Shown here: positions 1-64,000 of the stretch, one piece after another | Position numbering within the stretch: position 1 is the first letter of the stretch | How the letters are laid out: each line of letters begins with the position of its first letter | Assembly: GCA_028753945.1 (NCBI GenBank) | Contig: JAPNXP010000001.1 | Span: 12,576,501-12,640,500 of the forward strand | Direction: 5' to 3' | DNA: 64,000 bases | DNA from: Hexactinellida sp. DTS-2022 | Lineage: Eukaryota; Porifera; Hexactinellida | The notes under the pieces: model-generated | Databases searched by the model: none | What the model saw: only the letters and a program-made list of their open reading frames with translations | Told to the model about the DNA's origin: nothing | Position numbers and translations under genes: made by a program

Positions 1-192
1 TTATAGGACTCAATGACATAAATGTAGAGGGTACTTTTGTTTGGGCAGATGGTAGCGTAAGCACTTATAGACCGTGGTTTATGAATCAACCAGATGATCA
101 TAGTAATGAAGATTGTGTGGAGGTATCGGGTGATGAGTGGAATGATATAAAATGTGAATCTCCACGAGAATGCTATTTCTGTAGCACAACAG
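1..192 (+). CDS. R1 exon: C-type lectin domain, C-terminal part
   Basis: Reads IGLNDI, then VWADGS, then a QPD motif followed by EDC and WND, the calcium site-2 and galactose-type specificity residues of C-type lectin domains. Ends at the donor gtcagt (193) in phase 1. Nearly the same as the R3 exon at 27307-27687; differs around QPD (MNQPDDH instead of PGQPDDYQ). Confidence 0.88.
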
Positions 193-3100
193 GTCAGTCA
201 GTCCCTCGAATAGAAATATATACCAAATTGTTTGTACCTAGATTAATGGAGTATTTTTATTTGGGATCCAAAGTAATACTCCATTATTCGAGCATGAATA
301 ACCAATCACCAGCAGTGAACAAATAAATATAAAAATGAAAGTATTACATTAAAATAAAATCAAAAATTAGTACAATTTGCAAAGGTGAATCTAGCAAATT
401 CAGTGTGTGTATTGTCCTGATAACTACATGTCTTTAATTAAATTCGGTGCTACTCAACACGATTGATAATGGCTGCCCGGCGAATTAATTCATAATTATA
501 CTGTTTTTCAAACCTATTACGCATAATGGCCGCTTAAATGTAATTTGTTTGGGAAATTCAAATTCTCATATTAATAGCTGAATAATTTCAGCTGCACCAT
601 TAACCAATAGATCGTTGTTGCTGTACAAATACAAATTTGTAGCTTTCTGGGACACGTACTTTTCCGATTAATTCTGGGCAGAGAAACCCACGAACACACA
701 CAGAATAATTGTGTTTTTAAATTGAGAATATTATAATTTCCATAAATACAGAGGGTTTAGAACTTTAGAGAATAAGAGCATCTGAATTTGAGTGTATATA
801 TATTTGTAGTGAGCCAATTCGGAGAACAGATCAGTCCAAATACATACACGCCATTAAGAGACAACTCATTTCTGTACAGAAACACTACTCTTTACTGCAT
901 AACAGAGACTAAAAACACACCACAAGTTACATGGAGTTATACAGATCCAAATGGAGTCAGTACTAATCTCTCTACTACAACTAATGCAATAACAGGAGTC
1001 AGCACTCTCAATGTAACTAGTGAAGAGCCAGGATACTACAGCTGTGTAGTTAGTCAGAACGGAGGGAACAATAGTATAACATATACTACTGTTATGCTGG
1101 ATTTCATTATAGGTATCTTTAGTTTGTGGTATATATACATGTAAATTACACCTGTGCGTAGAGCACCTGTTTGGTAGCACTATATTTTTGGAAAGTGTGA
1201 TAGCAGGCCTTCATCTAGTCGTAAGAGCTCCGCGAACCCTAGGTGATGTTGATTTTACAATCGCGCACCCAAATTTACCAAAACATTGCCGGCGCCACGT
1301 ATTATGAGGTGTGGGTGTAGCGGGTGTCCACTGTGTAGTCTAATGGGTGTCACCGCTTCATTTCCTTGAAGCAATGGGTGTCCGGACATCCAGACACCCC
1401 CGGTGGCGCCAGCCCTGCAAAACAGTACATTTACGCAAAAACACCTAAATTAGCAATAAAAATACACTGGACGCGCACTGCGCACCCAAATTAATTCCAA
1501 TTTTACGAACCATTCCAGCATTTTCCTTAAAATTACGAACCCCTGGGTGATAGTGCTTCGGGAAAATGCTGTGAGCACAGGTGTAAAATTATGCTTTGAA
1601 ACAATAGAATTATATTTAACATTTTGGATTGAACTCAAATGTTATTAATAATGGGAATTATAAACACAATTATGGTACAAACTAAACCCAATTTGTAGAT
1701 ATGTCCACAATAGAATTTAAACAATGATCACCATATATACTTCCTGTTATGAAATGTAAATAGGTATGAAATGTATTCAAAAATTAGTCAAGGTGTCACT
1801 CTACTAATCAAGCTCTGTTATGTGGAGAGGATGCCAAAATATACCTAGGCCATAGCAGCCACTACATAGTAATTGGCACAGCAATAATATCAATAATTAG
1901 GCAGTGATTTAGAACTGGCCTAATTCATAGCTGTCACACAGCACAATAACTTGCCAAAGCAGTGATATCAATACTGAGTCAATATACTAAAGTATCGTCG
2001 GCACACCAAATGGTAATTATTACATAAGATTGGAAATCAACTATTGTATATTAGGTGCACCAGTCTTAACATTGAATTATGGAAGTTGCAATGCGTTCTT
2101 CCTGCTCCCTCCTGCTGTCAACAGAGCTGATATTCCTGTACTCACACAGAACGTAATACTGAGTGCTAATCTAGTTGGAAGATGGCAGACACCAGATGGC
2201 AGCTATGTCGACAGCGATTCTATCACAATACCAACACTCTATGTGTCTCATGCTGGACTGTACAAGTTCTATGTTGCTAACTGGGATGGAGTATGGATAC
2301 TGGCTATTCAGATAGACATATCACCTGTTGGTAAGTTGTTTTCCATTGAAAGTAAACATTGTCAAGGTCATATGGGATTGCATATATCCAAAAAAAAATA
2401 TTTTTGAATCTAGCGTTTAATAGGACGAGCCCTTCGGTCTCGGTCGCTTAGCGCCTGTTCGGGGCTTCACGCCTCAAATGATGACCGCTGCGCGGCTTTA
2501 CTACGCCTTTAAACTAATCATTTTGAATTATACATCTCTGTGGTTTAATAAAAATATTCCTCATAAAGTCCCCTTATAGGAATGTTATACAATCTAATTT
2601 GTTTGGGAAATTCACATCCTCCCATTAGTAGTTCAATAAATTCAGTTTCACGATAAGGAAGCTCGGATCCAAATAGCACTAAAAGAAAAATAGGCAATAG
2701 AATAGACAAATGATTGATTGGTTAAATGATTTTTTTCACTCAATCAGATTGCAGCCTCAAAAAATCTTTCTATTATGCACAATCTATTTATACTAATTGA
2801 TGAAGTCTGCTAATCCATAACAGACCTTCAAAATTAATTGGCTAACATATTTGTCACCTTCAAATGTAAATACTTCTCTCCAAAAACCAATAGGTCGTCT
2901 TTGTAGTACAAAACTACCCCTGTATACAAATTTTCAGCTTTCTGGGACTCATATTATTTCCAATTATTTCTAAACCAACACACACACAAGCACACAGACA
3001 AAAATTGCGCTTTTAATATATAGATAGTATAAATAACGGACACAAACAGTTACAGACTATCGGGACAATCCATTTATGTCGCATTTAGAGGTTGTTCTTA

Positions 3101-6100
3101 AAGCATTGTATGGTAGTAGCATAGACTACTTTAATAAAGGACTGTAGGCTGCCAGCTCGGGTCTGGAACTTGGGTCCATTGTGTCCTTATTGACTCTCGT
3201 AATCCGCTAATGCTAGACACAGGAAATATATTATTGTCGTATAGGAAGTCATACTTTGGGAGTCCATTGGTCATATTGCATTGTCTCAAATATTTGTTGA
3301 ATGTGAGTTTGGCGGTTTCCATATATGGTAATGATCTCAAATTATCGACTTCAGGTAGAGTTAGACATAAGAAATGTATTATTGTTGAATAGGAAGTCAT
3401 ATGTATGGAGTCATTTAGTCAACATTGTAGCCACCCATCTCTGAGCAAGAGGAACATCGACAAATGAAATAATTTTCATTATATACACTCGAGATCTATT
3501 TTGTCCTTAGGAAATTTCCGAAGATTATGGGGCAATCTCAACCCTCCTTTGTAAAGTTCTTGCAAGAAGACTTCTGTATTTTCCTCCATGATTTCCGTGT
3601 TTATATGCTAAAATTCTGCTAGAAGATTACTTTATGTTTCAGAACGTCAGTAGAATCAGGAAGTAGCTGTGTGCCTTCGATACAGGGCTCCTGCACAGAT
3701 CTACATAATGTATATGATAGATGCAGTACAGTATGAGCATTTACAATATGTAAGCATCTGGTGCAAACGCTCTACCTTGCCTGCAGAGTTTACATTTACA
3801 TCAATGTAAATTGTAAATGTTACCACCATGTCGCTGCCTGGCTTGCCCGAAAATTATTTTAGAGGATCCTAAGAGGAAACTTCAAGTAGGACAAACTCGA
3901 ATTGGTGACACGTGGCTTGATGCAGGGGCGGGCGATTCCCGTCGCCCCCCCCCCAAATATCCCAAGCTTAATATTATACTAGTATTGTGCTTTGAATCTA
4001 CTTAAACCGCCCCCCAAAAAGCCACTTAGACCGCCTCCCCAAAATAAGCTCCCAGCGCCACCACTGGCTTGATGGTAAATAACTTCAGTACAAAGGCTCT
4101 TGAATTTCTTAACATCCTGTATAACCGTCAGATCCCTTTGTAAATCACTCGATACGCTCGCTTTGTTTCTTAGGCACCCCTTTTAACATTACTGGATCCG
4201 CTAGTGATTCTTATACGTATAGTAAGGCTATAAGCCAATTAGTTGCTGTGTAAATAAACAATTTTACAGATGTAGCTGGTATCTCAGAGGTCTAGCACAT
4301 TCGAACGTTCACCAGTATGATAAATTCACTATCCCTACCTATATATGTACATATCCTCTTTTGCACACAAAATGTATAATATACACGAAAAATGAATCCC
4401 ATATTAAATTGGATGGGACTTAATGATAATAATTATTGTAGGCGGATCATTTGGAGTTCAAATCAACACAACAACTTTCATCACTCTACCAGAGGATTCC
4501 ATTCTGATATCGAACACTACTCTCTACTGCATAACTAGCAGCATAAACTCAACAGAGGTGGAGTGGAGCTATGAAGATGTGTTTGGTAACACAACTAATC
4601 TCTCCGCTACAACTAATGCTAGCACGGGATTAAACACTCTGTCTGTAACTACCGATGTGCCAGGCTACTACAGCTGTAGGATCTCTCTGGAAGGAGGAAT
4701 GTATAAGACATACACTGTTGAGATGATTGATGTATCTCAGTACACAGGTACGTGTAGTTAAGTTTGTTAATTAATTGGATTCATAGGACCACCAAATAAA
4801 CTTTGCCGCAATAACTTAACAACTGTATTTTAAAGTCATATACACGAGAACATTTTGTAACCCATTAGTAATCAATGAGTTCTAATATGAAGTTTGCCGT
4901 TTTAACCAACACAAAGCTAAACACTATTGCACCCATACTTACTGGCTTTAAATACTATGAATAAGGATGCATCTGAACACACATACTAAGGTGATGTATC
5001 TAGAATCTAGATTAAAAAAGTGCGAATATCCTCAAATATCCTAAGATAGTTCAAAAGTTCAAAAGTCCCCAATAGATTAGACATTATGATAAGGAGACAA
5101 AATCAAGAAATAGTAAGGATATCCAGTCGCACTACAGTGAACAAATACATATGTCATTAATGTACTTTCAACCCCTTAGTTGCTGAGAATACAGATAGCT
5201 ATCAATACACAGTGGGAGTAGATGCATACAATATATTCCTGTTCTGTCACAGTCCTGATAATTCAGTTCAGCTCTCCGATATTCATTGGAAGAGGCAGGA
5301 TAGAATTGGATTCTACCCAAACCCATTGGACCTACACAGACTGGGATATCTCCTCAAATACACCAACACTCATCCGATGGAATGCTTCGATACAGAATCT
5401 GGTAATCCTATCATGAGTGTTCAGCTCTACGTACAGGGTGAGTGATTGGAAATTTAGCATATTCATATAAAATATTGTTTAACTTCATACACATACTGCA
5501 TAAATAACATAACTATTATCTCATGAAAGAGTTCACCACTAACAGTGGACATACGAAGAAATTTATTCTCATTTCTCCATAAAATTGACCTGTGTTAAGA
5601 ATAAAAGATCGAATAGTTTGCTATAAAATCTTCGATCATTCCCAAATAACGATTATAATATAAAAAGGGTCTACGATAGGATCACGATCCTCAATAATAA
5701 ATCGAGATCCTCATCGTAGATCATGGATCGAAAGTTCTTAATTCCCTTGGGCAAATAAATAATATAATATTTTTCACAGCCTATGAACTCTATAACTGTG
5801 GCAATGTTCCATTTCCTCTTTACGAGAATTCACCTTCAATTGAAGATAAAAGTTAAATTTGTATGTCACCCTAAAGGTGTCAGCCATAATACATAATCGG
5901 TATAATTCAATGATGAGACGTTAGTTGAAGGAGGAAAAATATGTAGGGTACCCAAACAGGGATTTATCAAGTAATTTCTATTATCAGAATTTTTGTCAGA
6001 GACCTTACACCAAATTAAGTGCCAACCCGGAACCTAACCTCAACCGATTCCTGGATGGCACCTAGATAAACCTTTGATTACTGAATACAAGAAGGTAGCA

Positions 6101-7194
6101 AGATAAGTGTGTCATAGCTAATCTTATCAGCCAACCTGTTATTCAACAGTTCTGCAAGCCAACTTACGAATATAGGATATCATTCTTTAAAAAATTTCAA
6201 TACCAACGAGACTTTCGTATCAATTAGGTCCTCCAATAATAAAATTATTTCTCGAACACAACACAACATTCTCTCTTCTCCCTCCTGCTGTCAACAGAGC
6301 TGATATTCCTGTACTCACACAGAATGTAATACTGAGTGCTAATCTAGTTGGGAGATGGCAAACACCAAATGGCAGCTATTTCTACAGTGATTCTATCACA
6401 ATACCAACACTCTATGTGTCTCATGCTGGACTGTATAAGTTCTATGTCGCTAACTGGGAAGGAGTATGGACACTGGCTATTCAGATAGACATATCACCTG
6501 TTGGTAAGTTTATAATCGTATCAGCAGTATTTTGTTATATATTGATCCTACTCACAGAAATATTTCCATTCTTCTTTTTATAGAAACTTATTTACAGACA
6601 ATCCTGTATCTGACGACAGAAACCACCAGCCAAACTTCAATGCTAGTTGCTTGGAGTCTGTCAGAAACGAACCCATACAATTCAGAAGGGACATTCTCAG
6701 TATATTTTGGGTTTGGGAATTTTGAATTTTTAGTTGGTATAACAAAGAATCTCTTTCTTGGAATAACAGGATTAATTCCAAACGTTAACTATACTGTGCG
6801 AGTCGAGCTCCAATACCCTTATTCTGCGTTGGTAATATCCGCCACTACTCACCATCTCCTAGCTCTGAGTGGAGACACCACTACCAATACAGGTACAACA
6901 ACTGAATCTCCTATTAACACTCAACTGAATGCATCCTATACAATATACACATTCATAGCTGTGCTTGCTATATTCGTAACTATCCTTTTACTCGTTCTAC
7001 TAATCTGTGTCCTATTTGTGTGTGCTATGAAGAGAGGCAGTAGGAGCAAAGTGAACTCGCGTAATAATCAAATACAAATGGCCCAGATACACGATGATGA
7101 GTTATACGAACAAATGGATCGCACCAAACCAATGGCACATAACAATAAGTCGTTTCTGTTCTCAGATAATGTAAACGTTTCTGAGACAAAATAA
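1..7194 (+). CDS. R1, long-form lectin/Ig/FN3 membrane receptor gene (5' end outside window)
   Basis: Spliced model: 1-192, 810-1112, 2055-2330, 4442-4747, 5180-5437, 6228-6503, 6584-7194, giving 739 residues without an in-frame stop. Domain order is C-type lectin (C-terminal half), Ig-a, Ig-b, Ig-c, Ig-d, Ig-b', FN3, Thr-rich stalk, membrane span, 55-residue tail. All junctions are GT-AG and phase 1. The signal-peptide exon and first lectin half lie upstream of the window. It is the closest relative of R3, with the same exon order and matching introns. Inferred role: a cell-surface recognition receptor with a calcium-dependent lectin head and a YxxM signalling tail. AATAAA overlaps the stop (7190-7195) and ATTAAA lies at 7414-7419; either could be the poly(A) signal. 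Exon calls rest on conservation among copies, not on transcripts. Confidence 0.85.
810..1112 (+). CDS. R1 exon: Ig-a domain
   Basis: Canonical Ig pattern: Cys in TLYCIT, Trp in VTWSY, and GYYSC near the end. Acceptor tttgtag (ends 809), donor at 1113. 303 nt, phase 1-1. Several NxS/T sequons. Confidence 0.9.
2055..2330 (+). CDS. R1 exon: Ig-b domain (Ig-like, no canonical disulfide)
   Basis: 276 nt, phase 1-1. The core Trp (GRWQ) and HAGLYKF strand are Ig-like, but the two cysteines are replaced (SANL and KFYV). 5' end reads GAPVLTLNYGS, which separates Ig-b from Ig-b'. Confidence 0.82.
2410..3030 (-). repeat. GT-microsatellite/GC-hairpin element (family M2), reverse copy
   Basis: Begins with the GC-rich end (cgagcccttcggtctcggtcgct, with gcgcctgttcggggcttcacgcc) and ends near (ac)n and gcgcttttaatatatagat. 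The same ~0.6-kb sequence recurs at 30270-30860 and, opposite, at 56770-57280. It fills much of the R1 Ig-b to Ig-c intron. No coding capacity seen. Confidence 0.6.
3117..3420 (-). repeat. Single arm of the P-like element (relic)
   Basis: Matches the terminal inverted repeat of the element at 24277-26279, starting catagactactttaat. Equivalent relics lie in the same intron of R3 (about 31520-31800) and R5 (about 53405-53715), so it predates duplication of the long genes. The short ORFs here are not conserved as genes. Confidence 0.6.
4442..4747 (+). CDS. R1 exon: Ig-c domain
   Basis: 306 nt, phase 1-1; acceptor attattgtag, donor gtacgt (4748). Cys in TLYCIT, Trp in VEWSY, PGYYSC near the end. 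About half of its residues match Ig-a, so Ig-c and Ig-a are paralogous exons. Confidence 0.9.
5180..5437 (+). CDS. R1 exon: Ig-d domain (divergent Ig-like)
   Basis: 258 nt, phase 1-1. Starts VAENTDSYQYT; Cys in FLFCHS, Trp in IHWKRQ, Cys in MECFD give an Ig-like C-W-C spacing. Not obviously derived from Ig-a or Ig-c. Found only in long genes. Confidence 0.82.
6228..6503 (+). CDS. R1 exon: Ig-b' domain
   Basis: 276 nt, phase 1-1. The first ~45 nt (GPPIIKLFLEHN) differ from Ig-b, whereas the rest is almost the same DNA as Ig-b at 2055-2330. YVDSD of the other copies reads YFYSD here. Lacks the canonical cysteines, like Ig-b. Confidence 0.85.
6584..7194 (+). CDS. R1 last exon: FN3, stalk, transmembrane, cytoplasmic tail
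   Basis: 203 residues. FN3 at about 1-93 (VAWSLS core Trp; GLIPNVNYTVRV is the typical FN3 G-strand region); Ser/Thr-rich stalk 94-118; membrane span about 121-148, followed by KRGSRSK as stop-transfer; tail 149-203. YEQM (Tyr 175) is a YxxM motif. Residue 171 is Asp. Preceded by an 80-bp intron. Confidence 0.9.
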
Positions 7195-7439
7195 AACAAT
7201 TTGCTCTGAAAGTACCCGTCTCTGATGACTTTGACGGTACTGTTAATCTCTATCCTAGGAAAATTATAATAAGTGTGTCTCCAAGTGTACCTTCGTAAAC
7301 TATGATTAGATTCATTTTGTTTTGCCTATTATAACTTCGAATAGTATACATGGTTTCATTTTTGTAAAAAGTTTATATTTAGTAGATTTGTGGATTGTGT
7401 GAGATTTTTGTATATTAAACTTTGTATAACCTCCTCCGG

Positions 7440-7600
7440 GAATGAAATGTTCACGAACGAACGAACTTGAACTGAACGAACTGAATGAAGGGCTTTTAAG
7501 GAATTCACATTGAACGAATCGAACAGACGCCAACGGTTGCCTGACCGGAAGTTGAACGAACTGAACGAATTGAACAAACTCAGCGAACGTACTGAACTAG
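7440..7600. repeat. Degenerate GAACGAACT repeat downstream of R1
   Basis: Runs of gaacgaact/tgaacgaat, about 9-10 bp per unit. The same tract follows R2 (about 19400-19450), R3 (37615-37750), R4 (46385-46565) and R5 (59815-60000), so it is a fixed 3' component of the duplicated unit. Confidence 0.7.
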
Positions 7601-7982
7601 TGTTTGCAATTTCGGGGCATATTTTTCCAATCCCGGGATTAACATTTCACGTTATATAGTATGGAAAAGCTAGTATAAATGAAATCAACTTTTAAGGACC
7701 ATAACTTAATAGATCTAAATGTTACTTTAATGCTGTATAATGAGTGAATAGTGTTATCAATAGTGTAAATAATGAAAGAGAATAATCAGTAGTAAACACC
7801 TGGAATCATATATGATAATTCTTGTTGAGCATCGTGTTTAAGTTCACACATCGAATTATGAAATCAAGGGATTCGCAATAATTGAACGTGGTTAGCAATT
7901 AACAACAACAAATTGATCAGGATTCCTAGTACTTTATTGAATCCCGGGAAGGTCTTCGAATCCCGGGATTGCAATTTGTGGT

Positions 7983-8172
7983 GTCTAAGGATCTTGACCA
8001 ATGTACAGGGGAAAATTGGATCCTAGTACAGGGATATGACTCAAATGGATTGGAAAGTGTGAACTCATTAAATTGAATTCAATAGCATCAATGAATCAGA
8101 GGAATAAAATAGTTCAATATTTACCAGAGGGGCATTGCCCCCCCATGCACCCCCCCCGTGGCGACGTCCCTG
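7983..8172. mobile_element. 3' remnant of hAT-like element
   Basis: Matches the right end of the element at 38952-39917, finishing cgtggcgacgtccctg. The left end is missing, so only a remnant persists upstream of R2. Confidence 0.6.
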
Positions 8173-8822
8173 TATAAATTGTATTTTGTTTTCAAATTTT
8201 ACGTCAATGCGCAAACGAATTCTAATAGAATATTGTATTTCTCTGTAATATATCTCCAATAATAGTCTTAAGAAAATGAATGCAAAAGAACTATGATTGC
8301 TTAAATTAAACTCTTAGTTGCCAATTGAAAGTGAAAGTGAAAGTGAAATTTAATTTCAATTGAAATTGAAAATGAAATTAGGTTTTTCCATTTATACCTT
8401 GGACACCAGGGCATATATTATGTCATAATATTATTAATTAAGGTCTATCAATTGATATTTGATAAGATGGAAGGATCTTAAGATCTTATGGCTTCGCGTC
8501 TTCTGGAATTGGCTACGTATCCCTGAAAATACAATTTCCATTTTATTTACTAATTAATATTTTTTATCTATTCTAACATATTAGCTATCATATAAAACAA
8601 AGAGCTTGTCTCTAGCTATCCTACTTTTCTTATTTCAGCAATGATTGTGTAATTGGAACCAAAATGCTTCTATGAGAAACAACATTAACTGAAAATCAGG
8701 AAATTTGTATACATCATAGCTCTATATTTTTTGAAATGCATTGATATCAAGTCGATTTGAGCCTATAGGAATTTAGAACATCTTGTCACTATGCAATCTG
8801 TAGGATATTATGTCTAACATGA

Positions 8823-8832
8823 ATTATATATA
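8823..8832 (+). promoter_or_regulatory. Possible TATA box of R2
   Basis: attatatata lies about 35 bp upstream of the signal-peptide ATG. R4, R5 and R6 have TATATAAA at the matching place. It would imply a very short 5' UTR; no transcript evidence. Confidence 0.25.
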
Positions 8833-8866
8833 TTGCACGACTAACTTCAAGCACTGTTTATTCAAA

Positions 8867-8930
8867 ATGAAAATACTATCAATATTGGCTATTATTCTCT
8901 ATTTGGGGATATTTTCACAACAAACAACAG
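8867..8930 (+). pseudogene. R2 exon 1: signal peptide
   Basis: MKILSILAIILYLGIFSQ is a typical secretory signal: Lys, hydrophobic run, small polar end. Ends phase 1 at the donor gtaaac (8931). Itself undamaged; classed pseudogene with the rest of R2. An upstream in-frame ATG (8810) is not kept in R6, so the later ATG is preferred. Confidence 0.85.
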
Positions 8931-9225
8931 GTAAACATGTTAAAATATTAAATATATTGTTACGCAGAAGTATAGATACGTTAAGTATTCATTGAATGAT
9001 TATTTATAACATGATAAACAATCTCAAAAGAAGGGAATCTGAGCTCTATTTCTAGAATATATATATTTTAGAGACTTTTCTCTAGTATACGGTAGATAAT
9101 ATTAATATGACTCAAAATACATGATTTCTTGGTTGGATTTCATAGTGGAATATTATCAAAGAGTAAATACTACAACTTGTATCAAGTTGTATGTTAATAT
9201 TTATTTGGGTCAAATCTATCTGTAT

Positions 9226-9600
9226 ATTAAAAGCGGAATTGTTGTGTGTGTGTGTGTGTGGGGATGTTTGTCCAGAATTAATTGGAAAGACTACAAGTCC
9301 CAGAAAGCTGAAAATTTGTATACAGGAGTAATTTTGTAGTGCGACAACGATCTATTAGTTTTTGAAACAAAATAACGGGATTATGATGTCACAGTTGCGA
9401 AAAACAGATATTTTGTACTAGCTTCCCAATTTTGCTCCGATTTGTGGAAAATTCAAAGCATTAGACGTACACTAAATTTCTACACCTGATAGCAGTTCAC
9501 GAATTCCCATTTTTCTTCTGATTGTGACACAGTTAATTAATTAGTCCCTGCACTAATCAACCATAAATAGTGTATCGTACCAACACAGGTATAGCAAAGT
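9226..9600 (+). repeat. M2-family element, 5' part
   Basis: Begins ttaaaagcggaattgttgtg with (gt)n, then tccagaattaattggaaagac and cagaaagctgaaaatttgta. The same sequence recurs at 10328-11130 and in reverse in each lectin to Ig-a intron. Confidence 0.65.
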
Positions 9601-9946
9601 GCAAAATCGATATCGATTGTGTTCTATTGCAAACAATTCAAGTAAGATGATTAACGAAAGTTATTAGTTCAAATGTATCATATTATTCTCAGCAATGTGG
9701 GTGATCTGATTTGTTTGGTTAACAAGAATGCACTCGAGTAGTTAACTTCTCTGATGCATTGTTTATTTATTACACCTATATTGGCTTCCTATTAATATGA
9801 CAATTAATGGAATTACGTAATTTCTAACCTATACTGAAATTATGAAATTAATTAAGTAGTTGATTCATCAAGGATTTAGGATCTGTCTAATTATGAGATT
9901 GATATGTTTATTATTACTATCAATTAAATCAAATATTTTATACAAC

Positions 9947-10051
9947 CCTGGATTTAATCTCTGCATAATAATGGTTTAATGGTGAGAATAAGACCGCGAA
10001 GCGGTCTTATTCTCATCTTTAAACCATTATTATGTAGAGATTAAATCCAGG
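9947..10051. repeat. Near-perfect 105-bp hairpin
   Basis: Two arms of about 51 bp with a GAA centre: cctggatttaatctc... folds onto ...gagattaaatccagg, with gaccgcgaagcggtc at the tip. A truncated arm recurs at 13108-13140. Confidence 0.75.
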
Positions 10052-10557
10052 CTAAGTAAATTACTTTGCAATATAATATACCTACTGAAATAAATAATTT
10101 CGTATAATTTATCAGCCACGGGTTTCAATTTATTTGAGCTAACAAGCTAACCTTTTAATGGAGCTGAAATGAGCTACCATAGTTAAGAATTATTGAGCCA
10201 ATATCATATATTATTAACTAACAATTAATAAGTAATAAGTAATGAGAATAACATATATAACACATCATTTCCCAAACAGATTACATTAACGAATCACAAC
10301 CCAGAATGAATTTAAGCGCGCGTTAAAGCGGAATTGTTCTTTGTGTGTGTGTGTGTTTTCCAGAATTAATAGGAAAGACTACGAGTCCCAGAAAGCGGAA
10401 AATTTGTATCCTAGGGTAATTTTGTACTGTGACAACGATCTATTGGTTTTTGAAACAAAATAACGGGATTATGACGTCACAGTTTCGAAAAACAGATTTT
10501 TTGTACTAGCTTCCCAATTTTGCTCCGATCTGAAGAAAATTCAAATCATTGGACGTA

Positions 10558-10743
10558 CAGTCGAAACCGGTTTATTCTAACTCGGGTTATTCTAACTTAT
10601 CGGTTTATTCTAACTATTAGTAATGCAATCTTTTGTAAGAAATTCCAACTATACTGTATTTTTCATCGGTTTTTTCTAACTATGGGTTTTTTCTTACTAT
10701 TTTTATCTGAAAAGAAATGGTTAGAAAAAACCGGTTTGAACTG
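10558..10743. mobile_element. Tc1/pogo-like MITE, 186 bp
   Basis: Inverted ends CAGTCGAAACCGGTTT and AAACCGGTTTGAACTG, flanked by TA. The related sequence at 9461-9480 reads gtacactaaatttc uninterrupted, which is the empty site. Confidence 0.85.
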
Positions 10744-11412
10744 TACACTAAATTTCTACACCTGATAGCAGTTCACGAATTCCTATTTTACTTCTGATTG
10801 TGACACAGTTAATTAATTAGTCCCTGCACTAATCAACCATAAATAGTGTATCGTACCAACACAGGTATAGCAAAGTGCAAGTGTGTTGTGTGTGTGTGTG
10901 TTTGTCCAGAATTAATAGGAAAGACTACGAGTCCTAGAAAGCTGAAAATTGGCATGTAGGGGTAATTTTATACGCTGACAACGATCTATTGGTTTTCTAA
11001 GCGAAATAACGGGATTATTACGTCAGAAACGCACATATTTGGGAATAACTCTTTCAGTTTTTATTCGATTCGCCCACAATTTGAGATGATAACACAACAT
11101 ACAATGAGACACACGCATACCGATTTATGGGAATGTGACGTCACGTAGGAACTAATTTGGATTCAGCTCTTACACTTTTGGTTCCAATCGACAAATAATT
11201 TTGTGACATTATAAAACAGAATGTATTGCATGTAGAGGTCTCAATCCCGGAGCCTTTTTCCAATCCCGGGATTGGAATCATGTACAATCCCGGGATCCCG
11301 GAGCCTTTTTCCAATCCCGGGATTGGAATCATGTACAATCCCGGGATCCCGGGATCCCGGGATTGATCAAATAATTTATTGAGACTTGACCAATCATGCA
11401 AATATGTTGAAT

Positions 11413-12220
11413 CATGGCCTACTATATAATACGGCTAGATAAGTCAAGTATTTGCCATTTTATTTCCAGGCCAGTGTTTACTTTCTAATTGCTCGTAAAA
11501 TAAATCACCTATTGTCATGGAATAACTAAACTTAGGTTTTCAAATATGCTGGAAACATCTAAAATACTTTTGAGAATGATTTCTCATCGTATTTAACCAC
11601 AATGACGTAATCAAATATACATACCCTTATATGGCAATCATGTTAAATAAATGTTAATTTTTTAGATAATTTGGGAATCTAACTTAGCCGTTTTTATCCT
11701 AATGCATTTTTCTTGTAAAAAAACTAACTACAGTAACAAATTATGTCATTCCTTTCACTCAAATTCTTTTCAACGTCAATGTAAGTAAATAATTATGCTA
11801 TTGTTATCAAACCATATGTTTTATATTTTTTTGAAATGTATAGTTAGATTTTAATCTAAGTCTTAAAAGTGCTGTTTGACGACGTACATGTTGCCCAGTC
11901 AGTTTAATGACCGTTCTTGGGACTTATTTAGCTAATATTCACAAAATCTCTACTTCAATCTCTACTTCAAATCTCTACTTCATAATTAGTATTAATTACC
12001 ATATATGGGTATGTATATTTTATTACGTCATTGTGGTTAAATCTGATGAGAAATCATTCACAAAAGTATTTTAGATGTTTCCAGCGTATTTGAAAACCTA
12101 AGTTTAGTTTATTCCATGACAATAGGTGATTTATTTACGAGCAATTAGAAAGTAAACACTGGCCTGGAAATAAAATGGCAAATACTTGACTTATCTAGCC
12201 GTATAATATAGTAGGCCATG
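11413..12220. mobile_element. Foldback MITE, 808 bp
   Basis: Inverted arms of about 230 bp, starting catggcctactatat, flanked by gttgaat (11406-11412 and 12221-12227). The centre has three tandem copies of atctctacttca (about 11945-11982). Confidence 0.85.
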
Positions 12221-12502
12221 GTTGAATTAATGTAATTGTGTATTGATTGATGACTCCATTACATAATATATAGAGCATAAGATCGTAGTATAGTAATAAT
12301 AAATTTTAATTAAGATTTTTCTGATTATTCCTGATAGGAATTTAAATCTATTATATATGAAATGGTTCAAGATTGTTGTAATAAACAAAGCATCATGTTA
12401 TCAAAAATTCACCTAATGACAAAGCCACACGTAATTGAACAAATAACGAATAATTGATTACCAAGAAATGTAAGCGAAAAAATGAATTAAAGAATATAAT
12501 TA

Positions 12503-12697
12503 CAGTCAGGTTCTTTTATTATGAACATTCAAGGGACCAAAAATTGTGTTCATAATAGAGAGACTTCATAATAAGCGAACTCAACTTAATACAAACCCTA
12601 TGTAAGTTGTTAAATTGGGACTGTAGGGTTTGTTCATAATAATAAATCTTCATATTATCAGACGAAATCTTGTTCATAATAAGCAGACCTGACTCTG
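12503..12697. mobile_element. pogo-like MITE, 195 bp
   Basis: Flanked by TA; ends cagtcaggttcttttattatg and its imperfect complement aagcagacctgactctg. Inner repeats of ttcataata. Confidence 0.7.
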
Positions 12698-13540
12698 TAT
12701 GTCATGCGAGAAGATAATATTCACATCAAGCCTCACTATCATTGCTATACTCATAATATATCTGTATCCCGGGATTGGAAAGTCTAATCGCGGGATTGAA
12801 TCCCGGGCTAAAATGGACCGGGATCCCGGGATCCCGGGATTCGGGATCCCGGGATTGAGATCCCTAATTGCATGTCTCTAGAAATTTTTATAATTTTCGC
12901 ATTTAATCTGAGCCAGGTAATAACAAAAATGTAACCTCCAATTGCTCATCATTGCATATATTGAGGTTTATGATTTAATCTTCACCTACAATATTTCCGA
13001 AATTGTATACTTGATTAATCCAATTTGGCTTCCATCAGTTTATTTCTATTCATGATGTATTTATCTTACGTCGATGACATATGCACTATCAATCTGATTG
13101 TTTGGTTAAATAATGGTTTAATGGTGAGAATAAGACCGCTTCTTAATTAACAAGAATGCGCTTAGAGTCTCTAATGCATTGTTTATTTATTATATTGGCT
13201 TCTATAATAAGACTAAATGGAACCTAGGATTTCTACTAGAAATGAATTAAGTTAAGTAATCTAGGATTTTGGTCTGCCTAACGATGAGATTTATTATGTT
13301 AATTATTGCTATCAATTAAATTAAATAATTCACTAACCCAGCTCCTGCAAAATGAATTGTTTATGGTGAGATGTATAAATGTTTATTACTATTAAATCAA
13401 ATATTTTGCAACCCTGAATTTACCATTATTATGAGAGATTACACCCAGAGTTAGTAAATTACTTTGCAATGCAATTTACTGAAATAATTAATTGCGTATA
13501 ATTTACCAATCACATGTCTCAATTTAATTGAGCTAACAAG

Positions 13541-13750
13541 CAGTGATGTTTTTTTTGGGGGGGGGCTTGGGGGGGCGCGCCCTCCCACTTATTTCGCTAG
13601 GGGGGCGCTTTAATCCCAGGGGGGGGGGCGCTCCTTCCTATCAGTTATCTATAGAATTAATTATTGGCGGCCGTTTTCACCTGTTTTCTAAGAAATTGCT
13701 CAATTTGAAAAGGGAGCGCCCCCCACTTCTTTTTTGGCAAAACACCACTG
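13541..13750. mobile_element. hAT-like MITE, 210 bp
   Basis: Perfect 8-bp duplication ctaacaag (13533-13540 and 13751-13758). Ends cagtgatgtttttttt and aaaacaccactg are inverted. The interior has G-runs with gggggcgc motifs. Confidence 0.88.
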
Positions 13751-13871
13751 CTAACAAGCTAACCTTTTAATATAGCTGAACGAGCTACCCTTAATTTTAA
13801 GAACTATTGAGCTTTTAATTAACTAATAATTAATAACTAATGAGCAATGAGAATAACTTACTCAACATAAT

Positions 13872-13975
13872 TAATAGTGTGTAATTCACTAGCCACAGGT
13901 TAACTCATTAGTAATATTATACAGTAATAGTGTGTAATTCACTAGCCACAGGTTAACTCATTAGTAATATTATAG
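13872..13975. repeat. Tandem duplication, 53-bp period
   Basis: taatagtgtgtaattcacta... ending gtaatattat occurs twice in a row (starts 13872 and 13925). Confidence 0.85.
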
Positions 13976-14087
13976 CTTTTTGGGAAGGGAAAGGCCGCAA
14001 AGCGGCCGTTAATTGTATTGCGTAGTGCCTAACATGAACGAACAAAAGTCGCGAAGCGACCGAGACCAAAGGGCTCGTATGATTAAA

Positions 14088-14514
14088 ACTCGATTGTTGT
14101 TTATGTGTTTGTGTTCGTTTGTCCGGATAGTATTAAAGTGATAGGGGAATAGAAAACGCGATTAACATGAGATATAAACTAATTTTCAAATGTTAAAATA
14201 AGTAAACAAGTATGCTTGATTATGAGTTTCGCATTTAACATTTCCAATTATGAATATTTATTGTTGTTGTTTACAAAATAGGGAAGCAAATTATTCAAAA
14301 ATTAAAATGAACCCAGAAGTCAGCTTCCAACGGGCATTATAGGAAACAAGTTAAAAGTATGGAAAATTGTGGAAGGGATGTATATAACGATGACAGATTT
14401 TTACTGGCTATATAATTACTGGTTTATTGGGGAGTAAGGCCGCATAGCGGCCGTTAACTTGAAGTGCTTAGCACCGATCCGTTGCAAAGCGACCGAGATC
14501 GAAGAGCTCGTATT
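14088..14514 (+). repeat. GT-microsatellite/GC-hairpin element (family M1)
   Basis: Starts attaaaactcgattgttg, then gt-rich and gtccggatagtattaaag; ends ggccgcatagcggcc, ttgcaaagcgaccgag and gggctcgtattta. Orthologous copies lie in the same intron of R4 (40990-41395) and R5 (48293-48716). Confidence 0.7.
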
Positions 14515-15719
14515 TATTAATTAGCAATGTCCAATTGTGTAATGTCGCCAATGAAATTATAAGTAAGATTCGTTACGCAATGTAGGTACAAACTCCTCCT
14601 GCCGCAATGTCACGTAAGTCACATTTTGCTCACTAATTTCCAATCCTGGAAGCGTAAATTTTGAACGGGCCAAAACTGAAATGAGTGGTTTTAGACTAAT
14701 TTTAACTGGTATTATCTTAACATATTTGTTGTATAATCAAATTTTATGCCGATAATAGTGATCAACATTAAATTTCGCGTAATTATGAGATAACTTAAGA
14801 CAACTTATCCTAGACTGATTTGTATAGAAATGGTTGGACAGTAATTGAGGAAGATATTTCAACTTAAACAACTTCCAAACGTGTCCCTTAAGTGGTCGAT
14901 TGTCGAAACATTATATTTTCGATTTAGCAATCGCACTATTTTGAAAATACATAATTTGCATTGAAGAACAAACCTGGAAAGTTAGAAAAGTCTATTTAAA
15001 AGAACAAAATACACTATCTGCCACACTATTACTGCATGCATGGGCGTCTTTTGCGTGACCGCAGGGCAGTAGAATTATGGGTTACAATTATAATGACTAC
15101 ATAAGAACTTAGGAAACATCTTATATAATAAATCACAATAGATTTCTTTTTTGTTCGGAATTGATTGAGAAACTGGTAAGAGCTGCAGGCTTGAAATTTG
15201 GCAGAGGGATGGGAAATGATGTTTCTAGGAACAAGTTCTAATATCTAAGAAAAATATTCATGTCTTCCCTCTCAAAAGGTGTCAAAACTATCAGCTGTTA
15301 AGTATGCATTATAGAAAGTTTAACTGAGACTGCAATTTAATTGGCTGAAAAAATAAATACAAATAATTCTGGGTCAATACATTTGACCAATAAATTTACC
15401 CTACAAGTTAGTACTTCTATAGTCCCATTAATCGCATAAATAGTCTATTTAGTAAAGTTAAACTCAAACCTTTCATTCCACCTTATAAACTCTTAATTTC
15501 CAAACTTTTGATTAATTAATCAATTAGATTTCAGATTTGCTACTCATAAACCCGAAAAAAGATATATTTGTTAGTTAGGAATAAATTTCGTATCAATGAC
15601 TCTTTTTAGCATGAATGAATGTATTAATTTACCGAGGATCATGAGCATATATTATTATGATTTAGTCTAAAATTCTTTCCTTCTGAAATAACAAATTTGT
15701 CTATTCTAATTAAGGAATC

Positions 15720-16100
15720 AAAATTGTTGTAAATTCACGCGAGGGCCGAAGGCTCGAGAATAAGTTGTGAGAATTCGCGTAGCGTGGTTGGTCAGCTTAA
15801 ATATACTGCTTAGGCGGCCAGCTATTATAATTTCTAAATGATTTCCCATAATATAACTGCGTATGAGGCCTTCGAACGTTACGTAACGCTTTCACGAATG
15901 TCACAGATCGTACTTTTTATTCAAAATGGCAAAAAACGTGACGTAAGGAAAGGGATGTATGATTTTCGTTAAATTTCCGTTACACTCCACAGTATTTAAA
16001 TACAACCGGCCTAACATTTGAGACGGTATTTTCCATGAATACAAGCAAGAGCCGCAGGCCCGAGTGAAAGTTGTAAGAATTCGCGTAGCGCGGACGAGCA
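15720..16100. repeat. Repeat with GC-rich hairpin motifs, specific to R2 intron 1
   Basis: Two related modules, gagggccgaaggctcgagaa...gaattcgcgtagcg (15742-15784) and gagccgcaggcccgag...gaattcgcgtagcg (16048-16091). A reverse relative is at 33975-34040. Absent from the same place in R4 and R5. Confidence 0.5.
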
Positions 16101-16147
16101 TCTTGTATTAATAAATTGTCAATTATAAAATGGACGTTTGTTTGTAG

Positions 16148-16519
16148 CTCCTTCAAGCGGTTGTGCTGCAATTTCAGATAAAGGTAGATGTTACAACTCT
16201 TTCACAAGCTCTGCTATTAACTGGCAAGATGCTAGAGAAATGTGTTTATCGCTGGGAGAAGATCTAGCTACGGTTACATCTCTCGAAGAGCATACAATGT
16301 TGGTCGACATTCAACCATCTAGGTGTTGGATAGGACTCAATGATATAGATATAGAGGGTACTTTTGTCTGGGCAGATGGTAGCGAAAGCACTTATAGAAA
16401 CTGGAGTCCTGGTCAACTAGATCAATCTATTGAAGATTGTGTGGAGATATTGGATAATAATCAGTGGAATGATGCTACCTGTGGACATATACTAGGCTGC
16501 TATTTATGTGGCACAACAG
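16148..16519 (+). pseudogene. R2 exon: C-type lectin domain
   Basis: 372 nt, open and phase 1-1. Has GRCYNS, CWIGLNDI, WADGS, EDC, WND. QPD is replaced by QLD, losing the cis-proline that orients the calcium ligands. Closest to R4. Confidence 0.85.
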
Positions 16520-16554
16520 GTCAGTCAGTCTCTCGAATAAAAATATATACTAAA

Positions 16555-16596
16555 TTGTTTGTACCAAGATTAGTGCACTAATCTTGGTACAAACAA
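16555..16596. repeat. 42-bp perfect palindrome after R2 lectin exon
   Basis: ttgtttgtaccaagattagtg followed directly by its full complement, centred on gtg|cac. R4 has a 40-bp version (42390-42429), and R5 a ~68-bp version with different bases. Confidence 0.92.
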
Positions 16597-17278
16597 GATT
16601 AGTTTTACATACCCCACTAGTGGAGTATGCATTTCGGAGCAAAAGCAATACTCCATAATTGGAGCACAAATGACAATTCACCAGTATCGAACAAGTAAAT
16701 TGAAAATTCTTTTTGTTATCAATGTTTAAACATTTGGTAGAAAAAATGATAAGCTTTACCCTTTAAAATCAAATTTAAATTAGTATACTAGTATTTGCAA
16801 AGGTGAATCTAGTAAATACAGTGTACTGTATTTTTGTCTTAATAACTAAACGGACAAATATCATAGCTGATAACTAAACGGAAAACGGAAAGTATGCACA
16901 TGTGTTTAATTAAATTCGGTGCTACCCAACTCAATTGATGATGGCTGCAAGGAATTATAATGTTTTGCAAACCTACTCTACTGCGCATAAAGGCCGCTTA
17001 ATAAGAATGTTAGACAGTGTAATTTGTTGTGAAATTCAAATTCACATATTATTAGCTGAATAAACTCAGCTGCACCATAAACCAATATATCGTTGTCGCT
17101 GTGCAAATACAAATTTTGAGCATTTTTGGTCTCGTAGTTATCCGAATAATTCTGGAAAAGGAAACCAGAGTACACACTGAACAATTGTGTTTTTAATATT
17201 GAGTTAATTACAATTTCCATAAATACAGAGGGTTAAGAGAATAATAGAATCTGAAGTTGAGCGTATTTGTATTGTTAG

Positions 17279-17578
17279 TGAGCCCATTTGGAGAACAGAT
17301 CAGTCCAAACACATACACGCCATTAAAAGACAGCTCATTTCTGTACAGAAATACTACTCTTTACTGCGGAACAGAGACTAAAAACACACCACAAGTTACA
17401 TGGAGTTATACAGATCCAAATGGAGTCAGTACTACTCTCTCTACTACAACTAATGCAATAACAGGAGTCAGTACTCTCTAAGCTACTAGTGATAAGCCAG
17501 GATACTACAGCTGTGTAGTTAGTCAGAACGGAGGGATCACTAGAACATATGATACTGTTATGCTGGATTTCATTATAG
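17279..17578 (+). pseudogene. R2 exon: Ig-a domain with nonsense codon
   Basis: 300 nt. Ig Cys and Trp kept (Cys context YCGTE instead of YCITE). In-frame TAA at 17479-17481, before the GYYSC strand. Confidence 0.88.
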
Positions 17579-18199
17579 GTATCTTTAGTTTGTGGTATAT
17601 AAAAATGTAATTACAGCTGTGCGTAGAGCACCTGTTTGGTGACACTATATTTTAGAAAAGTGTGATAGAGCCAAGGAATTATCCAGGAGCGCGAGACGCT
17701 CCTTTTGGAGCATGATTTTGGAAAATTTGAATTTAGGAGCGCGAAAATTTGGAATCCTCCCCTATACCGTAACATTAATTTGTGATTTAGGCATATTGAA
17801 AATTATATCAGACCAGGATTAGGAGCGTATCTACAAATAACTGTATAATACACTGGATAGAGCCTCTAAAGGAAAATGTTGTGAGCACAAGTGTAAAATT
17901 GTCCTTTGAAACTATAGAATTAGATCTAATACTATGGATTGAACTAAAATATAGTAAATAAAGGAATTTATAAACCCATTTATGGCACAAACCAACCCCA
18001 ATTTGAAAATGTGCACAATGCTAATAGGTTTACAATTCAATTTTCAATCGAATAGAATATAAATTAAACAATGATTACCATATATTCTTCCTGTTATGAA
18101 ATGTAAAAATCGGTATGAAAATGTTTTCAAAATTAGTCAAGAAGTTCTCAGTAAATGGTAAATATGACACAAGATTGTAAATCAACTACTGTATATTAG

Positions 18200-18474
18200 G
18201 TGCGCCAGTCTTAACATTGAATTATGGAAGTTACTATGCATTCTCTCTGCTCCCTCCTGCTATCAACAGAGCTGATATTCCTGACTCACACAGAATGTAA
18301 TACTGAATGCTAATCTAGTTGGGAGATGGCAGACACCAAATGGCAGCTATGTCGACAGTGATTCTATCACAATACCAACACTCTATGTGTCTCATGCTGG
18401 ACTGTACATGTTTTATGTCACTAACTGGGATGGAGTATGGACACTGGCTATTCAGATAGACATATCAACTGTTG
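18200..18474 (+). pseudogene. R2 exon: Ig-b domain with 1-bp deletion
   Basis: 275 nt where others have 276: cctgactcac for cctgtactcac near 18283. 5' end is Ig-b type, while the following 71-bp intron matches the Ig-b' to FN3 intron of long genes. Confidence 0.88.
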
Positions 18475-18545
18475 GTAAGTTTGCTATAAAGTATTTGTTG
18501 TATTGATCCTACTTAACAGCAATATCACCATTCTTCTTCTTATAG

Positions 18546-19164
18546 AAACCTATATACAGACAACCCTCTATCTGACTACAGTAACCACCAGCCAAACTTC
18601 AATGCTAGTTGCGTGGAGTCTGTCAGAAACGAACCCATACAATTCGGTAGGGACATTCTCAGTATATTTTGGGTTTGGGAATTTTGAATTTTATGTTGGT
18701 AAACAAAGAATATTTCTCTTGGAATAACAGGATTAGTTCCAAACATTAACTATACAGTGCGAGTCGAGCTCCAATACCCTTATTCTGCGTATGTAATTTC
18801 CGCCACTACTCACCATTTCCTAGCTCTGAGTGGAGACACCACTACCAATCCAGGTACAACAACTGAATCTCCTATTAACACTGAACTGAATACATCCTAT
18901 ACAATGTACACATTCATAGCTGTGCTTGCTATATTCGTTACCAACCTATTATTCGTTCTACTAATCTGTGTCTTATTTGTGTGTGCTATGAAGAGAGGTA
19001 GTAGGAGCAAAGTTAACTCGCGTAATAATCAAATACAATTGCCCCAGATACACGGTGAAGAGACATACCAGCAAATGGATACCACCCATTCAATGGCACT
19101 TAACAATAAGTCATTTTTGTACTCAGAGAGAGTAAAGTTTTTGAGGCAAAACAAAACAATTTAG
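18546..19164 (+). pseudogene. R2 last exon: FN3/TM/tail, frameshifted
   Basis: Loses one base near 18701 (gttggtaaacaaag for gttggtacaacaaag). The downstream frame still reads stalk, membrane span and a tail with YQQM, so the YxxM pattern is still visible. Another 1-bp loss near 19140 replaces the usual SETK end. Confidence 0.88.
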
Positions 19165-20211
19165 ATCTGAAAGTACCAGTCTCTGATGACTCTGACGGTA
19201 CTACTAACCGCTTTCGTATAAATAATTAGAATATGTGTGTCTCCAAATGTGCCTTCTAAAACTATGATTAGATTCATTTTGTGTTCCCTATTATAACTGC
19301 TAATACTATACATGATTTCATTTGTGTGATTGTTTGTATTTGCTAGATTTGTGGATTGTGTGAGATTTGTTTATTAAACTTTGTATAACCTCCTCAGGGA
19401 ATGAAATGTTCATGACGAACTTATTAAACTTGAACTGAACGAACTGAAGTCGGGAGAATGGTTCACGAACGGACTGATTAATCCAAATTAAGTTCATCCC
19501 AAATTAAAGCACATTCAGTTCCTTCACGTTCACTTCCAAAATTTAACACCACTAGGATCACAAGGGTTCGTTCATTTCGTTCAATTCCTGAACCTCTACT
19601 GCAGGCCTTCTTGAGATAACTTATTAACCAAAGATGAAGCATCTATAAATTGACGGTCAGACAAAAGTGAATCTTGCATTAGGGTCCTCTCTGTCCTATT
19701 AATTTCAATAAGTGAGTAGGGGGAATGAAGTTGACGAAATTAAGATGTCTAATATACCCTCTACATTTGCAAGAATCTCTAGACATCCCTAAAGTTTTTT
19801 CTCGCTCGCTGCGCTCTCTAATCTGGAGATCTATGTACACGTATAACAGTGCCGGGAAACCTAAATTCTTTAGTGGCCCACAATTGGCGGCCTGTGAGCC
19901 CCTTAGCGTGCCACGAAGTCTATCAGTACCTGCGACGACCATAACTCAAGTAAGATATTGAACGTGCCCCACCATGGACCATGGAGGACCATCCATATTT
20001 GAGGACCATCCATACCATCCATAGTTTTAACTTGTTTACCAATAATACGTGTTGAACCTAACTTTTATTTTCATTTTGAATCTTGATTAATTTATTCATC
20101 TATTTGTGTACACAACACCAACGAATATTTATATTGGAAATTTTTAAACACGGAAATCGAAATCAGCATACTTGTTTAGCAATTGTAACATTTGGAAGTC
20201 AGCTTATATCT

Positions 20212-20690
20212 CAGCGTTTCCAAACCTTTTTCAACCTAAGTTGTTCAATACGTTTTTTATTGGTTACGTATTACTTATAAAACGTATTATGTAATACGTA
20301 CGTATTATACGTATACCTTACTTATAATATCGAACTCATGGAATTTGGTTTGAACAACTTTCGGTTTAATCGTTATTCTTTTATTGTTAATCGACTCGTA
20401 GTATAGTTTATATAGTACAAATATGATTATTTGCTAGATGTTGTAATTACAACAAGAATTATAAATATTCTATTGAATTTACTTCGAAAACATCCCTGGT
20501 TGATCATAGATTTAACGTATAATACGTACTGGTGGATAGCGTATTACGTATAGTTTTCCTTAGTTTTCAACCGTGGACCCCTATAGTTATTCTGTGGACC
20601 CCCTCCCATAGGCCATAATACATCTCGTGGACCCCTAAAGCCGTCCGTGGACCTCTAAGGGGTCCATGGATCCCAGGTTGGGAACCACTG
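20212..20690. mobile_element. hAT-like MITE, 479 bp
   Basis: Right end gttgggaaccactg and left end cagcgtttccaaacc are inverted. Near-identical 8-bp flanks ttatatct and ttctatct. Contains repeats of gtggacccc and acgtatta. Confidence 0.75.
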
Positions 20691-22462
20691 TTCTATCTCA
20701 ATGATAAATGCGGGTTCTATACCCCCATCACTATGATCATCACTATAACAAACACACAAACAAACACACAAACAAGAATCGAGTTTTAATTGGTGAATTA
20801 ATTGGTTCATAAATCTTTGTAATTAACAAATACAAACAATGATTCAATATTTGTCAATAAGGTTTGCAGTCACAAGGGATGAACCAAGATTTGCTAGAAC
20901 GTTGTAACATGTTTGCATTAAACAATGGAAAATGATAACATATTGAATATGTATAATACGTAATGCTAATATATTTCCAAATATTTGCACTGTAGAATAC
21001 ATAGGTAATACACCTTCAACGCTTGCAAGCATTGTGTAAGGTATAATGAATATTATCAATCCATCTTTCTCACATTATTCACAATGGCCTAGTTAGGATT
21101 TCAGCCTTCAGGACATAGGCCTCGGAAATGGGCTTGTCGGCCCAATCAAACCCTGGGACGCTACATTAACGGCATAGATAAATATCCCGGCCCATGCTGT
21201 GTGGCCGGGTTGGTCCGACGCCTATGCTTCAGGGCCCCCGGTTATCGAGTGAGGACTGGGGACGTAAACAATTGTTGTGAGTAAAAATTTGTAGTGTATT
21301 ATCATAAACAATGTGCTAGCCTTTTCAAATGCTTAATGCAAACATAAATTATATCGTTGTAACAAACCTTGGTGTCATCACTTGTGACTTTCTTAACCTT
21401 ATTGAGAATTATTGAATCATTGTTTGTATTTGTTAATTGTAAAGATTTATGAACCAATTAACCATAATATAAATGTACATCTATATAATTCAAACTAGAT
21501 TGTTGTTTGACCAGAAATTTATAATAAGAATATTTATTGTTGTTATTTACTAAAATGGGAAATATATTATACAAAAGTCAAAATGAACTCAGAAGCCAGC
21601 TTCCAACAGTATTTTCTCAGTTGTTATATGGTGAAAAGAGATTCTCCAATCGCATAAATAAAAATTTGATTATCATTTAAAGGTTGGACAAACACGTTTT
21701 AGAAAGGAAAATTATTTTTATTACAAGAATTAGGACGTAATTAATTTTTGTAATTTATTTTGCAGAACAGTGGAAAACTGATATCCATACTAGCATTAAC
21801 ATTGGTATTGTCTATCATTGATATGCTGTCAGTATTATTGTCAGCTATATATGATATCAAATAAGTATATATTTAAAATGCTAATCTGTTATGATGTCGT
21901 TCTGTTATTAAAACATAATTTAATAAACAAAATAACAATAAATGGAATGCTTTGCTTACTATTCAAAGACAGGTGCGTATAACACTAGTTACATAATTCG
22001 TTATGGAGTTTAACAAAAATGAGAAAGTATAATAGAATACTTCTTTAGAATAAGGCCGTATAAAATAAATAACTTGTTTATCATCCCCGCCCGCTCCAAT
22101 TTTACTATCCGTCCGGATCTATTTTATTATTATCTTATGAACATAATCGTACAAAATATAAGCTATAAACTTGTGTAAAGTACCTACTATACCTGAATTT
22201 TTAATAAGTCCTATATTTTAGAGCATTACTTTAATTATTTGGGCATTGTCATGTTATTTTCTGATTATATTAATTATGTATATTTATTTTTTGAAATAGG
22301 ATAATGTTATTTGCATATTAATGGAAATAAAAAATATAAATAAATCCCGTCCGCCGTCCCAATTTTCTCGAAAAATCTGGATGATAAACAAGTAATTTAT
22401 TTAATGTGGCCTAACTGAAAGGATAGAGAAATAGGGAACACATTACATTTTTCAAATACAAA

Positions 22463-22801
22463 TCAATCACAGTTAATATAATGACTAAATTGTTGTTCAG
22501 AATAGATTAGTTCTCTCATAGCAAGCGAAATAATAAAAATCAGTGCGACACTAATGCAGAGCACAATGAGAGCATACTTCACAAGGTGTGTCTCTAGATT
22601 GTATAGCTTCCTCTGTTGAGAGAGATATTGGACGTCTCTATGGATGGGATGAAGATTGGGAGTTCGTTTACAAGTTTGATAGTTATTGTAAATAACACAT
22701 AACTTAATCTTGCACTTAATCAGCCAACCCAGATTTAAACAAAATGTTAAAATCACGCTTATTTTAAGAACTGCAGAAAGAATTGCATGCCAGCCGATCA
22801 T
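22463..22801 (-). CDS. Unrecognised 112-residue ORF with two hydrophobic segments
   Basis: Not recognised. Minus strand, starts MIGWHAILS. Two hydrophobic stretches, about residues 7-28 and 74-94, with a Lys/Arg-rich loop between containing several cysteines. It is the longest ORF in the R2-R3 gap and overlaps no repeat I can identify. No second copy in the window, no visible splice partner or poly(A) signal. May be a small membrane protein, an exon, or chance in AT-rich DNA. Confidence 0.25.
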   Translation of the reverse strand: MIGWHAILSAVLKISVILTFCLNLGWLIKCKIKLCVIYNNYQTCKRTPNLHPIHRDVQYLSQQRKLYNLETHLVKYALIVLCISVALIFIISLAMRELIYSEQQFSHYINCD

Positions 22802-23099
22802 ATTTAAAATTGTGCATGTGCAGAATTTTTAACTGTTGTTTTCATATCATTGAAGTATATTTATACTTTTTTTAAGCCAACGGATTACGTATGTTCAATT
22901 GCCTGACTATAGATTAACAACTATGGACACACTTACTAAGTTAGTATATGTATACTAGAACGTTGTGTCTACTTAAATGTTCTCAATTTAACTTAAGATG
23001 CGGCTATGTATGTCACATAGGAGCAGAGCCTACGAGAGGTTGTATAAATTGAGTATTTTAGCTCAAACTTAATCTAGGCATGCAGAATTTCTTCTCTGC

Positions 23100-23267
23100 A
23101 TGAAAGCATGGTTGGGACCACTGCCTCGAGATACATACATCACAGGATGTCATTACAAGAAAGACAAGAAAGACAAGAAAGCCAAAAAGACCCATAAATT
23201 CGATAAAGAGAATTATCTAACAGCAATTTTATCTATTCCTGTGGAATCAAAAGTAAACGTGACATAA
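23100..23267 (+). CDS. Unrecognised 55-residue Lys-rich ORF
   Basis: Starts MKAWLGPLPRD and has a Lys-rich centre from three aagaaagac repeats. The frame is open upstream to 23073, after an ag-ending stretch, so it could be a last exon. Not recognised; only one copy. Confidence 0.2.
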   Translation: MKAWLGPLPRDTYITGCHYKKDKKDKKAKKTHKFDKENYLTAILSIPVESKVNVT

Positions 23268-24022
23268 TATTTGATTGTTAAACTCGTGTGTATTTTGAAA
23301 AATCAAAAGCCTTCTCATGCATTTTTGATGATAATAACGATTAACATGCATCAAATGGAAGTTGGCGATTTCCCATCGGGCCAACCTATATGGTAGCTTA
23401 GCTTATAGCTACATAACTAATTATGTATTCCTTTCATTAACGACAGGCATTTGTGTCTTGTGACGTGTAACATGCCAGATACTTTGTTAACTTTTGCAAC
23501 TTATTTTCATTTCGACAAAAAAGAATTATATTCCTGGGGCTTTAGCCAACTTTTAAAATGAGTACGTCCACTGAATTGTTGATGTTACTTAATCGTGTAT
23601 TCTTTAACAAAGGATACATCAGAATAGTTCTGATCCGCTATCGTAATTTGGGGATCCTCGATCAGGCCCGGTCATGGTTCCTAGTTTATTTAGTTGTAAC
23701 GGATACCCTATACTATTATTATCATACATGAATGTTTGACTACCAAGAACAATAATGCCCTGGGCGTGGCTAAAGTGGATGAGTTCCCCAGGTGTTCCCA
23801 GGTTGAACTCAAGGTCTAGCTACGCCACTGCTTATATTATATTACATTAATGCACTTGGCTCATATTATATTACATGTTGTATGTACTTGTTAATAGCTC
23901 AAATTCCCATGATCTATTTCTAAATATAGTACTTAGTCGATAAATATTGTATATTAAATTGCATAGTATATAAGAGTTTATCCGACTATTATTATATAAT
24001 AATTGTATTATTATTTCCCAAC

Positions 24023-24095
24023 ATGAAACTTCTATCCAATTTCAACATGTTGATCCTGATATTTCTTCAGTTGCATTCACTAGTCAACTCTCAAG
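24023..24095 (+). CDS. R3 exon 1: alternative signal peptide
   Basis: MKLLSNFNMLILIFLQLHSL then VNSQ, donor gtaatc (24096), phase 1 as needed to join the lectin exon. Hydrophobic core with a plausible cleavage after VNS. Not homologous to the MKILSILAII exon. An attatata-rich stretch lies about 30-40 bp upstream. Confidence 0.6.
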
Positions 24096-27000
24096 GTAAT
24101 CATTGTTATTCAAATAAACTAATTTCGAGAATGCTAGTTGTACTAAGCGTAATGAATATTTAATTAATAGCGCAACTATGTCCAACTCTATCTTGAAAAG
24201 TACGTATTATATAGTATATAGGCCAACGGCTTATTAATGAAATTTAACTTAGATACATACATTTGTTTGATTCACCCATAGACTACTTTAATATAGGACT
24301 GTAGGCTGCCAGCTCGGGTCCTGGAACTTGGGTCCATTGTGTCTTATTGATATCTCGTAATCCGCTAATGCTAAACACAGGAAATGTATTATTGTCGTAT
24401 AGCAAGTCATATTTGGGAGCCCATTGGTCATATTGCCTGATCTCAAATATTTGTGGAATGTGAATTTTGCGGTTTTCACACCTTTTCCAATTATGGTAAT
24501 AATCTCAAATTCTCGACTTCAGTTAGAGTTAGACATAAGAAATGTATTATTGTCGAATAGGAAGTCACATGTAAGGAAGATATTGCATATTGACTATCAC
24601 TAATCAGCAGTGCTCGAATTAGGTGGTTTGTTGCCGTTAGCCACCAAAAATCTTTCTTAAGCCACCAAATTTTGCCTTTGGAGGCTTAACTAATCCACCA
24701 TAATTTGGGAATATTTGACCTTGTGTAGATTATATTTTTTTGTTGCATTATTTGTTATTATACTTATTAATATAAGTGTTGTTTTACGGCATCAGAAGTT
24801 TGTTAAGCCACCATTGATTTGTTAAACCAGCCATTGTTTATTCTTTAGCCACCATAAAAAGTGAGGTGGTGGCTTAATTAGTCACCATCAAAATTACATT
24901 TTGTCGAGCAATTAAGTAATTAGTTTAATAACTCGTAGTATCATAGTTTAGCTACATATATTACAACTCGTATCTACAAGTTCTTGTGAGAAGACATACA
25001 GGGGGGCAAGGGCGTAGCCAGCCTAAGCCAGGACAAAATCTAGGGGGGGGGCAAATGTACAACTAGCGAGCGTAGCGAGCGACTTAAAGGGGGTCTGGGT
25101 CTGAAAATGGCTGAGCTAGGGGGGGACAACTGCCCCCCCCCTGACCCCTCCTCCCTACGCCCATGCAGGGGGGCTTAGGGTAGGGTGGGTGCCTGCCCAC
25201 TTCTAGATCCGCTATTTAAGAGGATAAATCGAAGAGTGTACAAATGATAGTAATTTTTATGGTTAAATTTATTGATAGTATGGTATACAAATGTTATGAG
25301 TAGAGATTATAAAAGAGCCAGAATGTGTATTTAGCATCGATGTGTAAATTTTTGAAATTATGTTAGTTATGGATTTTTGACTATTACTGATCTATTGACA
25401 TTTGTTGAAACACCTTTGATTATTAATAGTTCAGCTCTTTATAATAGTATTTTGTTTATCAGTTGCATTCACGCAACTTGAAGCGTCTGAGAAACTGACA
25501 TCAGGATAGGAATTATGCCAAAGCATTGTGCAGGGTATAATTGTATAGGTGGACAATAGTCTATACTCAGTTTTTATACTGATTAAAATGAACGGAATAG
25601 GTGGATTGAGGCAATGCCAAATAATCCAGGGAGTCTCAAAGATCGAAGAGAAATCTTTGTGCGTGAATCACATTTTGAATGTGTTTGGGAGACTGTGTAA
25701 AAGGTGGAAAGCAGCCAGTTGGACCTCCTACCGATTTAAATCGGTAGCCTAACAAATTTCTGATGCAGTAAAACAACACTAATATTAATAACTTATAACG
25801 CAACAAAAAATATAATCTACACAAAGTCAAATAAATTGAGATAATCCACAATTATGGTGGATAGTTAAGCCTCCAAAGGCAAAATTTGGTGGCTTAAGAA
25901 AGATTTTTTGTGGCTAACGGCAACAAACCACCTAATTTGTCGAGCACTGCTGATTAGTGATAGTCAATATGCAATATCTTCCTTACATGTGACTTCCTAT
26001 TCGACAATAATACATTTCTTATGTCTAACTCTAACTGAAGTCGAGAATTTGAGATTATTACCATATATGGAAAGGTGTGAAAACCGCAAAATTCACATTC
26101 CACAAATATTTGAGATCAGGCAATATGACCAATGGGCTCCCAAATATGACTTGCTATACGACAATAATACATTTCCAGTGTCTAGCATTAGCGGATTACG
26201 AGATATCAATAAGACACAATGGACCCAAGTTCCAGGACAAGAGCTGGCAGCCTACAGTCATTTATTAAAGTAGTCTATGGATTCACCAATGCGATACCGA
26301 GTTTATGTTTCTAAAAATATTTGCTATAGTAGTATGTATAATATACTATACTGTTAACCTCGATTGTTGGTTGTTCGTTAGCTGTCCACATTGTAATATT
26401 ACAGTGATGAGGGAATAGAAACCGCATTTATTTCTGAAAAAAAAACATCCAAATCTTACTATAGGTAAACAAGTATGTAGATTTCGAATTTCGAATTTCG
26501 AATTTATAAATTTCTAATATGAATATTAGTCGTTGTCGTTTACACAAATAGATAAACAAATTAAAGAAAATTCAAAATCAACCTAGAAGCTAGCTTTCAA
26601 ACGATATTATAGGTATAGAAGTATGCTGAAGACATTTTTTAAATCAACAAATTCCAGTTGTGAAACTCAAAAGTTTGTTTTAAGACATACAAAATCAATA
26701 TGGGATAAAAATGCCGTTATATAATAGAAAAAAATATTTTGAAATCATTAAATTACCATAATTCTATTCAAACAAGCACATTCCAAACTCATCAAATCAA
26801 CCATCATCAATCTTTTTAAAAATTTAATTTCTATCAATTCTCACAAATATTCTATCTGCAAAATCTGCAAAATTTGGTTATGAAACTATGGATGACGACA
26901 AAACAACCATAAATCTATAATACACCACTAAATATTTAACAAGGCTCTAAACGGGAGAAGGCTTTTTAGCCGGACTTTCTCTACTCAATATAATAGTTAG

Positions 27001-30000
27001 TAACATAGTATCAAGGAAACGTAAGTGGAGCATGCCACTTTTCTGTTGTGTCATAATCTTAAACATACAAAATATTATCATTCTAAATAAAGAAAAACAA
27101 ACCATGTCAGGTTTTAAAATTTGTACACGGTAGATGTGCATTAATTAAGTAGGAAACAGTGTACCAATTGGACGCCAACGGTTAATTGTGGGCGTCTTAT
27201 GCGTTACCACAGGGCAGTCGAATGGTCACTTAGTAACAATTAGAATTACTACACAAGAAGACATAATAATAAATTGTCAAATATAAAATGGACTTTTTGT
27301 TTGTAGCTCCTTCAACCGGTTGTGCTGCAATTTCATATGAAGGTAGATGCTACAACAATTTCACAAGCTCGGGTATTTACTGGCCAGATGCAAGAATTAA
27401 GTGTTTAGCGCTGGGAGAAGATCTAGCTACTGTTACATCTCCCGAGGAGAATAGATTGTTGAACTACATCATTCCAGGAGTCATAAATTGTCTTATAGGA
27501 CTCAATGACATAAATGTAGAGGGTACTTTTGTTTGGGCAGATGGTAGCGTAAGCACTTATAGACCGTGGTTTCCGGGTCAACCAGATGATTATCAGTCTA
27601 ATGAAGATTGTGTGGAGATATCGGGTGATGAGTGGAATGATATAAAATGTGAATCTCCACGAGAATGCTATTTCTGTAGCACAACAGGTCAGTCAGTCCC
27701 TCGAATAGAAATATATACCAAATTGTTTGTACCTAGATTAATGGAGTATGTCTTTGGGGTCCAAAGTAATACTCCATTATTCGAGCATGATTAACCAATC
27801 ATCAGCATTGAAGAAATAAATAGAAATTATTTTTGTAATCAATGTTTAATTAAACATCTGGTAGAAAAATGATTAGTAATACCTTAAAATCAAATCTAAA
27901 TTAGTACTACAGTACACCCTCGCTAATCCGAACAGAGGTGTTCCGATTCAAAAATCCTCTGTTCCGATTAGTGAATTCGTTCGGATTAGTGAAGTAATGC
28001 ATTTTCTATGGGCTTCTATAAACGAGAATCTAGATAATCCGAACCAAACTTGTACAAACCTTGTTAATCCGCACTAAACATCTAGTTTACTTCTTAAAAT
28101 ACTTGCCAGAAACTTATTTTTTATACTTGCATTGCAATTTACGATTTTTTCCCAAATTTATTAGAAGAATATTTTGGTTTCTCTTGTTCGGATTAGCGAG
28201 GGTTCGGATTAGCGGGGTTCGGATTAGCGAGGGTGTACTGTAATTGCAAAGGTGAATCTAGTAAATACAGTGTGTTTATTGTCCTGATAACTACATGTCT
28301 TTAATTAAATTCGGTGCTACTCAACACAATTGATAATGGCTGCCCGGCGAATTATACATAATTATACTGTTTTTAAACCTATCTCGAATAATGGCCGCTT
28401 AATAAGAATGGTACACAATGTAATTTGTTTGGGAAATCAAATTCTCATATTAATAGCTGAATAATTTCAGCTGCACCATAAACCAATAGATCGTTGTCGC
28501 TGTACAAATACAAATTTGTAGCTTTCTGGGACACGTACTTTTCCGATTAATTCTGGACAGAGAAACCCACGAACACACACAGAATAATTGTGTTTTTAAA
28601 TTGAGAATATTCCATAAATACAGAGGGTTTAGAGAATAAGAACATCTGAATTTGAGTGTATTTATATTTGTTAGTGAGCCAATTCGGAGAACAGATCAGT
28701 CCAAACACATACACGCCATTAAAAGACAACTCATTTCTGTACAGAAACACTACTCTTTACTGCATAACAGAGACTAAAAACACACCACAAGTTACATGGA
28801 GTTATACAGATCCAAATGGAGTCAGTACTACTCTCTCTGCTACAACTAATGCAATAACAGGAGTCAGCACTCTCAATGTAACTAGTGAAGAGCCAGGATA
28901 CTACAGATGTGTAGTTAGTCAGAACGGAGGGAACACTAGTATAACATATACTACTGTTATGCTGGATTTCATTATAGGTATCTTTAGTTTGTGGTGTATA
29001 TAAATGTAAATTACACCTGTGCGTAGAGCACCTGTTTGGTAGCACTATATTTTTGGAAAGTGTGATAGCAGGCCTTCATCTAACCGTAAGAGCTCCGCGA
29101 AAACTAGGTGATGTTGATTTTACAATCGCGCACCCAAATTTACCAAAACATTTCCGGCGCCACGTATTATGAGGTGTGGGTGTAGAGGGTGTCCACTGTG
29201 TAGTCTAGTGGGTGTCACCGCTTCATTTCCTTGAAGCAATGGGTGTCCGGACACCCAGACACCCCCGGTGGCGCCAGCCCTGCAAAAACAGTACATTACG
29301 CAAAAACACCGAAATTTGCAATAAAAACACACTGAACGCGCACTCCGCACCCAAATTAATTCCAATTTTACGCACCATTCCAGCATTTCCTTAAAATTAC
29401 GAACCCCTGGGTGATAGTGCTTCGGGAAAATGCTGTGAGCACAGGTGTAAATTATGCCTTGAAACAATAGAATTATATTTAACATTTTGGATTGAACTCA
29501 AATGTTATTAATAATGGGAATTATAAACACAATTATGGTACAAACTAAACCCAATTTGTAGATATGTCCACAATAGAATTTAAACAATGATCACCATATA
29601 TACTTCCTGTTATGAAATGTAAATAGGTATGAAATGTATTCAAAAATTAGTCAAGGTGTCACTCTACTAATCAAGCTCTGTTATGTGGAGAGGATGCCAA
29701 ATATACCTAGGCCATAGCAGCCACTACATAGTAGTTGGCACAGTAATAATATCAATAATTAGGCAGTGATTTAGAACTGGCCTAATTCATAGCTGTCACA
29801 CAGCACAATAACTAGCCAAAGCAGTGATATCAATACTGAGTCAATATACTAAAGTATAGTCGGCACACCAAATGGTAAAATATGACATAAGATTGGAAAT
29901 TAACTATTGTATATTAGCTTCGCCAGTCTTAACATTGAATTACGGAAGTTGCAATGCGTTCTCTCTGCTCCCTCCTGCTGTCAACAGAGCTGATATTCCT

Positions 30001-33000
30001 GTACTCACACAGAATGTAATACTGAGTGCTAATCTAGTTGGAAGATGGCAGACACCAAATAGCAGCTATGTCGACAGTGATTCTATCACAATCCCAACAC
30101 TCTATGTGTCTCATGCTGGACTGTACAAGTTCTATGTCACTAACTGGGATGGAGTATGGGCACTGGCTATTCAGATAGACATATCATCTGTTGGTAAGTT
30201 GTTTTCCATTGAAAGTAAACATTGTCAAGCTCATATGGGAGTGCATATTTCCAAAAAATTATATTTTTGACTCTAGCGTTTAATAGGACGAGCCCTTCGG
30301 TCTCGATCGCTTGGTGATTGTTCGGAGCTTCCCCCCTTAAACCAATCATTTAGAATTATACATCTTTGTGGTGTATTAAGGATATTCATCATAAAGCCTC
30401 CTTATTAAGAATGATATGCAATGTGACTTGTTTGGGAAATTCAAATTCTCCCATTAGTAGCTCAATAAATTTCAGTTACACGATAAGGAAGCTCGAATCT
30501 AAATATTACTAAAATAAAAATAGGCAATAGAATAGACAAATGATTGATTGGTTAAATGAAATTATTTTCACTAAATCAGATTGCAGCCTCAGAAAATGTT
30601 TCTAATATGCACAATCTATCTATACTAATTGATGAAGTCTGCTAATCCATACTAACAAACCCTCGAAATTAATTGGCTAACATATTTGTCACCTCCAAAT
30701 GTAAATATTTCTCTTCAAAAACCAATTGGTCGTCTTCGCAGTACAAAATTTCCCCTGATGCAAATTTTCAGCTTCCCTGTACTCGTATTCTTTCCAATTA
30801 ATTCTGGACAAACACACACACACACACACATACACACAACAACAATTACGCTTTTAATATACGAGCCCTTCGGTCTCGGTCGCTTAGCAACGGATCACTC
30901 TCTCACAAAAGTCGCTTCGCGACTTTTGTTCGTTCGTGTTAGGCACTACGCGATACAATTAACGGCCGCTTCGCGGCCTTTCCTTCCCAAAAAAGCAATC
31001 ACATTAATAATGAGTTTTAATAGCTAAATGAATTTTAGTTGCACGATAAGAAAGCTCGAATCAAAATAATACTTTAAGAAAAACAGGCAATAGAATAGAC
31101 AAATGATTGATTGGATAAATGAATTAATTTTCAATCAATCAAATTGGAGCCTCAGAAAATATTTCTATCATGCACAGGCTATTTATACTACATAATTGAT
31201 GAAATCTGCTAATCCATACTAACAAACCATCGAATTTAATAGGCTAACATATTTTGTCACTTTCAAATGTGAATATTTCTCTTCAAAAACCAATAGATCG
31301 TTGTCGCAGTGCAAAATTACCCCTGTATACAAATTTTCAGCTTTCTAGGACTCGTAGTCTTTCCAATTAATTCTGGACAAACACACAAACAAACAAACAA
31401 CAATTCCTCTTTTTATATATAGATAGATATAGGATACATACACTTACAGACTATCGGAACAATCAATTTATGTCGCATCTAGAGGTGTTCTTAAAGCATT
31501 TTATGGTAGTTGTATATACTACTATGTATAATAAAGGATTGTGGGCTGCCAGCTCGGGTCTTGAACTTGGGTCATTGACTCATTGTGTACTTATCTATAT
31601 CTCTTAATCCGCTAATGCTAGGCACAGGAAATGTATTAAAATCGTATAGGAAGTCATATTTTGGGAGTCCATTCGTCATATTGCATTGTCTCAAATATTT
31701 GTTGAATGTGAGTTTGGCGGTTTCCATATATGGTAATGATCTCAAATTATCGACTTCAGGTAGAGTTAGACATAATAAATGTATTATTAGGAAGTCCTAT
31801 GTATGGAGTCATTTAGTCAATATTGGTACCCTCCCATCTCTGAGCAAGAGGAGCATCGACAAATGAAATAATTTCCATTATATACACACGAGATCTATTT
31901 TGGTCTCAGGAAGTTTCCAGGAGATTGATCGCATTTGGACAGAACATGTGGTGATTATGGGGCAATCTCAACCCTCCTTTGTAAAGTTCTTGGAAGAAGA
32001 CTTCTTTATCCTTCCCCATGTTATCCGTGTTTATATGCTAAAATTCTTTAAGATGACTACTTTATGTTTCAGAGCTTCACTAGAATCAGGAAGTAGCTGT
32101 GTGCCTTCGATACAGGGCTCCTGCACAGATCTACATAATGTATATGATAGACGCAGTACAGTATGAGCATTTCCACTATGTAAGCATCTGGTGCAAACGT
32201 TCTACCTTGCCTGCAGAGTTAACATTTACATCAATGTAAATTGTAAAAGTTACCACCGTGTCGCTGCCTGGCTTGCCCGAAAATTATTTTAGAGGATCCT
32301 AAGAGGAAACTTCAAGAAGGACAAACTTGAATTGGTGACAGTGGATTGATGGTAAACAACTTCAGTACAAAGGACCGAAGTGGCTTGCTCTTGAATTTCT
32401 TAACATCCTGTATAACCTCCTGTATAACCGTCAGATCCCCTTGTAAACCGCTCGATACGCTCGCTTTGTTTCTTAGGCACCCCTTTTAACATTACTGGAT
32501 CCAACAGTGATTCTTATACGTATAGTAAGGCTATAAGCCAATTAGTTGCTGTGTAAAAAAACAATTTTACAGATGTAGCTGGTATCTCAGAGGTCTAGCA
32601 CATTCGAACGTTCACCAGTATGATAAACTCACTATCCCTACCTATATATGTACATATCCTCTTTTGCACACAAAATGTATAATATACACGAAAAACGAAT
32701 CCCATATTAAATTGGATGGGACTTAATGATAATAATTATCGTAGGTGGATCATTTGGAGTTCAAATCAACACAACAACTTTCATCACTCTACCAGAGGAT
32801 TCCATTCTGATATCGAACACTACTCTCTACTGCATAACTAGCAGCATAAACTCAACAGAGGTGGAGTGGAGCTATGAAGATGTGTTTGGTAACACAACTA
32901 ATCTCTCCGCTACAACTAATGCTAGCACGGGATTAAGCACTCTGTCTGTAACTACCGATGTGCCAGGCTACTACAGCTGTAGGATCTCTCTGGAAGGAGG

Positions 33001-36000
33001 AATGTATAAGACATACACTGTTGAGATGATTAATGTATCTCAGTACACAGGTACGTGTTGTTAAGTTTGTTAATTAATTGGATTCATAGAACTCACCAAA
33101 TAAACATTGCCGCAATAGGCTTATCAACTGTATTGTGTATTGTGATCTACAAGTAATCATTGAGCTCTAAATTTCAGAGGCGTAGCCAGGGTGCGGCACT
33201 TGGGGCACAGGCCGCACCCAAAAAATTTGTGGCCACAAAAATTCCCACTAGCATGATACTATAGTGCGGAAATGCCGCACCCATAATCTATCAGTGCCGC
33301 ACCTTCATGCAAGCCTAGCTACGCCTCTGGCTCTATTATGAAGGTTGCTGTTTTAAACCAACACAAAGCTAAATACTATTGTATCCATACTTACTGGCTT
33401 TCTATCTGAATAAGTTCTTATCAGAACACACATGCTAAGGTTGATGTATCTACTATCTAGATTGAAGTGCAAATATCCTCAAATATCCTAAGATTTCCTA
33501 CTTAATAGACACTATTTCTTGATAAAAGTTCAACAGTACCTAATAAATTATACATTATGATAAGGAGACAAAATCAGGATACAGTAGGATATCCAGTTGC
33601 ACTACAGTGAACAAATATACATATAATTTATGTACTTTCAACCCCTTAGTTGCTGAGAATACGGATAGCTATCAATACACAGTGGGAGTAGATGCAGACA
33701 ATATATTCCTGTTCTGTCACAGTCCTGATAATTCAGTTCAACTCTCTGATATTCATTGGAAGAGACAGGATAGAATTGGATTCTACCCAAACCCATTGGA
33801 CCTACACAGACTGGGATATCTCCTCAAATACACCAACACTCATCCGATTGAATGCTTCGATACAGAATCTGGTCATCCTATCATGAGTGTTCAGCTCTAC
33901 GTACAGGGTGAGTGATTGGTTATTTAGCACATTCATATAACAAATACATACACTGCATAAATATCATTACCACAAGCTGCTCGCCCGCTCTACGCGCGTT
34001 CTTACAACTTGCACTCGGGCCTGCGGCCCTTGCTTGTAATTCAAACAGATGCCTTTTCAAATAAAAGGCCGTTGTATTTAATTACATACTCCAATATGCA
34101 ATAGGCGTAATGGAAATTGAGTAATTTATGTGCATTATTGAGCTCAAACTGAATCTAGGCGCCTATAAAAAACTGTCGGTAATGTAACGAAAAATTAAAA
34201 AAAATTGTATACCCCTTCCCTACATCACGCTTTTGCCACTTTGTAATAAAAGGACCGGGCTGTGACACTTACCCCTTGAGCATTACTTAAAATTCAAAGG
34301 CCCTATATAGTACAGGTTGATTATATTTCGGGTAAAAATATGGGTAATATTTAAGTGACCGCTATTGACCCACATAACAGTAATTCTATTGTTCAGAGTA
34401 GGGCTGTTCCTCCCTAAGCTGTCTATTTATATCCGTGAGCCCCAGCCATAGATATGGTATATACATATAAGGACAGAGCAAATATATAAGGAAATACTAA
34501 TCAGCGCCGGTACAGTTGAAATATTTATGCAAATTAGAACTGATAATTTTATGGATATCAAAGCTTGTCTGTGTATAATAATATATCAACTCCAAATAGA
34601 AATTTAATATAACTAAGGAATTGTACAACTCTGTGGACTCTTGACTTTGGGCTGTGGAGAAGTTATTGATTGATTGGTAATTATTGGATATCGAATGGAA
34701 TGTTATAAATGTATGGGTAGACAGACGGACACAATAACTGATTGGATGAATGAACTTTCTCTCGAACAATTAATCAAAATCTCAGTTAGGCATTCTATAA
34801 TGCACACTTAACAATTGATAGAGACAGTAAAATCCTTTTATACTAATTGAATGCTAGCTGCTAATCCATACTGGAAAACCCTAGAATTCAATAGGCTAAA
34901 GTTTTGACACCTTTTGAGAAGGAAGATGTAGATATTTTTCTTAGATATTAGAACTATTTCCTAGATACACTATTTCCTATCCTCCTGCCAAATTTCAAGT
35001 CTGGAGCTCTTACCAGTTCCTCAATCAATTCCGAACAAACAAACAAAAAACAAACCCTCGCGATTTAATATATAAGATATCTTATGAAAGAGTTTAGCAA
35101 AAACAGTGGACATACCTTAGGGTTGCCCTCCCGGATTTCCCACCCGGATTTCCCACCCGGATTTTCCGGCCGTCCCGGACCCTCCCGGATTCAGACCGAG
35201 TCTCCCGGAAATCAGCAAATCCAATCGGGAGTTTTTAATACTCCAAAAATGTTATAATTATATTGTTGATGTCAAAATTCATGGATTTTGTAAACTCAGG
35301 TAGATTTTTATTAAGGTGATACGGTACTCAATAAATATTTCAATACTCCAAACTATCCTTTGACATGCTATCTATCCAAATCAGAAAGAAAAATTTCATT
35401 CTTACATTTTTCTGACCTTTTTTTACGTCACTAAGGTAAAAATCTCCGTATTTTGTGCAAACAAATTCGGGGAAAAATCCTCGCGGAAAACAACTGAGTC
35501 GAGTTGGTCACCCTAACATGCCTACGAAGAAATTTATTATCTTTTTCTATAAAATTGGCCTGTGTTAACAATAAAAGATCGTATAGTTTGCTATAAATCT
35601 TCGATCATATCCCAATAACGATCCTAATATAAAAGGATCTACGATAGGATCACGATCCTCAATAAAGAATCGAGATCCTCATCGTATTTCAAGGATCGAA
35701 AGTTCTTAATGCCTTTGAGTAAATAAATTGTAGAATATTTTTCACAGCCTATGAACTGTATAACTGTGGCAATGTTCATTGCCTCTTTACGAGAATTCAC
35801 CTTCAATTGAAAATTTTCACTAAACAACTGAATAGGGGTTTATCTAGGTTTTTCTTGGCCGGCACTTTTTTTGATAAAACTTAAATTTGTATGTACCCTA
35901 AAGGTGTCAGCCATAATCGGAATAATTCGATGATGAGACATTATTTGAAGGCAGTAAAATGTTTACGGTCCCGAGCAGGGATTTATCTATGAATTTCTAT

Positions 36001-37328
36001 TGCCAAAAATCTGTCAAAGACATGGCATCAAATCAAGTGCCATCCCGCTCTCTAAATGGAATCACACTTCGGGCACTTTTCACCTCAACCGATGCCTTGC
36101 TGGCACCTAATAGTGCCATCTCTGAATTACTAAATTGAGGCTAGTAGCAAGCGATACATCGGTGGGGCGAAATTGCTTCACGTTAGACAATTCTCAGCAA
36201 ACGAAAAGCGGCTCACGAATTGCGTACCGGTATTACGGCTCTGTAATATAGCTGATAATAGCCAATGTTCTCAGCCAACCTGTTAATTACAGTTTCTGTC
36301 AGCCAACTTACAAATACAGGATAAAATATTTTATAATTTCAATACTAACGACACTTTTGTATCAATTAGGTACTCCAATAATAACATTATATATCGAACA
36401 CAACACAGTGTTCTCTCTGCTCCCTCCTGCTGTTAACAGAGCTGATATTCCTATACTCACACAGAATGTAACACTGAGTGCTAATCTAGTTGGAAGATGG
36501 CAGACACCAAATGGCAGCTATGTCGACAGTGATTCTATCACAATACCAACACTCTATGTGTCTCATGCTGGAGTGTACAAGTTCCTTGTCACTAACTGGG
36601 ATGGAGTATGGACCCTGGCTATTCTGATAGACATATCACCTGTTGGTAAGTTTGCTATAAAATATTTTGTTGTATTGATCCTACTTAACAGCAATATCAC
36701 CATTCTTCTTCTTATAGAAACCTATATACAGACAACCCTCTATCTGACGACAGAAACCACCAGCCAAACTTCATTGCTAGTTGCGTGGAGTCTGTCAGAA
36801 ACGAACCCATACAATTCGGAAGGGACATTCTCAGTATTTTTTGGGTTTGGGAATTTTGAATTTTTTGTTGGTACAACAAAGAATCTCTTTCTTGGAATAA
36901 CAGAATTAGTTCCAAACATTAACTATTCAGTGCGAGTCGAGCTCCAATACCCTTATTCTGAATTGGTCATTTTCGCCACTACTCACCATCTCCTAACTTT
37001 GAGTGGAGACACCACTACCAATCCAGATACAACAACTGAATCTCCTATTAACTCTGAACCGAATGCATCCTATACAATATACACATTCATAGCTGTGCTT
37101 GCCATATTCGTAACTATCCTATTACTCGTTCTATTAATCTGTGTCCTATTTGTGTGTGCTATGAAGAGAGGCAGTAGGAGCAAAGTTAACTTGCGGAATA
37201 ATCAAATACAAATGCCCCAGATACATGGTGATGAGTTATACGAGCAAATGGATCGCACCAAACCAATGGCACATAACAATAAGTCGTTTTTGTTCTCAGA
37301 TAATGTAAACATTTCGGAGACAAAATAA
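24023..37328 (+). CDS. R3, long-form lectin/Ig/FN3 membrane receptor gene
   Basis: Spliced model: 24023-24095, 27307-27687, 28675-28977, 29918-30193, 32745-33050, 33650-33907, 36370-36645, 36718-37328; 2484 nt, 827 residues plus stop, no interruption. Domains: signal peptide, C-type lectin with QPD and WND, Ig-a, Ig-b, Ig-c, Ig-d, Ig-b', FN3, stalk, membrane span, tail with YEQM. All junctions are GT-AG, phase 1. The proposed first exon is unrelated in sequence to those of R2, R4, R5 and R6, and is the weakest part. R1 is the nearest relative. Introns carry insertions absent from R1, including a P-like element in intron 1, a pogo-like MITE after the lectin exon and a 400-bp element after Ig-d. 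Predicted surface receptor; ligand unknown. Confidence 0.83.
25007..25165. mobile_element. hAT-like MITE nested in the P-like element
   Basis: Flanked by cagggggg (24999-25006 and 25166-25173). Inverted ends caagggcgtagccag and ctccctacgcccatg. Contains gcgagcgtagcgagcg. Confidence 0.8.
25515..25700 (+). pseudogene. THAP domain remnant of P-like transposase
   Basis: Reads MPKHCAGYNC, stop, SILSFYTD, stop, NERNRWIEAMP, then VRESHFEC. This matches the THAP C2CH layout (Cys-x4-Cys, conserved Trp, final SHF), with the third Cys changed to Arg. After 25700 the sense continues in another frame as KGGKQPVGPP. Two stops and a frameshift: inactive. Confidence 0.72.
26358..26640 (+). repeat. M1-family element, partial
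   Basis: Starts cctcgattgttggttg, gtattacagtgatgagggaatag-like sequence, then aaacaagtatgt and caagctagctttcaaacg-like segment; the GC-hairpin end is missing. Confidence 0.5.
27307..27687 (+). CDS. R3 exon: C-type lectin domain
   Basis: 381 nt, 127 residues, phase 1-1. Long-form lectin cysteines: GCAAI, GRCYN, KCLALG, NCLIGL, EDC, KC, CYFC. QPD followed by WND gives predicted Ca2+-dependent galactose-type binding. Three residues longer than the R2/R4 exon, with PEENRLLNYI and GVIN before CLIGL. Confidence 0.92.
27910..28240. mobile_element. pogo-like MITE, 331 bp
   Basis: TA-flanked; ends cagtacaccctcgctaatcc and its inverse ggattagcgagggtgtactg. R1 (about 371-380) and R4 have the uninterrupted site ttagtac(t/a)atttgcaa. 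Confidence 0.92.
28675..28977 (+). CDS. R3 exon: Ig-a domain
   Basis: 303 nt, phase 1-1. YCIT, VTWSY, GYYRC (Arg before Cys where other copies have Ser). Confidence 0.9.
29918..30193 (+). CDS. R3 exon: Ig-b domain
   Basis: 276 nt. Starts ASPVLTLNYGS; GRWQ Trp, no canonical cysteines. The NGSY sequon of other copies reads NSSY, still a sequon. Confidence 0.85.
30270..31425 (-). repeat. Two M2-family elements, reverse, back to back
   Basis: Both start with cgagcccttcggtctcg (about 30288 and 30862) and end in (ac)n with ttctggacaaac and ctttt-aatatat. The second has gtcgcttcgcgac and ggccgcttcgcggcc hairpins at 30911-30977. They occupy the R3 Ig-b to Ig-c intron. Confidence 0.6.
31520..31800 (-). 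repeat. P-like element arm relic in R3
   Basis: ggctgccagctcgggtcttg and following sequence match the arm at 24277-24600; same position as the relics in R1 and R5. Confidence 0.55.
32745..33050 (+). CDS. R3 exon: Ig-c domain
   Basis: 306 nt, phase 1-1; YCIT, VEWSY, PGYYSC. Almost the same as R1 Ig-c, differing at a handful of sites (for example S for N in LSTL, N for D in MINVS). Confidence 0.92.
33175..33329. mobile_element. hAT-like MITE, 155 bp
   Basis: Ends cagaggcgtagccagg and the inverse ctagctacgcctctg. Inserted in the R3 Ig-c to Ig-d intron; R1 and R5 read gag(t/c)tctaatatgaag without it. Flanking duplication is degraded. Confidence 0.8.
33650..33907 (+). CDS. R3 exon: Ig-d domain
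   Basis: 258 nt, phase 1-1. FLFCHS, IHWKRQ, IECFD. Compared with R1: Asp for Tyr at DADN, Ile for Met before ECFD, His for Asn in SGHP. Confidence 0.85.
35117..35516. mobile_element. 400-bp inverted-repeat element
   Basis: Ends ttagggttgcc and ggtcaccctaa; target acatacc/catgcc duplicated. R1 and R5 read ggacatacgaag uninterrupted at this place. Left third is a run of CCCGGATTT repeats. Confidence 0.75.
36370..36645 (+). CDS. R3 exon: Ig-b' domain
   Basis: 276 nt, phase 1-1. Starts GTPIITLYIEHN; rest nearly as Ig-b. Followed by a 72-bp intron that is open in the same frame. Confidence 0.9.
36718..37328 (+). CDS. R3 last exon: FN3, stalk, transmembrane, tail
   Basis: 203 residues, same layout as R1: FN3 1-93, stalk, span about 121-148, tail. 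IHGDELYEQM: YxxM present, residue 171 is Gly. FLFSDN near the end has Phe where R5 has Tyr. Confidence 0.92.
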
Positions 37329-38313
37329 AACAATTTGCTCTGAAAGTACCCGTCTCTGATGACTTTGACGGTACTGCTAATCTCTATCCTAGGAAAATTA
37401 TAATAAGTGTGTCTCCAAGTGTGCCTTCGTAAACTATAATTAGATTCATTTTGTGTTCCCTATTATAACTTCGAATAGTATACATGGTTTCATTTTTGTA
37501 AAAAGTTTCTATTTACTAGATCTGTGGATTGTGAAAAGTTTGTATTTACTAGATTTGTGGATTGTGTGAGATTTTGTATATTAAACTTTGTATAACCTCC
37601 TCCGGGAATGAAATGTTCACGAACGAACGAACTTGAACTGAACGAACTGAAGGAAGAGCTTTTAAGGGATTCCCGCTGAACGAATCGAACGAACGCCAAC
37701 GGTTACCTGACCGGAAGTTGAACGAACTGAACGAATTGAACAAACTCAGGGAACGTACTGAACTAGTGTTTGCAATCCCGGGCACATTTTTTCCAATCCA
37801 TTAAACATTTCACGTTATATAGTATGGAAAAGCTAGTATAAATGAAATCAAATTTTAAGGACCATAACTTAATAGATCTAAATGTTACTTTATTGCTGTA
37901 TAATGAGTGAATAGTGTTATCAAAAGTGTAAATAATGAAAGAGAATAATTAGTAGTAAACACCTGGAATCATATATAATAATTCTTGTTGAGCATCGTGT
38001 TTAAGTTCACACATCTAATTATGAAATTAAGAGATTCGCATTAATTGAACGTGGTTAGCACTTAACAACAACAAATTGATCAGGATTCCTAGTACTTTAT
38101 TGAATCCCGGCATTTGTCTTCGAATCCATTGCAAACCCTATACTGAACGAATATAACAGAATTACTCTGAAAAGTATCCTTTTCTCTGATGACTCTGACG
38201 GTACTGCTAATCGCTATCCTATCAATAATTCGAATAAGTGTCTCCAAGTGTGCCTTCTAAAACTCTGATTAAATTCATTTTATGTTGACACTAACTGTAT
38301 TAAATTATACATA

Positions 38314-38453
38314 GACGTAGCACGCGGTCCGGTTGGTCCTGCCGTGGCCGGACCAGTTTTCATTAATTCTACTATATTATATAGGAGGGTCCGGTTTTGG
38401 CCGGACCACTTTAACTGTTTGGCCGGAGAGTTTTAAGAGCCGTGCGACGCCCG
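38314..38453. mobile_element. Short GC-rich inverted-repeat insertion
   Basis: Ends gacgtagcacgcgg and ccgtgcgacgcc; ggccggacc repeats inside. The matching R4 flank (about 46704-46725) lacks it. Confidence 0.6.
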
Positions 38454-38951
38454 TTTTATACAATACAGTTTCTACTGTATTATACAATTTACAGGGTTCG
38501 ATCACGATATGAGATCTGTAGAATAGATAGTCACAATTAAAATATTCATTTGCCCAAAAAATAATGCTAATTGGACGGTCTAAAGTGACAATTCACTACT
38601 CCCAAAACAAGATTTTGCTGACAGCAAAATGTACCCTAAATTTCCCTAAAACCTAAGTAAAGAACCCCCAATATTTCCTGTAATATCTGGTATCAAATTC
38701 TAATTAAACATCTAGTCAACTCTCGTTATAACGAAATACTTTTGGGACCTGTAAATTCTCTCGTTATATTCGGATATTCGTTATAAGCGGATAATAATTT
38801 ATGCATATAGGCTTCGGGGGAAAGGAATTTACTATAACATCCCTGAATAGATTCTAAAACTCAATACAAGTTTTATAAATAGTTATTTCTCAATACACAC
38901 TAGGACAGGCATCACACAAATATTTAGCGTCAAATTATTGTCACCTAAATT

Positions 38952-39917
38952 CAGGGACGTTGCCAGGATATTTCACCTAGGGGGGAATAGAAATTTCCAG
39001 GGGGGGCAAATATTATATTGGTGTTAGATCTAGAAGTTGATGTTACCAAAAACTAGGCAATAGAGATAAAGCTTCCTAGTTTAAAGTCCTGCAAAGTATG
39101 AAAAGTAGCCTACAAAAATCAAAACATTAACAAGAACTTTGTAACACCAGCAAATACTACAGCTTAACTACTAGCTATAATGACAGTAAAAGTCAATTTT
39201 GACAGGTAACAGGTCTAAAGTAAAAGGTGTATTGGGTTTGTGAAACAGTTGATCATAAGTTAGAACAAAAGTTGTCAAAATAACTAGGAATATCCGACAA
39301 GGCGCATCTAGATTACTAACAGTCCATTCCTGTCAACCGTACAGGGATTTCAACCATTTTGGATGTTCTGTCCAGGCGTACAGGGATGTAATAAATTTGT
39401 AAATGGATTACTAGTTTGGATAAATTATTGTTTGTTTGTCGAATAATACCTAAAAAATGCCTAACCCTAATGTACCATTTCGTTTTGTGTAAATTAATAC
39501 CTTATTCAAGCGTACAGGGATTCTCTGTACAAAATATATATTTCAATATTATCTGCGTTCCTAAGTGATTTTTTTTATTTATGTCAAACTTAATAAGAAT
39601 AAATAACATGTTCGTAAACTTCGTATGTATATCTTGACACACATAATAAAATGCTTTGGTTAGTGTAATTCGTTTCAGTATAAGTGTAGATTTACATTTT
39701 AGACAGCGAGCGAAGCGAGCGAGAAAGAAATTTGAGGTGTCTAAGGATGTACAGGGGAAAATTGGAGCCTAGTACAGGGATATTACTCAAATGGATTGGA
39801 AAGTGTGAACTCATTAAATTGAATTCAATAGCATCAATGAATCAGAGGAATAAAATAGTTCATTATTTACCAGGAGGGGGATTGCTCCCCTATGCCCCCC
39901 CCGTGGCGAAGTCCCTG
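38952..39917. mobile_element. hAT-like element, 966 bp, upstream of R4
   Basis: Ends cagggacgttgccagg and the inverse cgtggcgaagtccctg, with similar flanks cctaaatt/tataaatt. The corresponding place upstream of R5 (about 47228) is empty. Contains gcgagcgaagcgagcgag at 39704-39721. No transposase ORF. Confidence 0.8.
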
Positions 39918-40577
39918 TATAAATTGTATTTTGTTTTCAAATTTTACGTCAATGCGCAAACAAATTCCAATAGAATCTTGTATTTCTCTGTAATATATCT
40001 CCAATATTAGTCTTAAGAAAATGAATGCAAAGAACTATGTATTGCTTAATTATTAAACACTTAGTTGCCAATTGAAAGTGAAAGTGAAAGTGAAATTTAA
40101 TTGAATTTCAATTGAAATTGAAAATGATAGTTGGATTTTTCTATTTATACCTTGGACCCCAGGGCATCTATGTTTGTATTTACGATATGATATGATATTA
40201 TTAATTAAGATCTATCAATCGATATTTGATAAGATGGAAGGATCTTAAGATCTTATGGCTTCGCGTCTTCTGGAATTGGCTACGAATCCCTGAAAGAAAT
40301 TTCTATTTAATATTGTTTTATCTATTCTAACATATTAGCTATCATATAAAAACAAAAGTTTGTCTCTATCTATCCTACTTTTCTTATTTCAGCAATGATT
40401 GTGTAATTGGAACCAAAATGCTTCTATGAGAAACAACATTAACTGAAAATCAGGAAATTTGTATACATCATAGCTTTATTTTTTGAAATGCGTTGATATC
40501 AAGTCGATTTGAGCCTATACGAATTTAGTACATACTTGTCACTATGCAATCTGTAGGATATTATGTCTAACATGAAT

Positions 40578-40585
40578 TATATAAA
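40578..40585 (+). promoter_or_regulatory. Possible TATA box of R4
   Basis: TATATAAA 34 bp before the ATG; same in R5 (47888-47895) and R6 (61165-61172). Would place initiation about 10 nt before the ATG. Confidence 0.3.
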
Positions 40586-40619
40586 TTGCACGACTAACTT
40601 CAAACACTGTTTATTCAAA

Positions 40620-40683
40620 ATGAAAATACTATCAATATTGGCTATTATTCTCTATTTGGGGATATTTTCACAACAAACAACAG
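40620..40683 (+). CDS. R4 exon 1: signal peptide
   Basis: MKILSILAIILYLGIFSQ, donor gtaaac, phase 1. DNA-identical to R5 exon 1. Confidence 0.9.
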
Positions 40684-43600
40684 GTAAACATGTTAAAATT
40701 ATTAAATATATTGTTACGCAGAAGTATAGATACGTTAAGTATTCATTGAATGATTATTTATAACATGATAGACAATCTCAAAATATATGAAGGGAATCTG
40801 AGCTCTATTTCTAGAATATATATATTTTAGATACTTTTAAAATGTCCGAACTTTTCTCTAGTATAGATAATATTAGTATCACTCAAAATACATGATTTCT
40901 TGGTTGGATTTCATAGTGGAATATGATCAAAGAGTAAATACTACAACTTGTATCAAGTGTATGTTAATATTTATTTGGGTCAAATCTATATGATCAAAGC
41001 TCGATTGTTCTTTGTGTGTTTGTGTTTGTTTGTCCGGATTGTATTAAAGTGATGGGGAATAGACATAAACTAATTTTCAAATGTTAAAATAGGTAAACAA
41101 GTATGCTGATTACGAATTTCGAATTTATAAATTTCCAATTATGTAATAGGGTTTACAAAATAGGGAAGCAAATTATACAAAAATTAAAATTAACCCAGAA
41201 GCCAGCTTCCAACGGGCATTATAGGAAACAAGTTAAAAGGATGGAAAATTGTGGAAGGGATGTATATAACGATGTCAAATTTTTACTGACTATATAATTA
41301 CTGGTTATAAGGAGTAAGGCCAGATAGCGGCCGTTAACTTGAGGCGCGTATACCGATCCGTTGCAAAGCGACCGAGACCTAAGGGTTCGTATATATTAAT
41401 TAGAAATGTCTAATTGCGTAATGTCGCCAATGAAATTATAAACAAGATTCGTTACGAATTGCGGGACAAACTCCTCCTGCCGCTATGCCACGTATGTCAC
41501 ATTTTGCTCACTAATTTCCAACCCTGGAAGCGCGTAAATTTTGAACGGTTCCAAATTGAAATGAGTGGTTTTGGACTAATTTTCAACTGGTATTATCTTC
41601 AAATATTCGTTGTAGTATAATCAAATTTTATTCCGAATTTCGCATCAATAATGGATTCCTGAAAACAACTAATTCCTATACTTATTTGTATAGAAATGGT
41701 TGGACAGAAATTGAGGAAGTTATTTCAACTTAAACAACTTCCAACCGTGTCCCTTAAGTGGTCGATTGTCGAAACATTTTATTTTCGATTTAGCAATCAC
41801 ATTATTTTGAAAAATACATAATTTGCATTGAAGAACAAACCTGGAAAGTTAGAAAAGTCTATTAAAAAAAACAAAATACACTATCTGCCACACTATCACT
41901 GCATGCATGGGCGTCTTTTGCGTGACCGTATGGCATTATAATGACTACACTAGAAGACATATTAATAATTTGTGTTTGTAGCTCCTTCAAGCGGTTGTGC
42001 TGCAATTTCAGGTAAAGGGAGATGTTACAACTCTTTCACAAGCTCTGGTACTAACTGGCATGATGCTAGAGATGTGTGTTTAGCGCTGGGAGGAGATCTA
42101 GCTACTGTTACATCTCTCGAAGAGCATACAATGTTGGTCGACATTCAACCATCTAGTTGTTGGATAGGACTCAATGACATAGATTTAGAGGGTACTTTTG
42201 TCTGGGCAGATGGTAGCGAAAACACTTATAGAAAGTGGAGTCCTGGTCAACCAGATCAATCTATTGAAGATTGTGTGGAGATATTGGATAATAATCAGTG
42301 GAATGATGCTACCTGTGGACATATACTAGGTTGCTATTTCTGTAGCACAACAGGTCAGTCAGTCCCTCGAATAAAAATATATACCAAAATGTTTGTACCA
42401 AGATTAGTGCACTAATCTTGGTACAAACAAGATTAGTTTTACATACCCCACTAGTGGAGTATGTATTTCGGAGCAAAAGCAATACTCCATAATTGGAGCA
42501 CAAATGACAATTCACCAGCATCGAAACAAGTAAATAGAAAATTCTTTTTGGTAAACATTTGGTAGAAAAAATGATAAGATTACCTTTTAAAATCAAATCT
42601 AAATTAGTACTATTTGCAAGGGTGAATCTAATAAATACTCTGTATTTTTGTCTTGATAACTAAACGGACAAATAACATAGCTGATAACTAAACGGAAAAA
42701 GGGAAAGTATGGACATGTGTTTAATTAAATTCGGTGCTACGCAACTCAATTGATGATGGCTGCACGGCGAATTATTCAGAAGTATAATGTTTTGCAAACC
42801 TACGCATAAAGGCCGCTTAATAAGAATGTTAGACAGTGTAATTTGTTGTGAAATTCAAATTCACATATTATTAGCTGAATAAACTCAGCTGCACCATAAA
42901 CCAATATATCGTTGTCGCTGTGCAAATACAAATTTTGAGCTTTCTGGGACTCGTAGTTTTTCCGAATAATTCTGGAAAAAGAAACCTGAACACACACAGA
43001 ACAATTGTGTTTTTAATATTAAGAAATATAGAGATTATTGCTATTTCCATAATTACAGAGGGTTTAGAGAATAAGAGTATCTGAAGTTGAGGGTAATTAT
43101 TTTGTTAGTGAGCCCATTTGGAGAACAGATCAGTCCAAACACATACACGCCATTAAAAGACAACTCATTTATGTACAGAAACACTACTCTTTACTGCATA
43201 ACAGAGACTAAAAACACACCACAAGTTACATGGAGTTATACAGATCTAAATGGAGTCAGTACTAATCTCTCTGCTACAACTAATGCTACAACAGGAGTCA
43301 GCACTCTCTATGTAACTAGTGATAAGCCAGGATACTACAGCTGTGTAGTTAGTCAGAATGGAGGGAACACTAGAACATATGCTACTGTTATGCTGGATTT
43401 CATTATAGGTATCTGTAGTTTGTGGTATATTAAAATGCAAATTACACCTGTGCGTAGAGCACCTTTTTGGTGGCACTATATATATTTGGGAAAGAGTGAT
43501 AGTACTTCAAAAGGAAAATTCTATGAGCACAGGTGTAAAATTATCACTTGAAAATATAGAATTAGATTTAACACTTTGGATTGAACTCAGATGTTATAAA

Positions 43601-45422
43601 TACAGAAATTTTTATCCCAATTAAGCCCAATTTGATAATAAGTCTACTCAAAAAGTATACAATTCAATTTTCAATTGAATGAATGTAAATTTAACAATGA
43701 TCACCATATATGCTTCTCATTATGAAATGTAAAATAGGTACGAAAATGTGTCAAAAAATTAGTCAATAAGTCACTCAGTTAATCAAGCTCTGTTATGTGG
43801 AGAGGATGTTTACCAAAATAAACCATGGCAATACCTTCCACTACATAGTAGTTGGCCTAATTCATAGATGGCCTAATTCATAGTTGTCGGCAAAGCATAA
43901 AAACTAGCCAAAGCAGTGGTATCAATACACTATACTAAAGTATAGTCGGCACAGTATATGTTAAAACTATTACATAAGATTGGAAATCAATTTTATTGTA
44001 TATTAGGTGCTCCAGTCTTAACATTGAATTATGGAAGTTCCTATGCATTCTCTCTGCTCCCTCCTGCTGTCAACAGAGCTGATATTCCTGTACTCACACA
44101 GAACGTAATACTGAGTGCTAATCTAGTTGGAAGATGGCAGACACCAAATGGCAGCTATGTCGACAGTGATTCTATCACAATACCAACACTCTATGTGTCT
44201 CATGCTGGACTGTACAAGTTTTATGTCACTAACTGGGATGGAGTATGGATACTGGCGATTCAGATAGACATATCACCTGATGGTAAGTTCAGTGGTTTCG
44301 GTGGTTTATGGTTTCGGGGACTCCGGTTCAAAAGTATGCACCGGGGTCCTGGCCTCACTAGTTCAAAGATTTTAAGGAGTGCATGCATCTGGATAAATTT
44401 GGGTTCGGAAATAGATTTCCCGCATTTTGACATCACTGTTAGAAAACTATATATGGTTGATATAATGTTAATGTGTCTACTCGTTTTGCATAACCAAAAA
44501 AATAAACTCTCGTCATCATGTTTAACTCAAGTAGTCTCAATACTAATGTAGCTATGAAGCAAAATTCCATTTCATATATATTTGATTACTAACAAGATGT
44601 ATTAGAATACAAATAATTATTTAATAACATAACAGTTATCATGAAGTATGATTGTTGATGTATTTCTGTAACCCTTGGGGCCCTTTGGACTTCGGGAGCC
44701 CTGGTTCCATGAACCGCCTGAACCACTTCTTTGGTAAGCTTGCAATCGCATCATTAATATTTTTTATATTGATCCTACTTAATAGCAATAATACCATTCT
44801 TCTTTTTATAGAAACTTATTTACAGACAATCCTGTATCTGACGACAGAAACCACCAGCCAAACTTCAATGCTAGTTGCTTGGAGTCTGTCAGAAACGAAC
44901 CCATACAATTCGGAAGGGACATTCTCAGTATATATTGGGTTTGGGAATTTTGAATTTTTTGTTGGTACAACAAAGAATCTCTTTCTTGAAATAGCAGGAT
45001 TAGTTCCAAACATTAACTATACTGTGCGAGTCGAGCTCCAATACCCTTATTCTGCGTATGTCATTTCCGCCACTACTCACCATCTCCTAGCTCTGAGTGG
45101 AGACACAACTACCAATCCAGATACAACAACTGAACCTCCCATTAACACTGAACTGAATACATCCTATACAATGTACACATTCATAGCTGTGCTTGCTATA
45201 TTCGTTACGATCCTATTCCTCGTTCTACTAAACTGTGTCTTATTTGTGTGTGCTATGAAGAGAGGTAGTAGGAGCAAAGTGAACTCGCGTAATAACCATA
45301 TACAAATGTCCCAGATGCACTATAATGAGTTATACGAACAAATGGATCGCACCCAACCAATGGCACATAACAATAAAGTGTTTTTGCACTCAGATAATGT
45401 AAACGTTTCTGAGACAAAATAA
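40620..45422 (+). CDS. R4, short-form lectin/Ig/FN3 membrane receptor gene
   Basis: Spliced model: 40620-40683, 41982-42353, 43109-43408, 44007-44282, 44812-45422; 1623 nt, 540 residues plus stop, no interruption. Domains: signal peptide, C-type lectin with QPD and WND, Ig-a, Ig-b, FN3, stalk, membrane span, tail. Lacks Ig-c, Ig-d and Ig-b'. Junctions GT-AG, phase 1. The tail reads MHYNELYEQM, thus YxxL followed by YxxM. The membrane span contains an Asn (LLNCV) where other copies have Ile. The last intron carries a MITE that duplicated the 5' splice site. It is the only demonstrably intact short form in the window. Confidence 0.88.
40990..41395 (+). repeat. M1-family element in R4 intron 1
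   Basis: gctcgattgttctttgtg, tttgtccggattgtattaaag, ending gccagatagcggcc and gcgaccgagac. Same insertion site as in R2 and R5. Confidence 0.7.
41982..42353 (+). CDS. R4 exon: C-type lectin domain
   Basis: 372 nt, phase 1-1. CWIGLNDI, WADGS, GQPDQSIEDC, WND, CYFC. Same length class and post-WND sequence as R2. Confidence 0.92.
42390..42429. repeat. 40-bp perfect palindrome after R4 lectin exon
   Basis: tgtttgtaccaagattagtg and its complement, no loop. Lies 37 bp downstream of the lectin donor. Confidence 0.92.
43109..43408 (+). CDS. R4 exon: Ig-a domain
   Basis: 300 nt, phase 1-1. YCIT, VTWSY, GYYSC. One codon shorter near the end than R1/R3/R6 (NTRTY instead of NTSITY). Confidence 0.92.
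44007..44282 (+). CDS. R4 exon: Ig-b domain
   Basis: 276 nt. GAPVLTLNYGS start, GRWQ, no canonical cysteines; ends ISPDG. The donor gtaag at 44283 is repeated 451 bp downstream by a MITE insertion. Confidence 0.88.
44288..44731. mobile_element. MITE, 444 bp, inserted on the R4 splice donor
   Basis: Direct repeat tggtaag at 44281-44287 and 44732-44738. Ends ttcagtggtttcggtgg and ccgcctgaaccacttctt are imperfect inverted repeats. Not present in the same intron of R2, R1, R3 or R5. Confidence 0.82.
44812..45422 (+). CDS. R4 last exon: FN3, stalk, transmembrane, tail
   Basis: 203 residues. FN3 with VAWSLS and NYTVRV; Thr-rich stalk; span with LVLLNCVLFVC; tail with HYNELYEQM (Tyr 171 and Tyr 175). 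FLHSDN where R5 has FLYSDN. Confidence 0.92.
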
Positions 45423-45572
45423 AACAATTTGCTCTGAAAGTACCCGTCTCTGACCGCCGTCTTTGCTAATCGCTATCCAATCAATAATTAGAATATGTGT
45501 GTTTCAAAGTGTGCCTTCTAAAACTATGATTATATTCATTTTGTGTTCCCTTTTATAACTTCTAATAATATA

Positions 45573-46070
45573 CAGTGCAACCTCTATAAGTGGGGTCTCT
45601 ATAAATGGGGAACCTCCATAAGTGGGGAATTTTTACCATATTCGTATATATCCATACAAATGAACCTCTATAAGCGGGGAAGTGGGGAATGGGGGACCAT
45701 AAATTTCAAGGAGTTTTTATCTGCATACAAAACAACCTCCATAAATGGGGGGAATGGACAAATCCTAACATGATTCTTATAAAATAATACAATATTTCCA
45801 ATAAATCGACTCTAAAGTTCTACAGAAAAAATATTTTCGATTGATCTACTCTGATGTTTTTAGAAGAAATCACCTTGTGTAGATCAGCAGTTAACTAAAT
45901 TGTCATAATATACAAATAATAACTATAACGTGCATTAATGTGTGTGTTATATGAATACTTTGTATAATATAGCATATATAATGTTTTTCCAATTGAATTT
46001 TATAACCGGGGAATGGGGGGCAATTGAAATTTTCCCCGTCCCATGCTCCCCACTTATAGAGGTTCCACTG
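45573..46070. mobile_element. pogo-like MITE, 498 bp
   Basis: TA-flanked, inverted ends cagtgcaacctctataagtg and cacttatagaggttccactg. R1 and R3 read agtatacatggtttc at this place. Confidence 0.93.
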
Positions 46071-46137
46071 TACATGGTTTCAAATTTGTAAAAGTTTGTA
46101 TTTTCTAGATTTGTGGATTGTGCAAAGTTTGTATTTA

Positions 46138-46329
46138 CAGTCGAATTTGGTTATTGACTAAAGCTATAATCGATATACAGTAAACTCCGATTAATAGAGC
46201 CACCTCGGGAGCAGGTTGTTTTGATCTGATTAAGCGGAGAAACCGATTAACCTAAAATATTGTAAGCCAAACTGTAATTCTGTCCTATAAATCCTGGGAA
46301 TCTTTGACCCAAATAAGCGGAGTTGACTG
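46138..46329. mobile_element. pogo-like MITE, 192 bp
   Basis: TA-flanked insertion in tttac|tagatttgtgg of other copies. Ends cagtcgaatttggttatt and aataagcggagttgactg. A second cagtaaactccg end at 46178 suggests internal rearrangement. Confidence 0.7.
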
Positions 46330-47887
46330 TACTATATTAGTGGATTGTGTGAGATTTGTATATTAAACTTTGTATAACCTCCTCCGAGAATGAAATGTTC
46401 ACTAACGAACTTATAAACTTTAACTGAACGAACTGAAGGCTTGGCTTTTAAGGGATTCGCACTGAACGAATCGACGCCAACGGTTGCCTGATCGGAAGTT
46501 GAACGAACTGTACGAATTGAACAAACTCAGCGAATGTATTGAACGAATTGAACGGACGTACTGAACGAATATAACAGAAATTCTCTGAAAAGTATCCTTT
46601 CTCTGATGACTCTGACGGTACTGCTAATCGCTATCCTATCAATAATTCGAATAAGTGTCTCCAAATGTGCCTTCTAAAAACTCTGATTATATTCATTTTG
46701 TGTTGACGATAACTGTATTAATTGTATAATACAGTTTCTAATGTATTATACAATTTACAGGGTTCGATCACGATATGAGATCTGTAGATATGAGATCTGT
46801 AGAATAGATAGTCGCAATTAAAATATTAATTTCGCCCCAAAATAATGTTAATTGGACGGTCTAAAGTGACAATTCACTACTCCCAACACAAGATTTTCTG
46901 ACAGCAAAATGTACCCTAAATTTCCCTAAAAACCTAAGTAAAGCAACCCACAATATTTTCTGTAATATCTAGTATCAGATTCTAATTAAACACCTAGTCA
47001 ACTCTCGTTATAACGAGGTACTTTTGGGACCTGTAAATTATCTCGTTATATCCGGATATTCGTCACAGCGGATAATAATTTATGCATTTAGTGGTTCGGG
47101 GGAAAGGAGTTTACTATATCATCCCTGAATATATTCTAAAACTCAATACAAGTTTTATAAATAGTTACTTCTCATTACACACTAGGACAGGCATCACACA
47201 AAATATTTAGCGTCAAATTATTGTCACCTAAATGGTATTTTGTTTTCAAATTTACGTGGCTTTGCGCAAAAAAGTTCCAGTAGAATCTTTTATTTCTCTG
47301 TAATATATCTCCAATATTAGTCTTAAGAAAATGAATGCAAAGAACTATGTATTGCTTAATTATTAAACACTTAGTTGCCAATTGAAAGTGAAAGTGAAAG
47401 TGAAATTTAATTGAATTTCAATTGAAATTGAAAATGATAGTTGGATTTTTCTATTTATACCTTGGACCCCAGGGCATCTATGTTTGTATTTACGATATGA
47501 TATGATATTATTAATTAAGATCTATCAATCGATATTTGATAAGATGGAAGGATCTTAAGATCTTATGGCTTCGCGTCTTCTGGAATTGGCTACGAATCCC
47601 TGAAAGAAATTTCTATTTAATATTGTTTTATCTATTCTAACATATTAGCTATCATATAAAAACAAAAGTTTGTCTCTATCTATCCTACTTTTCTTATTTC
47701 AGCAATGATTGTGTAATTGGAACCAAAATGCTTCTATGAGAAACAACATTAACTGAAAATCAGGAAATTTGTATACATCATAGCTTTATTTTTTGAAATG
47801 CGTTGATATCAAGTCGATTTGAGCCTATACGAATTTAGTACATACTTGTCACTATGCAATCTGTAGGATATTATGTCTAACATGAAT

Positions 47888-47895
47888 TATATAAA
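47888..47895 (+). promoter_or_regulatory. Possible TATA box of R5
   Basis: TATATAAA 34 bp before the ATG, identical to R4. Confidence 0.3.
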
Positions 47896-47929
47896 TTGCA
47901 CGACTAACTTCAAACACTGTTTATTCAAA

Positions 47930-47993
47930 ATGAAAATACTATCAATATTGGCTATTATTCTCTATTTGGGGATATTTTCACAACAAACAACAG
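47930..47993 (+). CDS. R5 exon 1: signal peptide
   Basis: MKILSILAIILYLGIFSQ, phase 1, within the block identical to R4. Confidence 0.9.
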
Positions 47994-50900
47994 GTAAACA
48001 TGTTAAAATTATTAAATATATTGTTACGCAGAAGTATAGATACGTTAAGTATTCATTGAATGATTATTTATAACATGATAGACAATCTCAAAATATATGA
48101 AGGGAATCTGAGCTCTATTTCTAGAATATATATATTTTAGATACTTTTAAAATGTCCGAACTTTTCTCTAGTATAGATAATATTAGTATCACTCAAAATA
48201 CATGATTTTCATTGTGGAATATTATCATAGAGCAAATACTACAACTTGTATCAAGTAGTATGTTGATATTTATTTGGGTCAAATCTATATGATTAAAACT
48301 CGATTGTTCTTTGTGTGTTTGTGTTTGTTTGTCCCGATTGTATTTTAAGTGATGGGGGAATAGAAACTGCAATTAACATTGAGATATAAACTAATTTTCA
48401 AATGTTAAAATAGGTAAACAAGAAAGCTGAATACGAATTTCGCATTATAAATTTCCAATTATGAAATAGGGTTTACAAAATAGGGAAGCAAATTGTTCAA
48501 AATTAAAATGAATCAAGAAGCCAGCTTCCAACGGGCATTATAGGAAACAAGTTAAAAGCATTGAAAATTGTGGAAGGGATGTATATAACGATGACAGATT
48601 TTACTGACTATATAATTACTGGTTTATTGGGGAGTAAGGCCGCATAGCGGCCGTTAACTTGAGGTGCGTAGCACCGATCCGTTGCAAAGCGACCGAGGTC
48701 GAAGGGCTCGTATTTATTAAATAGCAATGTCCAATTGTGTAATGTCACCAATGAAATTATAAGTAAGATTCGTTACGTAATGCAGGGACAAACTCCTCCT
48801 GCCGCTAAGCCACGTCTGTCACATTTTGCTCACCAATTTCCAATCCTGGAAGCGCGTAAATTTTGAACGGGCCAAAATTGAAATGAGTGGTTTTACACTA
48901 ATTTTCAACTGGTATTATCTTCAAATAATTGTTGTATAATCAAATTTTATGCCGATGTTCGTGATCAACATTAAATTTCGCGTCATCAAGGGATCCATAA
49001 GACAACTTATCCTAGACTGATTTGTATAGGAATGGTTGGACAATAATTAGGAAGATATTTCAACCTAAACAACTTCTTAACGTGTCAATTGTCGAAACAT
49101 TTATTTTCGATTTAGCAATCACAATATTTTGAAAAATACATAATTTGCATTGAAGAACAAACCTGGAAAGTTAGAAAATTCCATTTAAAAACAAATAACA
49201 CAATCTGCCACACTAATACTGCATGCATGGGCGTCTTTTGCGTTACCGCAGTGCAGTCGAATGGTAACTTACAATTATAATGACTACACAAGAAGACATA
49301 ATAATCAATTGTCAAATATATAATGGACTTTGTGTTTGTAGCTCCTTCAAGCGGTTGTGCTGCACTTTCAGAAAAAGGGAGATGTTACAACTCATTCACA
49401 AGCTCAGCTATAAACTGGCAAGATGCTAGAGATATGTGTTTAGCGCTGGGAGGAGATCTAGCTACTGTTACATCTCTAGAAGAGGATACAATGTTACTTG
49501 ACATCAAACGATCTACTTGTTGGATAGGACTCAATGACATAGATGTAGAGGGTACTTTTGATTGGGCAGATGGTAGCGAAAACACTTATAGAAAGTGGAA
49601 TCCTGGTCAACCAGATGATGCTGGGTCAAATGAAGATTGTGTGGAGAATTGGTATAAGAATAACTGGAATGATAGAAGATGTGGATCTACACTATATTGC
49701 TATCACTGTAGCACAACAGGTCAGTAAGTCCCTCGAATAAAAAATATACCAAATTGTTTGTACCATGATTAATGCACTAATCATGGTACAAACAATTTGG
49801 TATATATTTTTACACTCCACTAGTATGTATTTCAGAGGAAAATAATTATTAATTGGAGCACACAAAAAATGGTGCACAAATGACAATTCACCAGCATCGA
49901 ACAAGTAGATAGAAAATACTTTTTGTTATCAATGTTTAAACATTTGGTAGAAAAAATGATAAGCTTTACCTTTTAAAATCAAATTTAAATTAGTACTAGA
50001 ATTTGCAAAGGTGAATCTAGTAAATACAGTGTGTTTATTGTCTGTTAACTACATAACTACATGTGTTTATTTAAATTCCGTGCCACGGAATATTCGGTAC
50101 TACGCAACTCATTTGATGATGGCTGCACGGCGAATTATTCACAATGATAATGTTTTTCAAACCTATTACGCATAAAGGCCGCATAATAAGAATGGTACAC
50201 AATGTAATTTGTTTGGGAAATTCAAATTCAATATTAATTACTGAAGAATTTCAACTGCACCAAAAACCAATAGATCGTTGTTGCTGTACAAATACAAATT
50301 TTGAGCTTTCTGGGACCCGTAGTTTTTCCGAATAATTCTGGACAACGAAACCCACGAACACACACAGAATAATTGTGTTTTTAATATTAAGAAAATTACA
50401 ATTTCCATAAATACAGAGGGTTTAGAGAATATGAGAATCTGAAGTTGAGCTTATTTATTTTGTTAGTGAGTCCATTCGGAGAACAGATCAGTGCAAACAC
50501 ATACACGCCATTAAAAGACAACTCATTTCTGTACAGAAACACTACTCTTTACTGTATAACAGAGACTAAAAACACACCACAAGTAACCTGGAGTTATACA
50601 GATCTAAATGGAGTCAGTAGTACTCTCTCTGCTACAACAAATGCTACAACAGGAGTTAGCACTCTCTATGCTACTAGAGACAAGCCAGGATACTACAGCT
50701 GTGTAGTTAGTCAGAACGGAGGGAACACTAGAACATATGATACTGTTATGCTGGATTTCATTATAGGTAGCTGTAGTTTGTGGTATAGAAAAATGTAAAA
50801 TTACAGCTGTGCTTAGAGCCATTTATTGGAGGCACTATATTTTTGGAAGTGTTATAATGCTTCTATAGGAAAATTCTATGAGCACAGGTGTAAAGTTATT

Positions 50901-53900
50901 TCTTTAAACAATAGAATTAGATCTAACATTTTAGATTGAACTCAAATGTTATAAATACAGAAATTATTATCCCAATTATGGCACAAACTGATCCCAATTT
51001 AATAATATGTCCACTGCAAAAGGTATACATTTCAATTTTCAATTGAATGAATGTAAATTTAACAATGATCACCATATATTCTTCTCGATATGAAATGTAA
51101 ATAGGTATGAAAATGTGTCCAAAAATTAGTCAAGAAGTCACTTAGTTAATCAAGCTCTGTTATGTGGAGAGGATGTTTATCAAAATAAACCAAAGCAATG
51201 CCTGCCACTACATAGTAGTTGGCACAGTAATAAAAATCCAAAATTGCAGCCTGTGCCGACGCATGTTCCTTTGGTGGCACTATATTTTGTTGGTGGTTTA
51301 TTGATAGTGCCTCCAAAGGAACATGCTGTCGGCGCAGGCTGCAATTTTGGATTTTTTTCGCCAAGTCATCGACGCCCAAGGTGTGAAGAACCATTTGTTA
51401 ATTGGTCGGAGTCACAAGGAACGGTAGTTAAATTTGAAGTCAGTTTCTATCATAAACCATCTTGAGTTTAATGCCATTCATTCATTATGTATTGATAATA
51501 AGTTATAGTATTAGTTATTTATTTTAGCAATGTTATCCATGGTTGGTTGAGTTGAGTCAACAAATTCCTTATATTATATTAATTTATTTAATCCATTGTA
51601 TAGTAATACTAGAATTAAATAGAAGCCAGCTGGAATTTATAAGTTAAATCAATATAATTATCGCAATTTGAATCACTAGAGTAGGATTTAACAAGTTAAA
51701 TCAATATAATTATTACAAGTTGAAACAATAGAATTAGATTTAACACTTTACTGAAATTGAAGTGTGAGTAAACAAAGAAATTTCAACCCCCATTTATGGC
51801 ATAAATTGACCCCTTTATTGAAAGTTTTCTTCTCCCATCAGACGCAGAATTTTATGGTAAATCCAAATATGAAATAAAATTTGGGGGTTTAGTAAAACAT
51901 CTTTTTAGTTATGGACCAGACAAATTTTGAAAGGTTCAAAAATGTGTCCAAAATTGGTTAATCAAAAATCGTAACCCCAGGTGAAAATTATACGTCGACT
52001 CCGAACCTACATGCCAAGTTTCAGCCCTCTAGGTATATAGGTGTGGCCAGGGCACCGTCTACGGAGAAAATAATAATAATAATAAAAAAATCCAAAATTG
52101 AAGCCTGTGCCGACGCATATTCCTTTGGTTGCACTATATTTTGGTGGTGGTTTATTGATAGTGCCTCCAAAGGAACATGCTGTCGGCACAGGCTGCAATT
52201 TTGGATTTTTAACCATGTCATCATCACTTGAGGTGTTAAATTATTTCAGAAAGGTGTTTCAAAAGACAACGACCCTTCGTGAGTTGGAAGTTTCGTTTTA
52301 GCTCACTTCATTTCAAAGATATTCAAGTTTCAGTAGAATATAATAAGTGATGAGTCAGCATTTTTATGTGCTTGTTGGGTGATCACCCAACACCAACCAA
52401 CCCATTCGAAATATAGAATTCACAAAATTGTAGAAACACTTTTTTTTTACGATGTCATCATCACCTCAAGGTGTCAAGACCCACTTGTATAGGTGGTACG
52501 TGGCATAAGGACCAATTGATAAATTGAAAGTCGGCACAGTAAAAATATACCAAAGTAGTAAGATTAGAACTGGGCCACTATACTATAGTATAGTCGGCAC
52601 AGTAATAATATAAATAAAGGCAGTAAGATCAATACTGGGCCACTATACTATAGTATAGTCGGCACAGTAATAAGGCAGTGATTCAGAATTGGGGGACTAA
52701 TTCATAGTTGTCGGCAAAGCATAAAAACTAGCCAAAGCAGTGATATCAATACTGGGCCACTATACCATAGTATAGTCGGCACAGTAATAAGGCAGTGATT
52801 CAGAATTGGCCTAATTCATAGTTGTCGCCAAAGCATAAAAACTAGCCAAAGCAGCGATATCAATACTAGGCCACTATACTAAAGTATAGTCGGCACAGTA
52901 AATGTAAAAAGTATGACACAAGATTAGAAATTAACTATTGTATATTAGGTGCGCCAGTCTTAACATTGAATTACGGAAGTTGCAATGCATTCTCTCTGCT
53001 CCCTCCTGCTGTCAACAGAGCTGATATTCCTGTACTCACACAGAATGTAATACTGAGTGCTAATCTAGTTGGAAGGTGGCAGACAACAAATGGCAGCTAT
53101 GTTGACAGTGATTCTATCACAATACCAACACTCTATGTGTCTCATGCTGGACTGTATAAGTTCTATGTCACTAACTGGGATGGAGTATGGACACTGGCTA
53201 TTCAGATAGACATATCACCTGTTGGTAAGTTGGTTGCCATTAAATGTATACATTGTCAAGCTTATTTTGAGCGCAAATGTCCAAAAAATTATATTTTTGA
53301 CTCTAGCGTTTAATAGGATAATGAACACAAACACTTACAGACTATCGGAACAATCCATTTATGTCGCATTTAGAGGTTGTTCTTAAAAGCAATGTATGCT
53401 AGTACATAGACTACTATAATAAAGGACTGTAGGCTGCCAGCTTGGGTCTGGAATTTGGGTCCATTGTGTACTTATTGACTCCCGTAATTATCTAATGCTA
53501 GACACAGGAAATGTATTATTATCGTATAGGAAGTTATATTTGGGAGTCCATTGGTCATATTGCATTGTCTCAATATTTGTTGAATGTGAGTTTTTCGGTT
53601 TCCATATATGGCTTTTCCTTTAATGGTAATGATCTCAAATAATCGACTTCAGGTAGAGTTAGCCAAAAAAATGTATTATTGTCGAATAGGAAGTCATGTG
53701 TATGGAGTCATTTAGTCAATATTGGTTAACTTCCCATCTCTGAGCAAGAGGAGCATCGACAAATGAAAGAATTTCCATTATATACACTCGAGATCTATTT
53801 TTGTCCTCAGGAAATTTTCCAGGAGATTGATGGCCATGTGGACAGAACATGTGGTGATTATGGGGCAATCTCAACCCTCCTTTGTCAAGTTCTTGCAAGA

Positions 53901-56900
53901 AGATTTCTCCTTCTCCATGTTATCCGTGTTTATATGTTAAAATCCTGCAAGAAGACTACTTTATGTGTCACTAGAATCAGGAAGTAGCTGCGTGTCTCGA
54001 TACATCATATCTACATCATGTATATGATCAGGAACGGTGCCAGGATTTTTCCCTAGGAAGCGGCATATAAATTTCCATTGGGGGGCAAACATTCTATTGG
54101 TGTTAGATCTAGTAGTTGAGTAAGTTGACGTTACCAAAAACTTGGCGATGAGGTTGAACCTTTTTAATTTAATGTTCTGTAAAGTATGAAATGTAGTCTT
54201 CAGAAATCAAAACATTAACAAGAATTTTGCAACCCTAGGTAATACTACAACTTAAAACTACTAGCTATAATGACAGTTAAAAATCAATTTTGACAGGTTT
54301 CATGTCTAAAGTAAAAGGTGTATTGGGTTTGTAAACAGTTGATTAGATGTTAGTAACAAAATTGCCAAAATAACTAGGAATATCCTATAATACGCAGCTA
54401 GATTACTAACAGACCATTCCTGTCAACCGTATACAGGGATTTGGACTACACATATTTTGGTTTTCTCTACAGACGTACAGGGATGGAAAAATTTGTAGAG
54501 AAATTACTAGTTAGAAAAATTATTGATTGTCTGTCGAATAAATTATTACCTAAATGCCTAAACCCTAAAATGTAGAAGTTTGATTTGTTGAAATTAACAC
54601 CCTATTCAAGCGTACAGGGATTATCTGTATATAAATCAAAATTTTCTGTGTTCCTAAGTGATATTTTGATTTATGTCAATCTGATTAAGACTAAATATCA
54701 TAATCACATGTATATCTTGACAAACATAATACAAAGATTTGGTTAGTGTAATTCATTTCAGTATAAGTGTAGATTTACATGCTAGACGAGCGAGCGGAGC
54801 GAGCGAGAAAAATATTTTGGTGTCCAGGGAACTTGGCCAATGTACAGGGGAAAATTGAAGGTAGAGGGATGGATCAAAGGAATAAAATAGTTATAAAATG
54901 TTTTACCAGGGGGGGGAATTGCCCCCTATGCCCCCCGTGTCGACGCCCTATATATGATAGATGCAGTACAGTATGAGCATTTCCACTATGTCAGCATTTG
55001 GCGCAAATACTGAACCTTGCTGCAGAATTAACATTTACATCAATGTAAAAGTTACCACCGTGTCGCTGCCTGGCTTGCCTGAACTTAATGATTATAATCA
55101 TTGTAGGTGGCTCATTTGGAATTCAGATCAACACAACAACTTTCATCACTCTACCAGAGGATTCCATTCTGATATCGAACACTACTCTCTACTGCATAAC
55201 TAGCAGCATAAACTCAACAGAGGTGGAGTGGAGCTATGAAGATGTGTTTGGTAACACAACTAATCTCTCTGCTACAACTAATGCTAGCACGGGATTAAGC
55301 ACTCTGTCTGTAACTATCGATGTGCCAGGCTACTACAGCTGTAGAGTCTCTCTGGAAGGAGGAATGTATAAGACATACACTGTTGAGATGATTGATATAT
55401 CTCAGTACACAGGTACGTGTTGTTAAGTTTGTTAATTAATTAAAAGCTAATGACTCACCAAATATTCATTTCCGCAATATACGTACTTAATTGTATTGTG
55501 TATTGTGATCTACAAGTAATCAATGAGCTCTAATATGAAGGTTGCCGCCCTAACCAGCACAAAGCTAAATACTATTGTATCCATACTTACTGGCTTTCTA
55601 TATGAATAGGTACGCATCAGAACAGATATGCTAAGGTGATGTATTTACTATCTAGATTGAAGTGCCAATATCCTCAAATATCCTAAGATTTCCTACTTAA
55701 TAGACACTATTTCTTGGTAAAAGTTCAAAGGTACCCAATAAATTGGACATTATGATAAGGAGACAAATCAGGATACAGTAGGATATCCAGTTGCACTACA
55801 GTGAACAAATATACATATAATTTATGTACTTCCAAACCCTTAGTTGCTGAGAATACAGATAACTATCAATACACAGTGGGAGTAGACACAGACAATATAT
55901 TCCTGTTCTGTCACAGTCCTGATAATTCAGTTCGGCTCTCTGGTATTCATTGGAAGAGACAGGATAGAATTGGATTCTACCCAAACCCATTGGACCTACA
56001 CAGACTGGGATATCTCCTCAAATACACCAACACTCATCCGATGGAATGCTTCGATACAGAAACTGGTAATCCTATCATGAGTGTTCAGCTCTACGTACAG
56101 GGTGAGTGATTGGAAATTTAACACAACTATCTATTTATCTATCTATCTATCTATCTATCTACGTATATATTAAAAGCGCAATATTTATGTGTGTGTGTGT
56201 GTGTTGTGCAGGAGGATGTCCTCATATAGAAAAAACTTGTCCTCGTATCTAGAGATGTGAGGACAAAAACCCAGATATGAGGACATTTCGACCATATGAC
56301 AGGCCCGTAGCACCGCCAACATTTATTGGTGCGGCACAGTGACGTCACCATATTTATTATAAACATACATGAATCTTTTCTTCTTTATACGCGCTTTTAC
56401 TCTATGTTTTAAGTTACTCCACTAAGGGAAATTCAAAAATTCAATAATACTAATAAAATTTTTATACAGTCTTTATTGAAGTGTAGCAAGAGTTGCTACT
56501 TGGTAAAGAATCTAATGGTTACAAATACGAGTATTATAATAATGGTTATGAACAGTTTGGCGGTGGCAGCAGGCTAGCAGCACGAAGTTGTGTTTACCAA
56601 TAGCATTATGTCGCTCCTATAGTTGTCGGTGACTTAAATGTGTTCCCGAATATTTGTGTGGTCACTAAAATTATTGGTGCGGCCATGGCCGCACCTGCCG
56701 CACCTGCTCCTACGGCCCTGTTATGAGGTCATGAGGACAAAAACCATGATATGACGACATTGACCTGCGTGTTGTCCAGAGTTAATTGGAAAGACTACGA
56801 GTCCCAGAAAGCTGAAAATTTATTACAGGGGAAATTTTGTACTGCGACAACGATCTATTGTTTTTTTAAGAGAAATATTTACATTTGAAGGTGACAAAAT

Positions 56901-59587
56901 ATGTTAGCCAATTAATTAATTGGTAATTTTAATTGTTCAATTAATTGTTAGTATGGATTAGCAGACTTCATCAATTAGTATAAATAGATTGTGCATAATA
57001 GAAAGATTTTCTGAGGCTGCAATTTGATTGATTGAAAATAAATTCATTTAACAAATCAATCATTTGTCTATTATATTATATGTTTTCTTTTACTATTATT
57101 TGGATTCGAGCTTCCTTATCGTGCATCTGAAATTTATTGAGCTACTAATGGGAGTATTTGAATTTACAAATTACATTGTGTAGCATTCTTATTAAGGGGA
57201 TTTTATGAGGAATATATTTAATACGCAACAGAGATGTATAATTCTAAATGATTAGTTTCAAGGCGTAGTAAGGCCACGCAGTGGTAGTCAATTGAGGCGT
57301 GGTATTATTAAATCTCGGTTGTTGTGTGTGTGTTTGTTTGTTTGTTTGTTTGTTTGTTTGTTTGTCCGGATTGTATTAAAGTGATGGGGGAATAGAAACC
57401 GCATTTGTATATGAGATATGAGATATAAACTAACTTTAAAATGTTCTAATTGGTAAACAAATGTTGTAATAGGTAAACAAGTATACTGATTTCAAATTTT
57501 GGCATTTACAAATTTCTAATATGAATATTTATTGTTGTTGCTTACCAAAATATGTAAAAAATTAATGAAATTCAAAATCAATCAAGAAGTTAGCTTTCAA
57601 CGGTTATTATAGGTATACAAGTATGCTGAAAAACAAGTTAAAACTATGGAAATCTTATAAAGGGATGTATATAACGTCCATTTCTACCATTTTCCATGGC
57701 AGAAAAGGTGAGGAGTAAGGCCGCACAGTGGCCATTTACTTGAGGTGCGTAGCACCGATCTGTCGCAAAGCGACCGAAACCGAAGGGCTCGTTTTTATAA
57801 AATATTGTTTAACTTCGTACATTACACTGCATAAATAGCATTACCATTATTTCGTGAAAGAGTTTAGTACAAACAGTGGACATACGAAGAAATGTGTCTT
57901 TTTTTCCATAAAATGACCTGTGTTAAGAATACAAAGATCGACTAGTTTCATATAAAATCTTAAATTTTATCCCAATCACGATCATATTAAAAAAAGGGTC
58001 TACGAAACGATAAAGAATCGAATCGAGATCCTCATCGTTAAAGAATCGAGATCCTCATCATAGATTATGAATCGAAAGTTCTTAATGCCCTTGAGCAAAT
58101 AAATTGTTATATTTTTAACAGCCTATAAACTGTATAACTGTGGCAATGTTCCATCGCCTCTTTACGAGAATTCACCTTCAATTGAAGATTTTCACCAAAC
58201 AACTAAATTAGGGGTTTATCTAGGTTTGTCTTTTCCGGCACTTTTTTGATAAAAGTTAAATTTGTATGGCACCCTAAAGATGTCACCCATAATACATAAT
58301 CGGTATAATTCAATGATATATTTGAAGGATGTAAATGTTCCCAAGCAGGGATTTATCAATGAATTTCTATTGCAAAAATCTGTTAGAGACCTGGCACCAA
58401 ATTAAATGCAGCCTAACTTCATTCGGTGGGTGGCTGGCTCCTAAAAGTCCCAGCCAGGCACCTAGATAAACCTCTGATAACTGAATACAGGGTGTCATAG
58501 CTAATCTTATCAGCCAACCTGTTATTTACTGTTTCTGACAGCCAACTCACGAATATAGGATATCATTCTTTTAATTTGAATACCAACGACACTTTTGTAT
58601 CAATTAGGACCTCCAATAATAACATTATATATCGAACACAACACAACATTCTCTCTGCTCCCTCCTGCTGTCAACAGAGCTGATATTCCTGTACTCACAC
58701 AGAATGTAATACTGAGTGCTAATCTAGTTGGAAGATGGCAGACACCAAATGGCAGCTATGTCGACAGTGATTCTATCACAATACAAACCCTCTATGTGTC
58801 TCATGCTGGAGTGTACAAGTTCTTTGTCACTAACTGGGATGGAGTATGGACCCTGGCTATTCAGATAGACATATCACCTATTGGTAAGTTTCTAATCGTA
58901 TCAGCAGTATTTTGTTATATTGATCCTACTCACAGAAATATTTCCATTCTTCTTTATATAGAAACTTATTTACAGACTACGCTGTATCTGACCACAGAAA
59001 CCACCAGCCAAACTTCAATGCTAGTTGCTTGGAGTCTGTCAGAAACGAACCCATACAATTCGGAAGGGACATTCTCAGTATATTTTGAGTTTGGGAATTC
59101 TGAATTTTTAGTTGGTATAACAAAGAATCTCTTTCTTGGAATAACAGGATTAGTTCCAAACATTAACTATACTGTGCGAGTCGAGCTCCAATACCCTTAT
59201 TCTGCGTATGTAATTTCCGCCACTACTCACCATCTCCTAGCTCTGAGTGGAGACACCACTACCAATCCAGGTACAACAACTGAATCTCCTATTAACACTG
59301 AACTGAATACATCCTATACAATATACACATTCATAGCTGTGCTTGTCATATTAGTTACTATACTATTACTCGTTCTACTAATCTGTGTCTTATTTGTGTG
59401 TGCTATGAAGAGAGGCAGTAGGAGCAAAGTGAACTCGCGTGATAATCAAATACAATTGCCCGAGATACACTATAATGAGTTATACGAACAAATGGATCGC
59501 ACCCAACCAATGGCACATAACAATAAATCGTTTTTGTACTCAGATAATGTAAACGTTTCTGAGACAAAAGAAAACAATTTGTTCTGA
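47930..59587 (+). CDS. R5, long-form lectin/Ig/FN3 membrane receptor gene
   Basis: Spliced model: 47930-47993, 49342-49719, 50467-50766, 52949-53224, 55107-55412, 55844-56101, 58608-58883, 58962-59587; 2484 nt, 827 residues plus stop, no interruption. Same domain order as R3 with the common MKILS signal peptide. All junctions GT-AG, phase 1. The lectin exon is closest to R6, not to R1/R3. The tail has IHYNEL, a consensus ITIM, directly followed by YEQM. The usual TAA stop is mutated to GAA, adding ENNLF before TGA. Introns carry a 922-bp hAT-like element, paired hairpin MITEs and a tandem repeat absent from R1 and R3. Confidence 0.88.
48293..48716 (+). repeat. M1-family element in R5 intron 1
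   Basis: Starts attaaaactcgattgttc, ends ggccgcatagcggcc, gtgcgtagcac and gggctcgtattta. Confidence 0.7.
49342..49719 (+). CDS. R5 exon: C-type lectin domain
   Basis: 378 nt, phase 1-1. CWIGLNDI, GQPDDAGSNEDC, NNWND, CYHC. Asp replaces Val in TFDWADGS. Shares loop length and KRS-CWIGL with R6. Confidence 0.92.
49741..49808. repeat. 68-bp near-perfect palindrome after R5 lectin exon
   Basis: Two 34-bp arms without a loop, 2 mismatches, containing ccaaattgtttgtaccatga. Different bases from the R2/R4 palindrome at the same place. Confidence 0.9.
50467..50766 (+). CDS. R5 exon: Ig-a domain
   Basis: 300 nt, phase 1-1. YCIT, VTWSY, GYYSC; YATRD where most copies have YVTSD. Confidence 0.92.
51232..51356. 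repeat. 125-bp hairpin MITE, copy 1
   Basis: aaatccaaaattgcagcctg folds onto caggctgcaattttggattt, with ttcctttgg and ccaaaggaa inside. A more decayed relative follows Ig-a in all copies. Confidence 0.85.
52085..52210. repeat. 125-bp hairpin MITE, copy 2
   Basis: Same hairpin as 51232-51356, about 850 bp further on in the same R5 intron. Confidence 0.85.
52572..52890. repeat. Tandem repeat in the R5 Ig-a to Ig-b intron
   Basis: ggccactatac...tatagtcggcacagtaa occurs four times (about 52574, 52639, 52755, 52870; spacings near 65, 116 and 115 bp). R1, R3 and R4 have one unit. Confidence 0.8.
52949..53224 (+). CDS. R5 exon: Ig-b domain
   Basis: 276 nt. GAPVLTLNYGS start, GRWQ, HAGLYKF; no canonical cysteines. 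Confidence 0.88.
53405..53715 (-). repeat. P-like element arm relic in R5
   Basis: catagactactataataaagg and gctgccagcttgggtctgg match the arms at 24277 and 26279. Confidence 0.55.
54029..54950. mobile_element. hAT-like element, 922 bp, in R5 intron
   Basis: 8-bp duplication tatatgat (54021-54028 and 54951-54958). R1 (about 3710) and R3 (about 32147) show the empty site gtatatgatag. Same family as 38952-39917. Contains gcgagcggagcgagcgag. Confidence 0.92.
55107..55412 (+). CDS. R5 exon: Ig-c domain
   Basis: 306 nt, phase 1-1; YCIT, VEWSY, PGYYSC. Ile replaces Thr in VTIDVPG. Confidence 0.92.
55844..56101 (+). CDS. R5 exon: Ig-d domain
   Basis: 258 nt, phase 1-1. FLFCHS, IHWKRQ, MECFD. DTDN at the position of DAYN (R1) and DADN (R3). 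Confidence 0.87.
56126..56160. repeat. (ATCT)n microsatellite
   Basis: About eight ctat/atct units shortly after the Ig-d donor. Confidence 0.9.
56300..56720. mobile_element. hAT-like element, 421 bp, nested
   Basis: Ends caggcccgtagcacc and the inverse gctcctacggccctg; inner ggtgcggc motifs. It splits a sequence rich in gaggacaaaaacc/gatatgaggacat. Confidence 0.65.
57303..57790 (+). repeat. M1-family element with (TTTG)n
   Basis: attattaaatctcggttgttg, (tttg)8 run at about 57332-57364, gtccggattgtattaaag; ends ggccgcacagtggcc, gtgcgtagcac, gggctcgtttt. Located in the R5 Ig-d to Ig-b' intron, nested in an M2 copy (about 56770-57295). Confidence 0.7.
58608..58883 (+). CDS. R5 exon: Ig-b' domain
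   Basis: 276 nt. Starts GPPIITLYIEHN; remainder nearly as Ig-b. Followed by a 78-bp intron that is open in frame. Confidence 0.9.
58962..59587 (+). CDS. R5 last exon: FN3, stalk, transmembrane, tail with ITIM and YxxM
   Basis: 208 residues. FN3, Thr-rich stalk, span, tail. Ile169-His-Tyr171-Asn-Glu-Leu174 is IxYxxL; Tyr175-Glu-Gln-Met178 is YxxM. The C-terminus runs five residues beyond the SETK end of other copies because the stop codon changed. Confidence 0.92.
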
Positions 59588-60530
59588 TGACTCTTACGGT
59601 ACCACTAACTGCTATCCTATCAATAATTAGAATAAGTGTGTCTCCAAGTGTGCCTTCTAAAACTACGTATGATTATATTCATTTTTGTGTTCCCTATTAT
59701 AACTGCTAATACTATACATTATTTCATTTTTGTAAAAGTCTGTATTTACTAGATTTGTGGATTGTGTTAGATTTGTAAATTTGATATGTATAACCTCCTC
59801 AGGGAATGAAATGTTCACTAACGAACTTATTAAACCTTAACTGAACGAACTGAAGGCAGGGCTTTCAAGGGATTGGCGCTGAACGAATCGAACGAACGCC
59901 AACTGTTGCCTGACCGGAAGTTGAACGAACTCAACGAATTGAATAAACTCAACGAACGAACTGAACGGACGAACTGAAAGAAAGAAACAGAATATTGATA
60001 ACGTCTAAATACTGGATCATTATTCCATACGTAAAATATAGACTACGTATACCTAGACCAGAACTCAAATATATTCTTGCCATAACTAATAAACACTACA
60101 CCATTCATCTAAACTCGTAGAACTGAACGAACGAAGTGAACGAAGTTAGGAGAAAGGTTCACGAACGGCTGGTTTACCTTATTCAGTTCCTATCAAATTA
60201 AAGCACGTCAGTTCGTTCCGGTTCACCTCCAAAATTTAACACCACCTCTGATCATTCAGTTTGTTCAACGGGCTGACCTCCACATATTTAACTTATTTAA
60301 AATGAGTGATATTTTGATGAGGTTAAGGTCAATAATTATGTTGCGTAGTGTCTAACATGAACGAACACAGGTCACGAAGCGACCGAGACCGATGGGCTCG
60401 TAATATAAAACTATAGTAGGATCCTACTTACTAGGATCCTCTTTTAGAAGAAGCACACAAAAACTTGAGAAAATATGAATAACGTATTGAGATTTTATAT
60501 CGCTTTTGGGCTGCATCCGCCCTTGCAGCA

Positions 60531-60855
60531 GGCTTGGACCGGGTCTCCGGGTCAACTGGGTCACAATATTTCCTAAAACTCCGGGTCACTACCGGGTCCG
60601 GCTTGGACTGGGTCACCGGATACCGGGTCAACCGGGTCACTTAATTTTGATTTACCCGATTCTTCACAGTAATGCTAATTAAATTTTATTGGTTTATAGA
60701 ATTGTAACTTAGAAAGATTCATCTAATATAGTAAGTCGTTTAATATTTATGAGACATAGTACTTCAATTGAAATTTATTTGGTATCGGTGGTCACTGTAT
60801 ACTTACTTACCGGGTCGACCGGGTCACCGGGTCATGAAATCTTGACCCGGTAGCA
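60531..60855. repeat. Degenerate GGGTCACCGG minisatellite
   Basis: Many ccgggtca/accgggtc units at 60531-60652 and 60808-60855, AT-rich between. The antisense ORF here is a product of the repeat. Confidence 0.8.
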
Positions 60856-61164
60856 CAAAAAATATTTAGCGCCTAATTATTGACTCCTAAATGATGTTTT
60901 GTGCTCAAATTTACTTGGCAATCCGCAAACAAATACCAATAGAATCTCTTATTTCTCTGTAATATACTGGCACAATATTCTTAAGAAAATAGAATGCAAT
61001 AATTAATTATTGCTTAAGATCTATCAATAGATATTTGATATGATGGAAGGATCTTAAGCAGTTATTTATCTCTTGCATTCTATTAAGGTCAATAGGCGGA
61101 GATTAGATTTCACGTGCTAACCAATGAGTTATGTAATCTCTAAGATATTATGTCTGACACACAT

Positions 61165-61172
61165 TATATAAA
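61165..61172 (+). promoter_or_regulatory. Possible TATA box of R6
   Basis: TATATAAA, 41 bp before the ATG; matches R4 and R5. Confidence 0.28.
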
Positions 61173-61213
61173 TTGCACAATTTGAAGACTTAATTTAACA
61201 CTGTTTATTCAAA

Positions 61214-61277
61214 ATGAAAATTCTATCAATATTGGCTATTATTCTCTATTTGGGGATATTTTCTCAACAAACAACAG
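61214..61277 (+). CDS. R6 exon 1: signal peptide
   Basis: Same MKILSILAIILYLGIFSQ as the others, with silent differences; donor gtaaac. Confidence 0.9.
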
Positions 61278-64000
61278 GTAAACATATTTAAATTATTAAA
61301 TATACGAGCCCTTCAGTCTCGGTAACCAAATTCCAACTATGGAAGCGCGCTACGTAATTATGAACCACACAAAATTGAAAATGAGTGGTTTTAGACTAAT
61401 TTTCAACTGGCATTACCTATAAATAATTGATGTATAATCAAATTAAATTTCGCGTCATTAAGTAATCGCTTGAGACCATTTATCCTATACTGAATACGAA
61501 TATTTGTATAGAAATGGTTGGACAATAATTGTAGAAGATATTTTAACTTAATAAGCAACTTCAAAACGTATCCCTTAATTAATTAATTAATTAATTTAAA
61601 CCCGCGGTTGGCGCGGGGCAAAGGTATAAATAGAAAAAAACCAATTTCATTTTCACTTTCAATTGAAATTCAATTAATTTTCACATGCAGTTTCACATTC
61701 CGCGCAAACCGCGGGTTCAAATTGAGTGGTCAATTTTCGAAACATTGATTTTCGATTTAGCAATCACAGTATTTTGAAAAATACATAATTTGCATTGAGG
61801 AACAAACCTGGAAAGTTAGAAATATATATTTTAAAAACAAACAACACTATCTACAAAACTATTACTGCATATATGGGCGTCGTTTGAGTTACCGCAGGGC
61901 AGTCGAATGGTCACTTACAATTATAATGACTACATAAAGACATAATAATATAATGTCAAATATAAAATGGACGTTTGTTTGTAGCACCTTCAAACGGTTG
62001 TGCTGCAATTTCAGATAAAGGTAGATGTTACAACTCTTTCACAAGCTCTGGTATTAACTGGCATGATGCTAGAAATATGTGTATAGCGCTGGGAGGAGAT
62101 CTAGCTACTGTTACATCTCTCGAAGAGCATACAATGTTACTTGGCATCAAACGATCTAGTTGTTGGATAGGACTCAATGACATAGATGTAGAGGGTACTT
62201 TTGTCTGGGCAGATGGTAGCGAAAGCACTTATAGACAGTGGAGTCAGGGTCAACCAGATGATTCTGGGTCAAATGAAGATTGTGTGGAGAATTGGCATTA
62301 TAGTAACTGGAATGATAGACCGTGTGAATATACACGAGGTTGTTATTACTGTAGCACAACAGGTCAGTCAGTCCCTCGAATAAATTGTACCAAGCTTAGT
62401 ATAGTATGTACGTATTTCGGAGTAAAAGTACAAATGGCAATTGACCAATGACCATTCGAGCACGAATAACGAATCACCAGCTGCGAACAAGTAAATTGAA
62501 AATTCTTTTTGTAATCAATGTTTAAACATCTGGTAGAAAAATTGTTATTATTAATTTATTACCTTAAAATCAAATCTAAATTAGTACTATTTTCAAAGGT
62601 GAATCTAGTAAATACGTACAGTGTGTGTATTGTCCTGATAACGACATGTCTTTAATTAAATTCCGTGCAACACAACTCATTTGATAATGGCTGCAGGGCG
62701 AATTATTCAGAATTATAATGTTTTCAAACCTATTACGCATAAAGGCTGCTTAATATGATTGTTACACAATGTAATTTGTTTGAGAAATTGAAATTCTCAT
62801 ATTAATAGCTGAAGATTTCCAGCTGTACCAAAGGCCAATATATCGTTGTCGCTGTACAAATACAAATTTTGAGCTTTTTTCTGGGAATCGTAGTTATGGA
62901 CAAAGAAACCCAGAACACACACACACAACAATTGTGTTTTAAATATTGAGAAAATTACAATTTCGATAAATACAGAGGGTTTAGTCTAAACCCTCTGTAT
63001 TTATCGAAATTGTAATTTTGGTTAGAGAATAAGAGTATCTGAAGTTGAGCGTATTAATATTTGTTAGTGAGCACATTTGGAGAACAGATCAGTCCAAACA
63101 CATACACGCCATTAAAAGACAACTCATTTCTGTACAGAAACACTACTCTTTACTGCATAACAGAGACTAAAAACACACCACAAGTTACATGGAGTTATAC
63201 AGATCTAAATGGAGTCAGTACTACTCTCTCTGCTACAACTAATGCTACAACAGGAGTCAGCACTCTCTATGTAACTAGTGACAAGCCAGGATACTACAGC
63301 TGTGTAGTTAGTCAGAACGGAGGGAACAATAGTATAACATATACTACTGTTATGCTGGATTTCATTATAGGTAGCTGTAGTTTGTGATATAGAAAAATGT
63401 AGAATTACAGCTGTGCCTAGAGCACCTTTTTTGGTGGCACTATATTTTGGAAAAGTGTGATAGTGCTTCTAAAGGAAATGCTGTGAGCACAGGTGTAAAA
63501 TCATCACTTGAAACAATAGAATTATATCTAATAATTTGGATTGAACTCAAATGTTATAAATACAGAAATATAAAGTTTATAAACCCAATTATGGTACAAA
63601 CTAAGCCCAATTTGAAAATATGTCCACTGTTAAAAGGTATACAATTCATTTTTCAATCGAATGAATATGAATTAAACAATGATCACCATATATTCTTCCC
63701 TTTATTAAATGTAAAATAAGTATGCAAATGCGTCCAAAAATTAGTCAAGATGTCACTCAGTTGATCAAGCTCTGTTATGTTGAGAGGATATTTTCCAAAA
63801 TATATCTAGGCAATACCTGTCACTACAAGTCGGCACAGTAATAATCTATATTATTAAATCTCGATTGTTGTGTGTTTGTCCGAATTGTATTAAAGTGATG
63901 AGGGAATAGAAACCGCATTTATATCTATATTATTAAATCTCGATTGTTGTTTGTTTGTGTGTGTGTGTGTGTGTGTGTTTGTCCGGATTATATTAAAGTG
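61214..64000 (+). CDS. R6, lectin/Ig receptor gene, 3' part outside window
   Basis: Visible exons: 61214-61277 signal peptide, 61985-62362 lectin, 63068-63370 Ig-a; all open, phase 1, GT-AG. Later exons lie beyond the window, so long or short form is unknown. An upstream in-frame ATG seen in R2, R4 and R5 is followed by a stop here, which supports MKILS as the true start in all copies. The alternation of forms predicts a short gene, but the lectin exon is closest to long-form R5. Confidence 0.85.
61596..61722. mobile_element. MITE with CCCGCGGTT inverted ends
   Basis: aacccgcggttggcgcgg at one end, ccgcgcaaaccgcgggtt at the other. Its interior (aaagtgaaaatgaaatt-like, ctatttatacctt reversed) matches sequence upstream of R2, R4 and R5 (8330-8405, 40075-40150). 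Confidence 0.75.
61985..62362 (+). CDS. R6 exon: C-type lectin domain
   Basis: 378 nt, phase 1-1. CWIGLNDI, GQPDDSGSNEDC, WND, CYYC. Differs from R5 mostly beside QPD and after WND. Confidence 0.92.
62957..63019. repeat. Palindrome of about 33-bp arms before R6 Ig-a exon
   Basis: ttacaatttcgataaataca...gggtttag is followed at once by its complement. Other copies have only the first arm. Confidence 0.9.
63068..63370 (+). CDS. R6 exon: Ig-a domain
   Basis: 303 nt, phase 1-1. YCIT, VTWSY, GYYSC; ends LDFIIG before the donor gtagct. Confidence 0.92.
63843..64000 (+). repeat. Two M1-family 5' ends in tandem
   Basis: tattaaatctcgattgttg occurs at about 63850 and 63932, each followed by gt-rich DNA and gtccg(a/g)att(g/a)tattaaagtg; the second leaves the window. 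Confidence 0.7.

Follow-up and report, generated by a model that had tools for sequence, protein, structure and literature searches.

The window, that is, the whole stretch of 64,000 nucleotides analysed here, contains a multigene locus for lectin-headed membrane receptors, a tandem array expanded through duplication of a unit of one short and one long gene; a locus of this kind had been suspected in an earlier, sequence-only reading of the window. We lean slightly towards the interpretation of the encoded proteins as glycan-recognition receptors, that is, calcium-dependent lectins predicted to be located on the cell surface, with a role in signalling or uptake.

Gene order and exon structure of the array

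Self-comparison of the window together with an exon search detects six gene copies (R1 to R6), all on the plus strand, and the exon search bears out the proposed order of long, short, long, short, long forms from R1 to R5. R6, to which the sequence-only reading had assigned no form, is short, judging from its 3' end in the flanking DNA. The flanks complete this 3' end and add a short gene, R0, upstream of R1; the full plus-strand order from R0 to R6 is S-L-S-L-S-L-S (S, short; L, long). The long genes (R1, R3, R5) follow the plan CTLD-IgA-IgB-IgC-IgD-IgE-FN3/TM/tail, where CTLD is the C-type lectin head and TM the membrane span, and the short genes (R2, R4) the plan CTLD-IgA-IgB-FN3/TM/tail. 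The two-gene module had been thought to recur at a distance of 26-28 kb and, measured between lectin starts, it does (27.5 kb from R1 to R3, 25.8 kb from R2 to R4); the next spacings are 22.0 kb (R3-R5) and 20.0 kb (R4-R6). The single plan claimed for all six copies is intact in four of them, but R2 is a pseudogene and R6 carries lesions.

All exon models are on the plus strand. R1 (1..7194; long, intact, 826 aa) enters the window within its CTLD exon, which starts at window position -185 and ends at 192, and its signal-peptide exon also lies outside (-2033..-1961; C1:12574467); it continues with IgA (810-1112), IgB (2055-2330), IgC (4442-4747), IgD (5180-5437), IgE (6228-6503), and FN3/TM/tail (6584-7194). 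R2 (8867..19164), of the short form, combines a signal-peptide exon assigned by analogy with R4 (8867-8930), a CTLD with QLD in place of QPD (16148-16519), an IgA exon with an internal stop (17279-17578), and frameshifted IgB (about 18200-18474) and FN3/TM/tail (about 18546-19164) exons. R3 (24023..37328; long, intact) includes the signal peptide (24023-24095), CTLD (27307-27687), IgA (28675-28977), IgB (29918-30193), IgC (32745-33050), IgD (33650-33907), IgE (36370-36645), and FN3/TM/tail (36718-37328). R4 (40620..45422; short, intact, 540 aa) is encoded in five exons: signal peptide (40620-40683), CTLD (41982-42353), IgA (43109-43408), IgB (44007-44282), and FN3/TM/tail (44812-45422). R5 (47930..59587; long, intact) comprises the signal peptide (47930-47993), CTLD (49342-49719), IgA (50467-50766), IgB (52949-53224), IgC (55107-55412), IgD (55844-56101), IgE (58608-58883), and FN3/TM/tail (58962-59587). 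Its signal-peptide exon is of the type present in R2, R4, and R6, and R5 apparently joins a short-type 5' part to a long-type 3' part. The 5' part of the short R6 (61214..64000) contains the signal peptide (61214-61277), CTLD (61985-62362), and IgA (63068-63370), followed beyond the window end by IgB and the TM/tail exon (C1:12642204-12642896), with a stop codon in IgB and no FN3 in the last exon.

The models of R3 and R5 each translate to exactly 827 aa, the length originally given for them, and the four intact models (R1, R3, R4, R5) all have a signal peptide and a membrane span. At sites homologous to the R3 exon edges across 15 copies, 72 of 75 acceptors read AG and 61 of 62 donors read GT, a count that leaves out signal-peptide exons and in which R3 itself is not independent, as its rows set the positions compared. 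All introns in these copies are set to phase 1.

Lectin heads, stalk modules, and tails

The Lectin_C profile (PF00059) matches two window heads with E-values of 4.1e-14 and 1.1e-18, and genome-wide it detects 110 lectin exons. Among the best solved-structure relatives of the R6 head (best 60 of 133) are LY75/DEC-205, the macrophage mannose receptor, CD23, and DC-SIGN, all of which are proteins with an overall architecture unlike that of the array receptors. In 17 heads, the calcium-site motif WND is invariably present, and it is accompanied by QPD in 10, EPN in five, QLD in one, and EPT in one. EPN is described as mannose-type and QPD as galactose-type (PMC8226959), so the QPD heads would be expected to bind galactose-type and the EPN heads mannose-type ligands. 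Among the heads, variation is strongest in the sugar-binding half.

Of the domains in the proposed plan, Pfam searches recover the lectin, IgA, and IgC, and weakly FN3, but yield no convincing match for IgB and IgE (the b/e module) or for IgD (module d); accordingly, in the repeating exon trio of Ig, d, and b/e, two modules are without a convincing Pfam match. By their sequences, IgA and IgC belong to the immunoglobulin superfamily: PF00047 matches 10 of 10 rows, and C29, W41, and C78 are invariant. The b/e module, exemplified by R3 IgE (36370..36645, +), is cysteine-poor, with an LLPP...GxW...GLYKF core; the Pfam search with 10 rows gave only I-set (1/10, E 0.035) and GH43_C (1/10, E 0.031), and the PDB profile matches are an NKG2-D entry (E 0.009), Hoc (0.058), and KIT (0.2), with the rest above. 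An Ig-like fold of this module is possible. Module d, exemplified by R3 IgD (33650..33907, +), has the Cys-Trp-Cys spacing of an Ig domain; the Pfam search with seven rows detected no Ig match and DUF1496 in one row (E 0.013), and the single PDB profile match is a Contactin-3 chain (E 0.065). Profile-profile comparison of b/e and d against IgA/C was negative, and the AF2 models that cover the two modules are poor (pLDDT 40.0 and 49.5). For the ectodomain part of the last exon, the FN3 assignment is weakly indicated: PF00041 matches six of eight rows (best E 2.5e-5), with none for the R3 row, an E-value limit of 0.1 brings up no match in the R1 or R3 exon, and monobodies and receptors make up most of the PDB profile matches (E 0.03-1).

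The last exon of R3 (36718..37328, +) encodes the FN3-like region (about 36720-36992), a Thr/Ser-rich stalk, one membrane span, and a 53-residue tail with one YEQM motif. The membrane helix (residues 232-268) is the one confident part of a poor AF2 model, with 10-residue blocks reaching a pLDDT of 89. A hydrophobic span precedes a tail of 34-79 residues in all 12 genes with a readable end, and all 12 tails carry at least one YxxΦ motif (Y-x-x-[M/I/L]), in keeping with the tyrosine-motif tail named in the sequence-only reading. The motif occupies the homologous place in 11 tails, with Met (6), Ile (4), or Leu (1) at the +3 position; the C1b tail instead has YTEL four residues upstream of this place. 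Nine of the 12 tails have a single YxxΦ, C9 has two that start 43 residues apart, and R4 and R5 have an extra YNEL overlapping the next motif (YNELYEQM). The C10 gene keeps the tyrosine motif although its last exon is only 38% identical overall. The ITIM consensus (I/V/L/S)xYxx(I/V/L) is found in R5 (IHYNEL), C1b (VDYTEL), and C10 (IGYETI), and is absent from the tails of R0, R1, R3, R4, R6, R7, R8, LB, and C9. ITAMs consist of two YxxL/I motifs 6-12 residues apart, a spacing that none of the 12 tails shows; the PI3K-type motif is YxxM, with Met at +3.

Divergence and the wider family

The estimated ω is 1.06-1.12 for CTLD codons 76-130 and 0.57-0.62 for codons 1-75, 0.55 for IgA, 0.42 for IgB, 0.36-0.39 for IgD, and 0.75 for the tail, which is fast-evolving; for the whole lectin head, the maximum likelihood value is 0.78-0.81, and the bootstrap 95% range for columns 78-118 is 0.55-1.40. 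Compared with a run intended to hold ω at 1, 2ΔlnL is 7.0 for CTLD codons 1-75, 8.6 for IgA, 6.9 for IgB, 5.5 for IgD, 4.7 for FN3, and 5.8 for TM/tail, and ω = 1 is not rejected for the whole head (2.7), CTLD codons 76-130 (0.2), IgC (1.5), and IgE (1.9). In the CTLD of eight copies, differences are more frequent at codon positions 1 (0.166) and 2 (0.169) than at position 3 (0.128), but with ω = 1 not rejected for the whole head or for codons 76-130, positive selection on the lectin head is not claimed. Recombination weakens tree-based tests of this kind. The similarity of the Ig modules is probably maintained by gene conversion.

The window array represents a single branch of a wider superfamily. 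Of the 110 detected lectin exons, 62 are located in chains with the same modules. Relatives are present on C1, C5, C9, C10, and C13, and the close copies number about 19 when pseudogenes and one fragment are counted in. Heads are duplicated in the LA/LB gene, and double lectins occur on C15. The chromosome is probably that of a sponge. Searches for other families gave two matches for Frizzled and 16 for the homeodomain; Wnt and Neur_chan gave none, but neither did their controls, so that these blanks are not taken as absences. Four pieces chosen from 32 peptidase-C1 matches bear no sign of a silicatein, judged by the Ser active site. Several copies are degraded: in R7, both IgC and FN3 are missing and IgB is truncated; in R9, a premature stop interrupts the membrane span and an acceptor is lost; and the IgA exon of the C9 copy contains a stop codon. 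The exons found for R0 and R8 are free of lesions.

Probable recognition receptors and competing explanations

In the favoured interpretation, the signal peptide leads to a C-type lectin head that crowns stacked phase 1-1 exon modules (Ig, d, and the cysteine-poor b/e) and one FN3-like domain; the protein then crosses the membrane and ends in a tail containing one or two YxxΦ motifs. Long and short forms would hold the heads at different heights over the membrane. If the receptors cluster on the glycan surface of a bacterium, symbiont, or other cell, the outcome would be signalling through tyrosine phosphorylation and SH2 recruitment or, alternatively, uptake through AP-2 endocytosis. While gene conversion would homogenise the Ig modules, the sugar-binding half of the lectin would drift or diversify.

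A less likely, although serious, alternative is that the heads or the Ig stacks bind conspecific glycans or receptors, with copy-number and allelic variation serving individual recognition or tissue adhesion. The mosaic appearance of R5 and two precedents are compatible with such a role: the 41-member Alr family of Hydractinia, multi-copy membrane Ig receptors for allorecognition (PMC11999971), and Contactin, a septate-junction adhesion protein (PMC8006247). However, the heads keep the canonical sugar and calcium motifs, with WND in 17/17, and the Ig modules are not variable but homogenised.

Somewhat less probable still is that these are endocytic scavenger lectins that take up glycoproteins or bacteria as food, YxxΦ being an AP-2 signal without signalling. 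By the general rules for AP-2 and PI3K motifs, the mix of Met, Ile, and Leu at Φ in the 11 tails suits AP-2 better than a strict YxxM, and the solved relatives of the R6 head (best 60 of 133) include lectins known to be endocytic. This reading alone, however, leaves the alternation of long and short forms and the QPD/EPN split unexplained. It is improbable that the locus is a decaying nursery of tandem duplicates with little selected function past one or two copies: R2, R6, R7, R9, and the C9 copy are indeed broken, but four of the copies that fall wholly or partly in the window are intact, R0 and R8 are free of detected lesions, and pooled ω is below 1 in all seven exon types, significantly in several. 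Finally, a tandem joining of two haplotypes during assembly, a danger pointed out in the sequence-only reading, can be rejected as very improbable: identity between R1 and R3 reaches 97-99% in the CTLD, IgA, IgC, and IgD exons but drops to 92-93% in IgE and the last exon, their synonymous distance ranges from 0 to 0.14 by exon, the matched pieces of R1/R2 and R3/R4 (about 14 kb; 17 pieces, some overlapping) have a mean identity of 89% with large insertions between them, the three modules are unequal and accompanied by a seventh gene, and dispersed copies reside on other chromosomes.

Receptors of this design have partial counterparts elsewhere. Drosophila Contactin has six Ig and four FN3 domains, and the Geodia proteins GSAML and GSAMS are sponge Ig-like proteins with long and short forms, for which we know of no lectin head. 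A literature search, with most subscription journals outside its reach, found no description of this receptor family. The initial assertion that no named family with this exact architecture is known nevertheless needs qualifying, because the domain set itself is not new: as described in PMC8006247, the fly Contactin combines CTLD, Ig, and FN3 in the ectodomain, as the array receptors do. Contactin is, by the same description, GPI-linked, in contrast to the array receptors with their membrane span, one FN3, YxxΦ tails, and multigene array; compared by description only, the latter were not assigned to Contactin because they have a span and a tail instead of the GPI anchor. The crayfish PcLec3 also joins an Ig and a C-type lectin domain, binds bacteria, and promotes phagocytosis, a demonstrated immune role, but is a protein of 252 aa that is reported to be secreted, and the passages on it in PMC4944128 mention no FN3 or membrane span. 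Likewise, the passages on Alr in PMC11999971, which also notes a Geodia Ig-like adhesion molecule, mention no lectin head, unlike the N-terminal C-type lectin of the array. Large lectin-domain gene sets are known from the sponge Halichondria panicea, with 157 CTLD genes (PMC8242945), and the ctenophore Mnemiopsis, which has CTLD and Ig combinations (PMC11797021); the passages on these sets are domain inventories and describe no tandem long/short receptor family.

A more far-reaching possibility, which we regard as quite doubtful, is that a combinatorial glycan-recognition system exists in this non-bilaterian, in which about 60 heads would be mounted on a common, exchangeable set of Ig, d, and b/e modules (phase 1-1) within arrays undergoing gene conversion, with diversified heads, homogenised stalks, long/short pairs, tails that differ in motif (some ITIM-like), possible head switching (LA/LB, C15), and individual-specific repertoires for symbiont or self recognition. 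The receptors by which sponges distinguish symbionts, food bacteria, and other individuals are, to our knowledge, still an open question. As a concrete, testable candidate family of such receptors, the array offers heads whose sugar classes can be predicted, tails with a conserved tyrosine motif, and long and short genes that occur naturally in pairs.

Order, gene structure and damage in the array

The tandem lectin-Ig-FN3 receptor array, which the sequence-only reading described as alternating between long and short forms, is borne out by the exon types: on the plus strand, genes R0 to R6 run short, long, short, long, short, long, short. The long form encodes CTLD-IgA-IgB-IgC-IgD-IgE-FN3, a membrane span and a tail, and the short form CTLD-IgA-IgB-FN3, span and tail. 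Two of these genes are damaged: R2 has a stop in IgA and is frameshifted in both IgB and the last exon, whereas R6 has a stop in IgB and has lost FN3. Self-comparison reveals long direct repeats across much of the window, which corresponds to C1:12576501-12640500. The related proposal that R1+R2 and R3+R4 are copies of one module holds for matched pieces with insertions between them; these pieces, some of which overlap, sum to 14.1 kb at a mean identity of 89.2%. R5 looks like a mosaic in sequence comparison, since its signal peptide and upstream DNA resemble those of R4 and R6 but it carries the d (IgD-type) and e (IgE-type) exons of the long genes.

Copies were annotated with translations of the R3 exons as queries across 276 kb of contig C1 and seven further loci, among which the dispersed relatives C1b, C9 and C10 were traced exon by exon; for C5 and C1c, two exons were traced. 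At positions homologous to the R3 exon edges, and hence defined by R3 itself, 72 of the 75 acceptors are AG and 61 of the 62 donors GT in 15 copies, all set to phase 1; the failures are confined to R6, R7 and R9, which also carry other lesions. Upstream signal-peptide exons with phase-1 donors are of two types, one found in R0, R1, R3, R7, R8 and C5, and the other in R2, R4, R5 and R6; none was found upstream of R9, C1b, C9 or C10. The spliced models of R1, R3, R4 and R5 (826, 827, 540 and 827 residues, respectively) are free of internal stops.

Three minus-strand copies lie beyond the array: R7, without IgC and FN3 and with a truncated IgB; R8, a short form; and R9, a short form truncated within the membrane span. 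A minus-strand long gene about 138 kb before R0 (C1:12410839-12428055; loci L009 and L010) carries the CTLD-IgA-IgB head in tandem duplicate (LA and LB, 97-98% identical), and could be double-headed or employ its heads alternatively; the sole signal-peptide candidate for LA is located 17 kb upstream.

Two introns contain additional repeats. The long R2 intron between the signal-peptide and lectin exons harbors CCGGGAT-rich short tandem repeats (window 11244-11352 and 12818-12864). Intron 1 of R3 contains a 2,005-bp element (window 24276-26280) whose two ends form a pair of inverted repeats of ~540 bp (92%); fragments of these ends, but no second whole copy of the element, were found in the 276 kb. 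The element looks like a foldback-type transposon.

Domains, sugar motifs and tails

The Lectin_C match is unambiguous in the lectin heads, and Pfam ig is matched by all 10 IgA and IgC rows. FN3 is matched by six of eight rows (best 2.5e-5; the R3 row has no match), and by neither of two last exons in a separate Pfam domain search; PDB profile matches of this part are weak, mostly to monobodies, Eph and interferon receptors. The cysteine-poor b/e module (IgB/IgE type; core LLPP...GxW...GLYKF; 10 rows from C1, C3, C9, C10 and C15) and module d (7 rows) showed no convincing matches to Pfam and PDB profiles and none to IgA/C in profile comparison, with mean AF2 pLDDT of 40.0 and 49.5, respectively. 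Both may be Ig-like.

WND is retained in all 17 heads, and the other motif is QPD in 10, EPN in five, QLD in one (the R2 pseudogene) and EPT in one. A published rule (PMC8226959) links EPN to mannose-type and QPD to galactose-type sugars.

All 12 readable tails contain at least one YxxΦ motif, in the same place in 11 (Φ is M in six, I in four and L in one); the C1b tail has YTEL as its sole motif, four residues upstream of the common place. The R4 (window 44812-45422) and R5 (58962-59587) tails carry an extra overlapping YNEL, giving YNELYEQM, where their sister genes have YEQM alone. Three of the 12 tails (R5, C1b, C10) fit the ITIM consensus, that of R5 being a possible ITIM, and none has ITAM spacing.

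Divergence of the lectin head

Maximum-likelihood ω, with R2, R6, R9, C9 and C10 left out, is 1.06-1.12 for codons 76-130 of the lectin alignment and ~0.6 for codons 1-75, compared to 0.55 for IgA, 0.42 for IgB and 0.36-0.39 for IgD. Pooled pairwise values, which include R6, R7, R9 and C9, are 0.80 for CTLD, 0.33-0.63 for Ig modules, 0.44 for FN3, 1.01 for the stalk and 0.75 for the tail. Codon bootstrap places the head above the Ig modules (P 0.03) and does not place the sugar loop above 1. The head also exceeds the Ig modules in synonymous distance (0.21 against 0.07-0.13), which points beyond selection alone to probable gene conversion in the stalk.

Relatives in the genome and likely role

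Across the 112.4 Mb searched (18 contigs), dispersed relatives read as long on C1 at 9.62, 10.22 and 16.02 Mb, as short on C5 (one) and C9 (two), and, on C10 and at C1:11.89, as a compact form made up of lectin, Ig, d, e and FN3; where sequence was not fetched, the form was read by match proximity only. Single-module searches yielded 55 matches for IgA, 42 for IgC, 21 for IgD and 46 for IgE, the IgA and IgC sets overlapping and the IgE set taking in IgB. On C3, C10 and C15, divergent module copies adjoin lectin exons; on C17, copies of the Ig module do so. At least 62 of at least 110 lectin exons share a chain with at least one module (Ig, d or b/e), and the remaining 48 are in chains without any, where chains are proximity groups of same-strand matches up to 15 kb apart, not gene models, and the counts are lower bounds. 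Therefore, the window family represents a single branch of a wider superfamily with lectin heads, built on a repeating exon trio.

Several other loci were observed. At C15:940390-999080, lectin exons in pairs, with Ig/d/e modules after them, form an array in which some places recur at exactly 11,196 bp with equal scores (943003/954199; 952062/963258), owing either to very recent duplication or to duplication in the assembly. The lectin loci C4:614251 and C13:961348 are 97% identical over 2.2 kb, which suggests that a lectin gene moved recently. At C13:429828-430418, there is an FN3/membrane-span/tail exon (74% identical) with neither a lectin nor an Ig-module match in the surrounding 15 kb.

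The combination of C-type lectin-like, Ig and FN3 domains is already known from Drosophila Contactin, which, however, is GPI-linked (PMC8006247). Sponges are rich in CTLD genes, with 157 in Halichondria panicea (PMC8242945). A literature search, with most subscription journals outside its coverage, retrieved no description of such a receptor family. The main rival for its role is adhesion or allorecognition; most likely, these receptors function in cell-surface glycan recognition, with uptake or signalling via the tail.
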